A stretch of DNA of 64,000 nucleotides, taken from positions 248,001-312,000 of the forward strand of contig NZ_JBDOIO010000004.1 in assembly GCF_039831995.1 (NCBI RefSeq). The letters run 5' to 3'. Positions 1 through 64,000 of the stretch are shown here, piece after piece (position 1 is the stretch's first letter; every line of letters starts with the position of its first letter). The position numbers and the translations under genes are program-made. The notes beneath the pieces are model-generated. The model was not told where the DNA came from and ran no database searches. It saw only the letters and a program-made list of their open reading frames with translations. Source of the DNA: Paenibacillus pabuli. Its GTDB lineage: Bacteria; Bacillota; Bacilli; Paenibacillales; Paenibacillaceae.

Positions 1-756
1 CTCTTTCTGTTTGGTGCACTCGTTGCAGGAATCATTGCTACCTTCGGGATATCATGGATCACCCGGTATTCACGAATTAAGCAGGATGCAGCGATGGGGA
101 TTGTGCTGACGGTATTCTTTGGCATCGGTGTAGTCATGCTGACCCGCATCCAGCACGGGGCCAGCGGAAGCCAAAGCGGGCTTGATAAATATTTGTTTGG
201 TCAGGCAGCCTCCATGGTGATGACGGATGTATACGTCATGGGCGGTGTCTGTCTCGTTTTACTCATTGCCTGTCTAGTATGGTTCAAGGAATTTAAGCTC
301 GTAAGCTTTGACCCTGGATTTGCCCGGGGCATGGGGTTGCCTGTAGCGATGCTGGAACAGCTGATCTTGCTGCTGACAGTCATCGCGGTTGTAGCGGGAA
401 TTCAGGCAGTCGGAGTCGTTCTCGTCGCTGCCTTGCTCGTAACACCCGCGGCAGCAGCGCGCTGCTGGACCGATTCACTTGCACTTATGGTGGTGCTTGC
501 AGGCATATTCGGTGCTCTGAGTGGTGCCACAGGCACCATTTTCAGTACGTTCGTTCCTAATCTGCCAACAGGACCTGTGACAGTTCTTGCAGCTACGATA
601 TTATTTGCCGGTTCGGCGCTGCTTGCACCGCGTCGGGGATTACTGGCTCGCCGTTTGCGAAGCATGCAGGCCAAATCGGCTTATCTTCGAGAAGAGCGTG
701 CTACGCTGCAGACACTTTCCGCCCAAGGAACACAGCAGGAACGGGGGGAGTTGTAA
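1..756 (+). CDS. Mn/Zn ABC transporter permease, MntC-like (5' end outside window)
   Basis: The reading frame is open from the first base, so the gene starts left of the window; only the C-terminal ~251 residues are seen. Several long hydrophobic helices and the ABC-3 family pattern (an FDPGFARGMG segment followed by a helix pair rich in small residues, VGVVLVAALLVTPAAAAR) identify a membrane subunit of a manganese/zinc/iron chelate importer. A charged cytoplasmic tail of ~40 residues follows the last helix, as in MntC-type permeases. The stop overlaps the next start (TAATG), so the two permeases are translationally coupled. The ATPase and metal-binding lipoprotein are expected upstream, outside the window. 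The metal cannot be told from the permease alone. Confidence 0.85.
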   Translation, partial: LFLFGALVAGIIATFGISWITRYSRIKQDAAMGIVLTVFFGIGVVMLTRIQHGASGSQSGLDKYLFGQAASMVMTDVYVMGGVCLVLLIACLVWFKEFKLVSFDPGFARGMGLPVAMLEQLILLLTVIAVVAGIQAVGVVLVAALLVTPAAAARCWTDSLALMVVLAGIFGALSGATGTIFSTFVPNLPTGPVTVLAATILFAGSALLAPRRGLLARRLRSMQAKSAYLREERATLQTLSAQGTQQERGEL

Positions 757-1628
757 TGGCTACATTTTGGATCATATTAACGGCGGTACTGGTTTCGTCT
801 GCATGTGCTATTCTCGGCTGTTTCCTTATCCTGCGGCGAATGGCGCTGGTTGGGGATGCCATCAGCCATGCCGTGCTTCCCGGGATTGCCATTGCTTTTC
901 TGTGGAGCGGTTCCAGGGATTCCTTATGGATGCTGCTCGGGGCCACAATTTTCGGCCTGTTAACGGTGTTCTTCATTCAAAGCCTGCAGGCCGGAGGGCT
1001 GTCTTCCGATGCATCCATTGGCATTGTATTCACGGCACTCTTTGCCGTTGGTGTCATTCTGATCAGTCTCAATGCCCAGCATATTGATCTGGATCTGGAC
1101 TGTGTGCTTTTTGGTGAGATCGCCTACGTACAGTGGGATACATTAACTCTTGGGGGCACCGATGTCGGGCCAAGGGCGGTTTGGATGCTGGGTATTACGC
1201 TGCTGGTCATCCTGGTTGTCATCGGACTGTTCTATAAACAGTTCAAACTGTGTGCCTTCGATCCGGCGCTGGCAGCTGCCTGCGGTATTCCGGTCGTATT
1301 GTTTCACTACCTGCTCATGGGGCTTGTTTCCATGACGTCCGTGGCTTCATTTGAAAGTGTGGGGTCCATACTCGTGGTGGGCATGTTGATTGTTCCAGCG
1401 GCGACAGCTTATCTGCTCACGGATCGTCTCGGTAGAATGATTCTGTACAGCGTACTGGTAGGTGCTGCTTCCTCGGTTGGAGGCTACATGATGGCTTATG
1501 CAATGGATGCTTCCATAGCAGGCTGCATGGTGGCGGTAGCTGGAATCCTATTTGTTTTGGCACTCTTGCTGTCTCCGAAGCATGGTATAATACTCCGCTA
1601 CGCTCGTCGTAAATTCGCCACACGTTAA
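756..1628 (+). CDS. Mn/Zn ABC transporter permease, MntD-like
   Basis: 290 residues, the usual length for an ABC-3 family permease (ZnuB/MntD/TroC group). About eight or nine hydrophobic helices; the conserved LRRMALVGDAISHAVLPGIA segment near residue 30 and an FDPALAAACGIP segment near residue 165 are family signatures for the region that contacts the ATPase. It overlaps the preceding permease gene by one base, so the two probably form a heterodimeric channel, as MntC/MntD do in Bacillus. An intrinsic terminator follows directly, so this is the last gene of the metal-uptake operon. No metalloregulator box is visible because the promoter is outside the window. Confidence 0.88.
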   Translation: MATFWIILTAVLVSSACAILGCFLILRRMALVGDAISHAVLPGIAIAFLWSGSRDSLWMLLGATIFGLLTVFFIQSLQAGGLSSDASIGIVFTALFAVGVILISLNAQHIDLDLDCVLFGEIAYVQWDTLTLGGTDVGPRAVWMLGITLLVILVVIGLFYKQFKLCAFDPALAAACGIPVVLFHYLLMGLVSMTSVASFESVGSILVVGMLIVPAATAYLLTDRLGRMILYSVLVGAASSVGGYMMAYAMDASIAGCMVAVAGILFVLALLLSPKHGIILRYARRKFATR

Positions 1629-1640
1629 GAACTATATACA

Positions 1641-1667
1641 AACCGTCTGCATACGCAGGCGGTTTTT
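1641..1667 (+). terminator. Rho-independent terminator of metal ABC operon
   Basis: Ten-base-pair stem (AACCGTCTGC / GCAGGCGGTT, one G-U pair) with a 4-nt loop and a T run, 12 nt after the permease stop. Confidence 0.85.
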
Positions 1668-1937
1668 GACGTTTAGGATGAGTAGGATATCGGGTATGAC
1701 ATTCATATGGACGAGGATTTTCCTCGTTTTGGTCAAGCAGTTGAGTGCATATGATCTGGTCTCCCTTTAAATCGTTGTTTGGATTGATCGTTATTTTGTT
1801 GCATCTGGATGATCTGTGGTAAAATGTCGTTAGCTGTGACGTCCGGAGCGTCCGCCTCCTGCGGATACCGGGCGGTCTTTTTGTGAGAGTTTGGATAGGG
1901 ATATTTAGAGAGAGAGACAACTGAGGAGGAATACTGC

Positions 1938-2687
1938 ATGAGTGAACTTAAATACAAATTGCTGGCGCTGGACATGGACGGAACATTGCTCAACGATAAC
2001 CATGAAATAACCCAGGAAACCGCCAAGTGGATACAGATTGCCATTCGGCGCGGGGTGCACGTGTGTCTGTCCACAGGAAGAGCCGTATTCCATGCGATGC
2101 CGTATGCGGTACAGCTTGGACTGGAAACGCCGATGGTTACGGTGAATGGCAGTGAAGTCTGGAAAGCTCCGCATGACCTGCACATTCGTCATCTGATGGA
2201 CCCGGCCTTAATCCGTACCATGCAGGAGATTGGTGAGAAATATAACAGCTGGTACTGGGCATATTCCGTAGAGGAACTGTTCAACAGAGATCGTTGGACG
2301 GACAATATTGAGGGACTGGAATGGTTGAAATTTGGTTTCAACACCGAAGTTGATGAAGTCCGTCATCAGATCATGATGGAATTGCAGCAGCTGGGAGGCC
2401 TTCAAATGACGAATTCCTCACCTGTTAATATTGAGATTAACCCGGCTGGCATTTCGAAAGCGAGTGGCGTGGCTGAAGTCTGCAAACTGCTGGGGATAGA
2501 AATGTCCGAAGTCGTCGCAGTCGGAGATAGTCTGAACGATCTGGCCGTGATCGAGGCGGTAGGTTTGGGCGTTGCCATGGGGAACGCACAGGAACAAGTG
2601 AAGGAAGCCGCTGACCTGATTGTGGCGAGCAACAACGAAGATGGAATTGTGGAAGTTATTCGTGAGCACATTTTGAAGGGGGAATAA
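1938..2687 (+). CDS. Cof-type HAD-IIB family phosphatase
   Basis: 249 residues. HAD motif I (LALDMDGTLLND; Asp12 nucleophile, Asp14), motif II (LSTGR, residues 44-48), motif III Lys174 and motif IV (GDSLND, 196-201) are all present. The C2B cap between motifs II and III makes it a Cof/YidA-type sugar-phosphate or nucleotide phosphatase. Soluble cytoplasmic enzyme; substrate not predictable. The start has a GAGGAGG Shine-Dalgarno 8 nt upstream. It is followed after 3 nt by a DUF456 membrane protein and then a flippase gene, so the three are likely co-transcribed. Confidence 0.9.
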   Translation: MSELKYKLLALDMDGTLLNDNHEITQETAKWIQIAIRRGVHVCLSTGRAVFHAMPYAVQLGLETPMVTVNGSEVWKAPHDLHIRHLMDPALIRTMQEIGEKYNSWYWAYSVEELFNRDRWTDNIEGLEWLKFGFNTEVDEVRHQIMMELQQLGGLQMTNSSPVNIEINPAGISKASGVAEVCKLLGIEMSEVVAVGDSLNDLAVIEAVGLGVAMGNAQEQVKEAADLIVASNNEDGIVEVIREHILKGE

Positions 2688-2690
2688 CCT

Positions 2691-3182
2691 TTGCTTGCAA
2701 CCGTTGGCTGGATTTTAATTGTGCTTTTGTTTGCAGTAGGGATGGCCGGAACGGTATACCCGATACTGCCTGGAGCTATAGCGATCTTTTTCGCCTTTCT
2801 GGTCTATGGCTGGTTCTTCAGTTTCGATCCGTTCGGCGTATGGTTCTGGATTTTCCAGATTCTAATCGTGGTGGTATTGTTCGTAGCTGATTATGTGGTT
2901 AGTGCATGGGGGGTTAAGAAGTTTGGAGGCTCCAAGCTATCCACAACCCTGAGTACGATTGGTGTCATTATTGGTCCATTTGTCATTCCGGCATTCGGGT
3001 TGGTACTTGGACCATTTATCGGTGCATTTATCGGGGAATTGATCGGCGGATCTTCACCTTCCAAGGCTACGAAGGTAGGGTTCGGTTCTGTCGTCGGTTT
3101 GTTTACCAGTACGGTAATGAAAATTATTTTGCAAATCGTAATGATTGTTCTGTTTGTTATCTGGGTGGCAAGATTCGCATAG
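2691..3182 (+). CDS. DUF456 family membrane protein
   Basis: 163 residues, almost entirely hydrophobic, with about five membrane helices. The central glycine-rich run (GPFIGAFIGELIGG near residue 105) is typical of DUF456 proteins (B. subtilis YqgC is a family member). The start is TTG, preceded by GAAGGGGG at 8 nt. It lies 3 nt after the HAD phosphatase stop. No biochemical function is known for the family. Confidence 0.82.
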   Translation: MLATVGWILIVLLFAVGMAGTVYPILPGAIAIFFAFLVYGWFFSFDPFGVWFWIFQILIVVVLFVADYVVSAWGVKKFGGSKLSTTLSTIGVIIGPFVIPAFGLVLGPFIGAFIGELIGGSSPSKATKVGFGSVVGLFTSTVMKIILQIVMIVLFVIWVARFA

Positions 3183-3242
3183 ACGTTCGGGATTGGCTTC
3201 AACCGGATGCACGTCCGTGTGGGGGAAAGAAGGGGAATTAGT

Positions 3243-4871
3243 TTGTCTAAGAAGGAAACATTCATTAAGGGTACGCTCATTCTGGCGGCAGCTGCACTCA
3301 TTGCCAGAGTACTTGGTCTCGTGCAGCGCGTGCCGCTGGAGCATATCCTTGGCGATATCGGTAACGCATCGTTTACCATCTCCAATACGGTATACTTAAT
3401 GCTGTTAACTGTCGCTACTGCGGGAATTCCAAGCACGCTCAGCAAGATGGTGTCTGAACGTTACGCGCTTGGACGTGCGGGAGAAGCACAGCAAATCTAT
3501 AAGGCTGCCTTGATCTTTGCTGCGGTAGCCGGGGTTGTTATGTCAGCCTTACTGTGGTTTGCAGCACCTTATTATGCAACGTATGTATCCAAGGTACCGG
3601 AAGCGGTTAGCGCGATTCGGGCTCTTGCTCCGGCGCTGCTGCTCTTCCCGGCTATTGCCATGATGCGTGGTTACTTCCAGGGACGCGGCAATATGACGGC
3701 AGGCGGCATTTCACAGATTGTGGAGCAGTTTGCCCGCGTAGGTACAGCCATTATCGTGGCGTATGTCATGCTGCAATGGAATTATGATGATAGAACGATC
3801 GCTGCAGGAGCTTCATTCGGTGGTGTACTAGGTAGCATCGGTGCCTTTGCCGTGATGCTCTACTTCACCTTGAAGCTGCGCCGCAGTGACCGTGCCGCAC
3901 AATTGAACGTTGTGCGTGCAGAGCAACTGCCGATGCGAGGGATTTACAGTGATATCTTTAAACTATCAATTCCCATTGTGTTATCGTCTCTTGCGGTTCC
4001 GGCGATTAACTTTATCGATTCATCGCTTGTGGTCCCGCTACTCAGCGGCCGCATTGGGCTGGAAGAGGCCACAGGGGTGCTCGCCATTCTTGGTGCGAAA
4101 GCTCAAAGTATTGCAGGGATTCCGCCCATTCTGGCCATTGCGTTAAGCCAATCGCTCGTTCCCGTCATTTCGGCAGCTTTTGCACGCAAAGATGAGGCCC
4201 ATCTGCAAAATCAAATTACGCTTGCGATGCGCATTTCGATTCTGACAGGCATGCCGATTGTCATTGCCCTGTGTGCAGCAGCCTATTCGGTGAATGGTTT
4301 GCTGTTCAGTACGCTGGATGGAACACCGATCATTACGTTGTTGACTTTTGGCACCATTTTCCAAATTACCATGATGACCACAAACTCCATTTTGCTTGGT
4401 GTTGGTAAACCACGGATTACGATGATCAGTGTAGCTGCAGGAATTATCGTAAAATTTGTGGCAAGTCTAATCCTGGCTCCGATGTTTGGCATCTATGGGA
4501 TCATCATCGGAACAGCGTTATGTTTCCTGGTGATTACGTATCTGAATCTGCGAGTACTGAGAAAAATCGTAAACTTCTCGATCATGGGTGATCGCTGGAT
4601 CGGGTTCGTCGTGACCGTCCTGCTTGCTGCAGGTATCGGTTTTGGCGCCAACTGGGCTGGTAATTGGATCTTTGGCTTATTTCTGCCAGCACGAGTTTCC
4701 TTCCTCATGACATGTTTGGTTGTCGGTGTGCTTGTTGTAGCAGTATACCTGGTGATGCTTGTCATCCTTCGCGTATTGCGCAGAGATGAACTTGGCAGCT
4801 ACCCGCGTATTCTGCAAAAGATACTGCGGCCGCTTATGCGTCTCCAGCGTGGTACGGGTCAGAGAGCATAG
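3243..4871 (+). CDS. MOP-superfamily lipid/polysaccharide flippase (MurJ/SpoVB-like)
   Basis: About 542 residues with 14 predicted membrane helices, typical of polysaccharide-biosynthesis MVF/MATE-fold exporters. The N-terminus from the chosen TTG start (SKKETFIKGTLILAAAALIA) matches the YtgP/SpoVB group, which flips lipid-linked cell wall precursors (YtgP acts as the MurJ lipid II flippase in B. subtilis). The TTG at 3243 is preferred because AGAAGGGG lies about 7 nt upstream; an in-frame ATG at 3207 lacks a convincing site. The arginines of the first helix region (ARVLGLVQRVPLE) fit a MurJ-type cavity. The substrate could equally be another undecaprenyl-linked sugar. Confidence 0.85.
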   Translation: MSKKETFIKGTLILAAAALIARVLGLVQRVPLEHILGDIGNASFTISNTVYLMLLTVATAGIPSTLSKMVSERYALGRAGEAQQIYKAALIFAAVAGVVMSALLWFAAPYYATYVSKVPEAVSAIRALAPALLLFPAIAMMRGYFQGRGNMTAGGISQIVEQFARVGTAIIVAYVMLQWNYDDRTIAAGASFGGVLGSIGAFAVMLYFTLKLRRSDRAAQLNVVRAEQLPMRGIYSDIFKLSIPIVLSSLAVPAINFIDSSLVVPLLSGRIGLEEATGVLAILGAKAQSIAGIPPILAIALSQSLVPVISAAFARKDEAHLQNQITLAMRISILTGMPIVIALCAAAYSVNGLLFSTLDGTPIITLLTFGTIFQITMMTTNSILLGVGKPRITMISVAAGIIVKFVASLILAPMFGIYGIIIGTALCFLVITYLNLRVLRKIVNFSIMGDRWIGFVVTVLLAAGIGFGANWAGNWIFGLFLPARVSFLMTCLVVGVLVVAVYLVMLVILRVLRRDELGSYPRILQKILRPLMRLQRGTGQRA

Positions 4872-4903
4872 GTTATAAGCTGAAAATTTTGTAAAATGAG
4901 TAC

Positions 4904-4940
4904 AAGCTCTGTCTGCTGCATAAGCGGACAGGGCTTTTTT
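4904..4940 (+). terminator. Rho-independent terminator after flippase gene
   Basis: Stem AGCTCTGTC / GACAGGGCT (one G-U) extended by inner GC pairs, then TTTTTT. It ends the HAD-DUF456-flippase unit and faces the convergent minus-strand gene. Confidence 0.82.
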
Positions 4941-4992
4941 AATTTTTATTGTAAAAACAACCGAATTCGATCAAAGGGATATCCTAGGACAC

Positions 4993-6264
4993 TTAATGCA
5001 GTAAAGCCTTGGCATCATGGGCAACGGCCGTTTTGAGCATCCCATATCGATGTTCATGGCTCATTTCAAATAACCAGGGACGACGCGGTGCGCTGAGGTG
5101 TCCAAGACTATCCCGATTCTGCAGCCAGTCCTTTCTCGTAATCGGTTCATATGGCGTGTCTTTCCATACGGTGAGCAGCTCTGGGCTGTATAATCGCCCA
5201 CCTTCAGACATCCATTCACGTTCCAGCAGTTCCTGACTGTAGAATTTCGAATCTGCTGCTCCCTCCAAGCTCGTTGTGAATAAACCCGGCCAATATTCAG
5301 CCCGCGAACCTCTATGGGGAACGGAACGGGCAAACTCCAACACTTGTGTGTACACCTGCTCAATGCCAAATAGCATAGCGTACAGGCTTTTGCCAAACAT
5401 GATCCGCTCGTCCAGCCTGCCGAAATGTTCGATCACCCTACCGGCGAGTCCTTTCCCGCGGCCAAGTGGAAACACAATATGATTAAGCCCGGCGAGATTG
5501 TGCAAGTGAAATGCAGGCTTGGACAATACTTCCTTTTGAAAATAAGGATGCTGTACAACCCGGCTCTCAATATAGTTTTGCTCATTAATAATTAATGCCA
5601 CACTAAGCAGGGAACTGCACCGGTCCAACCAGAACCGCTCCCAGATCGGTGTCATGAACGCCGATACATGAAAATGGGACAGCAGGTGGAAGCAGCTGCG
5701 CCCGATTCGCCTGCTGTTCATGTAGAGCAGAAGCTGAGGATAGGCATCTTGGAAAATGAGCGCATTACAGCGCTCAAGCAACCGATACATATGTTCTCTA
5801 TCCGTCTGGTTTTGCAGGTTATGCATCAGGTTGCTCTGCAGATCGGTCATATGATAACCGCCATTGCGGGAGACCAAATGGGCAAGCAGGGCCCAATGCA
5901 GCTCGGGATATTGGTCATAACACGCCAGATAGGCTGCCGTACGCGTGATGTTGCTCCGATTATTTTCGATCGTCAGGGTTTTAATTTCTTCCAGAATGAT
6001 GCAATCCTCTTCACATACTGGGGCACTTTTGGCATGGCGGGCCGAAGCTGTCTCCGTACCGGGTAACAGACGTTCAACTTCCCCCTTCAGCGTCTCAGCC
6101 ATTTCAGCATCCCAAGCCAAATCACGCGAAGGATGACGAAGCTGGCCAGAAGCCTGCCATGCAGCCTGTTTGCCACGCCATACTTCTCTGGCGGCTCCAG
6201 GAATGGAACGAACAATACGGAAGAGCGAATCACGGGATAGAGCAGCGTTTCTGGTGGGAGTCAT
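4993..6264 (-). CDS. DUF2515 family protein (YppC-like)
   Basis: 423 residues, soluble, no signal peptide. The segment NRSNITRTAAYLACYDQYPE near residue 103 and several Trp/His-rich stretches (ELHWALLAHLVSRNGGYHMTD) resemble DUF2515 proteins such as B. subtilis YppC. Function unknown; conserved in endospore-forming Bacillales. Monocistronic on the minus strand, convergent with the flippase gene. Family assignment is from memory of the pattern, not from a search. Confidence 0.68.
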   Translation of the reverse strand: MTPTRNAALSRDSLFRIVRSIPGAAREVWRGKQAAWQASGQLRHPSRDLAWDAEMAETLKGEVERLLPGTETASARHAKSAPVCEEDCIILEEIKTLTIENNRSNITRTAAYLACYDQYPELHWALLAHLVSRNGGYHMTDLQSNLMHNLQNQTDREHMYRLLERCNALIFQDAYPQLLLYMNSRRIGRSCFHLLSHFHVSAFMTPIWERFWLDRCSSLLSVALIINEQNYIESRVVQHPYFQKEVLSKPAFHLHNLAGLNHIVFPLGRGKGLAGRVIEHFGRLDERIMFGKSLYAMLFGIEQVYTQVLEFARSVPHRGSRAEYWPGLFTTSLEGAADSKFYSQELLEREWMSEGGRLYSPELLTVWKDTPYEPITRKDWLQNRDSLGHLSAPRRPWLFEMSHEHRYGMLKTAVAHDAKALLH

Positions 6265-6383
6265 ACGCTTGCCATCCTTTCATCATGGTTGGTTTTAAAC
6301 TAAGTATGTGCTGAATATTTGACTTCCACTCGGCAATTTGCTTCACTAAGGATAAGACAAGGTACAGAAAGGAAGATGTTGTC

Positions 6384-6728
6384 ATGGAACAGATTACATC
6401 CAAACCTGCGTTTGATGTGGCCATTCAATCCCCTCGGCTTACCGTAGCGGTATTTAAGGCAGATTGGTGCGGGGATTGCAAGTACATTGATCCATTTATG
6501 CCTGAAGTAGAGGAAAAATTTGCTCGCGTTTTAACGCTGGTTGAGGTGGATGTGGACCAGGTGGGTACCGTTAGTGAGGAACAAAATATTTTGGGTATTC
6601 CAAGCTTTGTTGCATACACCGATGGCCGCGAACTGGTTCGCTACGTGAACAAACTTCGCAAGTCGAGAGAAGAGATTGAGCAATTTCTGCAGCGTGCAGT
6701 TGAAGTGTACAACACGATTCATAAATAA
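6384..6728 (+). CDS. Thioredoxin-like protein
   Basis: 114 residues with a thioredoxin fold pattern: beta strand, FKADWCGDCKYIDPF with the CxxC redox pair (Cys-Gly-Asp-Cys) near residue 31, and the cis-proline strand GIPSFVAY near residue 74. The CGDC active site differs from the CGPC of canonical thioredoxin, pointing to a thioredoxin-like (YtpP/YbdE-type) disulfide reductase. Cytoplasmic, no signal peptide. AAAGGAAG precedes the ATG. Single-gene unit ended by the terminator at 6764. Confidence 0.87.
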   Translation: MEQITSKPAFDVAIQSPRLTVAVFKADWCGDCKYIDPFMPEVEEKFARVLTLVEVDVDQVGTVSEEQNILGIPSFVAYTDGRELVRYVNKLRKSREEIEQFLQRAVEVYNTIHK

Positions 6729-6763
6729 AGGCAGACGAGTGAATTCATCTGTGAATTCCAATG

Positions 6764-6800
6764 AGCGCCGTTTCTCTAGAAAAGAGGAAATGGCGTTTTT
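6764..6800 (+). terminator. Rho-independent terminator of thioredoxin-like gene
   Basis: Hairpin CGCCGTTTCTCT / AGAGGAAATGGCG (one bulge) followed by TTTTTATTTTT. Confidence 0.75.
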
Positions 6801-6921
6801 ATTTTTGCATTTTCGGGGGACAATAAAAAGGTACATATGAAAGGGATGACTTGCTGGTCAATCTATCGACAGACGTTAACATTTTGTCACAAAGCGAGGC
6901 GTCAATGACACATTTATCCGG

Positions 6922-6953
6922 TATAATGAATTTAGTTGTGAAATAAGTGTCAA
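6922..6953 (+). promoter_or_regulatory. ctaA promoter -10 and Rex-like box
   Basis: TATAAT at 6922-6927 without a good -35 is followed at 6936-6953 by an 18-mer matching 15 of 18 positions of the Rex consensus TTGTGAA-N4-TTCACAA; the left half TTGTGAA is perfect, the right half is weak. It would lie just after the transcription start. ctaA is a respiratory gene, which makes redox control plausible, but the right half-site is poor. Confidence 0.4.
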
Positions 6954-7016
6954 AGTATCGAAACAAGCGGAGAGATCGTTCTTCGCCATCTTAAACCAAC
7001 AGCGGGTGAGAAAAAA

Positions 7017-7955
7017 TTGAAGCACTTAACCTTGTTTAAATGGTTAACCGTATTAACTTGTCTTGTTATGTTCTTGGCTACGTTCGGCGGTGGGGTCGTT
7101 ACCAAAACGGAATCGGGACTAGGGTGTGGCACGGAGTGGCCTTTATGTAATGGTAAACTCGTTCCTGCACATACTGTAGCCTCACTGATTGAATATTCGC
7201 ATCGCGCGGTCAGCGCATTGGCAGGATTGCTCTCCATTGCCTCTTTTGTTGCATTCCTACGATATGGCAAATCACGTCGTGATCTGCAATTGTTTTCATT
7301 CTTAACGTTAATCTTCGTTATTATCCAGGGAATCATGGGGGCCTTTGCCGTCGTCTTCTCCCAATCATCGGCGGTCATGGCGCTGCATTTCGGTTTTGCC
7401 CTGATTGCCTTTGCCAGTTCCCTGATGATGGCTCTCGGTATTAGGCAGGAGGCACGTCATGGTGGCCTCGAAAGGTTAAACAAGTACCCACGGGTTAGCA
7501 AAAACTTCCGCAACCTGGTGTGGTTCTCAACCATCTACACATATCTTGTGGTATACACAGGGGCCTTTGTGAGTCATACCGACTCCGCTGGGGGCTGCTC
7601 TGGCTTCCCGCTCTGTAATGGCCAGATCATACCTGAACTGTCCGGTGGCGTGGCCGTAGCCTTTGCTCACCGAGCAGCCGCTGCCTCCCTTGTTATTGTG
7701 ATTGCGATCCTGGGACATTATGCATATCGTAAACATCCGGATAACACGGAACTTCGGGCGTTGGGCGTAGTGTCTGTGGTGCTCATTCTGCTTCAAGTAC
7801 TGATTGGTTTTGGCATGATGCTTACCATCAACCGTCCGGAAGTGTACATGTTCGTGGCTCTGGCTCACATGCTTGATATCGCCATACTGTTCGGTATACT
7901 AACCTATATGAGTTTTCTGGTGTACAAGCTTCATCGGCCAGCTGATCGTTTCTAA
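7017..7955 (+). CDS. ctaA: Heme A synthase CtaA
   Basis: 312 residues, eight membrane helices in two homologous four-helix halves. The first half carries ESGLGCGTEWPLCNG (Cys37/Cys44 pair on the extracytoplasmic side) and EYSHR (His62); the second half repeats GGCSGFPLCNG and AFAHR. These are the paired cysteines and heme-ligand histidines of Bacillus-type CtaA, which converts heme O to heme A for aa3/caa3 terminal oxidases. The start is TTG with a GGGTGAG-like site. ctaB is not adjacent in this window. Confidence 0.95.
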   Translation: MKHLTLFKWLTVLTCLVMFLATFGGGVVTKTESGLGCGTEWPLCNGKLVPAHTVASLIEYSHRAVSALAGLLSIASFVAFLRYGKSRRDLQLFSFLTLIFVIIQGIMGAFAVVFSQSSAVMALHFGFALIAFASSLMMALGIRQEARHGGLERLNKYPRVSKNFRNLVWFSTIYTYLVVYTGAFVSHTDSAGGCSGFPLCNGQIIPELSGGVAVAFAHRAAAASLVIVIAILGHYAYRKHPDNTELRALGVVSVVLILLQVLIGFGMMLTINRPEVYMFVALAHMLDIAILFGILTYMSFLVYKLHRPADRF

Positions 7956-7996
7956 CATTTTATTGAATGTTCAGCCGTTCATGCGGTTTCCAAATG

Positions 7997-8047
7997 CAAA
8001 GTCCACCATCCAATGATGTACATCATTGGACAGGTGGACTTTGTTTG
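7997..8047. repeat. Long near-perfect hairpin after ctaA
   Basis: CAAAGTCCACC (7997-8007) pairs with GGTGGACTTTG (8033-8043) and the inner CCAATGATG pairs with CATCATTGG around a 2-nt loop: 20 base pairs with only a small internal loop. The following TTTGATG is a poor T tract. Probably the ctaA terminator or an mRNA 3' stabiliser; it works as a hairpin on either strand. Confidence 0.7.
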
Positions 8048-8168
8048 ATGTCAGGCGGGTCAGGGCACCCTAATGTCAAGCAGCGACCATACGTTTACTC
8101 TGATTCCGATTAGGTTTAATATTATAAATCATCATATTGATCAGCAGAGTGGAAAGAGGAGGCTGTAT

Positions 8169-8897
8169 ATGCTGCGAACGTTGCTGGGTGAATTGCCGCG
8201 CCAGAATGAGGGAGTATTGGAAGAAGCGATCGAGTCCATGGTGGAGACGCTGGGACTTTTACAACGACAGCTGGATTTGAATCAGGACCCGACTCACGAT
8301 TATCGCAAACTTTACGTATGGACGCAGGGATTGATCTCCTCACTGGATGAGCTGGAGCAGGCCTGTTTCGCTGCTTCCCACTTTCGCCAGAAGGTCAGGG
8401 CTGGCTCCACCGATGATATGACCATTGAAGAGAAGGCAGAGTATGCCCGTTACGTGTACTTTTACAAAGATGGATTCATTCGTTGTTTTGCGATTCTCGA
8501 CAAGACGGGCACGGTATTGAATGAAATATTTAATTTGAACACGTCTAATGTAAAATCCCATTTTTCGTATTTTACCGTACTGAGACAGTTTGGCTATGCC
8601 AAAATGCATAATGATCTTGCTGTTGAATTAATCAAAATCAAGGATGCTTACCGGGAACCGATGAGCAAACTGCGCAAACGGCGGAATATGGAGATTCACT
8701 ACATGAACTCCGAGATGCAGGATGATCTGTGGCAGCTCCATCAGACCTTGCAGGGGAAAGTGAAGCTCGAAGATCTGGATCAGCACCTGGAGGAAATGCG
8801 TCAGGGCGTCGATATGGTTTGCGAAACGCTAAAAGCGGCATATGGTTACATCAACAGGATGTGGCACAAGCAGGGCATGTCCGAGCTGGCAAAGTAA
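8169..8897 (+). CDS. HEPN domain protein, Cthe_2314-like
   Basis: 242 residues, all-helical. The motif Arg172-Asn173-Met-Glu-Ile-His177 matches the RNxxxH catalytic signature of HEPN RNases, and the overall pattern resembles the Cthe_2314-type HEPN family. The start is placed at ATG 8169 because AGAGGAGG lies 6 nt upstream; an in-frame ATG at 8073 would add 32 residues but has no site. No minimal nucleotidyltransferase or other antitoxin partner is adjacent; the gene stands alone between the ctaA hairpin and the S-box promoter. Possible roles are an RNA-cleaving stress protein or a non-catalytic RNA binder. Confidence 0.7.
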   Translation: MLRTLLGELPRQNEGVLEEAIESMVETLGLLQRQLDLNQDPTHDYRKLYVWTQGLISSLDELEQACFAASHFRQKVRAGSTDDMTIEEKAEYARYVYFYKDGFIRCFAILDKTGTVLNEIFNLNTSNVKSHFSYFTVLRQFGYAKMHNDLAVELIKIKDAYREPMSKLRKRRNMEIHYMNSEMQDDLWQLHQTLQGKVKLEDLDQHLEEMRQGVDMVCETLKAAYGYINRMWHKQGMSELAK

Positions 8898-8914
8898 TTG
8901 TGAAATATTTACCT

Positions 8915-8943
8915 TTGACAAAGCGGAATACTTGGATTATACT
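8915..8943 (+). promoter_or_regulatory. Sigma-A promoter of met operon
   Basis: TTGACA (8915-8920), 17-bp spacer, TATACT (8938-8943). It lies ~75 nt upstream of the S-box aptamer and fits a leader transcript start near 8950. Confidence 0.88.
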
Positions 8944-9023
8944 GAGTTTCTAATTAAGCGTTACATGACATTAACATGCATAACCATTTACATTTTACCA
9001 CTGAACTTATAAATTTAATATTT

Positions 9024-9163
9024 CTTATCGAGAGCGGCGGAGGGACAGGCCCGATGAAGCCCGGCAACCGATTTATAATGACATGACAACAAGTCATACT
9101 TTATAGATGTTAGGTGCTAATTCCTACAAAATGGTGCAAAGCACGATTTTGGCAGATGAGAAG
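9024..9163 (+). ncRNA. SAM-I riboswitch (S-box leader)
   Basis: The conserved S-box core is present in order: CTTATCGAGAG, GGCGGAGGGAC, GGCCCGATGAAGCCCGGCAA with the following CC, a variable hairpin, GGTGCTAATTCC, and the closing GATGAGAAGG strand of P1. A terminator follows. In this class S-adenosylmethionine binding stabilises P1 and allows the terminator to form, so methionine uptake genes are switched off when SAM is plentiful. The downstream genes are metNIQ, the expected target. Confidence 0.96.
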
Positions 9164-9180
9164 GTATATTCTTTCGTGTG

Positions 9181-9218
9181 AAGAGCCCTTTTTGTTTCTG
9201 CAAAGGGGCTCTTTTTTA
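9181..9218 (+). terminator. S-box expression-platform terminator
   Basis: AAGAGCCCTTT pairs with AAAGGGGCTCTT (one bulge), followed by TTTTTT, 20 nt after the aptamer and 70 nt before metN. Confidence 0.92.
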
Positions 9219-9287
9219 TATGTCAGAGGGGAGTTTTCCTTTCATTCGGGTAAAGATACATGTAGGCGGTGGGAAGGAGAAGTCATA

Positions 9288-10322
9288 TTGATCGAATTAA
9301 AAGGATTAACCAAGACGTATGGCAGAGGTTCAAAACAAACGACAGCACTAGCCGATTTGGATCTGAAGATCGGCAAAGGTGAAATATTCGGAGTAATCGG
9401 ACACTCCGGAGCAGGGAAAAGTACGTTGATCCGGTGTATCAACCTGCTCGAAAGACCAACAGCTGGTGAGGTATGGGTGGACGGCGTGAACCTGACCAGT
9501 CTCAGCAAAACAGATCTGCAGCAGCAAAGACGCAAGATTGGCATGATATTTCAGCATTTTAATCTGTTATCCTCCGCTACGGTATATGACAATGTTGCTT
9601 TTCCGCTGAAGCTGGTGAATACGCCTAAGGCTGAAATTGATCGCAAGGTGAAGGAAATGTTGACTCTTGTTGGTTTGGAGCATCACAGCAGCAAGTATCC
9701 AGCACAGCTATCAGGCGGACAGAAACAAAGAGTTGGTATCGCCCGTGCACTTGCCAGTGATCCAGCCGTTCTGCTATGTGACGAAGCCACATCGGCCCTT
9801 GATCCACAGACGACAGCTTCGATCCTGAAGTTGCTGCTGGATATCAATCAGAAATACAATCTGACGATTGTTTTGATCACGCATGAAATGCATGTCATTC
9901 AGAGCATTTGTGATCAAGTTGCTGTCATTCATCAGGGAGGAATTGTGGAACAAGGCCCTGTAACGGATGTTTTCCTTAAACCGCAGCATGCCATCACGCG
10001 TGACTTCATGCAGCGTGATCAGGAGTCTGAGCTTTTATTGGAAGAAGAAGCCCTGATACATGCGGGTGGAACCGTGCAGCAGGATGGTCGTTCTCAATTG
10101 GTCAAAATTTCATTTTTGGGTGAGAAGACGTATGAAGCTATTCTGTCCAGAACCGTTCGTCAGACCGGAGTGGACTTTGCCATTTTGCAAGGAACCATCT
10201 CAAGGATCAAACAGATTCCATACGGACAATTGACCGTTCGCTTTGAAGGCGATTCTGACGCGATTCACCGGACTGTGCATGAATTGAAAGAGCAAGGGCT
10301 TGATGTGGAGGTGCTTCGTTAA
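9288..10322 (+). CDS. metN: Methionine ABC transporter ATPase MetN
   Basis: 344 residues from the TTG at 9288, which has GAAGGAGA 7 nt upstream and gives the normal MetN length and N-terminus; an upstream in-frame ATG at 9114 lies inside the riboswitch and is not credible. Walker A GHSGAGKST near residue 42, signature LSGGQKQR, Walker B VLLCDEATSALD and the H-loop ITHEMHVI are intact. The C-terminal ~75 residues form the NIL/ACT-type domain that binds methionine and trans-inhibits the transporter. First gene of the S-box operon; metI starts 1 nt after its stop. Confidence 0.96.
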   Translation: MIELKGLTKTYGRGSKQTTALADLDLKIGKGEIFGVIGHSGAGKSTLIRCINLLERPTAGEVWVDGVNLTSLSKTDLQQQRRKIGMIFQHFNLLSSATVYDNVAFPLKLVNTPKAEIDRKVKEMLTLVGLEHHSSKYPAQLSGGQKQRVGIARALASDPAVLLCDEATSALDPQTTASILKLLLDINQKYNLTIVLITHEMHVIQSICDQVAVIHQGGIVEQGPVTDVFLKPQHAITRDFMQRDQESELLLEEEALIHAGGTVQQDGRSQLVKISFLGEKTYEAILSRTVRQTGVDFAILQGTISRIKQIPYGQLTVRFEGDSDAIHRTVHELKEQGLDVEVLR

Positions 10323-10323
10323 T

Positions 10324-10983
10324 ATGGATTTTTCATCTGTACGCTGGGAAGAGATCGGCAAGGCCTCCATTGAAACATTGCAAATTCTGGGAGCGTCCGG
10401 TTTGTTCACCATCATCATCGGATTGCCGCTGGGTGTTCTGCTATTTATGACTGCAAGATCGGCTTCCATCCAGTCACGAACGATTTACACCGTGTTATCC
10501 ATCGTTGTTAATATTCTGAGGTCAGTACCATTTATCATTTTGATTGTTGCCCTCATTCCATTTACACGTTCACTGGTTGGTACAGCCACTGGCGTACTTG
10601 GAGTCATACCGCCGCTCGTGATCGCGGCAGCGCCTTACTTCGCAAGGTTGGTTGAGACTACCCTGCGTGAAGTAGACCGTGGCGTTATCGAAGCGGCTCA
10701 GGCCATGGGAGCATCCACCGGGCAGATTGTAAGACGCGTACTGCTTCCCGAGGCGCTACCCGGTCTTCTCGCGGGAATTACGATTACCATTGTCACGCTG
10801 GTATCTTATACTGCCATGGCCGGCATGGTCGGCGGCGGCGGACTTGGAACACTCGCAATTAACTATGGATACTTCCGTTACCAATATGAAATCATGATTA
10901 TTTCCGTTGCATTCATGGTTATTCTCGTACAAGTTCTGCAAATGTTTGGCGATCAACTGGTTAAGCTGTTCACCCGGAAATAA
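10324..10983 (+). CDS. metI: Methionine ABC transporter permease MetI
   Basis: 219 residues with five membrane helices and the ABC permease EAA loop (EAAQAMGASTGQIVRRVLLP near residue 122), which docks on MetN. The start at ATG 10324 uses GGAGGTG inside the end of metN; upstream in-frame ATGs at 10300/10303 precede that site. B. subtilis calls the orthologue MetP. Forms the membrane channel of the MetNIQ importer for methionine and methionine sulfoxide. Confidence 0.95.
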   Translation: MDFSSVRWEEIGKASIETLQILGASGLFTIIIGLPLGVLLFMTARSASIQSRTIYTVLSIVVNILRSVPFIILIVALIPFTRSLVGTATGVLGVIPPLVIAAAPYFARLVETTLREVDRGVIEAAQAMGASTGQIVRRVLLPEALPGLLAGITITIVTLVSYTAMAGMVGGGGLGTLAINYGYFRYQYEIMIISVAFMVILVQVLQMFGDQLVKLFTRK

Positions 10984-11065
10984 CACATAGATAGCATTTT
11001 GCATCCATTCATTACGGAATGAATGCGAAGATGCAACAAAATTTATTGGAGAAGGGGTTTTACAC

Positions 11066-11902
11066 ATGAAAAAATGGTCTTTTGCACTGCTTAGCTTGAT
11101 GCTGATTGCGGTACTTGCTGCCTGCGGAAACAACAAAGATTCGGATAGCGGCGCAGATAATGAAGCGGGCGCACCGCGTACGGTGGAACTGAAAGTTGGA
11201 GCTTCACCTACGCCGCACGCTGAAATTCTGGAGAGCATCAAGCCTGAGCTGGAGGCTCAAGGTATTCGTTTGCAGGTTGTAACGTTCAATGACTATGTTC
11301 AACCGAACCAGCAACTGGCGGACAAACAGTTGGATGCAAACTTTTTCCAACACCAGCCTTACCTGGATACAGAAAACAAAGAACGTGGTTTTAACCTCGT
11401 TACTGTAGCACCTGTCCATGTTGAACCTTTTGCAGGTTATTCCAAAAAGATCAAATCATTGGATGAGCTGCAGGACGGCGCCAAAGTAGCCATTCCAAAT
11501 GACCCGTCCAACGGTGGTCGTGCACTGCTGCTGCTTGCAAAAGAAGGGATCATTACGCTGAAAGACAATGCGAACATTGCATCCACAATTCAGGATATTA
11601 CAGCTAATCCGAAGAACCTGGATATTATTGAGCTCGATGCAGCCATGATGCCTCGTCAGCTGGATGAAGCAGATCTGGTATTCATTAATGCCAACTATGC
11701 ACTTGAAGCTAACCTGAACCCGGAGAAAGATTCTTTGCTTATCGAGGAGCTGCAAGGTAACCCTTACGCTAACATTCTCGTTGCCCGTGAAGACAACAAG
11801 GATGCAGATGCCATCAAGAAGTTGGCTGCTGCCCTGAATTCCGAAGCGGTTAAAACATTCATTAAGGAACGTTACCAAGGTGCAGTTGAGCCTGCGTTCT
11901 AA
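11066..11902 (+). CDS. metQ: Methionine-binding lipoprotein MetQ
   Basis: 278 residues. Signal peptide with lipobox LAAC, lipidation at Cys20, then an acidic linker and a NlpA/MetQ substrate-binding domain (VGASPTPHAEIL and DANFFQHQPYLDTEN are family landmarks). Membrane-anchored receptor that delivers methionine to MetI. Separated from metI by 82 nt and preceded by GGAGAAGGGG; terminated at 11955. Confidence 0.95.
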   Translation: MKKWSFALLSLMLIAVLAACGNNKDSDSGADNEAGAPRTVELKVGASPTPHAEILESIKPELEAQGIRLQVVTFNDYVQPNQQLADKQLDANFFQHQPYLDTENKERGFNLVTVAPVHVEPFAGYSKKIKSLDELQDGAKVAIPNDPSNGGRALLLLAKEGIITLKDNANIASTIQDITANPKNLDIIELDAAMMPRQLDEADLVFINANYALEANLNPEKDSLLIEELQGNPYANILVAREDNKDADAIKKLAAALNSEAVKTFIKERYQGAVEPAF

Positions 11903-11954
11903 ATTGCCCATTCAATATTACTTAATTTCGAGTTGAGTAATGTACGAAAAAAGC

Positions 11955-11988
11955 CGAGCATCTCTAATGAAGAGTTGCTCGTTTTTTT
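11955..11988 (+). terminator. Terminator of metNIQ operon
   Basis: Stem CGAGCATCTCT / AGAGTTGCTCG, 5-nt loop, then TTTTTTT. The rest of the 360-bp gap up to the next gene holds only the promoter at 12199. Confidence 0.88.
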
Positions 11989-12198
11989 GTATTTGAATTG
12001 GTCGTGTCATCCATTCAATCGCTACGGTTTGTTCTCAGAAGATGTTTTTTCCGACTTACGATAGTAGGATAATTCATTCTGATCGGTGTATTGCCGCTCA
12101 TCTGCTTCTTGAGACTAATCGACATTAACATAAGAGACGGATTCCGATCAAGGTTTTTTAGGTTTAAAAGGGTTTTATTCCCTGAAAGAATAAGCGAG

Positions 12199-12227
12199 TT
12201 GTGAGGGGATGATAAATCTTTTATACT
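12199..12227 (+). promoter_or_regulatory. Promoter of SDR gene
   Basis: TTGTGA (12199-12204), 17-bp spacer, TATACT (12222-12227). Its position rules out the in-frame ATG at 12230 as the translation start. Confidence 0.72.
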
Positions 12228-12262
12228 GAATGAGTGACTGCTCTTTGAAGAGGGGGATGGAC

Positions 12263-13045
12263 GTGAAGGGGAAGATTGCCCTCATAACGGGAAGTGCCAA
12301 AGGTCTTGGAAAAATGACGGCTCTCCGTCTGGCAGATCAGGGATGCCATATTGCCTTGAATTATGTGCACAGCCGTACCGAAGCCGAAGCACTTCAGGCC
12401 CAGATCACGGCGAAGGGTGTACAGTGCATTGCCATTCAAGCGGACATTTCCAAAACGGAAGACATCGCCATGTTGGTAGAACAGGTTGAAGCCGAACTGG
12501 GCAGTATAGATATTTTGGTGAATAACGCAGGGCCTTTTGTCCGCGAACGCCGATTGTTTGCAGAGTATACCGAGGGTGAAATTCAGATGCTGGTACAGGG
12601 GAATTTGCTGGGCCCGATGCTTCTGGATCAACGAGTGCTTCCAGAGATGAGACGCAAAAAGTGGGGCCGAATTATTCATTTTGGTTTCAGCCATGCGGGA
12701 GAGGCGCGATCCTGGCCTCATCGTGCAGTTTACGCTGCTGCGAAGGTAGGTCTGGTATCCTTTACGAAGACGCTTGCTGTGGAGGAGGCTCCTTACGGCA
12801 TTACGGTGAATATGGTGTGTCCGGGTGATATCCGGGGAGCCAATAAAGAAAAAACCATTGATGAAATAGCTGGCATAACCGATCAGGAAACGCCACGGGG
12901 ACGTCCCGGCAGCGGTGAAGATATTGCGCGGGTGATTACGTACTTGTGTCTGGATCACTCCGATTTTATAACAGGCAACATTATGGATGTTTCGGGCGGG
13001 CTCGATCCCATACGTCCAACTATCCAGCGTGAAGAGGGACAATAG
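12263..13045 (+). CDS. Short-chain dehydrogenase/reductase
   Basis: About 260 residues. Cofactor motif TGSAKGLG near the N-terminus, NNAG after the fourth strand, catalytic Ser in FGFSHAG and YAAAK with the Tyr-Lys pair. A classical NAD(P)H-dependent SDR, similar in layout to 3-oxoacyl-ACP reductases; FabG-like, but a dedicated fabG would normally sit in a fatty-acid cluster. The GTG at 12263 is chosen because GAAGAGGGGG lies 6 nt upstream; ATG 12257 touches that site. Monocistronic, converging on the nifU-like gene. Confidence 0.88.
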   Translation: MKGKIALITGSAKGLGKMTALRLADQGCHIALNYVHSRTEAEALQAQITAKGVQCIAIQADISKTEDIAMLVEQVEAELGSIDILVNNAGPFVRERRLFAEYTEGEIQMLVQGNLLGPMLLDQRVLPEMRRKKWGRIIHFGFSHAGEARSWPHRAVYAAAKVGLVSFTKTLAVEEAPYGITVNMVCPGDIRGANKEKTIDEIAGITDQETPRGRPGSGEDIARVITYLCLDHSDFITGNIMDVSGGLDPIRPTIQREEGQ

Positions 13046-13055
13046 AGGAGACGCA

Positions 13056-13098
13056 CAAAAAAAGAGCCCTCCGCTTCAAATGAAGCGAAAGGCTCTTG
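13056..13098 (-). terminator. Terminator for the nifU-like gene (minus strand)
   Basis: Stem AAGAGCC..CGCTTCA / TGAAGCG..GGCTCTT; on the minus strand it is followed by seven T, so it mainly serves the leftward gene, and it may also stop SDR transcripts. Confidence 0.8.
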
Positions 13099-13121
13099 AG
13101 GTTTATTTCGTGAAGGATTGA

Positions 13122-13367
13122 TTAGAATACTTGTACGACTTCTTCGACACCGTCAACTTCTTCAAGAAGGGCGCGTTCAATCCCGGCTTTTAGGGTAATG
13201 GTGGAGCTTGGGCAGCTGCCGCAGGCACCGACCAGTTTCAGCTTAACGATGCCGTCCTCCACGTCGACCAGTTCCACGTCACCGCCATCGCGTTGCAGGA
13301 ACGGACGAAGTTTGTCAAGCACGTCAGATACCTCATCATACATGGTGCTTTGTGCGTTTTCGCTCAT
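13122..13367 (-). CDS. NifU-like Fe-S scaffold/carrier (YutI-like)
   Basis: 81 residues from the ATG that follows AAAGGAG by 9 nt. It is a single C-terminal NifU domain: [16 protein letters not shown], then GACGSCPSS with the CxxC that holds an Fe-S cluster, then a conserved ALLEEV helix. Cytoplasmic Fe-S carrier. In B. subtilis yutI lies close to yuzB and yutJ, the same neighbours as here. A HesB/IscA-type protein is encoded 3 kb to the right. Confidence 0.92.
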
Positions 13368-13447
13368 ATTTTTCAACTCCTTTCCTCTATATATTATATT
13401 ACAAATGGCCGTAAAATAAAATGGTCAAACAAAGCAGGTGAACCTAC

Positions 13448-13702
13448 ATGAGACCGATTATTGAATTTTGTGCTAACAATATGCATTTTGGCACAGATGA
13501 AGTCATGGAGCAACTCGAAGAGAATCCAGACTATGATGTGATTGAATACGGCTGCCTCAGCAACTGTGGCCAATGTTATATGACTCCTTTTGCGCTAGTC
13601 AATGGTGAAATTGTCATCACAGACAAAGTAGAGGATTTATATAACGCCATTCTGGCCAAAATTGCCGAAGCCGATGCCTGGGACGAGCTCGATCTCGACT
13701 AA
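13448..13702 (+). CDS. yuzB: DUF1450 family protein YuzB
   Basis: 84 residues, close to the family length. It starts RPIIEFCANNMHFG and has a C-x2-C pair in GCLSNCGQCYMTPFALVNG, as in B. subtilis YuzB. Function unknown; the conserved cysteines suggest a metal or Fe-S role. Divergent from the nifU-like gene and converging on the YutJ-like oxidoreductase, with the two stops overlapping by 4 bp. Confidence 0.88.
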   Translation: MRPIIEFCANNMHFGTDEVMEQLEENPDYDVIEYGCLSNCGQCYMTPFALVNGEIVITDKVEDLYNAILAKIAEADAWDELDLD

Positions 13703-14760
13703 CCGAGATGGCGCTTGGACATCCAGAGCACGCCGCTTTTCAATATACGAGGCACACGTCCCATCATGGACGTTTTGCCCATCAGCCCAAACCCAGCCTT
13801 CTTGCCGAGTGCACCGAGCGTGCCACGAAGCTTGAGCGGCTGCGGGTTGGGCTTTTCGCCTTTCCAGAGGGCATGCTGAATATGAGCGATCTGTTCACCC
13901 TGTACTTCTGCAGCCTGACCGCTTGGTGCATAAGGTACACTGGCACAGTCACCGACAACATAAACATCTGTATATTCAGGAATTTGATAATAATCATTCA
14001 GTACAACCCGGCCCTGAGGGTCCTTTGTAACGTCAAGATCCTGTACGACTTTGACTGGCTGAATACCGGCTGTCCATACTACAGCATCCGTCAAAATTTC
14101 TTCATCCCGGTTAAAGATGGCGTTCCCCTCAAGACGAGAAATTGCGACATGTCCACGTGTCTCCACTTGATGTTCGTTAAACCACTCATGCACGTAAGCA
14201 GACAATCGCTGCGGGAAAGCCGATAATACTCGCTCACCACGGTCCAGAATACTAATGTTCAGGTCAGGTCTGCTCTCTCTAAGTTCGGCAGCGATCTCGA
14301 CACCGCTCAATCCACCGCCAACAATATGCACGTGCCCGTAAGCTTTAACTTCGTTCAGGCGGAGGTAGGTTTCCCGCGTTTTGCTAAAACTTTGAATGGT
14401 ACAGCTGTATTCTTCAGCTCCTGGCGTATTGTGGAAACGGTCTGTACAGCCGAGTCCGATGACGAGCTTGTCATACTCCAAAGGATCCTGGCCTTCAAAT
14501 TCTATCTGACGCTGTTCCAGATCAATCGAAGTGACTTCTCCATAACGGTAAGTGACTTTCTCATGGACTGGAAATTGGATGCGCAGGTCATAGTCGGATA
14601 CGGTTCCTGCTGCGAGTGCGTAATATTCAGTCTTCAATCCCTGGAAGGGGCTCCGGTCCACCAACACAATTTGTGTATCTGACGGAATTTTGCCTTCCAG
14701 AAGTTCCTTGATGATCGTGAGGCCGCCATAGCCGCCCCCGAGAATGACGAAATTTTTCAT
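13699..14760 (-). CDS. NAD(P)/FAD-dependent oxidoreductase, YutJ-like NADH dehydrogenase
   Basis: 353 residues from the ATG preceded by AAAGGAAG; a longer frame from 14826 lacks a site. N-terminal FAD Rossmann motif ILGGGYGG, second nucleotide-binding motif HIVGGGLSGVE near residue 150, and a C-terminal VVGDCAS flavin-binding segment: type II NADH dehydrogenase fold. B. subtilis YutJ has the same length and also sits next to yuzB. Peripheral membrane enzyme likely oxidising NADH with quinone, though activity of the YutJ branch is less certain than for Ndh/YumB (a second copy is at 37.5 kb). Confidence 0.87.
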   Translation of the reverse strand: MKNFVILGGGYGGLTIIKELLEGKIPSDTQIVLVDRSPFQGLKTEYYALAAGTVSDYDLRIQFPVHEKVTYRYGEVTSIDLEQRQIEFEGQDPLEYDKLVIGLGCTDRFHNTPGAEEYSCTIQSFSKTRETYLRLNEVKAYGHVHIVGGGLSGVEIAAELRESRPDLNISILDRGERVLSAFPQRLSAYVHEWFNEHQVETRGHVAISRLEGNAIFNRDEEILTDAVVWTAGIQPVKVVQDLDVTKDPQGRVVLNDYYQIPEYTDVYVVGDCASVPYAPSGQAAEVQGEQIAHIQHALWKGEKPNPQPLKLRGTLGALGKKAGFGLMGKTSMMGRVPRILKSGVLWMSKRHLG

Positions 14761-14982
14761 GACTCGGCTTCCTTTCTGCATCAGTCCCGTATGATCGGGG
14801 CTGTAACCTGTGGAGCAGCTATGCATTCACATAGCTGCTCCTTCTGTTTTATTTTATTTTAATTATTATATCGAAAATTTTGGAGTTTAAAATTAGAGGT
14901 ATTATACCAACGTGATGCATCGATTCGAAGGGCCATTCTCCTTTGTATGGATGAAAGATGCTATCGAGACGATGCAGCAGGT

Positions 14983-16089
14983 TTATTCATATACTTGAAT
15001 TTCGTTGTAGAAGGTATCGCGTTCCACCGGAATGCGTCCAGCGCCCTTAATGAGCCATATGAGCTCTTTGCGGGTGAGGCCCTCAGGTGTTAACGCACCT
15101 GCGGCATGACTAATTCGTTCGCGAACGATGGTGCCATGTGCATCCGAAGCACCGAATCCAAGGGCAACTTGGGTCAATTGTGGGCCGATGTTAATGAAGT
15201 ATGCTTTAATGTGGTCAATATTATCCAGCATAAGGCGGCTAATCGCAATCGTTTTAAGATCCTCGTACGCCGAGTTGCGGCGCATAATGCTGGCATTTTT
15301 GCTCTTAGGCTGCATGGAGAGCGGGATAAATACCATGAAACCGTTGGTTTCATCCTGCAGCTCACGAATTTGAGCCATGTGATTAACACGATCTTCGTAC
15401 GATTCAATCGATCCGTACAGCATTGTCGTATGTGTACGCATGCCCAGAAGATGAGCAGTACGGTGTACCTCAAGATAGCGATCCACGTTTGCTTTGTCGA
15501 CACGCATTTTTTTGCGGTATTCGTCTGACAGAATCTCGGCACCGCCGCCAGTCAGTGATTTAAGACCTGCTTTTTGCAATTCCTGCAGCACTTCCTTGAT
15601 GCTAAGCCCGCTGATGCGGGTGAAGAAATCGATCTCTGCTGCCGTGTAGGCCTTAAGTGTAACATCCGGATATTTCTCGTTTAAAGCCCGCAGGGAATCG
15701 ACATAATATTGAAAGGGAACATGGTTGTTATGTCCGCCTACAATATGGAACTCGCGTACGCCTGGATGAATATGCTGTTCTACGTACTCAATCATTTCCT
15801 CTCCCGACAAAGTGTAGGAGCCTTCTTCACCCTGGTCTTTGCGGAAATTACAAAAAGCACAGTGTGCTTCACAAACGTTAGTGAAGTACAGACTCATGTT
15901 TTCAATAAAATACACTTTCTTGCCGTTCTTCCGCAGGTTGACCTCATTGGCCAGTTGGCCGAGAGTCAGCAAATCATCCGTTTGATACAGATATACGCCG
16001 TCTTCTACACTCAACCTTACGCCGTTCTGCACTTTCTCAACGATTTCCGCCATTCTTTTGTCTGTGAACGGTGTTACCAATGTAGACAT
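14983..16089 (-). CDS. mqnE: Aminofutalosine synthase MqnE (radical SAM)
   Basis: 368 residues. The radical-SAM cluster motif CEAHCAFCNF (Cx3Cx2C) lies near residue 73, and the C-terminal half has the MqnE/CofH-type MVFIPLSMQPKSKNA and GASDAHGT landmarks. It joins 3-[(1-carboxyvinyl)oxy]benzoate with SAM to give aminofutalosine, the second step of the futalosine route to menaquinone. Preceded by CAGGAGGAAAC. No other mqn gene is in the window. Its mRNA may carry the long leader at 16153-16410. Confidence 0.9.
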   Translation of the reverse strand: MSTLVTPFTDKRMAEIVEKVQNGVRLSVEDGVYLYQTDDLLTLGQLANEVNLRKNGKKVYFIENMSLYFTNVCEAHCAFCNFRKDQGEEGSYTLSGEEMIEYVEQHIHPGVREFHIVGGHNNHVPFQYYVDSLRALNEKYPDVTLKAYTAAEIDFFTRISGLSIKEVLQELQKAGLKSLTGGGAEILSDEYRKKMRVDKANVDRYLEVHRTAHLLGMRTHTTMLYGSIESYEDRVNHMAQIRELQDETNGFMVFIPLSMQPKSKNASIMRRNSAYEDLKTIAISRLMLDNIDHIKAYFINIGPQLTQVALGFGASDAHGTIVRERISHAAGALTPEGLTRKELIWLIKGAGRIPVERDTFYNEIQVYE

Positions 16090-16152
16090 TTTGTTTCCTC
16101 CTGTTCTTAACCGGATTTGAGTTGAATGTAGGACTTGCTTGCAGAACTACAT

Positions 16153-16182
16153 AAAAAAGATGCGGTCATCTGCCGCCTCTTT
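16153..16182 (-). terminator. Minus-strand intrinsic terminator before mqnE
   Basis: AAAGAGGCGG pairs with CCGCATCTTT (one mismatch) around CAGATGA, followed by T6 on the minus strand. Confidence 0.78.
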
Positions 16183-16410
16183 ATCGGACTAACTCTCCAT
16201 TACCCGGTGCAGCATATGCTGCATGTGTAAAGCTGAATTTTTCTTTTAAGGTTTTTGCATCATGGATGTAAAATCTAAAATTGAGTCTGATGACTCTATA
16301 TGCATTGGGGACTGCGTGGCAGTCTCGAAATGTGAAAAAAATTACAACTCCATATATGATCATCATCTTAAAGAAGTCATGACAAAATACCGACATTTCA
16401 GAGCGATCAC
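16153..16410 (-). ncRNA. Candidate structured leader or small RNA upstream of mqnE
   Basis: Minus-strand transcript predicted from the promoter at 16417-16445 to an intrinsic terminator ending near 16153. It contains hairpins GACTGC-GTG-GCAGTC (16310-16324), GAGTC-TGAT-GACTC (16283-16296) and GCAGCAT-ATGCTGC (16209-16222), then the terminator. Either an attenuator/riboswitch leader of mqnE (mqnE starts 64 nt past the terminator) or an independent ~255-nt RNA. A 71-codon minus-strand reading frame (16181-16396) fits inside but has only a weak ribosome site; it is not called as a gene. Confidence 0.45.
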
Positions 16411-16416
16411 CTAACC

Positions 16417-16445
16417 ATTATAAACCTCGTGTCCCGGGGGTTCAA
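16417..16445 (-). promoter_or_regulatory. Sigma-A promoter toward mqnE
   Basis: On the minus strand TTGAAC (16445-16440), 17-bp spacer, TATAAT (16422-16417). Confidence 0.78.
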
Positions 16446-16501
16446 TACACTGGGAAGAAAAAGGAGCTGAGGAGGGACACGGAAATCGGGATAAACATGG
16501 C

Positions 16502-16530
16502 TTGAGCCTCTTGACGGGGTGGAGTATAAT
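16502..16530 (+). promoter_or_regulatory. Promoter of HesB/IscA gene
   Basis: TTGAGC (16502-16507), 17-bp spacer, TATAAT (16525-16530), 37 nt before the start codon. Confidence 0.75.
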
Positions 16531-16566
16531 TTAAGGAAGAGTTAATGAAAAGGAGAGTGACCTGGC

Positions 16567-16923
16567 ATGATTAACATCAGCGAGACAGCTGCCGAGCGAT
16601 TGAAAGAGATGCTTTCACAGCAAGAGACACCTGACATGTTCCTGCGTCTGGGCGTAGCACCGGGTGGTTGTACCGGATTTTCGTACGCCATGGGCTTTGA
16701 TGATAAAGAATCCGATGAGGATATTTATATGGATATTCACGATATGAAGGTTGTAGTCGAGAAGGAGAACCTGAAATATCTGAATGGTCTTGAAATTGAT
16801 TTTGAAGAATCCGGCATGTCCGGCGGTTTCACCATCCATAACCCGAATGCGGTCGCGACATGCGGCTGCGGATCTTCTTTCCGCACGAGAGAAGAAGCTG
16901 GGGTACCGGATAAAGATTGTTAA
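16567..16923 (+). CDS. HesB/IscA family iron-sulfur cluster protein
   Basis: 118 residues with the three A-type carrier cysteines: one in APGGCTGFSY near residue 35 and the pair in TCGCGSSF near residue 99. Delivers Fe-S clusters to client enzymes. Strong AAGGAGAG site 7 nt before the ATG; own promoter and terminator make it monocistronic. Clients nearby could include the radical-SAM MqnE. Confidence 0.93.
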   Translation: MINISETAAERLKEMLSQQETPDMFLRLGVAPGGCTGFSYAMGFDDKESDEDIYMDIHDMKVVVEKENLKYLNGLEIDFEESGMSGGFTIHNPNAVATCGCGSSFRTREEAGVPDKDC

Positions 16924-16942
16924 GACTATACAAAATAAAACA

Positions 16943-16985
16943 TGCGCAGTTCCAGCGGATTAATCGTTGGGACTGCGCTTTTTTA
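16943..16985 (+). terminator. Terminator of HesB/IscA gene
   Basis: GCGCAGT..CCAGCG pairs with CGTTGG..ACTGCGC, followed by TTTTTT; also faces the convergent AraC-type gene. Confidence 0.85.
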
Positions 16986-17062
16986 TGTTTTCCTAACGGG
17001 CAGATAAACCCATTCCTCACCACAAGACAAAATCAAATTCAACTGCTTTAATGCCTAATTTC

Positions 17063-19360
17063 TCAATCTACATGCTTCTGCTGCTGGTGAATTTCCATAA
17101 GATGCTGTTTCCGATAGGTACCAGGCGAGATGCCAGTTGTCTTTTTGAAAATGCGATTAAAGGAAGTAATGTTCTGGTATCCCACGCGGACACTGATTTC
17201 ATTGATGGTCCAATTTGTCGTAGCCAGCAGTTCACATGCTTTGCGCATGCGGATTGTTTGCAGATGCTCGCTAAAATTGATGCCGGTTTTATCTTTGATA
17301 TACACGGACAGATACGTCGTTGACAGATTCAGTTTCGCTGACAAATACTCAAGTGAAATATCCTCCATGTAATGGGAGTTTATGATTTCGTAAAACATGG
17401 CGATGGTTGGTTCTTCCGTTGCGGGAAGTTTGCTGTCTCGCATGATGGCAAGGACAGAGCTAACGATGTGCTTGAAAACAGTCTCATAATCATCCTGTGA
17501 ATGGCAGTCCTGAAGAGCATTTTCCCATTCACTCAGGGGTACGCCCGTGGCTTTATAAGAGAGCTGTTGATCCAAAAATTCAACGATATGACTCGTTATA
17601 TCGAGAGCTAATTGTCTGAATTGAAGTACACTGGCATCTTTTTTGACGAAGTATGCGAATGCCTGACGTATCCAATCCATACAGTTGTCTTCTTCCAGTG
17701 CCTGAAGTGCCTGATCAAGCTCGCGTCCCCGTTTCACCAGAGGCTGGTCCACATTGGGCAGGGGACGGGCTCCGCTGATTAGTTGGGTTTCCTCTAGCAA
17801 GCGAGCCGATGAAGCCAGATCCCGTAATTGCTGATAGGTTTCACTGAATTTAGTCGGTTGATTCATAGCCGGAAGGGTACAAATGGTCACGACATAATAA
17901 TGTTTTTCCTCATCAAGACTTGCTTTGAGCTGTTCAAGCAGTGCTTGAAGCTGGAAGGGAGAGGGTTCCTTCAATACGGAGACAATCTCGTTTTTTTCCA
18001 TCTGGAACGTATGATTGGCATGGAACCGTTCTTTCGTTAGCAGATGAATGTAATCCAACAAGTGACGCACCGCTCGCTCCCGATCAAGAGGCATACTTCC
18101 ATTTTCCGAAATCCGAAAACGAATGTCGTAATAAACAAGCTGATAACTTCCTCCATCCGCAAGAAAATCGTTCCACTCGCTAAGATCAGTATTGATGTTC
18201 TTCAACTGGTTCATATAGGAGTAGTTGGTTAGAATGGCGTTCTGGCGATTAAGTTTGGCCACGATCGTATCTTTCTCTTTTTTTAGCTCCCCAATCCTGC
18301 TCTGAATGAGATCATATTCTAAAATGTGACTCTCTTCCTGCCCGACTTCATCGGCTTTATTCAGTGAAGTACGGTCCAGCAGCGAGGATAGCATATGCTT
18401 AACCGGCGTATGTAGGCGTCGGCTTAGATAGAGGGATACCAACGTTGCTGCCAAAAGTGAAAAAACAAAGATAAGAACCATGTAACCGGTCAATCGCTGC
18501 AGCTGGTCTGCAATGCGTGTATCTTCCAGTGATGTGATATACATGAGCCCGTCAGCACCTTCTGCCTTGAAATAATATCTCCCATTCTCCTTGCGTGTCG
18601 TTTCTCCATCTTGGAAAACGGGTATCGCTTCTTCCCCTGGCGTTGAACCCGAGCGATAAAGGATGTGGCTCTGATGGTCCGTAATGATCAAGGTGTGTCC
18701 GTCCGTGGTGCCGAAAAAGGACTGAACTGCTTTCTGGATATCTATCATTGCAATGATCTGATAAGGACTGCCGGGGCTCTTAAACGTATACGGCAGCAGA
18801 TGCCTGCTCTCGGGAGAACCTGCGTTCATTTGAAAGGATGCTGCAGGCGAGATCAGAAATGTATGGGGCTCCGTGGTGAGTGTCTCCCAATGTTCCAATG
18901 GATAGATATTGCTTCGATAGGATGTGTTGAACATGTAATCCGAGCTGCCGCTGCCTGATTTACCAAATGCAAAGTGTTCCTTAGGAAAGTGGACGATAAC
19001 ATCTTCCAGCAAAAACAACGAATTGTATACATATCCCCGAATGTCCTTCATTACATTTTTGGCCTTTAGATAGTCTGCCTCTTGAAAGCCAACTCTCTGC
19101 AATTGCCTATTAAAAGATACCAGATCCTGATTGTTGTACACGTGGAACAGCATAATCTGAATTTGTTCCATATGATTAGAGAATCGTTCCGCGGTGTTGT
19201 TCGTTTCATTGAGACTGCTTTGAACGATTTCCTCCTGCAGGCTCGTTTTGAATACATAATAAATCAGAATATAGAATAGGCAGAACAGCGAGATAATCGC
19301 CAAAAAGCTGACAAATATTTTGAAAAACAGGGTTCGTTTTTTATTCATGATCCAGTTCAT
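17063..19360 (-). CDS. Membrane-bound AraC-family transcriptional regulator with extracytoplasmic sensor
   Basis: About 765 residues. The start is set at the ATG with GAGGGG 8 nt upstream (19360); a frame from 19381 exists. TM helix 1 at residues ~13-37, an extracytoplasmic Cache-like sensor region, TM helix 2 at ~292-313, a GGDEF-like degenerate linker region, and a C-terminal AraC DNA-binding domain with two HTH motifs (LEYLSAKLNLSTTYLSVYIK and INEISVRVGYQNITSFNRIF). One-protein sensors of this build control neighbouring sugar ABC operons in Paenibacillus. Divergent from the LplB-type permease gene 290 bp away, its probable target. Confidence 0.85.
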   Translation of the reverse strand: MNWIMNKKRTLFFKIFVSFLAIISLFCLFYILIYYVFKTSLQEEIVQSSLNETNNTAERFSNHMEQIQIMLFHVYNNQDLVSFNRQLQRVGFQEADYLKAKNVMKDIRGYVYNSLFLLEDVIVHFPKEHFAFGKSGSGSSDYMFNTSYRSNIYPLEHWETLTTEPHTFLISPAASFQMNAGSPESRHLLPYTFKSPGSPYQIIAMIDIQKAVQSFFGTTDGHTLIITDHQSHILYRSGSTPGEEAIPVFQDGETTRKENGRYYFKAEGADGLMYITSLEDTRIADQLQRLTGYMVLIFVFSLLAATLVSLYLSRRLHTPVKHMLSSLLDRTSLNKADEVGQEESHILEYDLIQSRIGELKKEKDTIVAKLNRQNAILTNYSYMNQLKNINTDLSEWNDFLADGGSYQLVYYDIRFRISENGSMPLDRERAVRHLLDYIHLLTKERFHANHTFQMEKNEIVSVLKEPSPFQLQALLEQLKASLDEEKHYYVVTICTLPAMNQPTKFSETYQQLRDLASSARLLEETQLISGARPLPNVDQPLVKRGRELDQALQALEEDNCMDWIRQAFAYFVKKDASVLQFRQLALDITSHIVEFLDQQLSYKATGVPLSEWENALQDCHSQDDYETVFKHIVSSVLAIMRDSKLPATEEPTIAMFYEIINSHYMEDISLEYLSAKLNLSTTYLSVYIKDKTGINFSEHLQTIRMRKACELLATTNWTINEISVRVGYQNITSFNRIFKKTTGISPGTYRKQHLMEIHQQQKHVD

Positions 19361-19650
19361 AAGACAACCCCTCATTTTCATTCTTCTAGAGAGAACAAGA
19401 TTATCTGGCCCATTCTACGCGTGAACTGTTAAAACGCAGGGAGCAAAATATGAACGCACTGTAAAAAGGGGCTATACTTTTTTTGCGAAAATGGCTGTTT
19501 TTTCAGGAAAAATCACGAATTAGGTAAATTTCGCAAGGATAGACCAGAATCCCAAAAACGGTTTATACCCAATCGCATCGAAGGGCTGTAACATTCGATT
19601 TGCAGCCGAGCCCATCGTGATGAGGCAGGCAAAAAGGGGGATTGCTGATT

Positions 19651-20619
19651 TTGAAACAGACGACATCCGTTAACGAGCAGGCACGCGGGAGTCGAGTGAG
19701 TGGAAGCCGTGCGAAGAAATACCGTTTCCATTCGTTTCGTAGAAATTGGGATTTGTATCTATTATTCTCGCCTGTCATCATCTACTTTGTTGTGTTTCAT
19801 TATGTACCCATGTATGGTGTGCAGATTGCGTTTAAGGACTTTATCGCGAATAAAGGCATTACCGGAAGTCCATGGGTGGGATTCAAACACTTTGAACGGT
19901 TCTTTGACAGCTTTTATTTTTGGCGAATCATGAAAAACACGCTTGGTATTGGTTTGTACGAATTAATTGTTGGTTTCCCTATTCCCATTCTCCTGGCGTT
20001 AATGATCCATGAAATTAGATCCGGGAAGTTCAGAAGATTTGTGCAAACAGTGACCTATATGCCTCATTTTTTATCTACTGTCGTCATGGTGGGCATGATT
20101 ATGATGTTTTTGTCTCCTGTCAGTGGATTAATTAATCTGGCAATCACGGCTCTTGGCGGAGAAACCATTTCCTTCATGACGGAACCGGGTTGGTTCAAGA
20201 GTATATTTGTGTGGTCAGGTGTATGGCAGACGATGGGGTGGAGCTCGATCATCTATTTGGCGGCACTTGCCGGAGTAGATCCGCAGCTGCATGATGCAGC
20301 TAAGGTGGATGGCGCAACCAGGCTTGAGCGAATCTGGCATGTGAACATTCCGGGGATTGCCCCGACTATGGTTGTGCTTTTGATTCTAAATGTAGGATCC
20401 ATCATGGGCGTCGGGTTTGAAAAGGTATTCCTTATGCAAAACGCGTTGAATATGGAGGCATCCGATGTTATCGCAACCAATGTATACCGCAGCGGTATTT
20501 TGGGTGCGCAGTACAGTTATTCTGCAGCTGTTGGTTTGTTTAACTCAGTTATCAATTTTATACTGCTGCTGACGGTGAACCGGATCGCCCGCAAAGTCAG
20601 TTCGAGCAGTCTATGGTAA
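19651..20619 (+). CDS. Carbohydrate ABC transporter permease, LplB family
   Basis: 322 residues, six membrane helices, with the EAA-type loop DAAKVDGATRLERIWHVNIPG near residue 218. A basic N-terminal tail precedes the first helix, as in LplB proteins. The TTG at 19651 is preferred (AAAGGGGG about 10 nt upstream); TTG 19642 would touch that site. Forms the channel with the next permease; no ATPase gene is present, so a shared MsmX-type ATPase is expected. Confidence 0.9.
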   Translation: MKQTTSVNEQARGSRVSGSRAKKYRFHSFRRNWDLYLLFSPVIIYFVVFHYVPMYGVQIAFKDFIANKGITGSPWVGFKHFERFFDSFYFWRIMKNTLGIGLYELIVGFPIPILLALMIHEIRSGKFRRFVQTVTYMPHFLSTVVMVGMIMMFLSPVSGLINLAITALGGETISFMTEPGWFKSIFVWSGVWQTMGWSSIIYLAALAGVDPQLHDAAKVDGATRLERIWHVNIPGIAPTMVVLLILNVGSIMGVGFEKVFLMQNALNMEASDVIATNVYRSGILGAQYSYSAAVGLFNSVINFILLLTVNRIARKVSSSSLW

Positions 20620-20632
20620 GGGAGGTGAGGGG

Positions 20633-21514
20633 ATGGCGCAAAGTCGTGGTGACCGGGCAGTCGAATGGATGATCTATGCTGCTCTTGTGCTGGTATCTGT
20701 AGTGGTGTTGTATCCCGTGTTTTTTGTGGGAATTGCATCGATTAGTAATCCGGAAAACGTGATGCGCGGTGAAGTGTGGCTCTGGCCCAAGAACATCTCG
20801 CTGGTTGGTTATGAACGTCTGTTTGCGAATAGCGAACTGATGAAGGGCTATGGGAACACCTTGTTGTACACGGTCGCCGGAACCATGCTTAATCTGGTGA
20901 TGACCATTGCGGCAGCATACCCGCTATCCAGAACAGATTTTAAAGGGAGAACGGTGTTTACCATTTTAATTGTGTTTACCATGTTTTTCAGTGGAGGCAT
21001 GATTCCAACCTATCTGCTGATCAAAGACCTGGGTATGCTGGACACTTTTTGGGTCATGATTATTCCGTCGGCATTGTCCGTATGGAACATGCTGATCATG
21101 AAGACATTCTTTCAGAATTCCATACCAAAGGAAATTCAGGAAGCGGCCTTTATGGACGGCTGTTCGAACATGAAGGTACTCACTCGTATTGTCTTGCCTC
21201 TGTCAGGGCCCGTACTGGCCGTAATGGTTCTCTTTTACGCCGTGGGCCACTGGAACAGTTATTTTAATGCCCTGATCTATTTGTCAGACCGGGACAAGTA
21301 TCCGCTGCAGTTGTTTTTACGCGAAATCCTGGTTCAGGGGCAGATGCAGGAGATGGTGGATATCAGTGACGATTCCCTGGCGAGAAGCATGATGGATGCG
21401 GAAGCCATCAAATATGCTGCTGTAATCATTACGAATTTACCTATGCTGATTCTGTATCCCTTTTTGCAAAAGTACTTCATTAAAGGGGTCATGATTGGTG
21501 CGGTGAAAGGCTAA
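20633..21514 (+). CDS. Carbohydrate ABC transporter permease, YtcP/LplC family
   Basis: 293 residues, six membrane helices, EAA loop QEAAFMDGCSNMKVLTRIVL near residue 180, C-terminal GVMIGAVKG tail that is diagnostic of the LplC/YtcP branch of CUT1 permeases. 13 nt after the LplB-type gene, strong GGGAGGTGAGGG site. Confidence 0.92.
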   Translation: MAQSRGDRAVEWMIYAALVLVSVVVLYPVFFVGIASISNPENVMRGEVWLWPKNISLVGYERLFANSELMKGYGNTLLYTVAGTMLNLVMTIAAAYPLSRTDFKGRTVFTILIVFTMFFSGGMIPTYLLIKDLGMLDTFWVMIIPSALSVWNMLIMKTFFQNSIPKEIQEAAFMDGCSNMKVLTRIVLPLSGPVLAVMVLFYAVGHWNSYFNALIYLSDRDKYPLQLFLREILVQGQMQEMVDISDDSLARSMMDAEAIKYAAVIITNLPMLILYPFLQKYFIKGVMIGAVKG

Positions 21515-21558
21515 ACCATAGTTCATAATTCATTTTATTATAAGGGAGTGCATGAAGG

Positions 21559-23172
21559 ATGTTGTTTAAAAAATGGGGCAGCTTGACCTTATCCATCGTG
21601 ATTACAGCGGGGTTACTGGCTGGATGTAGTTCAGAAGAGACGCCTGCAGAGCAGGGTCAGGAAAGACAGGCCAATCTGAACGCTACAGGCATGCCGGTCG
21701 TAAAGGAGCCAATAGAACTGGATTTTTTCACCGGGAAATCGACCACCAACGGGAGCAAATTCGAAGAAACGCTGATCTGGAAAACATATAGTGAGATGTC
21801 GAACGTTAAGGTAAACTTCAACCTTGTTCCTTTTGAGACACTGACCGAGAAGCGGAACCTCGCTCTGGCAGGCGGGGATTATCCGGATGTATTTTACTCT
21901 GCCCGTGTGACTTCAGATGAATTGACCCGTTATGGTGCCCAGGGTGTTTTTCTTCCACTCAATGATTTGATTGATGAGTATGCCCCGAATTTTAAAAGAT
22001 TAATGGAGCAGTACCCCGATATTCAGAAAGGGTTGACGATGCCTGATGGAAACATCTATTCAATGCCGTCCTTTTATGATCCAGCTCTGCTATCCATGCT
22101 GATTGGTGCACCGCTCTGGATTAATGAAGATTGGTTGAAGCAGCTGAACATGGAAGAACCGGATTCAACCGAGAGTTTTTATGAATATCTGAAAGCCGTC
22201 AAAACGACAGATCTCAACGGTAACGGCAAAAACGATGAGATTCCTTTTAGCGCAACAGGCATCACGGGCATTATTGATCATGTCAAAGGAGCATGGGGCC
22301 TTGGTAACCGTGGTCTTGGACACAAGCTGGTTGATGTGGAACCCGGAACAGGTGAGCTTCGCTTCACCAAAACATTGCCTCAGTACAAGGAAGTACTGCA
22401 ATATGTGAACAAGCTTCATCAGGAAGGACTGCTGGATCCGGAAATATTCACACTGGATGGTGGAGCCCTGAATGCCAAAGGTCAGGCCGGAACGCTTGGC
22501 GCGACAACGGTACCCAATCCGGAAACGGTTATGGGACAGAAGAATTTCATCGGTCTTGGTGCCCTCAAAGGCCCGGATGGCGAACAGCTGTATTCCCATG
22601 TAAAAGTGCCTATGGTACATGTGGGAGCCTTCGCTATAACGGACAAAAATGAGAATCCGGAAGCAACCATCCGCTGGATGGATCATTTCTACAGTGATGA
22701 AGGAGCCCTGCTCTACTTTATGGGTAAAGAGGGAGAAACCTATGAAAAGGATGCAGACGGAAATCTGCAGTATACGCAGGATATCACCGCAAATCCGGAT
22801 GGCCTGACCCAAGATCAGGCTCTGGCCCAATATTTCACTTGGCTCGGCGGAAGCTATCCAGGCTTGGTCAAGGAAGATTATTTCAAAGGTTCGGAAACAC
22901 TGCCAAGCTCCCTAGAGGCAGCCGAGAAGGCAAAAGATCATGCCGTGGAAGACATCTGGTACAACTTTAACTTCACACAGGAAGAATCTGAGTTCATGTC
23001 CTCTGTCGGCAAAGACATACAGGATTACGTGACCGAAATGGAAGCGAAGTTTGTGAATGGTAGTGCAAGTTTTGATCAGTGGGAAGAGTATGTGAATACC
23101 CTAAACAAGATGGGGCTGGAAGAGTATATGAAGGTATATCAAGCAGCTTATGACAGATATAAGACAGAATAG
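21559..23172 (+). CDS. Extracellular sugar-binding lipoprotein (LplA-like)
   Basis: 537 residues. Lipoprotein signal peptide with LLAGC, lipidation at Cys23; the remainder is a large family-1-type solute-binding domain (LALAGGDYPDVFYSAR and DLNGNGKNDEIPFSATG, the latter a possible calcium loop). Size and neighbours fit the 500-550-residue oligosaccharide receptors of Paenibacillus. Ligand unknown; the two downstream dehydrogenases suggest a sugar, sugar acid or cyclitol derivative. Confidence 0.9.
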   Translation: MLFKKWGSLTLSIVITAGLLAGCSSEETPAEQGQERQANLNATGMPVVKEPIELDFFTGKSTTNGSKFEETLIWKTYSEMSNVKVNFNLVPFETLTEKRNLALAGGDYPDVFYSARVTSDELTRYGAQGVFLPLNDLIDEYAPNFKRLMEQYPDIQKGLTMPDGNIYSMPSFYDPALLSMLIGAPLWINEDWLKQLNMEEPDSTESFYEYLKAVKTTDLNGNGKNDEIPFSATGITGIIDHVKGAWGLGNRGLGHKLVDVEPGTGELRFTKTLPQYKEVLQYVNKLHQEGLLDPEIFTLDGGALNAKGQAGTLGATTVPNPETVMGQKNFIGLGALKGPDGEQLYSHVKVPMVHVGAFAITDKNENPEATIRWMDHFYSDEGALLYFMGKEGETYEKDADGNLQYTQDITANPDGLTQDQALAQYFTWLGGSYPGLVKEDYFKGSETLPSSLEAAEKAKDHAVEDIWYNFNFTQEESEFMSSVGKDIQDYVTEMEAKFVNGSASFDQWEEYVNTLNKMGLEEYMKVYQAAYDRYKTE

Positions 23173-23220
23173 GCACGAAACGAGGGTTTGAACAAAGGAT
23201 TGTCTTGAGGAGGGAGATAC

Positions 23221-24255
23221 GTGAGAGTTGCTGTACTGGGATGTGGAACAATGGGAACCGTTCATGCCAAAAGTTATGCCAAATTGAAAGAGGTTGAACT
23301 CGTTGGTGTCTGTGATGTGGAGAAAGACGATGCAGACAGACTGGCCGCTGCATGCGGAACGAGGGCGTACAATCGATTCGAGGATCTGTTGAATGAAGGG
23401 CGCCCGGATGTGGTGAGCATCTGTCTACCTACCACTCTGCACTGTACGTATACGGTTATGGCCGCGGAAGCGGGTGTGCATGTGATCTGTGAGAAACCGG
23501 TTAGTTCAACAGCCAAAGAAGCTGAAATGATGGATGTCATTTGTCGTTCGAATAAAGTGCAGTTGTTGGTTGCGCATGTGGGCCGCTTTTTCCCTGCCTA
23601 TGCTGATGCAGCCCGTCAGATTGTGGCTGGTGTAATAGGAAAACCCGGGGTCGCCCATGCCAGACGTATCGGGCCCCATCCAGGGCTGATAAAGAACTGG
23701 TACAACAATGAGAGGGACAGCGGTGGTGTCATTATGGATCTGATGATCCATGACATCGATTATATGCGCAGTGTGCTTGGAGAGGTGCGTTCCGTGTATG
23801 CACAGCGCAGAACCCTGACTCATCTGGACTATGCTTGGGTGACTTTGAGATTTGAACAGGGAGCCATCGCCAATCTGGAAGGAATGTGGGGGTATCCGGG
23901 GCCTTTCCAGACAGCGATCGAATTCGCAGGGGATCAGGGAATCGTTCATGTAAACTCCGAGGAGTCCAAATCCGTGATGATCCGTCAGGTTGGGGCAGCA
24001 ACGGAACCAATATTAACGACAGGCACAGATGAGAGAGGGACACATTCACCTATCGTTTCACGGAAAAGTCCAGAATTTGAAACTGCCTATGACCGTGAAT
24101 TGTCTCATTTCATCCAAAGTATCCAGTCCGGATCTCAGCCCGAGGTCACGTTCCAGGATGCGTGTATTGCGTCCAAAATTGTGCGGGCTGCACTCGAATC
24201 TGCTCATAGCGGGCAGCCTGTAAACATGTTGGGTTTTGAGGTAAAGGGGGATTAA
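23221..24255 (+). CDS. Gfo/Idh/MocA family dehydrogenase (first)
   Basis: 344 residues, GTG start with GAGGAGGGAG upstream. N-terminal NAD(P) fold GCGTMGTVHAK and the CEKP motif near residue 93 (catalytic Lys of the family), then a C-terminal alpha/beta substrate domain with IMDLMIHDIDY. Oxidises or reduces a sugar or polyol hydroxyl. Co-transcribed with the ABC importer and a second paralogue 4 nt downstream. Confidence 0.92.
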   Translation: MRVAVLGCGTMGTVHAKSYAKLKEVELVGVCDVEKDDADRLAAACGTRAYNRFEDLLNEGRPDVVSICLPTTLHCTYTVMAAEAGVHVICEKPVSSTAKEAEMMDVICRSNKVQLLVAHVGRFFPAYADAARQIVAGVIGKPGVAHARRIGPHPGLIKNWYNNERDSGGVIMDLMIHDIDYMRSVLGEVRSVYAQRRTLTHLDYAWVTLRFEQGAIANLEGMWGYPGPFQTAIEFAGDQGIVHVNSEESKSVMIRQVGAATEPILTTGTDERGTHSPIVSRKSPEFETAYDRELSHFIQSIQSGSQPEVTFQDACIASKIVRAALESAHSGQPVNMLGFEVKGD

Positions 24256-24259
24256 TCGG

Positions 24260-25249
24260 ATGAAAAAGCTGCGTATTGGCATGATTAGCTTCGCTCATTC
24301 TCATGCCTTCAGCTATTATCGGGAGCTTATCGCGATTGAGAATGCGGAGGTCGTTGCCATCGCTGATGATAACAGGGAGCGTGTTCAGAAGCTTCTTGAA
24401 CATGAGGGCATCTCGTATTATGAAGATTATCGCAGCATGCTGCAGCTTCCTGAGATAGAAGCCGTAATTATATGCTCAGAAAACGTGAATCATGCGAGTA
24501 TGGTTATGGAAAGTGCCCGCGCGGGCAAGCATATTTTATGTGAAAAACCGCTTGGAGTGGGCATGGATGAAATGAAGATTATGATCGAAATCTGTTCCAA
24601 ATACGGGGTACAACTGATGACTGCATTCCCATGCAGGTATTTGCCTGCCGTATTGGAGACGAAGAGGGCGCTGGAACGAGGGGAAATTGGGCAAGTGATT
24701 GCGGTTAAGGGATACAATCGCGGGACAGCACCAGAGGGGTGGTTTGTGGAGTCTTCTCTATCTGGCGGAGGCGCGATTCTGGATCATACGGTGCATGTAG
24801 CTGATCTGCTTCGGTGGTTATTTAAGCGGGAACCGCTAGCGGTATATGCGGAGCAAGGGCACCTGTTTCATGATCTGGAAGTGGAAGATTCGGGGATGGT
24901 GCATATCGAATTCGATCAGGGAATAATTGCGTTCATTGATACAAGCTGGTCAAGAAACCGGAGCTATCCGTTCTGGGGAGACGTGAAGCTGGATATCATC
25001 GGTACAGAAGGCGTCATACATATGGATGCTTTTGCGCAGACGAATGAGGTATACAGCGATCTAGAGGGTAAAGCGAGGTGGAGCTATTGGGGAGAGCGTA
25101 TGAATTATTATATGCTGCAGGATTTTGTGGACTCACTCATAGCTGGGAAAAGTGTCCCCGTCCCCGGGGAAGATGGTTTACAGGCCGCATCAATTGCTCT
25201 GGCTGCATATGAGTCGATCCGGAAAGAAGGCAAAGTAACGATGAAGTAA
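24260..25249 (+). CDS. Gfo/Idh/MocA family dehydrogenase (second)
   Basis: 329 residues. CEKPLGV near residue 95, GGGAILDHTVHVADLLRWL substrate-domain helix. The N-terminal nucleotide motif is degenerate (MISFAHSHAFSYY in place of GxGxxG), so cofactor binding may differ from the first paralogue. Last gene of the operon. Two different Gfo/Idh enzymes in series suggest oxidation at one position and reduction at another, but no isomerase or lyase is present to confirm this. Confidence 0.88.
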   Translation: MKKLRIGMISFAHSHAFSYYRELIAIENAEVVAIADDNRERVQKLLEHEGISYYEDYRSMLQLPEIEAVIICSENVNHASMVMESARAGKHILCEKPLGVGMDEMKIMIEICSKYGVQLMTAFPCRYLPAVLETKRALERGEIGQVIAVKGYNRGTAPEGWFVESSLSGGGAILDHTVHVADLLRWLFKREPLAVYAEQGHLFHDLEVEDSGMVHIEFDQGIIAFIDTSWSRNRSYPFWGDVKLDIIGTEGVIHMDAFAQTNEVYSDLEGKARWSYWGERMNYYMLQDFVDSLIAGKSVPVPGEDGLQAASIALAAYESIRKEGKVTMK

Positions 25250-25305
25250 GAGAACGGACAAGGAGATCGGCACAGGCAATAATATATTGGTGAAACCTAA
25301 ATTTT

Positions 25306-25359
25306 AGACCCGTAATGATGAGGAACGTCTGTAATGGATAACCTATCAGGGTCTTTTTG
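25306..25359 (+). terminator. Probable terminator of the sugar ABC/dehydrogenase operon
   Basis: AGACCC (25306-25311) pairs with GGGTCT (25349-25354) over an inner TGATGAGG / CCTATCA stem, followed by TTTTTG. Large loop, so less certain. Confidence 0.5.
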
Positions 25360-25396
25360 TTTTGACGAAATGATCATTTTTTACAGCGAGGGATAG

Positions 25397-25430
25397 TTGA
25401 CAAAATTAGTTGTAACTAATATAGTTACAA
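25397..25430 (+). promoter_or_regulatory. Promoter with palindromic operator
   Basis: TTGACA (25397-25402), 17-bp spacer, TATAGT (25420-25425). A perfect inverted repeat TTGTAACTA-N3-TAGTTACAA spans 25410-25430 and covers the -10, so a repressor bound there would block RNA polymerase. The pattern is like operators of MarR/HxlR-type redox or quinone-sensing repressors; no regulator gene is adjacent. Confidence 0.82.
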
Positions 25431-25474
25431 TATAAGTTATCCCAAAATCGTTCAACCTCAGAGGAGAGATTATA

Positions 25475-26116
25475 ATGAAAATCGGAATTATTGGCGCAAC
25501 AGGCAAAGCAGGCAATCTAATCCTGAAAGAAGCGGTGGACAGAGGCCATGAAGTAACTGCAATTGTACGTAACGCATCCAAAGTGGAAGATAAAAGCTTG
25601 AACGTGTTGGAAAAGGATGTATTCGATCTTACTGCGCAGGACGCTCAGGCGTTCGATGTTATTGTTAATGCATTCGGCGCACCAGCCGGGAAAGAACATC
25701 TGCATGTGGAAGTGGGAGAGGCTCTGATCAGCATTCTGAAAGATGCTCCTCAAACTCGCCTGATCGTAATCGGTGGGGCAGGCAGCTTGTTCACTGATGA
25801 GACGCACTCCCTGCGTGTCGTTGATGCGCCAGGATTCCCTGATGCATACAAACCAACAGCAACAAACCAAGGGGAAAACCTGCAGGATCTGCAAGCATCC
25901 TCCGGAATTCAATGGACATTCCTTAGCCCGGCAAGCTTCTTCAATCCCGAAGGTGCACGCACTGGGAAATATCAAACGGGTAAGGATCATATCATTCTGA
26001 ACAGTGAAGGCAAAAGTTACATCAGCTATGCAGACTATGCCATTGCCCTCGTGGATGAAATTGAAAATGCAAAGCACAAAAATGAACGCTTCACTGTTGT
26101 AGGCGAAGCGAAGTAA
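25475..26116 (+). CDS. NAD(P)H-binding protein, YwnB/NmrA-like
   Basis: 213 residues. Starts KIGIIGATGKAGNLILKEA, the GATGxxG dinucleotide motif of atypical SDRs; no YxxxK catalytic pair. Family members are flavin/biliverdin-reductase-like or quinone-stress proteins, often induced under MarR/HxlR control, which fits the operator at 25410. Cytoplasmic, monocistronic, AGAGGAGAG site. Confidence 0.86.
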   Translation: MKIGIIGATGKAGNLILKEAVDRGHEVTAIVRNASKVEDKSLNVLEKDVFDLTAQDAQAFDVIVNAFGAPAGKEHLHVEVGEALISILKDAPQTRLIVIGGAGSLFTDETHSLRVVDAPGFPDAYKPTATNQGENLQDLQASSGIQWTFLSPASFFNPEGARTGKYQTGKDHIILNSEGKSYISYADYAIALVDEIENAKHKNERFTVVGEAK

Positions 26117-26139
26117 GCCTGTTTAAGAAGCATGAAACC

Positions 26140-26180
26140 AAAACGGACGCCGATCATTTAATAGATCAGCGTCCGTTTCG
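26140..26180. terminator. Bidirectional hairpin terminator
   Basis: AACGGACGC..GATC pairs with GATC..GCGTCCGTT around an 8-nt loop (26141-26177), between two convergent genes. T tracts are short on both sides. Confidence 0.7.
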
Positions 26181-26291
26181 TATATATGGAGTTTTTCGGC
26201 AAGGTGGTTACAAGACGTATGGATTATCATGTTATATCAAGATTTATTACAGCGAATGAACTTCGTGTATTCTTAACAAATATACAGCGGG

Positions 26292-26777
26292 TTAGGTCAC
26301 ATCAGTGGGCTCTACAATGGCCGCCGTATTCATATCCTCAGCACCATCAACTGCATCGATGACACCCACGGCGAGTGTAGTCACTGCAGCAGCAGCCAGA
26401 AGATGCTTGGCGCCAAGCTTAACTCGGTCCATATCTTCTTCTTTCATGCCTACGACAACGTCTTTGCCACTGTTATACACATATTTGGCTGAAACGGCGA
26501 CGCCTTTTGCCGTGTTGGTTACAGCATCTCCCAAATCAGCAAGTCCTGCCTCGACCGCGGCATCATCCTTTCGAATTGCACCACTGGCAAGATCATATGT
26601 ACCACTTGCTAATTGCCCTACCGTTTTCCCTGTATTTATTGTAGCTTTCTCTACACCATTGCCCACTTCCTTGATAAAGGGACTGCCTGCGATCTCACCG
26701 ACAACCCTCACACTACCGCCCAGCACTTTTCCGGTAACTTCCCCGGCAAACTCACCCAGTCCTTTTAAGAAACTCAT
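26292..26777 (-). CDS. Hypothetical glycine/alanine-rich protein
   Basis: 161 residues, not recognised. The first ~60 residues are a glycine-spaced amphipathic pattern (GLGEFAGEVTGKVLGGSVRV), repeated more loosely in the middle, and a hydrophobic alanine/valine stretch (HLLAAAAVTTLAVGVIDAVDG) lies near residue 125. No signal peptide. AGAGGAGGG lies upstream of the ATG, so the gene is likely real. Might be a membrane-associated or glycine-zipper protein; no function is claimed. Confidence 0.62.
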   Translation of the reverse strand: MSFLKGLGEFAGEVTGKVLGGSVRVVGEIAGSPFIKEVGNGVEKATINTGKTVGQLASGTYDLASGAIRKDDAAVEAGLADLGDAVTNTAKGVAVSAKYVYNSGKDVVVGMKEEDMDRVKLGAKHLLAAAAVTTLAVGVIDAVDGAEDMNTAAIVEPTDVT

Positions 26778-26885
26778 CCCTAATCCCTCCTCTAAAAACC
26801 TAAAGTGAACACTAGATGCTTATCTTTGTAACTTATTATATTCATATGTAAGCCAAAAGACCAACTGCGTCAGCCCAAGCATTGC

Positions 26886-26916
26886 AAAAAGGCGCTGCCC
26901 AACAGGAATCAGCGCC
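26886..26916 (-). terminator. Minus-strand terminator downstream of GH53 gene
   Basis: GGCGCTG / CAGCGCC stem (26891-26916) followed on the minus strand by TTTTT. It ends transcripts from the galactanase gene 240 nt past its stop. The 380-bp stretch 26778-27156 otherwise holds the dispersed repeat and no supported gene. Confidence 0.68.
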
Positions 26917-26991
26917 TTTCTGCCTTGCTCGACCATACGTACTTGATTAGGCCACACTTTCGAAGTAGGCCGCATCAGGAGCAGCATGTAG

Positions 26992-27105
26992 TGGAGGGGA
27001 AGGAATCGATTCTGTTGAAGCGAAGCGTTTGCGTTTGTCCCCGGATTTCCCCCGATAAAGGAGGAATTCAAACAAATCAGGGGACAACCAGCGATCGGAA
27101 GACGA
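26992..27105. repeat. Dispersed hairpin repeat, copy A
   Basis: About 114 bp that align with 57944-58055. Shared blocks include GAAGCGAAGCGTT, TCCCCGG, GGAATTCAAA and CAGCGATCGGA. Outer stem TGTCCCC (27036-27042) / GGGGACA (27080-27086), inner stem GGATTT / AAATC, and a small GCGAA/TTTGC hairpin at the 5' side. Intergenic, 3' of the GH53 gene. Confidence 0.82.
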
Positions 27106-27156
27106 TCCGCTCCCGGAGCGTCTACCGCGGCCCAAGCTCACTTCAACTCAAAGTGC

Positions 27157-28206
27157 CTAGTCGATAAATCCTTCCATGACCACCGTCGGCATCATATTCG
27201 TCTGCCAAGCGCCTTTGCCGTAACCACCGTTATACCCTGGAGTGGCTTGCGGCTCCCAGTAAAATACGCCTTTACCTTTGCCGTTTGGCAGGTTTCGGAT
27301 TTGATTTTTCATGGCGGCTACGAAGCTTTTGCCTGCAGCAGCTTGGTTATTGTCCATGCCAATCTCGGAGATGATGATTTCTTTGCCGTAGCGATTGATC
27401 AGGTCTTTCGCATTGTTCACCGTGTTCGTCACCGCTGTGTTCCATCCGGAAGCCGAAGGATAGAGGGACATGGCAATCATATCGAAGTTGGCACCGTTAT
27501 TGATTAATCCGCCGATATTCCATACATACAGCGCATTGTCGTCTCCGCCTGCCAGATGGACAATAGTTTTGGTTCCTGTGCTCATGGACTTCACGGCATT
27601 ATGCCCCGTGTTCACCAGCCATGCGTAATTTTTCATGTTCGTGGAAGCTTTACCATCCTCCCATAACATGCCGTTGCTGGTTTCGTTTCCGATCTGTACC
27701 CAGTCAGGCGTCACCCCTTTGCTCTGCATGGCCGTCATCACATCGCGTGTATGATTCCATACTGCGTCCATCAGCTGCTGGAAGGTGTAATTTTTCCAGG
27801 CTGCCGGTTTGGTTTGTTGACCAGGGTCTGCCCATGAATCACTGTAGTGCAAAGTCAACATGACGCTCATGCCCGCATTTTTGGCCCGCTGTGCCAAAGC
27901 AGCGGCGCGATCCTTATTCATATATCCGTTGCCGTAATCATTGGAAGGATTAACGAACACCCGAATACGAACCGAATTGATCTGATAATCGTTTTTCAAA
28001 ATATCAATAATGTCACGCTGTACACCATTTTTGTCTTTCCATTTGTAACCTTGGGCTTCCATGCCCGGTACCCAACTGATATCTGCCCCTTTGGCGAAGC
28101 TGGGTGCTGCTCCTGCGTGCTGACCTGCAGGCAGCATAATGGAAGTAAACAATAGAACGAGAACAAGTGCAATGGATGTTTTGTAACCCCTTACAAATCT
28201 GGACAT
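27157..28206 (-). CDS. Arabinogalactan endo-beta-1,4-galactanase, GH53
   Basis: 349 residues with a cleavable signal peptide (about 33 residues, ending AGAA), so secreted. GH53 catalytic domain: acid/base Glu175 in VQIGNETSNG and nucleophile Glu281 in IISEIGMDNN, both in the expected clan GH-A positions; the NGGYGKGAW tail is typical. Hydrolyses beta-1,4-galactan side chains of pectin to galacto-oligosaccharides (GanB in B. subtilis). No gan transporter or beta-galactosidase is adjacent, so it is a lone secreted enzyme. GGGAGG precedes the ATG. Confidence 0.94.
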   Translation of the reverse strand: MSRFVRGYKTSIALVLVLLFTSIMLPAGQHAGAAPSFAKGADISWVPGMEAQGYKWKDKNGVQRDIIDILKNDYQINSVRIRVFVNPSNDYGNGYMNKDRAAALAQRAKNAGMSVMLTLHYSDSWADPGQQTKPAAWKNYTFQQLMDAVWNHTRDVMTAMQSKGVTPDWVQIGNETSNGMLWEDGKASTNMKNYAWLVNTGHNAVKSMSTGTKTIVHLAGGDDNALYVWNIGGLINNGANFDMIAMSLYPSASGWNTAVTNTVNNAKDLINRYGKEIIISEIGMDNNQAAAGKSFVAAMKNQIRNLPNGKGKGVFYWEPQATPGYNGGYGKGAWQTNMMPTVVMEGFID

Positions 28207-28344
28207 TAAAATATTCCTCCCTGAATATTAGAATGAGTTGCAATCTAATTATAGGTGGAAGGTGCCGTGCCCTACAGGGTTTATTTCCAATATTTTGGTT
28301 GTTTTTCAAACCACTCCGCTGATTGGTTTAACAGTAATATGAAA

Positions 28345-28372
28345 GGAAGCCGCCCCGCATTGGGACAGCTTC
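28345..28372 (-). terminator. Possible terminator of acyltransferase gene
   Basis: GAAGC..CCC pairs with GGG..GCTTC; followed by CCTTTC on the minus strand, a poor T tract. Confidence 0.4.
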
Positions 28373-28430
28373 TGGTATGTTTTCTGCGATCGTAAGGAAC
28401 CACATTTGTTCATAGGCAGAGTTTTCGTTT

Positions 28431-29468
28431 TCAACTAACCGGCGTCGTTTGTGGTGCTGGAGTTGGTACATGAGGTGTGATAGGACGTTTTTTACGTTTG
28501 AGGTAGCGATTGGTGAAGCGATTTTCTATAACCTCATAAGAAATATGAGAGATTAAGGTTGCGATAATCAGACCGGCCACAAATGTGATGGATACCGATA
28601 CATAATCAGGCAGATTGAAACGTGCCATTACACGCTGGAAGGGAAATAGGGCAAAGGGATGCAGGAGATAAAAGCTGTAGCTTATCGTCCCGAAGTACTG
28701 GAAAAAGCCAGTTCTCATTACATTCGATAAAACCCCGTGCTCCTTGATGATCAGGTAGAAGAAATACACGCCGAAAATGATGGAAAAATAAATATCCCCG
28801 AAGTACGTAGCCAGATAAATGATGATTAAGGCTAAAAGCGAGTGTAACTTGGAGGGGAGAAAATTAAACTTTTCACTAGCGTAGTAGGCCAAAACTCCTG
28901 TGAGAAAGAACAGTGCTCGCGGCATGCGAATGACGACTGCCAAGCTGATGACAAGACCCAGTATAATCAGAAACCACTTCATGTATTTGTTGTTAAGGGG
29001 CCGGAGTGATACGAAGAAAATGACGCTGACCAAATAAAAAGCAAATTCATAGCTGAGTGTTCTCGCATTTCGGACAGCTTCTTCAAGTGGAAAAACACCT
29101 GGAAGCATGAACAATCCGTAAATGAAATTCAAAATGTATTCGGAAGCCGTCAAATTGGCCAACCAATCAAATTGAATGACAGGCCCTGCCACAAACATAA
29201 TGACAAGCAAGGGGAGGTAGACAGGATAAATTCGTATGATGCGATTATAGACAAACTGTCCGATCTTCCCGTGTTTCACTAAACTTTGAACAATGAGATA
29301 ACCACTAATCATGAAAAAAACATCAACACCGATTTCTGCCAAGACCAAGGTAGCGTGCTCGTTTAAAGTAAGATAACCGCCATTAATCGACATGGATATA
29401 ACATGTCCGACAAAAACCATTAGTGCACATAATCCACGCAGTCCGTGAATCGTATGGTTCTTACTCAC
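28431..29468 (-). CDS. Membrane acyltransferase, acyltransferase-3 family
   Basis: 345 residues, GTG start, about ten membrane helices. The N-terminus HGLRGLCALMVFVGHV contains the catalytic/binding His of acyltransferase-3 proteins (OafA/NodX group), and VDVFFMISGYLI is the second signature. Such enzymes O-acetylate cell-wall or exported polysaccharide sugars. The C-terminus ends in a Pro/Thr-rich tail. Own promoter and a palindromic operator lie upstream. Confidence 0.88.
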   Translation of the reverse strand: MSKNHTIHGLRGLCALMVFVGHVISMSINGGYLTLNEHATLVLAEIGVDVFFMISGYLIVQSLVKHGKIGQFVYNRIIRIYPVYLPLLVIMFVAGPVIQFDWLANLTASEYILNFIYGLFMLPGVFPLEEAVRNARTLSYEFAFYLVSVIFFVSLRPLNNKYMKWFLIILGLVISLAVVIRMPRALFFLTGVLAYYASEKFNFLPSKLHSLLALIIIYLATYFGDIYFSIIFGVYFFYLIIKEHGVLSNVMRTGFFQYFGTISYSFYLLHPFALFPFQRVMARFNLPDYVSVSITFVAGLIIATLISHISYEVIENRFTNRYLKRKKRPITPHVPTPAPQTTPVS

Positions 29469-29599
29469 GTCTACACCATCTCCAATTTAAATGATTATTT
29501 GTCTATTGAGGTAAGAGTATCATGTATGTATTCACAACCCACCTTTCGTTACAGCCTTTGAAATGAAACCAAGGGTTAACAGCCAGTGTGTTCCGATTT

Positions 29600-29659
29600 A
29601 TGATACAAAATGTATCATCGTGATATTTGAATCATAACACTTGATAAATTAATTGACAA
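29600..29659 (-). promoter_or_regulatory. Acyltransferase promoter with palindromic operator
   Basis: Minus strand: TTGTCA (29659-29654), 17-bp spacer, TATGAT (29636-29631). A perfect inverted repeat ATGATACA-N3-TGTATCAT (29600-29618) lies from about +6 to +24, a repressor position. Regulator unknown. The rest of the 29469-29730 gap is AT-rich leader with no gene. Confidence 0.72.
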
Positions 29660-29731
29660 TATGATAAGAAAAATTTGAAAATTTCATTTTCTTTTCATTC
29701 TATTTCGGTCGTACGCAAAAAAAAGACAAAT

Positions 29732-29897
29732 AAAAAAAGCCGTCCGAAGACGGCTTTTCTACCCGTGGCGCTTTTTGAAACCTTGATCCGTATCCCGCGC
29801 CTCCACCAGTCTCATTTAATTTGAGCTAGTGGATCGGGTAAGGGACACGTTCAACATGTGATTAGAAATGTTGACGCACCTCCTTTCCTTGTGGCAA
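29732..29897 (-). ncRNA. Candidate structured small RNA or leader
   Basis: On the minus strand: a possible -10 TATACT (29904-29899), hairpin TCAACAT / ATGTTGA, then a nested three-way fold closed by ACCCG (29839-29835) and CGGGT (29765-29761), with inner helices TCCAC/GTGGA, CTCA/TGAG and GGCGC/GCGCC, and finally a GCCGTC-CGAA-GACGGC terminator with seven T. No open frame longer than a few codons. It matches no riboswitch class I recognise. Could be an independent RNA or the 3' region of the small gene at 29952. Confidence 0.45.
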
Positions 29898-29951
29898 GAG
29901 TATACAACATCTGATTTCGGAAAGCTAGTCTTTTTTTCGTGTTAATGCAAA

Positions 29952-30179
29952 TTATTTTTCGGTCTGGAACATCGTGATATCCCGTGCGTAATGACTCTTC
30001 GTTCCGTTCTCGTTATGAATACGCACGCTATCTTCGCTGATCCGCTCGACAATCCCGCGACCCACTTCACAATATACACCAGCCGGGTCCTCTTGCCATG
30101 CCGTTACGACACATTGGGACAGGGCAGCTGTGAAAAATTCTATATTTTTTTGTAACGTTCTAGGTTTATTCGATTTCAT
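29952..30179 (-). CDS. Small hypothetical protein
   Basis: 75 residues from the ATG that follows AAAGGAGTATATA; an upstream in-frame start at 30239 has no site. Soluble, with WQEDPAGVYCEVGRGIVERI and DSVRIHNENG suggesting a small beta-rich fold. Not recognised. Divergent from ppk. Confidence 0.62.
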   Translation of the reverse strand: MKSNKPRTLQKNIEFFTAALSQCVVTAWQEDPAGVYCEVGRGIVERISEDSVRIHNENGTKSHYARDITMFQTEK

Positions 30180-30308
30180 TATATACTCCTTTAATAACGA
30201 CGTATTTGGAATAAGGACAGCAACCGGACCAAATCGCACTGTACCTCACTTTACTCTGTCTATTGCACTTTGTAAAGGGATGGAAAAAGTTATCGTCATG
30301 CGGTATCA

Positions 30309-30336
30309 TTTACATAAATTTTACACTACTTTTACA
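30309..30336 (+). promoter_or_regulatory. PhoP-box-like direct repeats upstream of ppk
   Basis: Three exact copies of TTTACA begin at 30309, 30320 and 30331, an 11-bp period with 5-bp spacers. This is the spacing of PhoP boxes (TTAACA-like repeats, one per helical turn) of the Bacillus Pho regulon. A candidate -10 TATAGT lies at 30375-30380, ahead of ppk. Confidence 0.65.
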
Positions 30337-30427
30337 CTGCGATGACGCTTGTAAGCATTCACGGATAGTACAATTATAGTAGAACCAACTAAACAGGATT
30401 GATATGCAACACATTCGGAGGCCATAC

Positions 30428-32509
30428 ATGCATAGAGATATTAAAACAGGCAATTATGTTAACCGTGATTTAAGCTGGGTTGAATTTAATCGTCGTGTGC
30501 TTCAGGAGGCTCAGGATCCTACCACACCTCTGCTGGAACGGTTGAGATTCCTCGGAATTGTAGCCAGTAATCTGGACGAGTTCATGAGTGTAAGGGTAGC
30601 GGAGACGAAAGAGAAAATTAAAGCAGGATTTACCCAAAAGGATTTCACAGGATACACCCCGTCCGGTTTATACCGGAGATTAATCAAACGAACAGGGGCT
30701 ATGGTGGCAGAGCAATATAAAACGTATCGGGAATTGATTCGTCTGCTCGCCAAAAAGGGAATTGTTCTACAAGAGTATAACGAGCTTAATGGAACACAGC
30801 AACGGGCAATGGATCAATATTTTCATGATATTATTTTCCCGGTATTAACCCCCATGGCCGTGGATCAGAGCCGCCCATTTCCACTGGTGCATAATAAATC
30901 GGTCTACCTTGCCGTGATGCTTCAGAAGGAAGAAGAGCAGGAGGATGAGCCATTTTTTGCGATTGTTCAGGTACCATCCAATCTGCCGCGTGTCGTTCCC
31001 GTCCCTCTGCGTGCGAACAGCAAAAAGAAAACATTCATTTTAATAGAAGATTTGATTAAACATCATACACATACTCTGTTTAGCGGTTATATCCCGCTGG
31101 CTGTCCAGGAATTCCGGCTGACCCGTAACGCGGATCTTTTCATTAATGAAGAGGAAGCGGAAGATTTGCTGGAAGCCATTGAGAAAGAACTGCGGCGCCG
31201 GCGCCGGGGAGCTCCTGTTCGGCTTGAAGTCTGCAAGGATTTCCGTTCGGATGCCCTGAATGAATTGCAGGAAGAATTCGAGATTCAGGACCCGGTATAT
31301 GAAATTGACGGTCCATTGGATTTGAGTTTCCTGGCTGGATTCGTGGACAGCCTTGATGGCTTTACCCATTTGAAATATAGCCCAGTGAAGCCGGTATATC
31401 CGCCGGAATTTTTACCGCGGGAGAGCCATTTCGAACTGCTGCGCAAACAGGATGTACTCGTTCATCATCCCTATGAGTCGTTTGAACCTGTCACTGATTT
31501 TATATTGGAAGCTTCGGAAGATCCGCGGGTCATGGCCATCAAAATGACGCTATACCGGGTAAACGGGGATTCACGTCTCATTCCGGCACTGGCTCATGCA
31601 GCAGAGAGTGGCAAACAAGTGACCGTCGTGGTGGAGTTGAAAGCACGCTTTGATGAAGAACGCAACATTGCGTGGGCCCGTAAGCTGGAAAAGGCGGGCT
31701 GCCACGTTGTATATGGTTTGGTTGGATTGAAGACCCATGCAAAGATCATTCTTGTCGTGCGCAGGGAGCAGAGTGGTCTCAGACGTTACGTACATGTTGG
31801 AACAGGCAACTATAACGAAAGTACGGCCAAGGTGTATACAGACGTAGGACTGTTCACCTCCAATCCGATTATCGGTGAGGATGCGTCCGAACTCTTTAAT
31901 GAGATAACCGGTTATTCCGGACCGAAGGCGATGCAGGCTTTCCGTGTTGCTCCGGATGGCATGAAGGATGAACTGTTTTCACTCATACGGAGAGAGACAG
32001 AGCATGCGCTTAAGGGTAAACGGGCCCGCATTATTGCCAAAATCAACTCGTTATCTCACCAGGATATGATTGATGAACTATATGTTGCTTCCCAGGCTGG
32101 CGTACAGATCGATCTGATTGTTCGCGGGGTGTGCTGCTTGCGTCCAGGTGTTGAGGGGCTCAGTGAAAATATTCGCGTGATCAGTATTGTGGATCGATTT
32201 TTGGAGCACTCTCGTCTGTTTTACTTTGAGAACAGTGGGGACCCGGATGTGTATATCTCCAGCGCAGACTGGATGACCCGGAATCTGAAACGAAGAATTG
32301 AACTGATGTGCCCGGTATTCGATCCGTCACTCAAGAAGATGCTTGTCGACATCCTGAATCTGTCCCTGAATGACAATGTGAAGGCAAGGGAATTGATGCC
32401 TGGCGGCAATTATGTATTTGTGGAAAACGAAAAGCCCCCGCTGAGAAGTCAGACGGAGGCAATGGGCATTATTCCTTGGAAGCCGGCAGAGTGGAGTATA
32501 TTAACTTAA
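30428..32509 (+). CDS. ppk: Polyphosphate kinase Ppk
   Basis: 693 residues from ATG 30428 (GGAGG 6 nt upstream; an ATG at 30404 is less well placed). N-terminal YVNRDLSWVEFNRRVL, central region, and two PLD-like C-terminal domains. Autophosphorylated His437 in GLKTHAKI and the second conserved His in YVHVGTGNYNE are present, as in PPK1 enzymes, which polymerise the gamma phosphate of ATP into polyphosphate. Its last 41 bp overlap the 3' end of the convergent ppx gene. Confidence 0.96.
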   Translation: MHRDIKTGNYVNRDLSWVEFNRRVLQEAQDPTTPLLERLRFLGIVASNLDEFMSVRVAETKEKIKAGFTQKDFTGYTPSGLYRRLIKRTGAMVAEQYKTYRELIRLLAKKGIVLQEYNELNGTQQRAMDQYFHDIIFPVLTPMAVDQSRPFPLVHNKSVYLAVMLQKEEEQEDEPFFAIVQVPSNLPRVVPVPLRANSKKKTFILIEDLIKHHTHTLFSGYIPLAVQEFRLTRNADLFINEEEAEDLLEAIEKELRRRRRGAPVRLEVCKDFRSDALNELQEEFEIQDPVYEIDGPLDLSFLAGFVDSLDGFTHLKYSPVKPVYPPEFLPRESHFELLRKQDVLVHHPYESFEPVTDFILEASEDPRVMAIKMTLYRVNGDSRLIPALAHAAESGKQVTVVVELKARFDEERNIAWARKLEKAGCHVVYGLVGLKTHAKIILVVRREQSGLRRYVHVGTGNYNESTAKVYTDVGLFTSNPIIGEDASELFNEITGYSGPKAMQAFRVAPDGMKDELFSLIRRETEHALKGKRARIIAKINSLSHQDMIDELYVASQAGVQIDLIVRGVCCLRPGVEGLSENIRVISIVDRFLEHSRLFYFENSGDPDVYISSADWMTRNLKRRIELMCPVFDPSLKKMLVDILNLSLNDNVKARELMPGGNYVFVENEKPPLRSQTEAMGIIPWKPAEWSILT

Positions 32510-33995
32510 CGTCCCAGGCTTCTTCCAGATCCTTGGTGGCCTCTTCGAGGCCATGCATTTCCAGTAACGGCTCGGCTGAACAGATGAGTTTGATCTGCAG
32601 CGAGCCGTTTTCTTTGGTTACACGTATCGCAGCGATTCGCTCTGAACGATGAATGGCTTCGGCTATGCGCAAAATGGAGCCCAATCGGTGGGCGTGTCGT
32701 TCATCCGAATCCTTCAGAATGTCCCGGTGCTTATTCAGCAGCTGGGGCGTTCTTTTTTTGGGATGATAATCGGCTGCGATAGCTGTCAGCACGGTCTCCC
32801 GGTGTGAAAGTCCGTATATGCCCGCATTCATGATCCAATAAGCCGAGTGCTGGGGATAACGGAAGTAATTGATCTGTTTTCCTGCTCCATGAAGCATGCA
32901 GGCGGTATACAGGATTCGTGCATCTGCTGGTTTGGGTGTGTCCCCATCCAATATCTCATAGAGCACAGCTGCATCCTGGTGTATTTGTTTCAGCTTCTTC
33001 TCCGGGACTGGTGGGCCAAAATGAATGAAGTTACGGATGCTGTCCTCCAGTGCGCTAGGCGCGGCTGGGCGATAGGGAATCATCAGATCACGCAGAATTC
33101 CGTCTCGTAGTCCCGCTCCGCTTACGACATAACGATCTCCTTGAATGATCTCGAAGACCGTTTTGAGAATCAGAACACCGGGCACAATGATGTCAGCACG
33201 GTCCTTCGCCAGACCAGGCACTTTTTTGCGCTGACCCGATGTCAGATAAGGCAGTGATTTGGACAGGTTCTCCATGGCTGAAGCACTGATCTCGTAGTGG
33301 TGGGTCACCGGTAACGAGTATTGTGTTCTTTTTTGCTCAATTTTGGCCAGAGTACGCATGGTACCACCAAGACCGATGAGCGGAAGACCCGGATACTGAC
33401 GGACCCAATCCTGATCTTTTAGTGCCTGAATGACATTATTGCACAGCGCAGCAACATTGGCTTCAGACCAGGAATCCTCCCTGCCATACCTTGCATGCGA
33501 GTTCACGGCACCGATAGGCAGAGAGATGCTGTGAAGTCTTTTGCGATCCCGAAATATGGTGACTTCGGTACTGCCGCCACCGATATCCACGACATATCCA
33601 TCCTGCAGATCAATGGATTGAATAACCCCAAGAAAGCCGTAATACGCTTCCTGATCTCCGGACGCACATTCAATCTCAAGTCCAGTTTCCTCTTCAAGCC
33701 AGCCAATGATCTGTGCAGCGTTGCGTGCATTGCGAATGGCAGCTGTTGCCGCTGCACGGATCACTTTCGTTTGGAATGCGTCGCAAGTAGCCTTGAACTG
33801 CTGCAAGACCGTGATGGCTTGTTCCAGCGAATGACGCAGAATCTGTCCATCCTCTTCAACAACGTTGCTGAGGCGGGCAGCATATTTATCTTCATGAATG
33901 ATCCGGTAAGCTCCTTCCTGATCCAGTTCGTAAATGACGAGACGAATGGAGTTGGAGCCAATATCGATAATGCCGAGAGTTCCTTTTGAGTTCAT
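32469..33995 (-). CDS. ppx: Exopolyphosphatase, Ppx/GppA family
   Basis: 508 residues from the ATG preceded by AAGGAG. ASKHA-fold phosphatase: IIDIGSNSIRLVIYEL at the N-terminus and VDIGGGSTEVTIF near residue 146 bind phosphate, and a C-terminal HD-like helical domain (YTACMLHGAGKQINY) follows. Releases phosphate from polyphosphate ends; some members hydrolyse pppGpp. Transcribed with the small membrane protein 25 nt upstream and convergent with ppk. Confidence 0.94.
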   Translation of the reverse strand: MNSKGTLGIIDIGSNSIRLVIYELDQEGAYRIIHEDKYAARLSNVVEEDGQILRHSLEQAITVLQQFKATCDAFQTKVIRAAATAAIRNARNAAQIIGWLEEETGLEIECASGDQEAYYGFLGVIQSIDLQDGYVVDIGGGSTEVTIFRDRKRLHSISLPIGAVNSHARYGREDSWSEANVAALCNNVIQALKDQDWVRQYPGLPLIGLGGTMRTLAKIEQKRTQYSLPVTHHYEISASAMENLSKSLPYLTSGQRKKVPGLAKDRADIIVPGVLILKTVFEIIQGDRYVVSGAGLRDGILRDLMIPYRPAAPSALEDSIRNFIHFGPPVPEKKLKQIHQDAAVLYEILDGDTPKPADARILYTACMLHGAGKQINYFRYPQHSAYWIMNAGIYGLSHRETVLTAIAADYHPKKRTPQLLNKHRDILKDSDERHAHRLGSILRIAEAIHRSERIAAIRVTKENGSLQIKLICSAEPLLEMHGLEEATKDLEEAWDVKLIYSTLPASKE

Positions 33996-34020
33996 ATGCA
34001 TCTCCTTCTAGACAGGTATT

Positions 34021-34275
34021 CTACCCAAGTTGCAGCAGTGCAGCCATGGCTTCCGGTGAACCTGGAGGGGTGGAGGAGAAGGGCGTGGTCAGCATTACCA
34101 CAATAATGAAGACAATGAAACAGGCAAACAGTATGCAGCTTACGGCAAAACCGCGATTGCGTTTCTTCATAAACAGCCGAATACCTGTAACGAAAAGAAG
34201 TACTGTGACGGCGACCAGCACGATGGACATGGCGACATAGGCTATGCCATACAGTGATTTGAAAAATGCTTCCAT
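34021..34275 (-). CDS. Small membrane protein upstream of ppx
   Basis: 84 residues with two clear membrane helices (residues ~8-35 and ~44-63) separated by a basic loop KKRNRG. Not recognised. An AAGGAG lies 12 nt before the ATG. Stop is 25 nt from the ppx start, so probably co-transcribed. Confidence 0.62.
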   Translation of the reverse strand: MEAFFKSLYGIAYVAMSIVLVAVTVLLFVTGIRLFMKKRNRGFAVSCILFACFIVFIIVVMLTTPFSSTPPGSPEAMAALLQLG

Positions 34276-34511
34276 ATTTTCTGAACGCTCCTTAGATCCT
34301 CATATTTAAGCCTTTCCATTACATTCCTTAGTAGCATACGACAGATTGATGCGTTTGAAAAGTAAACCGGGCGTGTGTGCTTTTACTTAAACAAGCCTAT
34401 GGACGCTTCCAACGGAAAAGGGGCAACCGCCTTGGACAGACATCCAAGAGAGGACGGCTTCTGTTGAGTATGTATATGAAAGGACCATTGTTCAGGAGAG
34501 GAGATTAACCC

Positions 34512-35171
34512 ATGTCAAGACAGCTTGCAAGCAAATGGCTGAAGACGGCGGCACTGATGAAATATCCGGTAGCAGCCGTCCATATCCCGCAGACGATGGC
34601 ATTTAATTCGAGAAATCTGCTGCTCATGCTCAGCCGATATGGAATGGTGTATATCAAACCTGTAGTCGGTGGCGGAGGTTATGGTGTTATCAGGGTATCG
34701 GCAAGCGGGGGAAGCTACCGCTATACGCATATGAAAGTTACACGTACATTTACCAACTACGGTCAGATGTATCGCTCTCTGGTACGGGTTAAAGTCAAAC
34801 GAAGATACCTGATCCAACAGGGAATCCATTTGGCGACCATACAGGGCAGGCCTGTGGATTACAGAGTAAAAGTCGTCAAAACCGAGCGAGGCTGGGTTTT
34901 CCGGTCCATGGTAGGGCGGTGGGCTCGTCCCGGATTATGCGTAACCAATCTGAGCAAAGGGGGAACGATGCTGCAAGGCAGAAGGGCCCTTGGTCTATCT
35001 CTTCCTCATATATCCAGCAGACACAAACGCCGGGAGATGCGTTCTTTGACGTTGACGTGCACGCAGATTATGGAAAGGCAGTTTCCAGGAGTCGGACAGC
35101 TCGGATTCGATTATGGGCTGGATCACTCCGGGAAGATATGGATTCTGGAAGTGAACACCAGACCCCAATAA
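34512..35171 (+). CDS. YheC/YheD-type ATP-grasp protein
   Basis: 219 residues. VYIKPVVGGGGYGVIRV is the ATP-grasp nucleotide loop, and GQLGFDYGLDHSGKIWILEV followed by NTRPQ gives the Asp/Glu/Asn metal-binding end of the fold. Family members YheC/YheD are spore-coat-associated in B. subtilis. The protein stops right after the NTRP motif, shorter than full-length YheD; short forms of this kind occur in Paenibacillus, so it is not called broken. GGAGAGGAG precedes the ATG. Confidence 0.82.
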   Translation: MSRQLASKWLKTAALMKYPVAAVHIPQTMAFNSRNLLLMLSRYGMVYIKPVVGGGGYGVIRVSASGGSYRYTHMKVTRTFTNYGQMYRSLVRVKVKRRYLIQQGIHLATIQGRPVDYRVKVVKTERGWVFRSMVGRWARPGLCVTNLSKGGTMLQGRRALGLSLPHISSRHKRREMRSLTLTCTQIMERQFPGVGQLGFDYGLDHSGKIWILEVNTRPQ

Positions 35172-35350
35172 AAATAGTGAAAAAATATAAAAAAAACCAA
35201 GATTACACCGATAAACATATAGAGAAAACCTTTTGGAAAACGTTTGAAATGAAATGAAACTGGGTAATTTACTCGCAATACATCTTAAAACTATGAATTG
35301 AAGCTAAAAAAAATTCTCTGACATGCGTTCTAATAGAAACGTTACGATCC

Positions 35351-35450
35351 TGTGCATAACTAATGTCCACATTATCCACGCTGCTTAATCAACATTTTTA
35401 CCATTTATCAACAACCTATGCACAGGATTTCCACAAAACCTTGTGGATAA
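35351..35450. promoter_or_regulatory. DnaA-box cluster upstream of sda
   Basis: Five sites in 100 bp: TGTGCATAA (35351), TTATCCACG (35372), TTATCAACA (35405), CTATGCACA (35416) and a perfect TGTGGATAA (35442). The first and last match TTATNCACA exactly, the others at 8 of 9. The cluster ends 9 bp before the sda -35 box. In B. subtilis DnaA also binds the sda promoter region. The remainder of the 310-bp gap 35172-35482 is AT-rich and empty. Confidence 0.82.
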
Positions 35451-35458
35451 CAGAACGC

Positions 35459-35487
35459 TTGTTCTCTTTATAAATCTCTGATATGAT
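35459..35487 (+). promoter_or_regulatory. sda promoter
   Basis: TTGTTC (35459-35464), 17-bp spacer, TATGAT (35482-35487), about 38 nt before the start codon. Confidence 0.7.
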
Positions 35488-35524
35488 AGTTTTGAGGAAA
35501 AAAAAGGAAAGGTTGTGGCGGGAA

Positions 35525-35668
35525 ATGGCTATGTTATCCGATGAGATGTTATTGGATTCCTACCATAAGGCGATTGAGCTAAATCTCGAGAGAGATTTCA
35601 TCGCGCTGCTATTGGCAGAAATCCATAAGCGCAAACTGGGTACCGACGTATCTGCCATTCTTCACTAG
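35525..35668 (+). CDS. sda: Sda, checkpoint inhibitor of sporulation kinases
   Basis: 47 residues. LSDEMLLDSYHKAIELNLERDF followed by a second helix IALLLAEIHKRKLG matches the helical hairpin of Bacillus Sda (LSDELL-SY-KA-E-NL-RDFI pattern). Sda binds the histidine kinase KinA and blocks phosphorelay signalling to Spo0A when replication is initiating or damaged. ATG 35525 is taken as start because AAAGGAAAGG lies upstream; the upstream in-frame ATG 35483 overlaps the promoter. DnaA boxes directly upstream match the known control of sda by DnaA. Confidence 0.9.
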   Translation: MAMLSDEMLLDSYHKAIELNLERDFIALLLAEIHKRKLGTDVSAILH

Positions 35669-35689
35669 AGATCCTCATTGCAGGCAATT

Positions 35690-35941
35690 CTACAGGTTTC
35701 CGGACATGTCCCATTGTGCTACAGACCAAAGGGTGCTTGTGTGGCAATGGTGACAGTACAACATATGAATGCAACCGTTTTCGTTTCCGTCTTCTTCTAA
35801 CATGGAAGTCTGTAACGAATAGGGGCTGTACGGTCCGGTGTAATCGTCCAATTTGCCGCATTCTGACAGTCCCTGAAGGCAGTGGGGACAAGCCTGCTCC
35901 GGTACAACCAGACCGTTACACAGCGGGCATATATAAGACAA
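35690..35941 (-). CDS. Small zinc-ribbon-like protein
   Basis: 83 residues, TTG start with AGGAGGG 7 nt upstream. Cysteine pairs CPLC (residues 5-8), CPHC (near 18) and CHHCH (near 63) suggest one or two zinc knuckles. Function unknown. The Shine-Dalgarno lies inside a hairpin (35943-35988). Confidence 0.65.
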   Translation of the reverse strand: MSYICPLCNGLVVPEQACPHCLQGLSECGKLDDYTGPYSPYSLQTSMLEEDGNENGCIHMLYCHHCHTSTLWSVAQWDMSGNL

Positions 35942-35990
35942 GGGTATCCCTCCTGATATTAAATGTTCAGGAGTAAGATACCCTTTTTTG
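35942..35990. terminator. Hairpin: plus-strand terminator and SD-enclosing stem on minus strand
   Basis: GGGTATC..CCTGA pairs with TCAGG..GATACCC, followed on the plus strand by TTTTTT (terminator for sda-side transcripts). On the minus strand the same stem contains the AGGAGGG of the zinc-ribbon gene and could hide it from ribosomes. Confidence 0.68.
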
Positions 35991-36015
35991 TGTCATTTAT
36001 GTGATTGGAACAAAA

Positions 36016-37017
36016 CTATCGTTTCATATTACTGCTGTGTCCTGGGGACAACTTCGCATCCGGATCGAAGTAAACCTTCGCATTGTTAACTGCGGTTGGT
36101 GCTTCGCCGAATCCAACAGCGATCAGCTTCAGTTTGCCTGGGTAAGTGGTGATATCCCCGGCAGCGAAGATGCCTGGAATGGACGTTTCCATACGTGAGT
36201 CAACGACGATGGAGTTGCTGTCAATTTCGATGCCCCACTCCGCAATCGGTCCAAGCGATGATACGAATCCAAAGTTGACGATAACGGCATCCACGTCAAT
36301 TTCTTGTGTTTCTTTGGTTTTGACGTGTGACAGCGTGACTTTGGTTATGGTCTCTTCCCCATGGAGCTCCGTGATTTCGGTAGGTGTAACCACGTTAACC
36401 TTGGAATTCATCAGGTTTTCCACACTGTGCTCATGAGCACGGAATTTGTCACGGCGATGAATCAGCGTTACCTGTTCTGCGATCGGTTCCAGCATAAGTG
36501 CCCAGTCTACAGCAGAGTCACCGCCACCACTGATCAGCACCTTTTTGCCCGCAAAGGCGTTCAGATCACTGATGAAGTAATGCAGGTTCGATTTCTCGAA
36601 CTTGGCTGCACCTTCAAGCTCCAGACGACGCGGTTCAAATGCGCCAACACCTGCAGTGATAATTACAGCTTTGGCATGATATTCGTTCACATCGGTTTTG
36701 ACGATGAAATGACGCTCGTCCAGTTTTTCAACGGATACTACTTTTTCTTCAAGACGGATATTCGGGTTAAAGTGGCTCATTTGCTCAATCAGGTTGTTTA
36801 CCAGTTCCTGAGCCGTTACTTTGGGAAACCCTGCAACGTCATAAATGTATTTTTCAGGATAAAGGGCAGCCAATTGTCCGCCAAGTTGTGGCATGCTTTC
36901 AACCAGAGTAACGGATGCCTGACGCATCCCTCCGTAAAATGCGGCGAACAGACCCGCAGGGCCTCCACCAATAATAAGCAAATCGGTCATATCATGACCG
37001 GCAGTTTGTGCAGTCAA
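36016..37017 (-). CDS. yumC: Ferredoxin/flavodoxin-NADP reductase, YumC type
   Basis: 333 residues, TTG start after AAAGGTG. Thioredoxin-reductase-like FNR: FAD motif [23 protein letters not shown] motif [15 protein letters not shown] near residue 163, and C-terminal [23 protein letters not shown]. It lacks the CxxC of thioredoxin reductase, as YumC does. Transfers electrons between NADPH and ferredoxin/flavodoxin. Divergent from the ndh gene across a 530-bp gap. Confidence 0.94.
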
Positions 37018-37348
37018 GAATCAACAACACCTTTCTTATTTTAATAGGTAGTTAACAGAAATAATATAGCCGGACACATCATGTAGCCAGCGTTTGTTGC
37101 TGAACTGTCTTTCTCATTATAAACGGTGTAAACTGGGTTGCAAAGTTGGTAACTGGACTAACTTGGGAACAATTGATGAAGATCAGGTGAGAATAGGATG
37201 AAATTGGAAATGAAAGGTTATGAAAGATAACAAAAAAAACCTTGATATTTACCAGAAATACAGATATTCTTGACCTGTACTATGTGTTTTTTTGTCTAAA
37301 TAAAAGCCAATTTGTAAAACGAAGACAAGACCTGCATTTTGTTGATTC

Positions 37349-37366
37349 TTGTGTATAATTTCACAA
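37349..37366 (+). promoter_or_regulatory. Rex operator over ndh -10
   Basis: TTGTGTATAATTTCACAA matches the Rex consensus TTGTGAA-N4-TTCACAA at 13 of 14 fixed positions and contains a TATAAT (37354-37359). Rex senses NADH/NAD+ and represses ndh in B. subtilis. Leader to the ndh start is ~180 nt. The gap 37018-37548 contains no other gene. Confidence 0.82.
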
Positions 37367-37548
37367 CTTTAATTGGACATCGACATGCAAAATATTCAAA
37401 TAAATTCGTGAAGTTAACATTTGTCGTCATAATGGATAAGACCTCATCCATATTTTGTAGTAAGTACAGCTGAAGGTATGCTACCCGAATGATGATGCAA
37501 AACGTTGTAAAAGTAGATGATGTGATTGAAACCGGAAGGGGTTAAGAC

Positions 37549-38742
37549 ATGAGCAGCATTCCCAAAATCGTCATTCTCGGCGCGGGCTATGGCGGGATTT
37601 TAACAGCCCAGCGGCTGCAGAAGGAATTAAACTATAATGAAGCCGACGTCACATTGGTGAATCGGCATGATTATCACTATATTACAACACACCTACATAT
37701 GCCAGCAGCCGGCACGGATTCGATTGAGCATGCGAGGGTGCCGATTTCCAAGCTGATTGATGAATTTAAGATTGATTTGGTCAAGTCGTCGGTGAAGGAG
37801 ATTCGTCTGCAGGATCGCAAGGTCATTCTGGAAGATGGAACATTATCCTATGATTACCTGATCATTGGACTTGGCGGTGAACCGGAGACCTTTGGTATTC
37901 CGGGCATGCTGGATCATGCCATGACGATTCGCAGCATCAACTCGGTACGACTCATTCGTGAGCATATTGAGTATCAGTTTGCCATGTACAAAAACGATAA
38001 TAAACGTAACCGCATTCGGTTTGTCGTGGGTGGGGCAGGTTTTAGTGGAGTCGAGTTTGTGGCGGAGCTTGCTGACCGCATTCCGCAGCTGTGCAAGGAA
38101 TTCGACGTAAACCCGAAAAATGTGCATATCTACAACGTAGAGGCAGCACCTTCAGCCCTGCCTGGCTTCGATCCGGAGCTGGTAGAGCATGCAATGAATG
38201 TGCTCAAGAAAAAAGGCGTGACCTTCAAAATCGGCGTTCCGATCAAGCAATGCTTGCCGGATGGCGTCATCGTTGGTGAAGGGGAAAAAATTGATGCAGC
38301 TACGGTCGTATGGACCGGTGGAATTCGCGGTAACGCGCTGCTTGAACAGGCTGGCCTTGAAGTGATGCGCGGCCGGGTAAAAGTGGATGAATATCTACGA
38401 GCTCCGGGACATGAGCATGTCTATGTTATTGGCGACAATTCACTCGTATTTAATGGGGAAGGGCGTCCATATCCACCAACAGCCCAGATTGCCATGCAGC
38501 AAGGTGTGAACTGTGCCAAAAACGTTGTCGCTGCCATTCGCAAAAAACAGCCACAGCCTTTTGTGTTTACCAGCAAGGGAACGGTTGCTTCGCTTGGTAA
38601 AGGGGAAGCCATTGCCGTGGTTGGCGGCAAAAAATACAAGGGCTGGAAAGCAGCCCAGCTGAAGAAACTGGTGGATCTCCGGTATTTGTTCATTATCGGT
38701 GGAATTCCGCTCGTGCTGAAGAAGGGGCGGTTCTTTGGATGA
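37549..38742 (+). CDS. Type II NADH dehydrogenase (YumB/Ndh-like)
   Basis: 397 residues. FAD motif VILGAGYGGILTAQRL, second dinucleotide motif VVGGAGFSGVEFVAEL near residue 165, VVWTGGIRG and the C-terminal YVIGDNS flavin-contact segment. Single-subunit, non-pumping NADH:menaquinone oxidoreductase bound to the inner face of the membrane through a C-terminal helix. Rex-box control fits this role. ATGA overlap with the next small gene. Confidence 0.93.
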   Translation: MSSIPKIVILGAGYGGILTAQRLQKELNYNEADVTLVNRHDYHYITTHLHMPAAGTDSIEHARVPISKLIDEFKIDLVKSSVKEIRLQDRKVILEDGTLSYDYLIIGLGGEPETFGIPGMLDHAMTIRSINSVRLIREHIEYQFAMYKNDNKRNRIRFVVGGAGFSGVEFVAELADRIPQLCKEFDVNPKNVHIYNVEAAPSALPGFDPELVEHAMNVLKKKGVTFKIGVPIKQCLPDGVIVGEGEKIDAATVVWTGGIRGNALLEQAGLEVMRGRVKVDEYLRAPGHEHVYVIGDNSLVFNGEGRPYPPTAQIAMQQGVNCAKNVVAAIRKKQPQPFVFTSKGTVASLGKGEAIAVVGGKKYKGWKAAQLKKLVDLRYLFIIGGIPLVLKKGRFFG

Positions 38743-38996
38743 GACATTGCAGTGTTCAAGTCCGCGGCCTGCTTACGCGTGATGAGCTGGATCGTTATAA
38801 CGCCCTGATGCAGGTCGGCGGTTATCTGGAGGAGCAGAACCAGTATGACCTCGCTTATATTGTGCAAAAGGAAGTCGATATCCTCATCCTGCCTGCAATT
38901 GAACGGCTGAAGGAAAAGGGACGGGATCGTGACCGGGCCACGGCCGAGTTCCTGGAATCGCTCAAGGCAATGGAGGAAGAAGAGGACCGGGATTAA
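38739..38996 (+). CDS. Small acidic protein translationally coupled to ndh
   Basis: 85 residues, starts on the ATGA that ends ndh. Helical, highly charged, C-terminus EEEEDRD. Not recognised. The overlap suggests a partner or regulator of the dehydrogenase or simple operon packing. Confidence 0.72.
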   Translation: MRHCSVQVRGLLTRDELDRYNALMQVGGYLEEQNQYDLAYIVQKEVDILILPAIERLKEKGRDRDRATAEFLESLKAMEEEEDRD

Positions 38997-39034
38997 TTCG
39001 GGTTTTGAACATTTCTGGATAAAATGAATACCAT

Positions 39035-39085
39035 AAAAAAGCACCGGTGACTTTCCCCTTGGGAGTGTCATCGGTGCTTTGTGTT
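39035..39085. terminator. Bidirectional terminator between ndh operon and hemQ
   Basis: AAGCACCGGTGAC pairs with GTCATCGGTGCTT with a further TCCC/GGGA inner stem; minus strand followed by T6 (hemQ), plus strand by TGTGTTTT. Confidence 0.85.
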
Positions 39086-39089
39086 TTAC

Positions 39090-39836
39090 TTACAGTTTCA
39101 GCATGTCTTCCAGCGAACCTTCGCCCAGCAGGCTTCCCACATAGAACGAACCGAATTCGCCATAACGTGCGCTAACTTCATCAAACCGCATTTCGTAAAC
39201 CAGTTTTTTGAACTGGAGTGCATCGTCTGCAAACAGGGTAACGCCCCATTCCCAATCGTCGAAACCAACGGATCCGGTAATGATCTGTTTAACTTTACCC
39301 GCATAGCTGCGACCAATCATGCCGTGGCTGCGCATCATGCTGCGGCGTTCGTCCATGGACAGCATGTACCAGTTGTCGGCCAATTCGCGTTTTTTGTTCA
39401 TTGGGTAGAAGCAGATATACTGGCGCTGTGGCAAAATCGGCTTGAGACGTGCAACGATTTCCGGGTTTTGCATCGGATCTTCGCCTTCTTTGCCAAGATA
39501 GTTGCTCAGTTCCACAACGCTGACGTAGGAATACGATTTGGTGGTGTATTGTGCAAACATCGTTTTGTTGAACGCGTTCTCGACTGCCTTGAGATCCTCT
39601 AGTGTTTCACGCAGGTGCATCATGACAAGGTCAGCTTTTTGGCCGACTACGGTGTAGACCACAGTGCTTCCTTTTGAGGAATCCTCGACACCCTTCCATT
39701 CTTTCCAAAACTCCTGAAGCTCGTCCAGTGCTACGGCACGTTCCTCGTCATCGGCTGCTTTCCAAGCGGCCCAGTTAATCGAGCGGAAGTCATGCAGGGC
39801 ATACCAGCCCTCCAATGTTGATGCGGCTTCGTTCAT
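39090..39836 (-). CDS. hemQ: Coproheme decarboxylase HemQ (chlorite dismutase family)
   Basis: 248 residues. Two ferredoxin-like repeats, with [18 protein letters not shown] (proximal His and conserved Gly/Arg) and [12 protein letters not shown] as family marks. Catalyses the last step of the coproporphyrin-dependent heme pathway of Gram-positives, turning coproheme into heme b. Start has GAGGA upstream. Relevant to ctaA, which uses heme derived from this pathway. Confidence 0.94.
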
Positions 39837-40089
39837 TGGTTCTGTTCCTCCTGCAGTTTATATTTCCAAATCCCATGAGGGACGGTTAAGAAAAACTATA
39901 TCGTTTACATTGTATCCCAACATCAACCACAAGGGCAAATGAAGAGAACATGAATATAGGAGGATTTATCCAGAAAGTTCGTTGCTTCGCCACATTTTTT
40001 GCGGTACACTAACTACTAGCCAGAGAAGAAAATACAGTAAGTTATGCAAAATAAGCCCTGAGTTCATAAGAAGAGGTGAATGTCACCCG

Positions 40090-40383
40090 ATGCAGTTTAT
40101 ACCGGTGCTGGTATTGATGGTGTTATTTTTCGTAATGATGTTTGGGATCGGTTTCATTCTGAACATGTTGATGAAGACCACCTGGTTTCCGTCTTACCTG
40201 TTCATCATTGTGATCCTGCCTGTCGTGGTGTATTCCTTGTGGGATCACACGGCTTCACTGATGTCCCATCTGGGCTCGTTCCAGATCGTGGATTATCTGA
40301 CCGGCGTGGCCGGGCTCGCAGGAGCCATCATCAGTGGTTGGACCATCCGCAAACTTCGACTGGGCGGGTATAAAATGTTTTAA
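40090..40383 (+). CDS. yuiB: YuiB-like membrane protein
   Basis: 97 residues, three membrane helices, N-terminus FIPVLVLMVLFFVMMFGIGF as in B. subtilis YuiB, whose gene lies in the yumC/yumB neighbourhood there too. ATG 40090 is chosen with AGAGGTGA upstream; an open frame extends back to 39982 without a site. Function unknown. Confidence 0.8.
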   Translation: MQFIPVLVLMVLFFVMMFGIGFILNMLMKTTWFPSYLFIIVILPVVVYSLWDHTASLMSHLGSFQIVDYLTGVAGLAGAIISGWTIRKLRLGGYKMF

Positions 40384-40433
40384 CAGGCCGGAGCTTCGTA
40401 TCATGGCCTGACTGCCACGGCTAATTGAACAAA

Positions 40434-40485
40434 GAGCCTTGCCTTTCTCGTAACCGCTTACGCGAGCAAAGGGAGGGCTTTTTGT
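40434..40485 (+). terminator. Terminator after yuiB
   Basis: AGCC..CCTTT..TCG pairs with CGA..AAAGGG..GGCT, then TTTTTG. The following 250 bp up to dnaB hold a DnaA box and the dnaB promoter. Confidence 0.72.
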
Positions 40486-40532
40486 CATTGTGATGAAAAA
40501 GAGCATAAGCGAACCGCTGAGCTGCATATACA

Positions 40533-40541
40533 TGTGGATAA
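40533..40541 (-). promoter_or_regulatory. Single perfect DnaA box upstream of dnaB
   Basis: TGTGGATAA, the exact complement of TTATCCACA, ~130 bp before the dnaB -35 box. Confidence 0.55.
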
Positions 40542-40671
40542 CATTTTCTAAATAGTTTCACTTGTTTTATAGGGCTGGAGCTTTTATAGTAATCTAGCAA
40601 CTCTGCGAAAACGTGAATGCTGTCGACCTAGGACGAAACGGAGCGAGAACAGGCCGTTTTTTTACCTGTTT

Positions 40672-40701
40672 TTGAACATTTGAAGATCAGGCATTTATGA
40701 T
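40672..40701 (+). promoter_or_regulatory. dnaB promoter
   Basis: TTGAAC (40672-40677), 18-bp spacer, TATGAT (40696-40701), 41 nt before the start codon. Confidence 0.62.
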
Positions 40702-40742
40702 AGAATAGATAAACACACTTTTGGGGAGAAGGAGATCAAGCC

Positions 40743-42278
40743 ATGCGCATGAAGAATTTGCTGCATTATACTGAACATCATCGCTACTGCGTATACAGGG
40801 AGTTTGGACTTAGTGCTCTGGACGACCGTATGCTTACCGGAGCATATCAGCCCATGGTAGGTGCTTTCGCGATTGGCTTGTATCGGCTGTTGTTTCAGCA
40901 TCTTCCCGGTGAACAGGTCGGTTACTCGCCCCTTGAACAGCAACGTAAACTGTTCATGACACTTGGACTCGAGCCAAGTGAGAAGGGCCGCAAGTATTTG
41001 GTGGAGCAGGCTTCCAAGCTGGAAGCGGTCGGATTGCTTCAGACGTCACGCCTTTACATTCCGGAAAATGATGATTACATCTACGAATATGAGCTGCAGC
41101 CACCGCTGTCTCCGGCTGAATTCTTCCGTACACAGCACTTGACACTGCTGCTTCGTGACAAGATCGGCAAGTTTGCTGTTCTCTCTCTTCGTTCCGGATT
41201 TTCGGCAGTGGAGAACGGGGACGCACCTTATCCAGCAGCGAGCAAAGAAAATATCTCGGTTCCTTTTTACGATATATTCGAACTGAATACGCATGTTATA
41301 GATTACGAGCTGGAGCAGGCGCTCTCGGAAGTATCCACATCCGCTCAGCGGAATGGGACAAGTGTCGCGGCGGAAGAGCTTACGTTGAATTATGCCGACA
41401 TTATTTTGCGTTTTCCGCGCGAGTCGGTGAACCGTCGTCATGTGGAAAAGCTCCGGTTTGATCACGAGCAGCTGGGCATTGTGAATTATGTGGTGAACAA
41501 GTTCAATCTCAGTGTGCAGGACGTGTGCCGTTTACTGGATGAGGATGATATCTTCAGCCCGCAAGGCCAGCTCATGTTGGACGATCTTCAGCACAAGGCA
41601 AGCTTGCAGTTCCGTCAGACGAAGAAGCGTCTGGAGCAGCAGACTGTACAGGCAGCTAAAGTGGTAGCGCTAAGGCAGCATCTGGAGGAGCCTGAGCAGC
41701 AGAATGATTCCGGGGAACCGCCAGTGGAACATGTGGTGCAGATGGAATACTATGTAGAGGTTCCGCCGCAGTTTGCAACCAAATGCGATATTCATCAATA
41801 CAACATGATGCTTCGCAATGAGCCATATACACGACTGTTACAGACCTTTTTCCCAGGTGCCGTGCCGGATAATCTGGTCGATATCTTTGAGAAAATTGAT
41901 CTGAGCTATAAGCTGCCTGGTGAAGTCATTAATGTTCTTATCCATTACTTGATGCAGCTCCTTGTGTCGGGCGGAGAACAGCGGATTAACCGCAACTTCG
42001 TTGAAGCGATTGCTTCCAATATGCTGCTCAAGCAGGTCAATTCATATGAGAAGGCAGTCCAATATATTCGTGACCAGGCCAAGGTAAAAGGCAAGCAGGC
42101 TGCTGGTGCAGCCGGAACCCGTACCCGTACATACGGCAAAGGAGCCAAAGCCAAGCCCGAAATCCCGATTGTGCAAGATGTTGCAGCTGAAAGCGATGGC
42201 GTATCCGAGGAAGAGTTCGAAGAGATGATGAGATTCGCCCAGCAGATGCAGGCGAGCAAGCAAAAAGGAACTTCCTAA
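40743..42278 (+). CDS. dnaB: Replication initiation/membrane attachment protein DnaB (helicase co-loader)
   Basis: 511 residues, slightly longer than B. subtilis DnaB (472). N-terminal winged-helix-like region starting at HHRYCVYREFGLS, and a DnaB_2/DnaD-type C-terminal domain around residues 355-435 (YTRLLQTFFPGAVPDNLVDI, LPGEVINVLIHYLM). With DnaD and DnaI it loads the replicative helicase at oriC and at restarting forks. In B. subtilis dnaI follows directly; here a terminator and the glycan island follow instead. AAGGAG precedes the ATG. Confidence 0.88.
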   Translation: MRMKNLLHYTEHHRYCVYREFGLSALDDRMLTGAYQPMVGAFAIGLYRLLFQHLPGEQVGYSPLEQQRKLFMTLGLEPSEKGRKYLVEQASKLEAVGLLQTSRLYIPENDDYIYEYELQPPLSPAEFFRTQHLTLLLRDKIGKFAVLSLRSGFSAVENGDAPYPAASKENISVPFYDIFELNTHVIDYELEQALSEVSTSAQRNGTSVAAEELTLNYADIILRFPRESVNRRHVEKLRFDHEQLGIVNYVVNKFNLSVQDVCRLLDEDDIFSPQGQLMLDDLQHKASLQFRQTKKRLEQQTVQAAKVVALRQHLEEPEQQNDSGEPPVEHVVQMEYYVEVPPQFATKCDIHQYNMMLRNEPYTRLLQTFFPGAVPDNLVDIFEKIDLSYKLPGEVINVLIHYLMQLLVSGGEQRINRNFVEAIASNMLLKQVNSYEKAVQYIRDQAKVKGKQAAGAAGTRTRTYGKGAKAKPEIPIVQDVAAESDGVSEEEFEEMMRFAQQMQASKQKGTS

Positions 42279-42299
42279 TAATATTATGGATTAAAAACA

Positions 42300-42338
42300 A
42301 AAGGCGAGTCTCCTTATTAAAAGGAGGCCCGCCTTTTT
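42300..42338. terminator. Bidirectional terminator between dnaB and GH85 gene
   Basis: AAAGGCG..CTCCTT pairs with AAGGAG..CGCCTTT; T tracts on both strands. Confidence 0.86.
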
Positions 42339-42378
42339 GCATGTAAGACGATCTGCATTGCAAATATGCTGAAATCGT

Positions 42379-45135
42379 CTATCTCAAAATGGTGGTTGCC
42401 TTATTGCCTGCATAATCTTCAATAACGAGCTTCAGCGAGCTGCTGCTGGATGCAGGTGTGAAGGTCATCTCGCTCAACTTTGTTCTTCCCCGAATGATAT
42501 ACGGGAATTTTTGAGTAACGTAAGTCACCCCGAATTCGCGAGGCACTTCATTTTCATAAACATAGATCTTGTACCAGTCCTCCAGATCAGGCAGGGCAAG
42601 TGTGTATTTTCCATCATTTACCGTCACCTTTTCCTTAGCGTATGGTGTAATCTGATGATCAGCCAGTTGTCCAGTATACGTGACCGGTTTTTGGTTACCA
42701 ATGGCAATGTTGAGCTCGTAATGTTCACCATTCGTTGGCAATCCCGTCAGGACAGCAGAAGATTTCCCTTTTTTGACCTGAATGGTCTTCGTGAAGGGTT
42801 CAGTCGTATATTCGGTTTGCAGCGTGAGCTCGATCGCTTCTTTGCCTTTGGTTTTCTTAGGATATTTCCAGCTGACGGTAGCGTCGCCCTGTTTGTTGAA
42901 TTTCACTTGAATGTCCTGAACGGCTGCATCCAAATTATAGGACAGGGTGGCAGGCTCGCTCTCACGGCCATCTGCGCCTACGGCACGAATAGATAGCTCA
43001 CCAGAGCGATTTTTCAAAGATTTAATGTAATAGGTGGAATCATAAATTCCGCCAACATAGGACCCATTTTCATATAAATTGTATTGTTTAACCTTCGAAT
43101 AATCTTCGATATCCCATTCCACAACGAGTTCATCTGTATTGGTCAAAGACTTGGCGATGTGGAAACCTGTAGGGGCATCTGGTTTGGCCGCAGATCCATC
43201 GAAGATACGGATTTCACCGATGTTCATCTGATAATTTTCAACCGTTATCCCATTTGGGTCAAATACCAGTCCGAAAGCCGCAATTTTTTGGCCCGCAAAG
43301 GCACTCAAATCCAGGGAAGCTGTTGTCCAGCCTTTCGTTTGTTTGCCTGAATTCGGAATATTGACTTTGACCACATGGGATGGATCATCTTCCAGAATTA
43401 AACCGACTTGCAGGGTGGACGTATCGCTCTTCGATGGTTTGTTATAAGTGAGTTCCAATGTAGACTTCGCATTAACCGATAGATCAGTTTTGTACAGACG
43501 CAGGAAGTTCTCCGCGTTCAGATCACCGTTAACGACGAGAGAACTGCCACCGTTGAAGGCACCAATGGAATCGTATTCGTAACGGGCACCTTTTTCATAA
43601 GTTGGACCATAGTCAAAATCAACACTCAGCTTATCACCTTCGCTATCCATCCACCACTGCCAGGTGACAGGGATATCCTGGATGTTGATGTTGGACCATT
43701 CGGTATCATTGGATACCTTCCCGTTTTCATAATATTGCAGACCATGTCCTGTATTGAAATTCGTAGTAAAGTTTGAACCATTAATGACCGAACGTTCCGT
43801 AAGGTAGGCAGCTATGCCGTCCCAATTGGCGCCGGAAGCATAGACATCCGACAGATCAACCGATGCATTGCGGCGGGCTTCGCTAGGGTCCTGATTCGGT
43901 CCTGACCACCAGGCACGATCGCGTACAAAGGTCATCCACTGATATTCGTCTTCAGCCCTGTGATTAGTGCTGCCATCGCCCATCTCTTCATCAAGGGCAT
44001 TATGGGTAAAGTCTGCACCCAGCGTTGCTATGCTGTTCATCGGCTGGCCGTTCTCATCCAGATTGTTGCGCAGGTCATAGAGCTGTTTCCAGCGTCCAAA
44101 CCGGTCATGGCCGCCTTCAACTCCGGCGAAGACTGTTTCCAGCGGATCAAGTCCAAGGCTAACGGCATGATCACGTGAATCCTGCAGCATCTCATGGTTC
44201 CAGACATAGTTCAGGAAAATGGAATCCGAAACTCTGCCCAAGGCCGTGTCCTGTACGAAGGGGCTATTGAGTTCGTTGAACTCATTCTGGTATTGAATCT
44301 GTCCTGTCGTATTAATGGTAGAATCATACCACTGGACATAGAGGCCCTGATCTCTTAAATATTGCATGAATTTTTTGTAGGATGGAATGTCTTCAGGAGC
44401 AACGCCCTTCGCTACCTCTTCCTGATTGAAGAAGTATCCATCATAATTATAATACTTGGCCATCTCCGCCAATTTGACAGCGACCGGGAAATTGCCGTCT
44501 TCATCCTGTACGAGCATCTGCTTGTACGTTTGAGGACCACGGTCATTGTCGGAGAAGAAAATGTTAGCGATGGAACGAACGCCGTTTTTGTGCGCGGCAT
44601 TGGTGTAAGCCGGGTTTGGAATGTTCAGAATGCCAAACTCGAAATATCGCTCTGTCCACTCCTTGTTCGGGTCGTACAGCTCTTCCGGCACTCCGGCAGA
44701 AGCCATACCATGCCAATAGCTGTAATAGTCTGTATATTGCCAATAATTGAACAGATACTGGCTAAACTCGTTGGTATAAGGGGTACTGTCGAAGAACGCA
44801 TTGCCGTAATCACCACTCATCGTAAACAGCTGGGTGTCCGGACTAAGTTCGGGGTAGGCCTGTGTGGCGGCAAAGGCGTCATTACGCGGCTGCAATGGGA
44901 CATGTGCACGAAGCAGTTCTCCATAGATATCACTCTCGGGTGTCCAGTTCAGAATCTGGGCAGAGGTGTAGCCATGCTGATAGGGCTGATTAACGCCTTT
45001 GGCACTGTCACCTGTGTAGGGGAGTGTATCTCCCGCATAGACAGATGAGGCGACCAATTGTCCGAGCAGGGCTGACGTAATGGCCAGTGCAGTTACCTTG
45101 GGAATGATGCCTTTCGGTTTGAGTTTGCGTGTCAT
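42379..45135 (-). CDS. Secreted endo-beta-N-acetylglucosaminidase, GH85
   Basis: 918 residues with a cleavable signal peptide ending near Ala34. GH85 barrel at ~55-430 with the motif YDGYFFNQEE: Asn237 (stabilises the substrate oxazoline) and Glu239 (acid/base), as in Endo-A/Endo-D. A beta-sandwich domain (~500-650), a fibronectin-III-like domain (~655-740) and further small beta domains follow. No LPXTG, SLH or lipobox, so it is released or held by its binding domains. Cuts the chitobiose core of N-linked glycans, freeing high-mannose oligosaccharide. Strong GAAGGAGG site. Divergent from the two-component genes. Confidence 0.94.
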   Translation of the reverse strand: MTRKLKPKGIIPKVTALAITSALLGQLVASSVYAGDTLPYTGDSAKGVNQPYQHGYTSAQILNWTPESDIYGELLRAHVPLQPRNDAFAATQAYPELSPDTQLFTMSGDYGNAFFDSTPYTNEFSQYLFNYWQYTDYYSYWHGMASAGVPEELYDPNKEWTERYFEFGILNIPNPAYTNAAHKNGVRSIANIFFSDNDRGPQTYKQMLVQDEDGNFPVAVKLAEMAKYYNYDGYFFNQEEVAKGVAPEDIPSYKKFMQYLRDQGLYVQWYDSTINTTGQIQYQNEFNELNSPFVQDTALGRVSDSIFLNYVWNHEMLQDSRDHAVSLGLDPLETVFAGVEGGHDRFGRWKQLYDLRNNLDENGQPMNSIATLGADFTHNALDEEMGDGSTNHRAEDEYQWMTFVRDRAWWSGPNQDPSEARRNASVDLSDVYASGANWDGIAAYLTERSVINGSNFTTNFNTGHGLQYYENGKVSNDTEWSNINIQDIPVTWQWWMDSEGDKLSVDFDYGPTYEKGARYEYDSIGAFNGGSSLVVNGDLNAENFLRLYKTDLSVNAKSTLELTYNKPSKSDTSTLQVGLILEDDPSHVVKVNIPNSGKQTKGWTTASLDLSAFAGQKIAAFGLVFDPNGITVENYQMNIGEIRIFDGSAAKPDAPTGFHIAKSLTNTDELVVEWDIEDYSKVKQYNLYENGSYVGGIYDSTYYIKSLKNRSGELSIRAVGADGRESEPATLSYNLDAAVQDIQVKFNKQGDATVSWKYPKKTKGKEAIELTLQTEYTTEPFTKTIQVKKGKSSAVLTGLPTNGEHYELNIAIGNQKPVTYTGQLADHQITPYAKEKVTVNDGKYTLALPDLEDWYKIYVYENEVPREFGVTYVTQKFPYIIRGRTKLSEMTFTPASSSSSLKLVIEDYAGNKATTILR

Positions 45136-45210
45136 GCTGTTCCTCCTTCAAGTGGACTGAATGTAAGGTATTCGTTTACACAAATATAAACTTATGGTTA
45201 ACGATAGAGC

Positions 45211-45227
45211 ATGAAAGCATTTTCAAA
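45211..45227 (-). promoter_or_regulatory. cre-like element upstream of GH85 gene
   Basis: Minus strand TTTGAAAATGCTTTCAT, identical over 17 bp to the element at 48894. TGAAAATGCTTTCA fits the CcpA cre consensus TGWAANCGNTNWCA with one mismatch and overlaps a TTGAAA that could be the -35. Confidence 0.7.
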
Positions 45228-45346
45228 TAGGGCGAAATTAAAGAAAGGCAGGTATAAACTAAAGAAAAGTTCGAGGTGAGAAGTTAATGTCAGAGGGCAA
45301 ATGATATAATTCAGATAGGACAACCGCATCGGGGGGAACTTGCGAT

Positions 45347-47176
45347 TTGAAAATTGTTAGCGTTTACAATAATTTCTTCAAAAATAATATGTTTATGAAA
45401 ATGCTGCTTATTTTCTCGATGATTTCGATTGTGACGATTATTACATTGTCGTATATCATTTTCTTATCGGTGTCCGACTCCACGATCCGCCGTGAACTGG
45501 CTATCCAAAAGGCAGCGATGGAAAGCGTGGACCGATATATTCATCAGCAGTATGAGTCGGTGCAAAATATGGTGAGAGATATGCATCAAAATGAGGCACT
45601 GTCGGCCAATATCTCCTATCTGATGAGCCATACCTATGCGGATTATGTCCAGCATCTGACGAACGGATATTATGCCAATCAGGATGACTATTCCGCCGAT
45701 GTACTGAAACATTTCCAGAACATTATGGATCGAAATGCGGATATCCATCAGTTGATGTTATATAGTGCAGAGCGCCAGGACATGTCCATGTTCAGCCCCA
45801 ATAGGCAATTCAAGAAGCTGGACACCAATGCTGCCCATTCCTATATTCCTGACGTGATGGCCATGGAGACACCTAATATCAGTGCACCCAACTACTGGAT
45901 TCGCAAAGAGATTAATGAATGGAGCCCGGACCTGTACGCGATTCGTGTTCCCATCAACAATACACAGACGCTGCGGAATCTGGGCCAATTCCTCGTATTT
46001 TTTGACTCTGCAGGCATTGGTAACGCGCTGGATAGTTATGAGAGTAACTTTAAAGGAGAGATTGTGGTACTGTCGGCAAAAGGTACCGTTTTATTCGACT
46101 CCAGCAGCAACTATTACGGCAAGAAATATCCTTATGTTGAAGTGGCGGACTCGCTGTTCGACCAGACCGACATGGACTCGATGAAAATGGAAAAGAACAT
46201 GTATGTAAACAAGTTTGTCTCGGCAGACCAGGGTTATGTGATTGTAGCCACGGTTCCTGTGAAGGAGATGGCTGAGGCTTATTCGGGTATTCGGAATACG
46301 ATTATTACGATCAGCACCGTATGTACCCTGTTTGCCGTGCTTGTTCCGGCGTTTTTTATCATTAACTTTGCCAAGCGAACCCGGAGAATTATCCGATTCA
46401 CCCAGAAGGTGAAGTATGGCAATCTCAGTGCGCGTATTGAAGACACCCGTGACGATGAGCTTGGACAGATCTCGCACAGCTTTAACGATATGCTGGATGA
46501 ACTGAATTTGTATATTGAGCGGGTGTACAAAGCCGAGATCAAACAAAAGGAGACAGAGCTGGTTGCTCTTCAGGCCAGAATCAATCCTCATTTTCTCTAT
46601 AACACGCTTGAAGTGATACGAATGAGAGCCATTTCCCAGGGGGCAAGGGATGTTGGTGAGATGATCTACAGTTTATCCGTGCTGTTCAAGAGCCTTGTTC
46701 AGCAGAAGAAAAACTATACATTGAAGGATGAGATGGAGGCTTGTCGTCTATATCTGGAGCTCTTTCGAATCCGTTACAAGGATATCTTCACCTATACCAT
46801 TCAATTGGATCCTGTGCACAATCAACATCCTGTGGTCAAGCTGTCACTGCAGCCGATCATTGAAAACTATGTCGTGCACGGAATCCAGACGGAACGCTCG
46901 GATAACAAGTTGTCCATTGTGGTGGAAGAGCTTGGTGATGTGCTGCAGGTGGAAGTCAGAGATAATGGCAAAGGCATTGCTCCTGCCAGATTGACTGAAA
47001 TTCGTGAAGAGCTCGAGCGTCCGGAGGAATCGGGACAAATGTTTGGGCTGCGCAGTGTGCACAGTCGTCTGCGCTACCTGTATGGACCGGAGTTTGGAAT
47101 AACGATAGAGAGTACGCTTGGAGAAGGAACGCTGATCAGGGTGCGTTATCCTCATACGGAAGGGACAGGTGTTTAG
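45347..47176 (+). CDS. Sensor histidine kinase, YesM family
   Basis: 609 residues, TTG start with GGGGGGA upstream. TM helix 1 at ~17-39, an extracytoplasmic Cache-type sensor, TM helix 2 at ~317-340, HAMP, phosphoacceptor His415 in ARINPHFLYNTLE and a HATPase domain (LQPIIENYVVHG, DNGKGIAP). Typical LytS/YesM-type kinase paired with YesN-type regulators controlling sugar ABC operons. Likely senses the released N-glycan or its loaded receptor. A TATAAT lies at 45305; its stop is 1 nt before the regulator start. Confidence 0.93.
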   Translation: MKIVSVYNNFFKNNMFMKMLLIFSMISIVTIITLSYIIFLSVSDSTIRRELAIQKAAMESVDRYIHQQYESVQNMVRDMHQNEALSANISYLMSHTYADYVQHLTNGYYANQDDYSADVLKHFQNIMDRNADIHQLMLYSAERQDMSMFSPNRQFKKLDTNAAHSYIPDVMAMETPNISAPNYWIRKEINEWSPDLYAIRVPINNTQTLRNLGQFLVFFDSAGIGNALDSYESNFKGEIVVLSAKGTVLFDSSSNYYGKKYPYVEVADSLFDQTDMDSMKMEKNMYVNKFVSADQGYVIVATVPVKEMAEAYSGIRNTIITISTVCTLFAVLVPAFFIINFAKRTRRIIRFTQKVKYGNLSARIEDTRDDELGQISHSFNDMLDELNLYIERVYKAEIKQKETELVALQARINPHFLYNTLEVIRMRAISQGARDVGEMIYSLSVLFKSLVQQKKNYTLKDEMEACRLYLELFRIRYKDIFTYTIQLDPVHNQHPVVKLSLQPIIENYVVHGIQTERSDNKLSIVVEELGDVLQVEVRDNGKGIAPARLTEIREELERPEESGQMFGLRSVHSRLRYLYGPEFGITIESTLGEGTLIRVRYPHTEGTGV

Positions 47177-47177
47177 C

Positions 47178-48692
47178 ATGTACAACGTATTTATTGTGGA
47201 CGATGAGCCGTTCATCATTGAAGGGTTATACGAGATTGTGGATTGGTCCTCGTTTGGAATGGAAATTGTAAACCATGCCGGCAATGGCCAGGCGGCGCTC
47301 CGAGCTCTGTCTGCCCAACCTGTCGACATTCTGATCACGGATATTTCAATGCCCATTATGAATGGATTGGATCTGATTCGGGAAGCAAGGCGTGTCCAGC
47401 CTGACCTTAAAGTGATTATTCTCAGCGGATTCAATGAGTTCGAATACTTGAAAGAAGCCATGCAGCTGGGGATCGAAAATTATCTGCTCAAGCCGATCAA
47501 TGTGGAGGAGCTGGAATCAACGCTGCGCAACACGGCCTCCAAGCTGGATCAAGTGCCAGCCAAAACAAGTTATGATGCCTACGGTATTCAAATTCTGAAG
47601 GACAACATTCTCCATCGATGGTTGACGGGGCAGATCGCAACGGCAGAATTCGAGGAGCGTTCTCTGTTCATGAATCTTACACTGGATGGGCCTTGCTATG
47701 GCATTGCCATTCTTCGTACGAAAGGAGAAGAGCCGGGCATATTTGAACAAGTGCAGCGTTTACTTGTAGACAAGCCTTATGTGAGTACTTTCCATGATTT
47801 GGATGGCGATATCGTTATGATTGCGAGTTTGGACGAGCAGCAGGTGGATAGACAGATGTTCATGGATTGCGTTACATCTTTATCCAGGCAGACCGCAGAA
47901 GCGCACCCGTCGGTTTATATTGGTGTGGGGAGCATGGCCCAGGGGATCCATAAGGCTCCCGCGAGTTACAAAGAAGCCAAGCGGGCTCTGCAGTATGTGA
48001 TGATCTACCCTGATCTGAAGGTGATCGATCATGCGATTCTTGAAACGGGAAGCAGTGCTGGCAGTCGTTTTTCCTTCGACTGGAAGGAATACGCCAAGCT
48101 GATGTTATCTCGCAATACCGAACAGCTTGCGGAGCGAATCCAAACGGATTTTGAACAGTATCGCGACGGAATGACCCCTGTGGAACTGCAGCATACGGCA
48201 CTCGAATTGGTAATTCGCTTCAAGATGGAACTGGAGAGCATCAAGCATACGGACGAGTCTGTCATTTACCAAAAGGGACTAAGGCGGGTACTGGGCAGCA
48301 GTACCTTTGCGGAACTGGTGCAGGCCCTTCAGCAAGTGGGGAGCGAGACGATTGAATCTCTGCTGCAGGATCTGAAAAATCCGATCGTGAGCCAAGTGCT
48401 TCAGCATATCGACAAGCATTACGCAGAAGAGCTTTCCCTGAAGCTGCTTGGGGCACATTATCATCTGCATCCCGTGTATCTTGGACAACTGTTCCACAAG
48501 GAGACGGGAGAGACTTTTGCCGAGTACATCAATAAATACCGGATCGAGCGCGCCAAGGAACTGCTGCGCAGCTCCAATCTGAAGGTGCATGAGATCGCAA
48601 GAAACGTTGGATATTGGGAGACGGGGTATTTTTATAAACAATTCCGCAAATATGTAGGCATTTCACCGACCGATTTCAAGGTTTATAGTTAA
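47178..48692 (+). CDS. Response regulator, YesN family (REC-AraC)
   Basis: About 504 residues. Receiver domain with acidic pair VDDE, phosphoacceptor Asp55 in ILITDISMP and Lys in LLKP; a long linker; AraC-type DNA-binding domain at the C-terminus (LKLLGAHYHLHPVYLGQLFH and VHEIARNVGYWETGYFYKQF). Expected to activate the transporter/glycosidase operon and perhaps the GH85 gene. Confidence 0.93.
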   Translation: MYNVFIVDDEPFIIEGLYEIVDWSSFGMEIVNHAGNGQAALRALSAQPVDILITDISMPIMNGLDLIREARRVQPDLKVIILSGFNEFEYLKEAMQLGIENYLLKPINVEELESTLRNTASKLDQVPAKTSYDAYGIQILKDNILHRWLTGQIATAEFEERSLFMNLTLDGPCYGIAILRTKGEEPGIFEQVQRLLVDKPYVSTFHDLDGDIVMIASLDEQQVDRQMFMDCVTSLSRQTAEAHPSVYIGVGSMAQGIHKAPASYKEAKRALQYVMIYPDLKVIDHAILETGSSAGSRFSFDWKEYAKLMLSRNTEQLAERIQTDFEQYRDGMTPVELQHTALELVIRFKMELESIKHTDESVIYQKGLRRVLGSSTFAELVQALQQVGSETIESLLQDLKNPIVSQVLQHIDKHYAEELSLKLLGAHYHLHPVYLGQLFHKETGETFAEYINKYRIERAKELLRSSNLKVHEIARNVGYWETGYFYKQFRKYVGISPTDFKVYS

Positions 48693-48731
48693 TTCGGTAA
48701 CTGGGAAATTCGATCTGCTGCCTCAACGTAT

Positions 48732-48800
48732 AAGAGACATATCGGGAACAGCATTGGCATGCGAAGAGTTCGGTGCCAGATGTTACCCGGTATGTCTCTT
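48732..48800 (+). terminator. Long hairpin after the regulator gene
   Basis: AAGAGACATA pairs with TATGTCTCTT over an inner CGGG/CCCG and GGCA-type stem, followed by TCATG. Probably separates regulator and transporter transcripts, though the T tract is short. Confidence 0.6.
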
Positions 48801-48893
48801 TCATGTAAGCGATTTATTAAATCAGTGACAAAAACAAGAGTCAGGGAGAATATCTCTTTAATTTGTACCTCGAAAACTTAAGTTTATCTTCTT

Positions 48894-48910
48894 TTTGAAA
48901 ATGCTTTCAT
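48894..48910 (+). promoter_or_regulatory. cre-like element upstream of the glycan transporter operon
   Basis: TTTGAAAATGCTTTCAT, identical to the element ahead of the GH85 gene, 65 bp before the lipoprotein start. A weaker cre-like TGTAAGCGATTTAT sits at 48804. Confidence 0.72.
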
Positions 48911-48974
48911 TCGATAAGGTTATAGCAGTTAGTTCGTTAGTGCTTAAGGGAAAACGAAAAGGGAGGATCTAACA

Positions 48975-50447
48975 ATGCTTAAAAAAAGAAAAAGTTTTTC
49001 TCTCGTCCTGGCATTATTAATGGCCGTTACACTTGTATTGAGTGCCTGTGGTGGAAGCGAGAGTGCTTCGGAATCCGGCGGGGCTGGAGATGATTCAGTC
49101 GAATTGATCTGGTACACCATCGGTACCCCGCAAAAAGATGTGAACAAGGTCATGGAAGAAGTCAGCAAGTATACCAAGGAAAAAATCAATGCAACCGTAA
49201 CGATGAAAATGGTCGATTGGGGTGACTACCCTCAAAAGATGCAGGTCAATGTGGCTTCAGGTGAGCCCATGGATATTCTGTTCACTTCTTCGGGCGGATT
49301 CGACTATGTACAGAATGCCAGAAAAGGCGCATTTATGGAGCTGGATGAACTGCTTCCGGAATACGGCAAGGAGCTAAGCGAAACAATCGATCCGGCATTC
49401 CTCAGCGGTTCCAAAGTGGATGGTCATAACTACGGTATTCCAGCCAACAAGGAGCTGCCGCAGCAGGAGGTATGGCGTTTCAACAAAACGCTGCTCGATA
49501 AATACAAGCTGGACATCTCCAATATCCGCACCTTGGATAGCCTCGAACCTTTGCTCAAAACAATCAAGGAAAATGAGCCAAGCGTGACGCCATTTGCAAT
49601 GGATAAAAACTATGTTCCTTACGTTCCTTATGACTATGTCATTCAAAATTTGCCCATGGCAATCAAACTTGACACAACGGATTACAAACTCGTGAACATC
49701 CTGGAGACTCCTGAAATGAAGGAAGCGCTCACAACGATGAACAAATATTACAAAGCTGGCTATGTGTCTGCTGAGGCGGCAACAACGGGATCAACCAATG
49801 ACCTGACGACATCGGGCAACTGGTTCCTGGATCGTGCACAGACACAACCACTGGCTGACAATCAATGGTCTGCAAGTTATGGATACCCTGTCGTTTCTAC
49901 ACCGGCAAGTGATGCCATCATCACAAACACTTCCGTACAAGGATCCATCATGGCGATCTCTGCCAACTCCGAGTATCCGGAAAAAGCTATGGAATTCCTA
50001 AACCTGCTCAATACCGATCCGGTGCTGCGCAACATGGTGGACTCCGGTATCGAGGGCACGCACTACAAAAAAGTGGACGACACACACATGGAAAACTTGC
50101 CGGAATCGAAGAACTACGATATGCCATCGTATTCCCTCGGTAACAACATGCTGCTCTATCTGAACAACAACGATCCGGATAACAAATGGGATGAGTTCAA
50201 GAAATTTAATGCTGAAGGCGTGAATTCTCCAATCCTCAGCTTCAACTTTGATGCAAGCAACGTTTCTGCTGAATTGACAGCTGTACAAAACGTGAAAGAA
50301 CAATACTGGGCCGCATTGATGACTGGTACGCTGGACCCGGCGACCAACTTGGATCAGGTCATTGAGAAGTTCAATCAAGCCGGTCTTGAGAAGGTAATGG
50401 CTGAAGCCCAAAGCCAGCTTGATGCCTGGAGAGCGGAAAATAAGTAA
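48975..50447 (+). CDS. Oligosaccharide-binding lipoprotein of the N-glycan importer
   Basis: 490 residues. Signal peptide with lipobox LSAC, lipidation at Cys25, Gly/Ser/Glu-rich linker, then a DUF3502-like/family-1 solute-binding domain (WYTIGTPQKDVNKVMEEVSK). The setting (GH85 outside, GH38/GH125 inside) makes a high-mannose N-glycan the probable ligand, analogous to the NgtS receptor of pneumococci. GGGAGGATC precedes the ATG. Confidence 0.9.
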   Translation: MLKKRKSFSLVLALLMAVTLVLSACGGSESASESGGAGDDSVELIWYTIGTPQKDVNKVMEEVSKYTKEKINATVTMKMVDWGDYPQKMQVNVASGEPMDILFTSSGGFDYVQNARKGAFMELDELLPEYGKELSETIDPAFLSGSKVDGHNYGIPANKELPQQEVWRFNKTLLDKYKLDISNIRTLDSLEPLLKTIKENEPSVTPFAMDKNYVPYVPYDYVIQNLPMAIKLDTTDYKLVNILETPEMKEALTTMNKYYKAGYVSAEAATTGSTNDLTTSGNWFLDRAQTQPLADNQWSASYGYPVVSTPASDAIITNTSVQGSIMAISANSEYPEKAMEFLNLLNTDPVLRNMVDSGIEGTHYKKVDDTHMENLPESKNYDMPSYSLGNNMLLYLNNNDPDNKWDEFKKFNAEGVNSPILSFNFDASNVSAELTAVQNVKEQYWAALMTGTLDPATNLDQVIEKFNQAGLEKVMAEAQSQLDAWRAENK

Positions 50448-50460
50448 GGTTACATTCGTA

Positions 50461-50499
50461 GGATCGGGCGGCTGCATGTAGCGTCCGATTCTTTTTTTT
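50461..50499 (+). terminator. Intra-operon attenuating terminator
   Basis: GATCGG..GGCT pairs with AGC..CCGATTC and is followed by T8, between the receptor gene and the permeases. Likely allows more receptor than permease mRNA. Confidence 0.72.
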
Positions 50500-50526
50500 C
50501 ATTCAAGCCTGAAGGAGGATATCCCA

Positions 50527-51456
50527 ATGACTGCATTTTTGAAAAATCTGATAAAAAACCGAGTCATGCTGTTCATGGTGCTGCCTGGCGCCATTTGGTT
50601 TTTCTTCTTCTCTTATCTGCCTCTGGTGGGCACTGTAGCGGCATTCAAGGAATATCGCTTTAGCCGTGAAGGATTCTGGGCCAGTCTTGCGAAGAGCGAG
50701 TGGGTGGGCTGGGACAATTTCAAATTCCTGTTCAGCACCAATGACGCGCTGCTGATTACCCGAAATACGCTTCTATACAACATCGCCATCATTTTCCTGG
50801 GGCTCGTGTTCGCCGTAGGTTTGGCCATTTTACTCTCAGAGCTTATTAATAAACGGCTCGCTAAACTATATCAAACGGGGATGTTTCTCCCGTACTTCCT
50901 CTCCTGGGTCATTGTAGGTTACTTTGTGTTCAGTTTCCTGAGCATGGACCGGGGAATGTTGAATCAGATCATCGGCTGGTTCGGGATGGAACCCATTCAG
51001 TGGTATTCGGAAGCCAAGTATTGGCCGTACATTCTGATATTCGTTGCACTCTGGAAAACGATTGGTTACAACAGTATCGTCTATCTGGCATCCATTCTGG
51101 GCATTGACCGTTCGCTCTATGAAGCGGCCATGATTGACGGTGCGAGCAAATGGCAGCAAATCCGCAACATTACGATCCCATTGCTATCACCAATCATCAC
51201 GATTATGACACTTCTGGCTGTGGGCCGGATCTTCTATGCTGACTTTGGTCTCTTCTATCAGGTACCGAGGGATTCGGGGACGCTCTATTCCGTTACGAAT
51301 GTCATTGACACGTATGTCTATCGCGGCTTGAAAACGAGCGGTGAGATTGGCATGAGTACCGCTGCCGGATTGTATCAATCGGTCGTGGGCTTTGTACTGG
51401 TTATCATCTCCAACTATGTAGTACGCAAGATCGATAAAGATAGCAGCTTATTCTAG
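50527..51456 (+). CDS. N-glycan importer permease, LplB family
   Basis: 309 residues, six membrane helices, EAA loop YEAAMIDGASKWQQIRNITIP near residue 198. GAAGGAGG site. Partner of the next permease. No ATPase is encoded in the operon; MsmX-type sharing is expected. Confidence 0.92.
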   Translation: MTAFLKNLIKNRVMLFMVLPGAIWFFFFSYLPLVGTVAAFKEYRFSREGFWASLAKSEWVGWDNFKFLFSTNDALLITRNTLLYNIAIIFLGLVFAVGLAILLSELINKRLAKLYQTGMFLPYFLSWVIVGYFVFSFLSMDRGMLNQIIGWFGMEPIQWYSEAKYWPYILIFVALWKTIGYNSIVYLASILGIDRSLYEAAMIDGASKWQQIRNITIPLLSPIITIMTLLAVGRIFYADFGLFYQVPRDSGTLYSVTNVIDTYVYRGLKTSGEIGMSTAAGLYQSVVGFVLVIISNYVVRKIDKDSSLF

Positions 51457-51480
51457 GACAAGGGAAAGGAGTGAACCACT

Positions 51481-52395
51481 GTGGCTCAACTCGTAAAAAA
51501 ACGCGATTTCCATCATGTATCCAGCGGCTGGAACATCATCATGAATATCATGGCCGGTCTATTCGCTCTGATCTGTGTATTTCCATTTATATTTGTCGTC
51601 ATCATCTCGTTTACGGACGAAAAGGCATTGGCCCGTGATGGGTACCGCCTGATTCCCGCGGAATGGAGTCTTGCAGCATATCAATTTGTCTGGCAGAGCG
51701 GAGACACCCTGCTGCGTGCGTATGGAGTTACTATTCTGGTTACGGTACTCGGGACGATCATCAGTTTGATCCTCATGTCCCTGTATGCATATGCCATTTC
51801 CCGCAAGAGCTTCCGATATCGAAGATTTTTCTCCGTGTTTGCCATTTTGACCATGTTGTTCAACGGCGGGATGATCCCGACCTATATGGTCGTATCCCAG
51901 CTGCTTGGATTGAAAGATACCGTATGGGCACTGATTCTGCCGCTGGCGATGAATGCCTTCTATATTATGATTCTGCGTACGTTCTATTCCACCAGTGTGC
52001 CGGATGCGGTCATCGAATCCGCGAGAATTGATGGCGCCGGAGAGTTTTATACCTTTATGAAAATCGTAATTCCATTGTCCCTGCCGGGGCTCGCAACCAT
52101 CGGATTGTTCAGTACGCTCGGTTACTGGAACGACTGGTTCAACGCACTCTTATACATTGATAATCCCAACCTGGTACCGCTGCAATCCATGCTGATGCGG
52201 ATCGAGTCCAGCATCCAGTTTATTCAGCAGAACTCCGCCAACAGTTCCATGAGTCTGGCAGCCATGCAGTCCATTCCGCAGGATACTTCCCGGATGGCGA
52301 TGGTCGTGCTTGCAACGCTGCCGATTATATTTGCTTATCCGTTCTTCCAACGCTATTTCGTACAAGGTCTGACGGTGGGAGCGGTGAAAGAGTAG
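51481..52395 (+). CDS. N-glycan importer permease, YtcP/LplC family
   Basis: 304 residues, GTG start with AAGGAGTGA upstream. Six membrane helices, EAA-type loop IESARIDGAGEFYTFMKIVI, C-terminal GLTVGAVKE. 24 nt after the LplB-type gene. Confidence 0.92.
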   Translation: MAQLVKKRDFHHVSSGWNIIMNIMAGLFALICVFPFIFVVIISFTDEKALARDGYRLIPAEWSLAAYQFVWQSGDTLLRAYGVTILVTVLGTIISLILMSLYAYAISRKSFRYRRFFSVFAILTMLFNGGMIPTYMVVSQLLGLKDTVWALILPLAMNAFYIMILRTFYSTSVPDAVIESARIDGAGEFYTFMKIVIPLSLPGLATIGLFSTLGYWNDWFNALLYIDNPNLVPLQSMLMRIESSIQFIQQNSANSSMSLAAMQSIPQDTSRMAMVVLATLPIIFAYPFFQRYFVQGLTVGAVKE

Positions 52396-52428
52396 CCGGA
52401 TCACTCTATAGGATGGGAGAGTTTCAGG

Positions 52429-54780
52429 ATGATGACGTACAAGGACAAGAACAAACCCGTAGAGGAACGGGTTCAGCAGTTGCTGAGCCTGATGACTACG
52501 GAAGAAAAAGTAGGCCAACTCATTCAGCCATTTGGCTGGCAGACCTATACGAATGACGAGGGAAACATCACGCTGAGTGATTCCTTCAAAGAGCAGGTGG
52601 AGAATGGCGGCGTCGGCTCTCTCTATGGTGCGCTTCGGGCCGATCCCTGGACTGGCGTTACACTTGAAAATGGTCTATCCGCGAGAGAAGGTGCGGAAGC
52701 CGTTAACCTGATTCAGCGTCATGCAGTGGAGCATTCCCGACTGGGGATTCCGATCCTGATTGGGGAGGAGTGCTCTCACGGCCATATGGCCATTGACGGA
52801 ACGGTATATCCGGTACCGCTGTTGCTCGGCAGCACCTGGAATGTGGACCTATACCGGGAGATGTGCCGGGCCGTAGCCAGGGAAACGCGTGCCCAAGGTG
52901 GAGCGGTTACGTATTCTCCGGTACTGGATGTCGTGCGTGATCCGCGCTGGGGACGTACCGAGGAATGTTTTGGCGAGGATCCGTATCTCATTGGGGAACT
53001 GGCGGTGGCTTCTGTCGAGGGACTTCAGGGGGATCGCTTTGACCGGGAGGATACGGTAGCTGCGACGCTGAAGCATTTTGTCGGTTACGGCAGCTCGGAA
53101 GGCGGACGCAATGCAGGACCTGTACACATGGGCTGGCGTGAACTGATGGAAGTGGATCTGTATCCATTCCGAAAAGCGGTGGAAGCGGGGGCAGCATCCA
53201 TCATGCCGGCGTATAACGAGATTGATGGCACGCCTTGTACGGTGAATACGGAATTGCTGGATCATGTTTTACGCCAGGACTGGGGCTTTGAGGGTCTGGT
53301 CATTACGGACTGTGGCGCAATCAACATGCTGGCAGGCGGACATGATGTCGCAGCAGATGGGCTGGATGCATCCATCCAGGCCATTCAGGCAGGCATCGAT
53401 ATGGAAATGTCCGGTGAGATGTTTGGACAGTATCTGGTGCAGGCTGTTTCAGAGGGAAAGCTCGATGTGCAGGTTTTGGACCGGGCTGTCAGCCGCGTAC
53501 TGGCATTGAAATTTAAACTGGGACTGTTTGAGCAGCCTTACGTGGATCCCGACCGGGCAGCAGAAGTGATTGGCAGTGAGCAGCATATCCAGCTGGCGCG
53601 TCAATTGGCCGCAGAAGGAGTAGTTTTGCTCAAAAATGAGGCAGCCGCGCTCCCGCTATCCAAAGCAGGGGCTGGGCGAATTGCCGTAATCGGACCGAAT
53701 GCGGATCATGCCTACAATCAGCTGGGGGATTACACGTCACCGCAACCCAAATCCAAAGTGGCAACGGTACTGGATGGTATCCGCTGTAAGCTTGCAAGCA
53801 TCGAAGCTGTACGTGTGGATGGAACATCTGGAGCCAATCCGTCCAGTCAACCGGAACAGGTACTCTACGCGCCAGGTTGCCGAATTAAAGGCGATTCCAG
53901 AGAAGGCTTCGAGCATGCCATCGAGATTGCCGGCAAGGCAGATACGATCATCATGGTGGTTGGCGGCTCAAGTGCCCGTGATTTTGGGGAAGGAACAATC
54001 GATCTGAAGACAGGCGCATCCAATGTGTCGGATCATTCCTGGAACGATATGGAGTGCGGAGAAGGCATCGACCGTATGACATTAGGGCTTGCAGGAGTAC
54101 AGCTGGAACTCATTCAGGAAATCCACAAGCTTGGCAAAAAGCTGATCGTTGTCTACATCAACGGCCGCCCCATCACTGAACCTTGGGTGGATGAACATGC
54201 CGATGCCATTCTGGAGGCATGGTACCCGGGTCAAGAGGGCGGGCATGCCATTGCAGACATTCTGTTTGGCGATGTGAATCCATCAGGCAAATTGACGATC
54301 TCCATTCCGAAGCATGTCGGTCAGTTACCCATCTACTACAACGGCAAACGTTCCCGGGGCAAGCGTTATCTCGAAGAGGATCTGGAGCCTCGTTATTCAT
54401 TCGGATACGGACTTAGCTACACCACTTTTGAATATAGCGAGCCGGAACTCAGCAGGGCATCCATGACCGCTGGCGAATCAGTTACGGTATCGGTCAATGT
54501 AACTAATACGGGCCCTTGTAAGGGCGCGGAAGTAGTGCAGATGTATGTCACCGACGTGGTTAGCCAAATGACTCGTCCTGCCAAGGAACTGAAGGGATTT
54601 ACGAAAGTAAACTTGGAGCCTGGTGAGACACAAACGATTGAATTCCGGGTTGGTGCGGAGCAGCTGCAATATATCGGACGGCATCTGAAGCCTGTTGTTG
54701 AACCGGGACTATTCCGTATTCATATCGGTGGCAGCGTGAACGATACGCAAGTGGCCGAGCTGACAGTAAGGGAGGCGTAA
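52429..54780 (+). CDS. Cytoplasmic GH3 glycosidase (beta-glucosidase-like)
   Basis: 783 residues, no signal peptide. GH3 N-terminal barrel with KHFVGYGSSEGGRN and nucleophile Asp294 in GLVITDCGAINM, GH3 C-terminal sandwich (GVVLLKNEAAALPL, GGSSARDFGEGT) and a terminal fibronectin-III-like domain (TRPAKELKGFTKVNLEPGE). Domain order is that of beta-glucosidase/xylosidase-type GH3 enzymes rather than NagZ. Its substrate in this operon is unclear: a beta-linked residue of the glycan, or glucose on unprocessed glycans, are options. Confidence 0.9.
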   Translation: MMTYKDKNKPVEERVQQLLSLMTTEEKVGQLIQPFGWQTYTNDEGNITLSDSFKEQVENGGVGSLYGALRADPWTGVTLENGLSAREGAEAVNLIQRHAVEHSRLGIPILIGEECSHGHMAIDGTVYPVPLLLGSTWNVDLYREMCRAVARETRAQGGAVTYSPVLDVVRDPRWGRTEECFGEDPYLIGELAVASVEGLQGDRFDREDTVAATLKHFVGYGSSEGGRNAGPVHMGWRELMEVDLYPFRKAVEAGAASIMPAYNEIDGTPCTVNTELLDHVLRQDWGFEGLVITDCGAINMLAGGHDVAADGLDASIQAIQAGIDMEMSGEMFGQYLVQAVSEGKLDVQVLDRAVSRVLALKFKLGLFEQPYVDPDRAAEVIGSEQHIQLARQLAAEGVVLLKNEAAALPLSKAGAGRIAVIGPNADHAYNQLGDYTSPQPKSKVATVLDGIRCKLASIEAVRVDGTSGANPSSQPEQVLYAPGCRIKGDSREGFEHAIEIAGKADTIIMVVGGSSARDFGEGTIDLKTGASNVSDHSWNDMECGEGIDRMTLGLAGVQLELIQEIHKLGKKLIVVYINGRPITEPWVDEHADAILEAWYPGQEGGHAIADILFGDVNPSGKLTISIPKHVGQLPIYYNGKRSRGKRYLEEDLEPRYSFGYGLSYTTFEYSEPELSRASMTAGESVTVSVNVTNTGPCKGAEVVQMYVTDVVSQMTRPAKELKGFTKVNLEPGETQTIEFRVGAEQLQYIGRHLKPVVEPGLFRIHIGGSVNDTQVAELTVREA

Positions 54781-54784
54781 AACA

Positions 54785-57700
54785 TTGGAACGTATTAGAC
54801 GATTTATTCGCGAATTGTCCGAACATCAGTGGCTGGAGCAAATGGAGCTTCGCAGCTGGAACATCACCCGTGCTTATTATGACGTGCCGGGAAAATATGA
54901 GACTCAAGGGCCTTATCCGGAGGGAGAAGGCCTGGATCGTTTTCCAAGCACGCAGGGAACCACATACTTCTTTCGGACCCGTCTGGAGGTCCCCTCTTCC
55001 TGGCAGCATGCGCCATTCGGACTGTTGTTTCAATCGGGAGGAGAAGGATTGCTGCGGGTGAATGGCCGTTCCTATCAGGGTCTGGATCGCAATCATACGT
55101 ACGTTACGCTTGACCCATCCAGCATTGGAATCCATCCTGAACTTGAAATCGAACTGTTCGATCCGGTACCTGAGCCTGTTGATCCGTTGAACCAGCAGGC
55201 CGTAATTCAGCCGCCAATCACATCAATCACTAGTTTGTTGGTGAGACCGAACGAGGCGGTTCGCAGCCTGATGTATACGCTCATCATTGTACGGGATTCG
55301 GCTGTACTGCTGCCCGAAAGCGACTTCCGACGTGTACGCCTGCTGGAAGCCATCTATCGTGCAATGGATCAATTTGTCGGCCTCACAGATGAAGAGATTA
55401 AGCAGGGGGAAGGCATTCGCCAGATTGAAGAGAGTTTAGCGAATCAAGTACGGGAGATTGGTGGTAACGCCGAAGGTCTTGAACATATGGTGGGACAGTC
55501 CCACATCGATATTGCCTGGCTGTGGCCTGTACGGGAGACGGTTCGCAAGACAAGTCGTACATTCTCAACCGTGGATGCACTAATGAACGAATATCCCGAT
55601 TATGTGTACTCCCAGAGCCAACCTTTGCTGTATGCCTTTCTGAAGGAACATGATCCCGAATTGTATGCACGGGTGAAGCAGCGCATTGCAGAAGGACGCT
55701 GGGAACTGGTTGGCGGCATGTGGGTTGAGCCGGATCTGAACATTCCGAGCGGGGAGTCCCTGATTCGCCAAATGTTATATGGCCAGCGTTTTTACATGGA
55801 GGAGTTCGGTAAGACATCCCAGATTGAATGGCTGCCGGATACATTCGGGTACTGTGCCTCCCTGCCCCAGATTTTGAAGCATGGTAATGTAGAATATTTC
55901 ATGACGACGAAGCTGGGATGGAACGATACCAATGTATTCCCATACGATCTCTTTCACTGGGTTGGCATTGACGGTACACCGATCCTGTCCTACCTCAACC
56001 ATGGTGTCAACGAACACACCTTACCGAAGGATATTCATGATCACTGGCAGTCCTACCGTGAGAAAGCAGCACACCCCGAGCACATGCTCCTGTATGGACA
56101 TGGTGATGGCGGCGGCGGGGTAACCCGCGAGATGCTGGAATATGTGGATCGCGCAGACCTGATGGTAGGACAGCCTGCTAGTCGCTACAGTACAGCAGCA
56201 GCTTTTTTTGCAGGCATTGAAGCAGAGCAACCTAAACTTCCTGAATGGCACGGTGATCTGTACCTGGAACTGCATCGAGGCACATATACGACACATGCAC
56301 GCAACAAGCGGAATAATCGCAAAGCAGAGGTTCTGTATCGTGAAGCCGAGCTGTGGAACACTCTCGCTCTGCCGGACATGGAGACTCAGGCGGAAAAGGA
56401 AGTGCGTTCCGCACTGCATGAGGGCTGGAAGCTGATTTTGCTGAATCAATTCCACGATATTATTCCAGGATCTGCGATTACGGAGTCCTACGTGACTTCG
56501 GATGAGGAATATGTACGGGTTTTCGAGTTAGGTAGAGCAGGGCTGAACCAAGGCGTTGAGGCATTGACGGCGGGCATTAATACACAGGGGCCCGAGGGTT
56601 CAGAGGCCTATGTGGTGTTCAACAGCCTCGGCTGGAAGCGTAGTACTGTCGTTCAGCTCCCCGTGCACGATGGCTTGGAGCGTTACGCGATAGATGAAGA
56701 GGGTCAGCGCCTGAGACTGGATCGGGAGGATCACACGATTTCGATTCTTGTGAACGACATTCCGGCATTAGGGTATAAGACGATTTGGCTGGTACCTGAA
56801 AACATGAGGGAAACGAATGTACGAGAAGTGATCAGCTTTACCGGTCAACCAGCCTTTAACGATACATGGGATACCGCGTTCTATCATGCAGAGTTTAACG
56901 AACGAGGTGAGATTACTCGTCTGTGGGATAAGGCAGCAGAGCGGGAAATGCTGAAGCCGGGTGAACGGGGCAACCAATTCCACTTTTTCCACGACCGTCC
57001 AACGCTCTGGGATGCATGGGATATCGACAGCCGTTATGAAGAGCAGGTTGCCGGGGAAGTGGAGCTATTGGAGAAAAAACTGGTGCTGGCTGGTACAACG
57101 AAGGATGTACTGCGTTTCCGCTGGAAACTCCACCAATCGGTAATTACACAAGATATCGTCTTCTACCATGAGTCACGGCGGATCGACTTCCAGACACAGG
57201 TGAGCTGGAACGAAAATCACAAGCTTCTAAAAGTCGGTTTTCCAATCGATGTCGTGACTTCCAAAGCGACCTACGAAATTCCCTTTGGCGCATTGGAGCG
57301 GCCAACGCACCGTAACACCAGTTGGGAACAGGCCCAGTATGAAGTCTGTGGTCACCGGTTCGCGGATGTATCCGAATACGGATACGGCGTGAGCTTGCTC
57401 AATGACTGCAAATACGGCTATGACGTACAGGGAAGCACCATCCGTTTATCCCTGCTTCGTGCACCGAAATGGCCGGACCGTACGGCTGATCTGGGCGAAC
57501 ATGAATTCACGTATTCCCTGTATCCGCATGAAGGGGACTGGCGTAAAGCACACACGGTACGTCATGCTGCAGAGCTGAATCATGAGGTAACCGTGCAGCA
57601 TGCGGAGCAAAGCGCAGGCAGACGTCCGGCAACAGGGGCATGGATCAATTTTGATAGCAGCCATGTTGTACTGGATACGGTTAAGCCGGCCGAAGACGGA

Positions 57701-57892
57701 CACGGCACGATACTTCGTTTCTATGAATCTTCAGGCAAGCGCGAACAGGTAACCCTGCAATGGCCGCATGCATTTGAACAGGCGTACCTCTCCAATGCGT
57801 TGGAAGAAGCGGGAGAGCCTCTGGACAGCAGCAATGGTCAGATTACATTATCTTTTAAACCTTACGAAATCAAAACCGTGCTGCTGCGGTAA
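54785..57892 (+). CDS. Alpha-mannosidase, GH38 (first)
   Basis: 1035 residues, TTG start with GGGAGGCG upstream, no signal peptide. GH38 zinc site QSHIDIAWLWP (His240, Asp242), nucleophile Asp352 in WLPDTFGY, and LLNQFHDIIPGS with the last zinc-binding His. A long C-terminal beta domain follows. Domain layout is that of class II lysosomal/Ams1-like mannosidases. Removes alpha-1,2/1,3/1,6 mannose from imported glycans. Starts 4 nt after the GH3 stop. Confidence 0.94.
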   Translation: MERIRRFIRELSEHQWLEQMELRSWNITRAYYDVPGKYETQGPYPEGEGLDRFPSTQGTTYFFRTRLEVPSSWQHAPFGLLFQSGGEGLLRVNGRSYQGLDRNHTYVTLDPSSIGIHPELEIELFDPVPEPVDPLNQQAVIQPPITSITSLLVRPNEAVRSLMYTLIIVRDSAVLLPESDFRRVRLLEAIYRAMDQFVGLTDEEIKQGEGIRQIEESLANQVREIGGNAEGLEHMVGQSHIDIAWLWPVRETVRKTSRTFSTVDALMNEYPDYVYSQSQPLLYAFLKEHDPELYARVKQRIAEGRWELVGGMWVEPDLNIPSGESLIRQMLYGQRFYMEEFGKTSQIEWLPDTFGYCASLPQILKHGNVEYFMTTKLGWNDTNVFPYDLFHWVGIDGTPILSYLNHGVNEHTLPKDIHDHWQSYREKAAHPEHMLLYGHGDGGGGVTREMLEYVDRADLMVGQPASRYSTAAAFFAGIEAEQPKLPEWHGDLYLELHRGTYTTHARNKRNNRKAEVLYREAELWNTLALPDMETQAEKEVRSALHEGWKLILLNQFHDIIPGSAITESYVTSDEEYVRVFELGRAGLNQGVEALTAGINTQGPEGSEAYVVFNSLGWKRSTVVQLPVHDGLERYAIDEEGQRLRLDREDHTISILVNDIPALGYKTIWLVPENMRETNVREVISFTGQPAFNDTWDTAFYHAEFNERGEITRLWDKAAEREMLKPGERGNQFHFFHDRPTLWDAWDIDSRYEEQVAGEVELLEKKLVLAGTTKDVLRFRWKLHQSVITQDIVFYHESRRIDFQTQVSWNENHKLLKVGFPIDVVTSKATYEIPFGALERPTHRNTSWEQAQYEVCGHRFADVSEYGYGVSLLNDCKYGYDVQGSTIRLSLLRAPKWPDRTADLGEHEFTYSLYPHEGDWRKAHTVRHAAELNHEVTVQHAEQSAGRRPATGAWINFDSSHVVLDTVKPAEDGHGTILRFYESSGKREQVTLQWPHAFEQAYLSNALEEAGEPLDSSNGQITLSFKPYEIKTVLLR

Positions 57893-57943
57893 ACCTTTTT
57901 GATATATTCCTTGAGCTATATAGGAGTAACGTATTTACACGAT

Positions 57944-58055
57944 AACGGAGAGGCAGAAAGGATCCGAAGAAGCGAAGCGTTCGCCTTTATCCCCGGGTTT
58001 TCCCTTTGAAGAAGGGAATTCAAAAAATCTGGGGATAACAGCGATCGGAGGATAT
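57944..58055. repeat. Dispersed hairpin repeat, copy B
   Basis: Aligns with 26992-27105. Outer stem TATCCCC (57988-57994) / GGGGATA (58031-58037), inner TTCCCTT / AAGGGAA, 5' mini-hairpin GCGAA-GCG-TTCGC. Lies in the 240-bp gap between the GH38 and GH125 genes; the rest of the gap shows nothing else. Confidence 0.82.
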
Positions 58056-58142
58056 TTCTGACGCGCAGTGGTCCAGTGTAAAATTGATGTTTTATCCTAA
58101 ATAGCTACACCATTCAATACGTTTAAGGAGTTGCACTCATCC

Positions 58143-59462
58143 ATGGAACAATTCAGATTACCCAAAATACCAATGCCGCCTGTTGCTGTGCCGCAATCCA
58201 TTCAGGCAGTGCTCGAAGAAGCGGAACAGAAGCTGGCTCACAGACCGAAGCTGCTTCAGTTATTCAAGAACTGTTTCCCCAATACGATCGAAACGACAAC
58301 GAAACTGATGGACGATGGCACGACTTTTGTCATCACCGGAGACATTCCGGCCTCATGGCTGCGTGATTCCGTGGAGCAGGTGGTGCACTACATTCCGTTT
58401 GCGAAGGAAGATGAGGACCTGCAGCGGATCATCGGCGGGCTGATCAAGCGCCATATCCAGTATGTTCATATTGATCCGTATGCCAATGCCTTCAATGAGA
58501 CAGCCAATGACTGGCATTGGAACACAACGGATGAGACCGACATGTCGCCTTGGGTATGGGAACGCAAATTTGAGATTGATTCGCTGTGCTTTGTTGTGCG
58601 GCTCGCCTACTTATATTGGAAGGAAACGGAGCTGACCGACATTTTTGATTCCAGCTTCAAGGCAGCCATGCGCAAAATCGTGGATCTGTTCAAAGTGGAA
58701 CAGCATCACATGGAACAATCTCCATATCGCTTCACGCGCAATAACGGCATTCCTACAGATTCTCTGCGTAATCATGGGAAAGGCATGCCGGTCAATTATA
58801 CAGGCATGATCTGGTCCGGCTTCCGTTCCAGCGACGATGTGTGCGATTTTCACTACAACATCCCAGGCAACATGTTTGCAGTTGTCGCTTTGCGCCAGAT
58901 GCAGGAGTTTGCCGAGTGGGTGTTCCGGGATATGGCACTGCTGCAGGAGCTTAAGGATCTGGAGCAGGACGTGGATCACGGCATTCAGTTGTACGGCATC
59001 TATCGTCATCCGGAATTTGGCCCTATCTATGCGTACGAGACGGATGGGTACGGTAACTACTGTCTCATGGATGATGCCGGTACACCGGGACTGATGTCAA
59101 TTCCATATCTGGGTTACGTTACTGCAGATGATCCGATCTATCAAAATACCCGCCGATTTGCCCTGAGCAAAGAGAACCCGTTCTATTATGAGGGCAAGGT
59201 TGCGAAAGGCATCGGCAGCCCGCACACGCCACAGGATTACATCTGGCATATGGGCTTATCCATGCAGGGACTGACGGCACAATCCGCCGAGGAGAAGCTG
59301 GAAATCATTCGTATGCTGGAAGCAACAGATGCGGATACAGGTTATATGCATGAAGGTTTCCATGCGGATGATCCAACGATTTTTACGAGAAAATGGTTTG
59401 CATGGTCCAACAGCCTGTTCTCCCAGTTGGTCTATAAATCCATGAAGGATGGCCTGTTATGA
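58143..59462 (+). CDS. Exo-alpha-1,6-mannosidase, GH125
   Basis: About 439 residues, no signal peptide. GH125 landmarks: GDIPASWLRDSVEQV near residue 65, SGFRSSDDVCDF (Asp231/Asp232, catalytic acid region), PGNMFAVVALRQM, and MHEGFH with Glu404 as probable general base. Inverting enzyme specific for alpha-1,6-linked mannose of N-glycans in clostridial and streptococcal relatives. ATG 58143 is taken as start, though AAGGAG is 12 nt upstream; TTG 58131 touches it. ATGA overlap with the next gene. Confidence 0.94.
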   Translation: MEQFRLPKIPMPPVAVPQSIQAVLEEAEQKLAHRPKLLQLFKNCFPNTIETTTKLMDDGTTFVITGDIPASWLRDSVEQVVHYIPFAKEDEDLQRIIGGLIKRHIQYVHIDPYANAFNETANDWHWNTTDETDMSPWVWERKFEIDSLCFVVRLAYLYWKETELTDIFDSSFKAAMRKIVDLFKVEQHHMEQSPYRFTRNNGIPTDSLRNHGKGMPVNYTGMIWSGFRSSDDVCDFHYNIPGNMFAVVALRQMQEFAEWVFRDMALLQELKDLEQDVDHGIQLYGIYRHPEFGPIYAYETDGYGNYCLMDDAGTPGLMSIPYLGYVTADDPIYQNTRRFALSKENPFYYEGKVAKGIGSPHTPQDYIWHMGLSMQGLTAQSAEEKLEIIRMLEATDADTGYMHEGFHADDPTIFTRKWFAWSNSLFSQLVYKSMKDGLL

Positions 59463-62400
59463 GCACACATGTGAAGGGAAACAAGCTGATTATCTTCGCT
59501 GATCCCGATTTTCCAGTAGAAAGCCAGCGGCCATCACACCAGGCTCTGGATACTTGGCAAGGGTCCAATGAGATCATCGTTGCAAGCGCAGGCGAACTGG
59601 CTGAGGTGTTGAATGCAGCAGCAGGTGAGGGTTGTTTGGTGAATCTGCACGCACCCTACTTTCCAAAATTCGCCTGGACTGCAATTGCAGCCTACCTGCA
59701 TCAGGGAGGAAGCCTGATCAGTGTGGGTGGTTCTCCCTTCAAGCGTCCTGTCCGGGATGAGGACGGAGCTTGGGTTGTAGAGTCAGAGCAGACCGCATAC
59801 CATCAGGAGCTTTATATTCATGAGGCGTTAAATGTATCTTCAGCGAGTGTACAAACGTACGCTTCATCTGAACAAATTTCACTACTTGCTGGCAAAGAGG
59901 ACTTGTTTGAAATCGCAGATACGTGGAATCTGGTGCCGCATACCACCAAATCAAGTGATCTGCCTCACCAGATGGGTTCGGCTGGACCGATGAGCACGCA
60001 GATCTATCCGCTACTTTGCGGCGTGAGCAAGGATGGGCGCAGCATCGCCGCTCCGGCCGTCCTGTGGGAGAACTCCCGCAGTACATTTGCCGGTTCACGA
60101 TGGATGTTTGTGAATCTGCCGCTGACCGCCTCATTCTGGGAGCAGGACGGTGCTAACGAGATTGTGAAGTGGGCCCAATTCTGTGCCAAAGGGGTAACCG
60201 AGCTGTCCCTGAAACCCAACTATGCGACGTATGAACCAGGTGAACGGGCTGTACTTACGCTTCAGGGTCAGATTTTACAGCGTACTGGCGACAGACGTGC
60301 GGTGTCCGAGCTGTGGACGTTCGACCTGACCGTTGAAAGGGAGGATCGGACAACCGCTACGACTGAGAAGGTATGGAGCCACCAGCTGGAGATGGAGCTT
60401 TCGGGAGAGCAGCAGTTTGCGCGTCTTACACTCCCGGCTTCAGTAGAAAGTGGGCTGTACCGAATCGTATGCCGTGCGCAAGCACCTGACGGGGAAGTTC
60501 GAATTTTGCGCCAAGGTTTCTGGGGTCAGGATGACGCATTGCTTGCTGAAGGGGAAGTGATTACCCGGAGCAGAGACTATTTTGTAAAAGACGGACGACC
60601 TCTGCCTGTTGTAGGCATGACGTACATGACCTCCGATGTAGCCCGGAAATTCCTGTTTCTGCCGAACGCCGACGTATGGGATCGGGACATGGCACAGATG
60701 GCGAAGGCCGGTATTAACTGGATTCGGACCGGGATCTGGACGGCCTACCGCAATATGATGCAGGTGGACGGACATATGGCAGAGGACGTGCTTCGCGCGA
60801 TTGATGCCTTCCTGTTAACGGCGAAGCGCCACGGCCTGCAGGTCACGTTTACGTTCTTTTCCTTTACACCTGAGACGTGGGAAGGCACGAATCCCTATCT
60901 GGACCCGCAAAGCGTCGAGGCACAGAAGCGTTTCATCCGCAGCATTGTCAGCCGGCATACGCATACCACCCATGTGGATTGGGATCTGATTAACGAGCCA
61001 TCCATGTTTGATCCGGTGCGCATCTTCTCGGCTGGCCCACGCTCGGCCAGGGATTCGCATGAACAGCAGGCATTTGTCGATTGGCTGCAGCAGCGGCATG
61101 AGACCATTGAAGCGCTGCAAGAAGCATGGAACATGTCACCGAAGCAGCTTCCAAACTTTGCAGCTGCAGTTATTCCGGAGCCGGAAGAGATTAACTTTGA
61201 TGTACAGGACATGCACAAAGCGAAAAAAGGAACCCGCTGGCTCGATTATTGTCTCTTCTCGATGGAGATGCACAATGTTTGGGCAAGAGAGCTAGTAGGT
61301 ACGATTAAGGATCTGGTGCCGGATCATCTGGTTACCGTAGGTCAGGACGAGGCCCTGGGTGCACAGCGTCCTTCGCCGTTTTTCTATGAACGCGAAGTGG
61401 ATTATACAACCGTGCACTCCTGGTGGTTAAACGATGATCTGATCTGGGACGGCATTTTCACCAAAACGCCGTATAAACCGAATCTCATTCAGGAAACGGG
61501 CATCATGTATGTGGAAACTCCGGATGGACGTGCCAAGCGTACGGAAGCAGAGCTTCGCAGCATCCTTGAACGAAAGTATGCCTATGCTTTCGCCACAGGT
61601 GGTGCCGGAGCGGTGCAATGGATCTGGAATACCAACTTTTATATGGATAATGCCAATGAGTCTCATATCGGGGCACTTCGTGCAGATGGTACAGAGAAGC
61701 CGGAAGCGGATGTATCCTATGATTTTGGCCGATTCATGCACAAGGTGCGTGATCTCTTCGAGGATCGCGAGCTGGAGGATATTGCGGTGGTGTTCCCGTA
61801 CTCCAATGACTTCTCCAACCGTTCCCTTGCTTACGATGCAACAACCAAGCTTACGCGTGTGATGTCCTATGATCTGAAACTGCCGTTCCGTGCCGTATCC
61901 GAATATCATTTGGAAGCACTGGAGCAGCAGCCACCGAAGCTGATTATCGTACCGAGTCCGCATAATATGGATACGGAGGCATTGCTTCAGCTTCTTGCAT
62001 TCACGGAGAAGCAGGGTGCATGCCTGCTGATCACTGGACCGCTGGGACTGGACGCGTACTGGAAGGCAAGTGATCGGGCAGATCATATCGTGGGTAAACG
62101 CAGTTTGGGTAACGTGCAGCGTGAGGAACTGCTAAATATTAATGGAGTGAATCACCGAGTAACCTATGGAAGACGCCGTATTGCGGAAGTGGCAAAGGAG
62201 AATTTGCTTCATGGGGATAAGGTTACACCAGATGAAGTGACTATTGTGCCATGGGGAAAAGGGAAAATCATGTGGACCCCGCTGCCCCTCGAGCTTAACG
62301 GACGGGATGAGCCGCTCGCGGACCTGTATCGTTATGCGGCCGAAACGGCTGGTATCTATCAGGAGCTGGAATGGATATCTGGCGGAGAAATCGTAGGGAT

Positions 62401-62629
62401 TTATGGCCGGAAGCTGAGTTTTCCAAAAGGAAATCTATATGTATTTGTGTCAGAGTCTTCACTCAATCATAAGGTTCATGTAAGAGATACCCGCACTGGC
62501 GTATCCTATGAATTCCAATTGGAGAAAAATCGCTCCGTGCTGTTTGCCACAGATGCTGCAGGAAAACTGCATACGGTGTATCGCCCTGAAGATGTTGAGA
62601 TTGTACAACAAGATGGAGAGGTGGGCTAA
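59459..62629 (+). CDS. Unassigned clan GH-A glycoside hydrolase, candidate beta-mannosidase
   Basis: 1056 residues, no signal peptide. Residues 1-230 look like a ThuA/glutamine-amidotransferase-type fold (LHAPYFPKFAWTAIAAYLHQGG), 230-370 a beta-sandwich, 375-740 a TIM barrel with acid/base Glu513 in DWDLINEPSMF and nucleophile Glu679 in LIQETGIMY, and 760-950 a second Rossmann-like module resembling the trimerisation domain of GH42 (PKLIIVPSPHNMD). It resembles GH42/GH5-like retaining enzymes but is not confidently assigned to a family. Operon context (coupled to GH125 by ATGA) makes the core Man-beta-1,4-GlcNAc linkage the likeliest target; beta-galactosidase is the main alternative. Confidence 0.78.
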   Translation: MSTHVKGNKLIIFADPDFPVESQRPSHQALDTWQGSNEIIVASAGELAEVLNAAAGEGCLVNLHAPYFPKFAWTAIAAYLHQGGSLISVGGSPFKRPVRDEDGAWVVESEQTAYHQELYIHEALNVSSASVQTYASSEQISLLAGKEDLFEIADTWNLVPHTTKSSDLPHQMGSAGPMSTQIYPLLCGVSKDGRSIAAPAVLWENSRSTFAGSRWMFVNLPLTASFWEQDGANEIVKWAQFCAKGVTELSLKPNYATYEPGERAVLTLQGQILQRTGDRRAVSELWTFDLTVEREDRTTATTEKVWSHQLEMELSGEQQFARLTLPASVESGLYRIVCRAQAPDGEVRILRQGFWGQDDALLAEGEVITRSRDYFVKDGRPLPVVGMTYMTSDVARKFLFLPNADVWDRDMAQMAKAGINWIRTGIWTAYRNMMQVDGHMAEDVLRAIDAFLLTAKRHGLQVTFTFFSFTPETWEGTNPYLDPQSVEAQKRFIRSIVSRHTHTTHVDWDLINEPSMFDPVRIFSAGPRSARDSHEQQAFVDWLQQRHETIEALQEAWNMSPKQLPNFAAAVIPEPEEINFDVQDMHKAKKGTRWLDYCLFSMEMHNVWARELVGTIKDLVPDHLVTVGQDEALGAQRPSPFFYEREVDYTTVHSWWLNDDLIWDGIFTKTPYKPNLIQETGIMYVETPDGRAKRTEAELRSILERKYAYAFATGGAGAVQWIWNTNFYMDNANESHIGALRADGTEKPEADVSYDFGRFMHKVRDLFEDRELEDIAVVFPYSNDFSNRSLAYDATTKLTRVMSYDLKLPFRAVSEYHLEALEQQPPKLIIVPSPHNMDTEALLQLLAFTEKQGACLLITGPLGLDAYWKASDRADHIVGKRSLGNVQREELLNINGVNHRVTYGRRRIAEVAKENLLHGDKVTPDEVTIVPWGKGKIMWTPLPLELNGRDEPLADLYRYAAETAGIYQELEWISGGEIVGIYGRKLSFPKGNLYVFVSESSLNHKVHVRDTRTGVSYEFQLEKNRSVLFATDAAGKLHTVYRPEDVEIVQQDGEVG

Positions 62630-62632
62630 CTC

Positions 62633-64000
62633 ATGACGGAACAAAAGAATAAACCAAAAACCAAAAGAGCCCATATCATTTCGCACACCCACTGGGATCG
62701 GGAATGGTACCTGCCCTATGAGAAGCATCATATGCGGCTCGTTCAACTGGTGGATTCACTGTTAGATGAGCTCGATGAGGGAGCGGACTACAAAAGCTTC
62801 TACCTGGATGGACAAACGATCATCATCGACGATTATCTCCAGGTTCGCCCGGAGCAAAAGGAGCGGCTGGAGAAGCATATCCGGAATGGCCGGATCGTGA
62901 TCGGGCCTTGGTATATCTTGCAGGATGCGTTCCTTACCAGTGGTGAAGCCAATGTGCGCAATATGCAGGTTGGACATCGGGATGCGAAGCGTTACGGCAC
63001 GCCTTCTAAGATCGGTTATTTTCCCGATACGTTCGGGCTGGTTGGACAGACGCCGCAGCTCATGCTGCAATCTGGCATCGATAACGTCTTTTTTGGAAGA
63101 GGCGTGAAACCTACAGGTTTCAATAATACAGTATCGGATGCAGGTTACGAATCCAGCTTCTCGGAGCTGATGTGGGAAGGTCCGGATGGATCGAAAGTGC
63201 TGGGTGTGCTATTTGCCAATTGGTATTCCAATGGTAATGAAATTCCGGTAGACGAGGCTTCAGCCCGCAAATTCTGGGAAACGAAGCTGGCAGATGCCGA
63301 GAAATATGCCTCGACCAATGAGCTGCTGTACATGAACGGATGTGATCACCAGCCTATTCAGCGGGATCTGCCTGAGGCAATCCGAATGGCCGAGCAATTA
63401 CATCCCGACATTGAGTTCGTTCACTCCAACTTTCCAGATTATCTGACTGCTCTGAAAGAATCAGCGGAACATGAGTTGTCCACGGTAAAAGGAGAGCTGC
63501 GCAGCCAGCGTACCGATGGCTGGGGTACCCTGGTGAACACCGCTTCTGCACGGGTTTATCTGAAACAGATGAACCAGCTTGGTCAAGCCATGCTGGAAAA
63601 GGTGGCTGAGCCACTGGCATCCTATGCCCATCTCCTTGGACATGCTTATCCGCATGATCAACTGACCTATGCCTGGAAAACGCTGATGCAGAACCATCCG
63701 CATGACAGTATTTGCGGCTGCAGTGTGGATGAGGTCCACTGCGAGATGGTCACACGATTCGAGAAGAGTCGTCACGTCGCTGAAGCGATGATTGAAGAGA
63801 GCACAAGTCAGATTGCTGCTTCGGTGGATACCTCAATTTTTGCCAGTTATGGTGAAGATCCGCGACCACTGATCACGTTCAATACGACAGGGTGGGAGCG
63901 CAGCGGCGTTGTTCAGATCGAACTGGATGCTGCTCGTATCTACTTCCGTGATGGAATTTCATTAGAGGATATGGCTGCCCAAATGAACAACGTAGATCTG
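62633..64000 (+). CDS. Alpha-mannosidase, GH38 (second; 3' end outside window)
   Basis: 456 residues seen, open to the right edge. N-terminus RAHIISHTHWDREWYLP holds the zinc site (His20, Asp22), nucleophile Asp132 in GYFPDTFGLVGQ, and NHPHDSICGCSVDEV the later zinc His. The HTHWDREW pattern is that of the MngB/bacterial branch, different from the first GH38, so the pair probably splits linkages. Starts 3 nt after the clan-A gene with GAGAGGTGG upstream. Confidence 0.93.
   Translation, partial: MTEQKNKPKTKRAHIISHTHWDREWYLPYEKHHMRLVQLVDSLLDELDEGADYKSFYLDGQTIIIDDYLQVRPEQKERLEKHIRNGRIVIGPWYILQDAFLTSGEANVRNMQVGHRDAKRYGTPSKIGYFPDTFGLVGQTPQLMLQSGIDNVFFGRGVKPTGFNNTVSDAGYESSFSELMWEGPDGSKVLGVLFANWYSNGNEIPVDEASARKFWETKLADAEKYASTNELLYMNGCDHQPIQRDLPEAIRMAEQLHPDIEFVHSNFPDYLTALKESAEHELSTVKGELRSQRTDGWGTLVNTASARVYLKQMNQLGQAMLEKVAEPLASYAHLLGHAYPHDQLTYAWKTLMQNHPHDSICGCSVDEVHCEMVTRFEKSRHVAEAMIEESTSQIAASVDTSIFASYGEDPRPLITFNTTGWERSGVVQIELDAARIYFRDGISLEDMAAQMNNVDL

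Follow-up and report, generated by a model that had tools for sequence, protein, structure and literature searches.

The question raised by this locus is which glycan its glycosidase, importer and regulator genes serve, and how the last linkage of that glycan would be broken. It was studied in a stretch of 64,000 nt from Paenibacillus pabuli (GCF_039831995.1, contig NZ_JBDOIO010000004.1, positions 248,001-312,000, forward strand), referred to as the window. The initial annotation had described an island of a GH85 enzyme, a YesM/YesN pair, an importer, GH3, GH38, GH125 and clan-A enzymes and a second GH38. All of these genes were found as open reading frames at the coordinates given below (ORF check), and the gene set was matched by Pfam over cut-off. 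The best-family E-values per island protein ranged from 7.6e-8 (clan-A protein) and 2.7e-12 (one permease) up to 1e-155 (GH125), so that chance is ruled out for the gene identities.

40743..42278, plus strand: dnaB-type helicase-loader gene, left neighbour outside the island (Pfam DnaB_2, NCBIfam)
42379..45135, minus strand: secreted GH85 endo-beta-N-acetylglucosaminidase, 918 aa, with an fn3-like stretch (PF03644, 2.7e-68, 231 bits)
45212..45225, plus strand: cre-like site 1, TGAAAGCATTTTCA, in the GH85/YesM divergent region
45235..45264, plus strand: candidate YesN operator 1, AAATTAAAG-N12-AAACTAAAG (genome motif scan; conserved in relatives)
45347..47176, plus strand: YesM-type sensor histidine kinase, 609 aa (His_kinase, HATPase_c, HAMP)
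47169..48692, plus strand: YesN-type response regulator with AraC-type HTH, 507 aa (Response_reg, GGDEF_2, HTH_18)
48856..48885, minus strand: candidate YesN operator 2, AAACTTAAG-N12-AAATTAAAG, 89 nt upstream of the receptor ATG
48896..48909, minus strand: cre-like site 2, TGAAAGCATTTTCA, beginning 79 nt upstream of the receptor ATG
48975..50447, plus strand: NgtS-like solute-binding lipoprotein (the receptor), 490 aa (SBP_bac_1 and DUF3502; structure matches)
50527..51456, plus strand: ABC permease 1 (BPD_transp_1)
51481..52395, plus strand: ABC permease 2 (BPD_transp_1)
52429..54780, plus strand: GH3 of beta-glucosidase/beta-xylosidase type, 783 aa, accessory (PF00933/PF01915)
54785..57892, plus strand: Ams1-type GH38 alpha-mannosidase, 1035 aa, accessory (four GH38 domains)
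57933..58090, no strand assigned: dispersed structured repeat between the Ams1-type GH38 and GH125 genes (genome matches, folding)
58131..59462, plus strand: GH125 alpha-1,6-mannosidase, 443 aa, constant core (Pfam 519 bits; 2nvp, 4.5e-155)
59459..62629, plus strand: clan-A enzyme, candidate beta-mannosidase, 1056 aa, constant core (weak GH42 Pfam match, predicted fold)
62633..64000, continuing to window-equivalent 65416, plus strand: SpGH38-type GH38 alpha-mannosidase, 927 aa, constant core (structure matches)

The island is inserted between the core gene pair dnaB and dnaI. Its left neighbour scored 21.7 bits with DnaB_2, slightly below the cut-off of 22, and its top NCBIfam models, likewise below cut-off, were DnaB. 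On the right, the second GH38 gene ends at contig position 313416, 1.4 kb outside the window, as the predicted extension of the island had implied, and is followed by dnaI and then uvrC. The dnaB gene was sought in 30 chosen genomes out of 75 of the genus, and in 23 of these 30 it was spaced 40-363 bp from dnaI, measured between alignment ends. The island loci form one clade with a support of 98 in a tree of the window and 79 of 80 relatives' loci (locus L073, without a long ORF, was left out). No tRNA was found in the window, where the scan ended at 64000, and no integrase or other mobility gene among the annotated genes by Pfam.

The tight couplings reported among the glycosidase genes were recovered for GH125/clan-A (-4 nt, ATGA), GH3/Ams1-type GH38 (+4 nt) and clan-A/SpGH38-type GH38 (+3 nt); the spacing of YesM and YesN is -8 nt. 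The run is broken between the Ams1-type GH38 and GH125 genes by a gap of 238 nt, which is mostly occupied by the dispersed repeat. This element has 42 genome matches, counting itself and some split copies, and a folding z of -3.75, and its Rfam search gave nothing at gathering score. The island had also been called complete-looking, a description that the gene content does not support, as neither an ATPase gene nor a GlcNAc-handling gene is present in the block.

The GH85 protein shows both the family's domain match and its Asn/Glu motif. It is related to EndoD (2w91, 6.8e-57) and to another GH85 structure (3fha, 1.4e-54), and its motif N237-Q-E239 aligns with EndoD; N237 and E239 are presumably the catalytic Asn/Glu pair. 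The expected restriction of leaders to GH85 and the receptor agreed with hydrophobic N-termini on these two, ending with VYA-G in GH85 and with an LSAC lipobox in the receptor, and with none evident on the five glycosidases; these calls were made by simple hydropathy and by eye. The N-glycan reading of the island is anchored by the receptor, since it is clearly related to pneumococcal NgtS (5swa, E 2.7e-82; 5suo, 3.5e-81; also 5mlt, 1.7e-81); its alignment comprised 46 locus proteins and the window protein. NgtS is described as binding Man5GlcNAc, with the reducing-end GlcNAc buried in the receptor (PMC5215778). Judged by these sequence relationships, the island is very probably an N-glycan utilisation locus.

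The pneumococcal system is described as consisting of EndoD, NgtS-P1-P2, GH92-GH125-GH38-ROK-GH20 and TCS07 (PMC5215778, PMC7075642), and its regulator pair is listed as (YesMN) (PMC11034029). Both systems share a secreted GH85, an NgtS-type receptor with two permeases, GH125 with an SpGH38-type GH38, and a sensor/regulator pair. GH92 (PF07971, zero matches genome-wide) is lacking here, as are ROK and GH20 in the block, whereas an Ams1-type GH38, a GH3 and the 1056-aa clan-A protein are extra. The island is one block, while the S. pneumoniae regulon is scattered, though grouped around TCS07 in other streptococci (PMC7075642). Of the proposed pathway, the pneumococcal logic thus stands by its receptor, GH85, GH125 and SpGH38-type members, with the individual specificities being predictions; likewise, the notion of an expanded, independently regulated version is borne out by extra enzymes and own two-component genes, the regulatory acts themselves remaining conditional.

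Among the alpha-mannosidases, GH125 matched its domain model nearly from end to end (positions 2-413 of 414). The first GH38 (N domain, 281 bits in Pfam) is close to an Ams1 fusion (7vqo, 7.8e-156) and matched SpGH38 (2wyh) with merely 4e-13, whereas the second matched 3lvt/5kbp with 1e-275 and 2wyh with 6e-258. The GH3 protein has N, C and Fn3-like Pfam domains, no leader was seen, and no NCBIfam model scored over cut-off. Its closest structure is the beta-xylosidase 7zb3 (5e-170), and a beta-1,2-xylosidase is a possible, if doubtful, assignment from sequence.

Across relatives (best 80 loci of 227), the clan-A gene is accompanied by GH125 in 78 loci and by the SpGH38-type GH38 in 77 by tblastn (76 by ORF). 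Both stay with it even where GH85, GH3, the Ams1-type GH38 or the transporter is absent or replaced. The gene order of the trio was found in 77 of 79 loci, unmatched ORFs being ignored; a strict neighbour-distance test on 79 loci was passed by GH125 in 58 and by the GH38 in 74. The order count was preferred because longest-ORF starts overlap the neighbouring gene. The constant part of the locus is GH125-clan-A-GH38. GH3 occurs in 31 and the Ams1-type GH38 in 34 of these best 80 loci, and four sister loci have two GH29 genes and no GH3 match. GH85 is also accessory, as it was unmatched in 24 of 50 more distant genomes having the clan-A gene (of the 80 loci, 50 had their genomes searched for it). 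The suggested co-occurrence in other Paenibacillus was seen in 45 of the 75 genomes of the genus, where the clan-A gene and GH85 are both present, with GH85 linked in 44 of the 75.

The clan-A protein is labelled beta-galactosidase in most database entries. In Pfam, it matched GH42 alone, with 93 residues at model positions 150-235 of 376 (32.5 bits, cut-off 21), and gave no GH5 match. The predicted domains are ThuA/GATase-like (3-243), Ig-like (246-359), a barrel (about 366-767) and a GH42/GH164-type domain plus beta-sandwich up to 1036. The alignment of the first model held 47 homologues, from the best 120 of 585 listed, and the window protein; that of the second held 36 of the 80 loci and the window. 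With GH42 beta-galactosidases the protein shares the clan-A fold, domain layout and partial Pfam match, but identity to solved chains is 12-17% over the fold. With GH164 Bs164 from Bacteroides salyersiae it shares the predicted barrel, the GH42-type domain B, the C-terminal beta-sandwich and Glu on beta4 and beta7, whereas its two N-terminal domains are additional (PMC7105311). In Bs164, the residues contacting mannose include Arg75, Arg341 and Glu346. VIA-align ranked a GH164 beta-mannosidase first and Foldseek a GH42 galactosidase. Kinship to GH164 in sequence was not found by phmmer against Bs164 (E 0.15, unusable), nor did the family profile reach a Bs164 chain up to E 0.1. All matches of this profile to solved structures were weak, led by two GH5 beta-mannanases, with an exo-beta-mannosidase further down, behind two GH42 chains. 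The Asn-Glu on predicted beta4 and the Glu on predicted beta7 are invariant in 200 of 200 alignment rows (two sets mixed, some proteins possibly repeated); E513 (acid/base, beta4) and E679 (nucleophile, beta7) are the candidate catalytic residues.

The predicted fold is nearest to GH164 beta-mannosidase. On balance, and by a small margin of belief, the protein is a beta-mannosidase, proposed to split Man-beta-1,4-GlcNAc. The published pneumococcal model, as described, ends at ManGlcNAc (PMC5215778, PMC7075642), so that a single enzyme and a single substrate would suffice to test how such bacteria break the last linkage. A 2023 review named GH2, GH5_18 and GH130 alone for this disaccharide. Core beta-mannosidase loci of GH5_18 in Cutibacterium and Bifidobacterium likewise have the gene next to GH38 and an importer, with a predicted cytoplasmic product (PMC6160142), but the candidate here has 1056 aa and is multi-domain.

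As a whole, N-glycan utilisation on pneumococcal logic with a different tool set is a rather likely explanation. Secreted GH85 would cleave between the two core GlcNAc units to give ManxGlcNAc, which the lipoprotein and permeases would import with the power of a shared ATPase encoded outside the block. The Ams1-type GH38 would then strip outer mannoses in the cytoplasm, filling in for the absent GH92, while GH125 would take the alpha-1,6 and the SpGH38-type GH38 the alpha-1,3 mannose. Most conjectural are the last two steps: GH3 would trim a side sugar, for which the beta-1,2-xylose of plant N-glycans is the most plausible choice, and the clan-A enzyme would split the leftover Man-beta-1,4-GlcNAc by a retaining mechanism that uses E513 and E679.

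Genes of GH130 and GH2 type at other places in the genome weaken the core-splitting proposal. Of the four GH130 genes, one is located on C3 at a distance of about 5 kb from another GH125 gene, and a GH130 phosphorylase or GH2 beta-mannosidase might break the disaccharide while the clan-A enzyme removes galactose, arabinose, GlcNAc or xylose, as its GH42 matches in Foldseek and Pfam would allow. This is rather unlikely in our judgement: two alpha-mannosidases accompany the clan-A gene in nearly all of the best 80 loci, it is the sole beta-glycosidase candidate in the short operons among those listed, VIA-align ranks a GH164 beta-mannosidase first, and the weak profile matches are led by GH5 beta-mannanases and include an exo-beta-mannosidase. 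The alpha-mannosidase neighbours differ from the examined GH164 operons, which their authors judged to be for beta-mannan and not for N-glycans (PMC7105311).

A locus for fungal alpha-mannan or mannoprotein outer chains instead of the N-glycan core is quite improbable. GH38 and GH125 are described as acting there too (PMC10154615) and many relatives are without GH85, but the NgtS-like receptor, the frequent linkage of GH85, the absence of GH76- or GH99-type genes among the island's genes and the missing GH92 argue against it. Compatible with the favoured N-glycan explanation, yet doubtful, is a main substrate of plant or insect type (paucimannose, core xylose, core fucose) in place of high-mannose glycans, with GH3 as beta-1,2-xylosidase and the sister-locus GH29 taking core fucose. 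A B. massiliensis GH3 is described as a beta-1,2-xylosidase on plant N-glycans (PMC9522356), in line with the closest structure and the GH29 genes; against this, family alone cannot tell GH3 specificity, fewer than half of the best 80 loci have GH3, and those with GH29 gave no match to it.

With the N-glycan reading preferred, a new way to cut the N-glycan core may well be provided by the clan-A enzyme, which is a good candidate for this. Tentatively, and a little short of an even case, it may found a new clan GH-A family whose members, common across Paenibacillus, are cytoplasmic hydrolases of Man-beta-1,4-GlcNAc with five domains. They would add a fourth solution to those of GH2, GH5_18 and GH130, would work together with GH125 and GH38, and would be induced through a newly defined YesN operator. 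If true, a large protein family mostly named beta-galactosidase needs a new name, and work on the N-glycan core gains a new tool. The N-glycan foraging systems covered in the literature consulted belong to gut, skin or pathogenic bacteria, and a probable equivalent with a different tool set is carried here by a genus common in soil and on plants.

The YesM/YesN genes adjoin the island genes and a conserved candidate operator, a paired AAAYTWAAG with a 21-bp period. At up to one mismatch, it has two matches in the 6.95-Mb genome, both in the island's two promoters; at up to two, 39 of the 42 distant loci considered (those outside the island group with known receptor start) have it upstream of their receptor gene. 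The 20 promoter loci are no independent motif test, as the motif was read from alignments holding 14 of them and the window. The operator probably belongs to YesN, which would activate both promoters through it, with YesM sensing the glycan or its fragments. It is a concrete candidate binding site for a YesMN-type regulator: one pneumococcal study of TCS07 reported no motif (PMC7075642), and a later one gives CTWWWWWWAG as a candidate for RR07 (PMC11034029), which is not in the island's two promoters. The cre-like sequence has two exact copies in the window, both at the listed sites. They would add repression by preferred sugars, and the copy at 48896..48909 may overlap the -35 region.

All genes named in the initial annotation were found in the island by ORFs and domain matches, and the block does run beyond the window as had been proposed: the last GH38 ends at C4:313416 of the 6.95-Mb source genome, from which the window was taken as C4:248001-312000, and is followed by dnaI and then uvrC. 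GH85 has a dnaB-type gene as its left-hand neighbour. Leader-like N-termini, judged by hydropathy and by eye, are present on GH85 and the receptor and lacking on the five glycosidases, in agreement with the earlier description. Of the named loci retrieved, those of Paenibacillus sp. ACRRY and P. illinoisensis stand closest to the window in protein identity (93-94% for the clan-A protein, 99% for the receptor and 99% for dnaI).

GH85 matched EndoD (6.8e-57) and the GH85 structure 3fha (1.4e-54), which we take to be Endo-A, about equally well, so these matches favour no particular substrate range. Of the two GH38 enzymes, the first belongs to the Ams1 type (7.8e-156) and the second to the SpGH38 type. 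The GH3 enzyme resembles beta-glucosidases and beta-xylosidases, and no NCBIfam model scored above the cut-off for it. GH125 is near the structures 2nvp and 3qt3. The latter is CpGH125 from Clostridium (PMC6160142), and for the SpGH38-type enzyme of Streptococcus pyogenes, an alpha-1,3 link specificity has been demonstrated (PMC2815779). The island shares the logic of the pneumococcal N-glycan system (PMC5215778, PMC7075642); we do not class it with that system, since a search for GH92 had zero matches in the whole genome. If our reading is right, the clan-A enzyme would work like the GH164 or GH5_18 beta-mannosidases. It is no sequence member of GH164 by the tests made and may found a new enzyme family.

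The three solved chains closest to the receptor were 5swa, 5mlt and 5suo (E 2.7e-82 to 3.5e-81). 5SUO and 5SWA are NgtS structure entries (PMC5215778), and 5mlt has letters identical to the NgtS chains in the alignment as printed. In NgtS, the GlcNAc at the reducing end of Man5GlcNAc lies buried, Trp386 stacks on the Man-GlcNAc unit and Trp81 serves a terminal mannose (PMC5215778). In our alignment, with the offset of 23 fixed by Trp81 itself, receptor Trp82 corresponds to Trp81 and Tyr386 to Trp386. Of 47 aligned receptors, the one in the window included, 44 have Phe and 3 have Tyr at the Trp386 position; at the Trp81 position, 30 have Trp, 13 have Phe and 4 show a gap. A search for ATPases with the OB_MalK-type domain found one in the genome, which is consistent with a shared importer ATPase.

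When promoters from 14 relatives were aligned with the window, a common block emerged, consisting of a pair of AAAYTWAAG units spaced at a period of 21 bp. This candidate operator occurs twice in the window:

45235-45264, plus strand, candidate operator before YesM
48856-48885, minus strand, candidate operator before the receptor

Both copies are exact, the window has no further match when one mismatch is allowed, and 100 shuffles produced none. The whole genome held the same two and no more. As the reversed control pattern had four, the force of the motif lies in both matches falling in the island's two promoters. Twenty further promoter regions, not independent of how the motif was discovered, gave the receptor operator in 19/19 of those that include the start of the receptor gene, with up to 2 mismatches allowed, and the YesM operator in 18 of 19 testable ones, twice about 300 bp upstream. 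The independent test comprised 42 distant loci. With up to 2 mismatches allowed, 39 of them carried the operator in the 260 bp preceding the receptor, on the minus strand in 39/39 and with a 20-bp period in 38/39; 26 still had it when no more than 1 mismatch was accepted, and 10 had it exactly. Shuffled controls gave 5/840 and 0/840 at up to 2 and up to 1 mismatches, respectively, and other segments 3/800 and 0/800. The YesM promoter was without the motif in 38/40 distant loci. A site that we take to resemble cre followed the operator at a constant distance, which was 39 nt in 30 of the 42 loci and 40 nt in one; eight had the operator without it and three had no operator. We infer YesN as the protein binding the candidate operator and CcpA as that binding the cre-like site, part of which may be a conserved -35 region.

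GTDB genomes gave 227 loci from relatives, of which the best 80 were compared, with flanks of at most 10 kb. GH125 was present in 78, and the SpGH38-type GH38 in 77 by tblastn (not found in L031, L078 and L080) and in 76 by ORF; 71 gave a match to the receptor, 34 had the Ams1-type GH38 and 31 had GH3. The most frequent layout, in 37 of these 80 loci, was YesN, receptor, GH125, clan-A and SpGH38-type GH38, without GH3 or Ams1-type GH38. GH85 was found in 0/80 within the fetched flanks; given their limit of 10 kb, the GH85 of the island group lies outside the fetched region. Four sister loci (L062, L071, L079, L080) have other permeases, with 34-38% identity where matched, and two GH29 fucosidase genes immediately 5' of GH125 and clan-A; L080 is without the SpGH38-type gene. 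In L062 there is in addition a regulator of the AraC type, and a transglutaminase-like protein is encoded downstream. In Paenibacillus sp. P96, a transposase zinc-ribbon protein of the IS1595 type (L030:16259-17236) lies downstream of the GH125, clan-A and GH38 trio. In a FastTree phylogeny of the clan-A protein, the island arrangement forms a single clade (support 98). GH3 presence needs five changes on this tree, at least four of them forced by well-supported branches, and the cassette was therefore repeatedly gained or lost.

GH85 exceeded the cut-off in 45 of 75 genus genomes, and all 45 carry the clan-A gene; six had clan-A without GH85 over the cut-off and 24 had neither, including G044 with a GH85 match below the threshold (Fisher 2e-14, kinship ignored). 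The two genes are 3.4-15.7 kb apart in 44 of the 45, fragmentary genes included, and on separate contigs in G066. Among 50 more distant genomes, GH85 was over the cut-off in 26, weakly so in G090, G120 and G121 (22.8-27.5 bits), and absent in 24. GH85 looks to have been repeatedly discarded from the island. The clan-A gene stands in an island without GH85 in the genus genomes G006, G010, G011, G016, G029 and G066, and in G016 (L160) the GH85 gene is seemingly reduced to pieces. Both genes are broken into several frames or fragments in G005, G013 and G054; the locus seems to be being lost in G013, and assembly errors may account for G005 and G054. In twelve genus genomes (L092-L103), another genomic site away from the island carries a type of GH85 that scores higher (306-315 bits).

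The spacing of dnaB and dnaI was checked in 30 chosen genus genomes. It was 40-363 bp between alignment ends in 23 and 1.19 kb in two (G053, L126; G069, L124), and YesM came next after dnaB in five. No island DNA was seen in the spacers of G043, G053 and G069. In one clade, the island was therefore inserted between two core genes of replication. None of the five genomes with YesM after dnaB had a GH85 match between the two, and one of them, G004, has YesM and no clan-A gene. The module is located elsewhere in G014, G017, G024, G059, G061 and G074, with GH85 within 25 kb. A scan of the window found no tRNA, and none of the annotated genes is a mobility gene.

A roughly 150-bp repeat at window 57933-58090 has 42 matches in the genome, itself included; the others show 73-88% identity, and a few are pieces of one copy. 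It folds strongly (z -3.75) and has no Rfam match. In L127 and L128, copies are also present in the stretch from dnaB to YesM. A second GH125 gene, with a GH130 gene about 5 kb off, marks what is probably another mannoside locus of the source genome (G000:C3:395815-402529).
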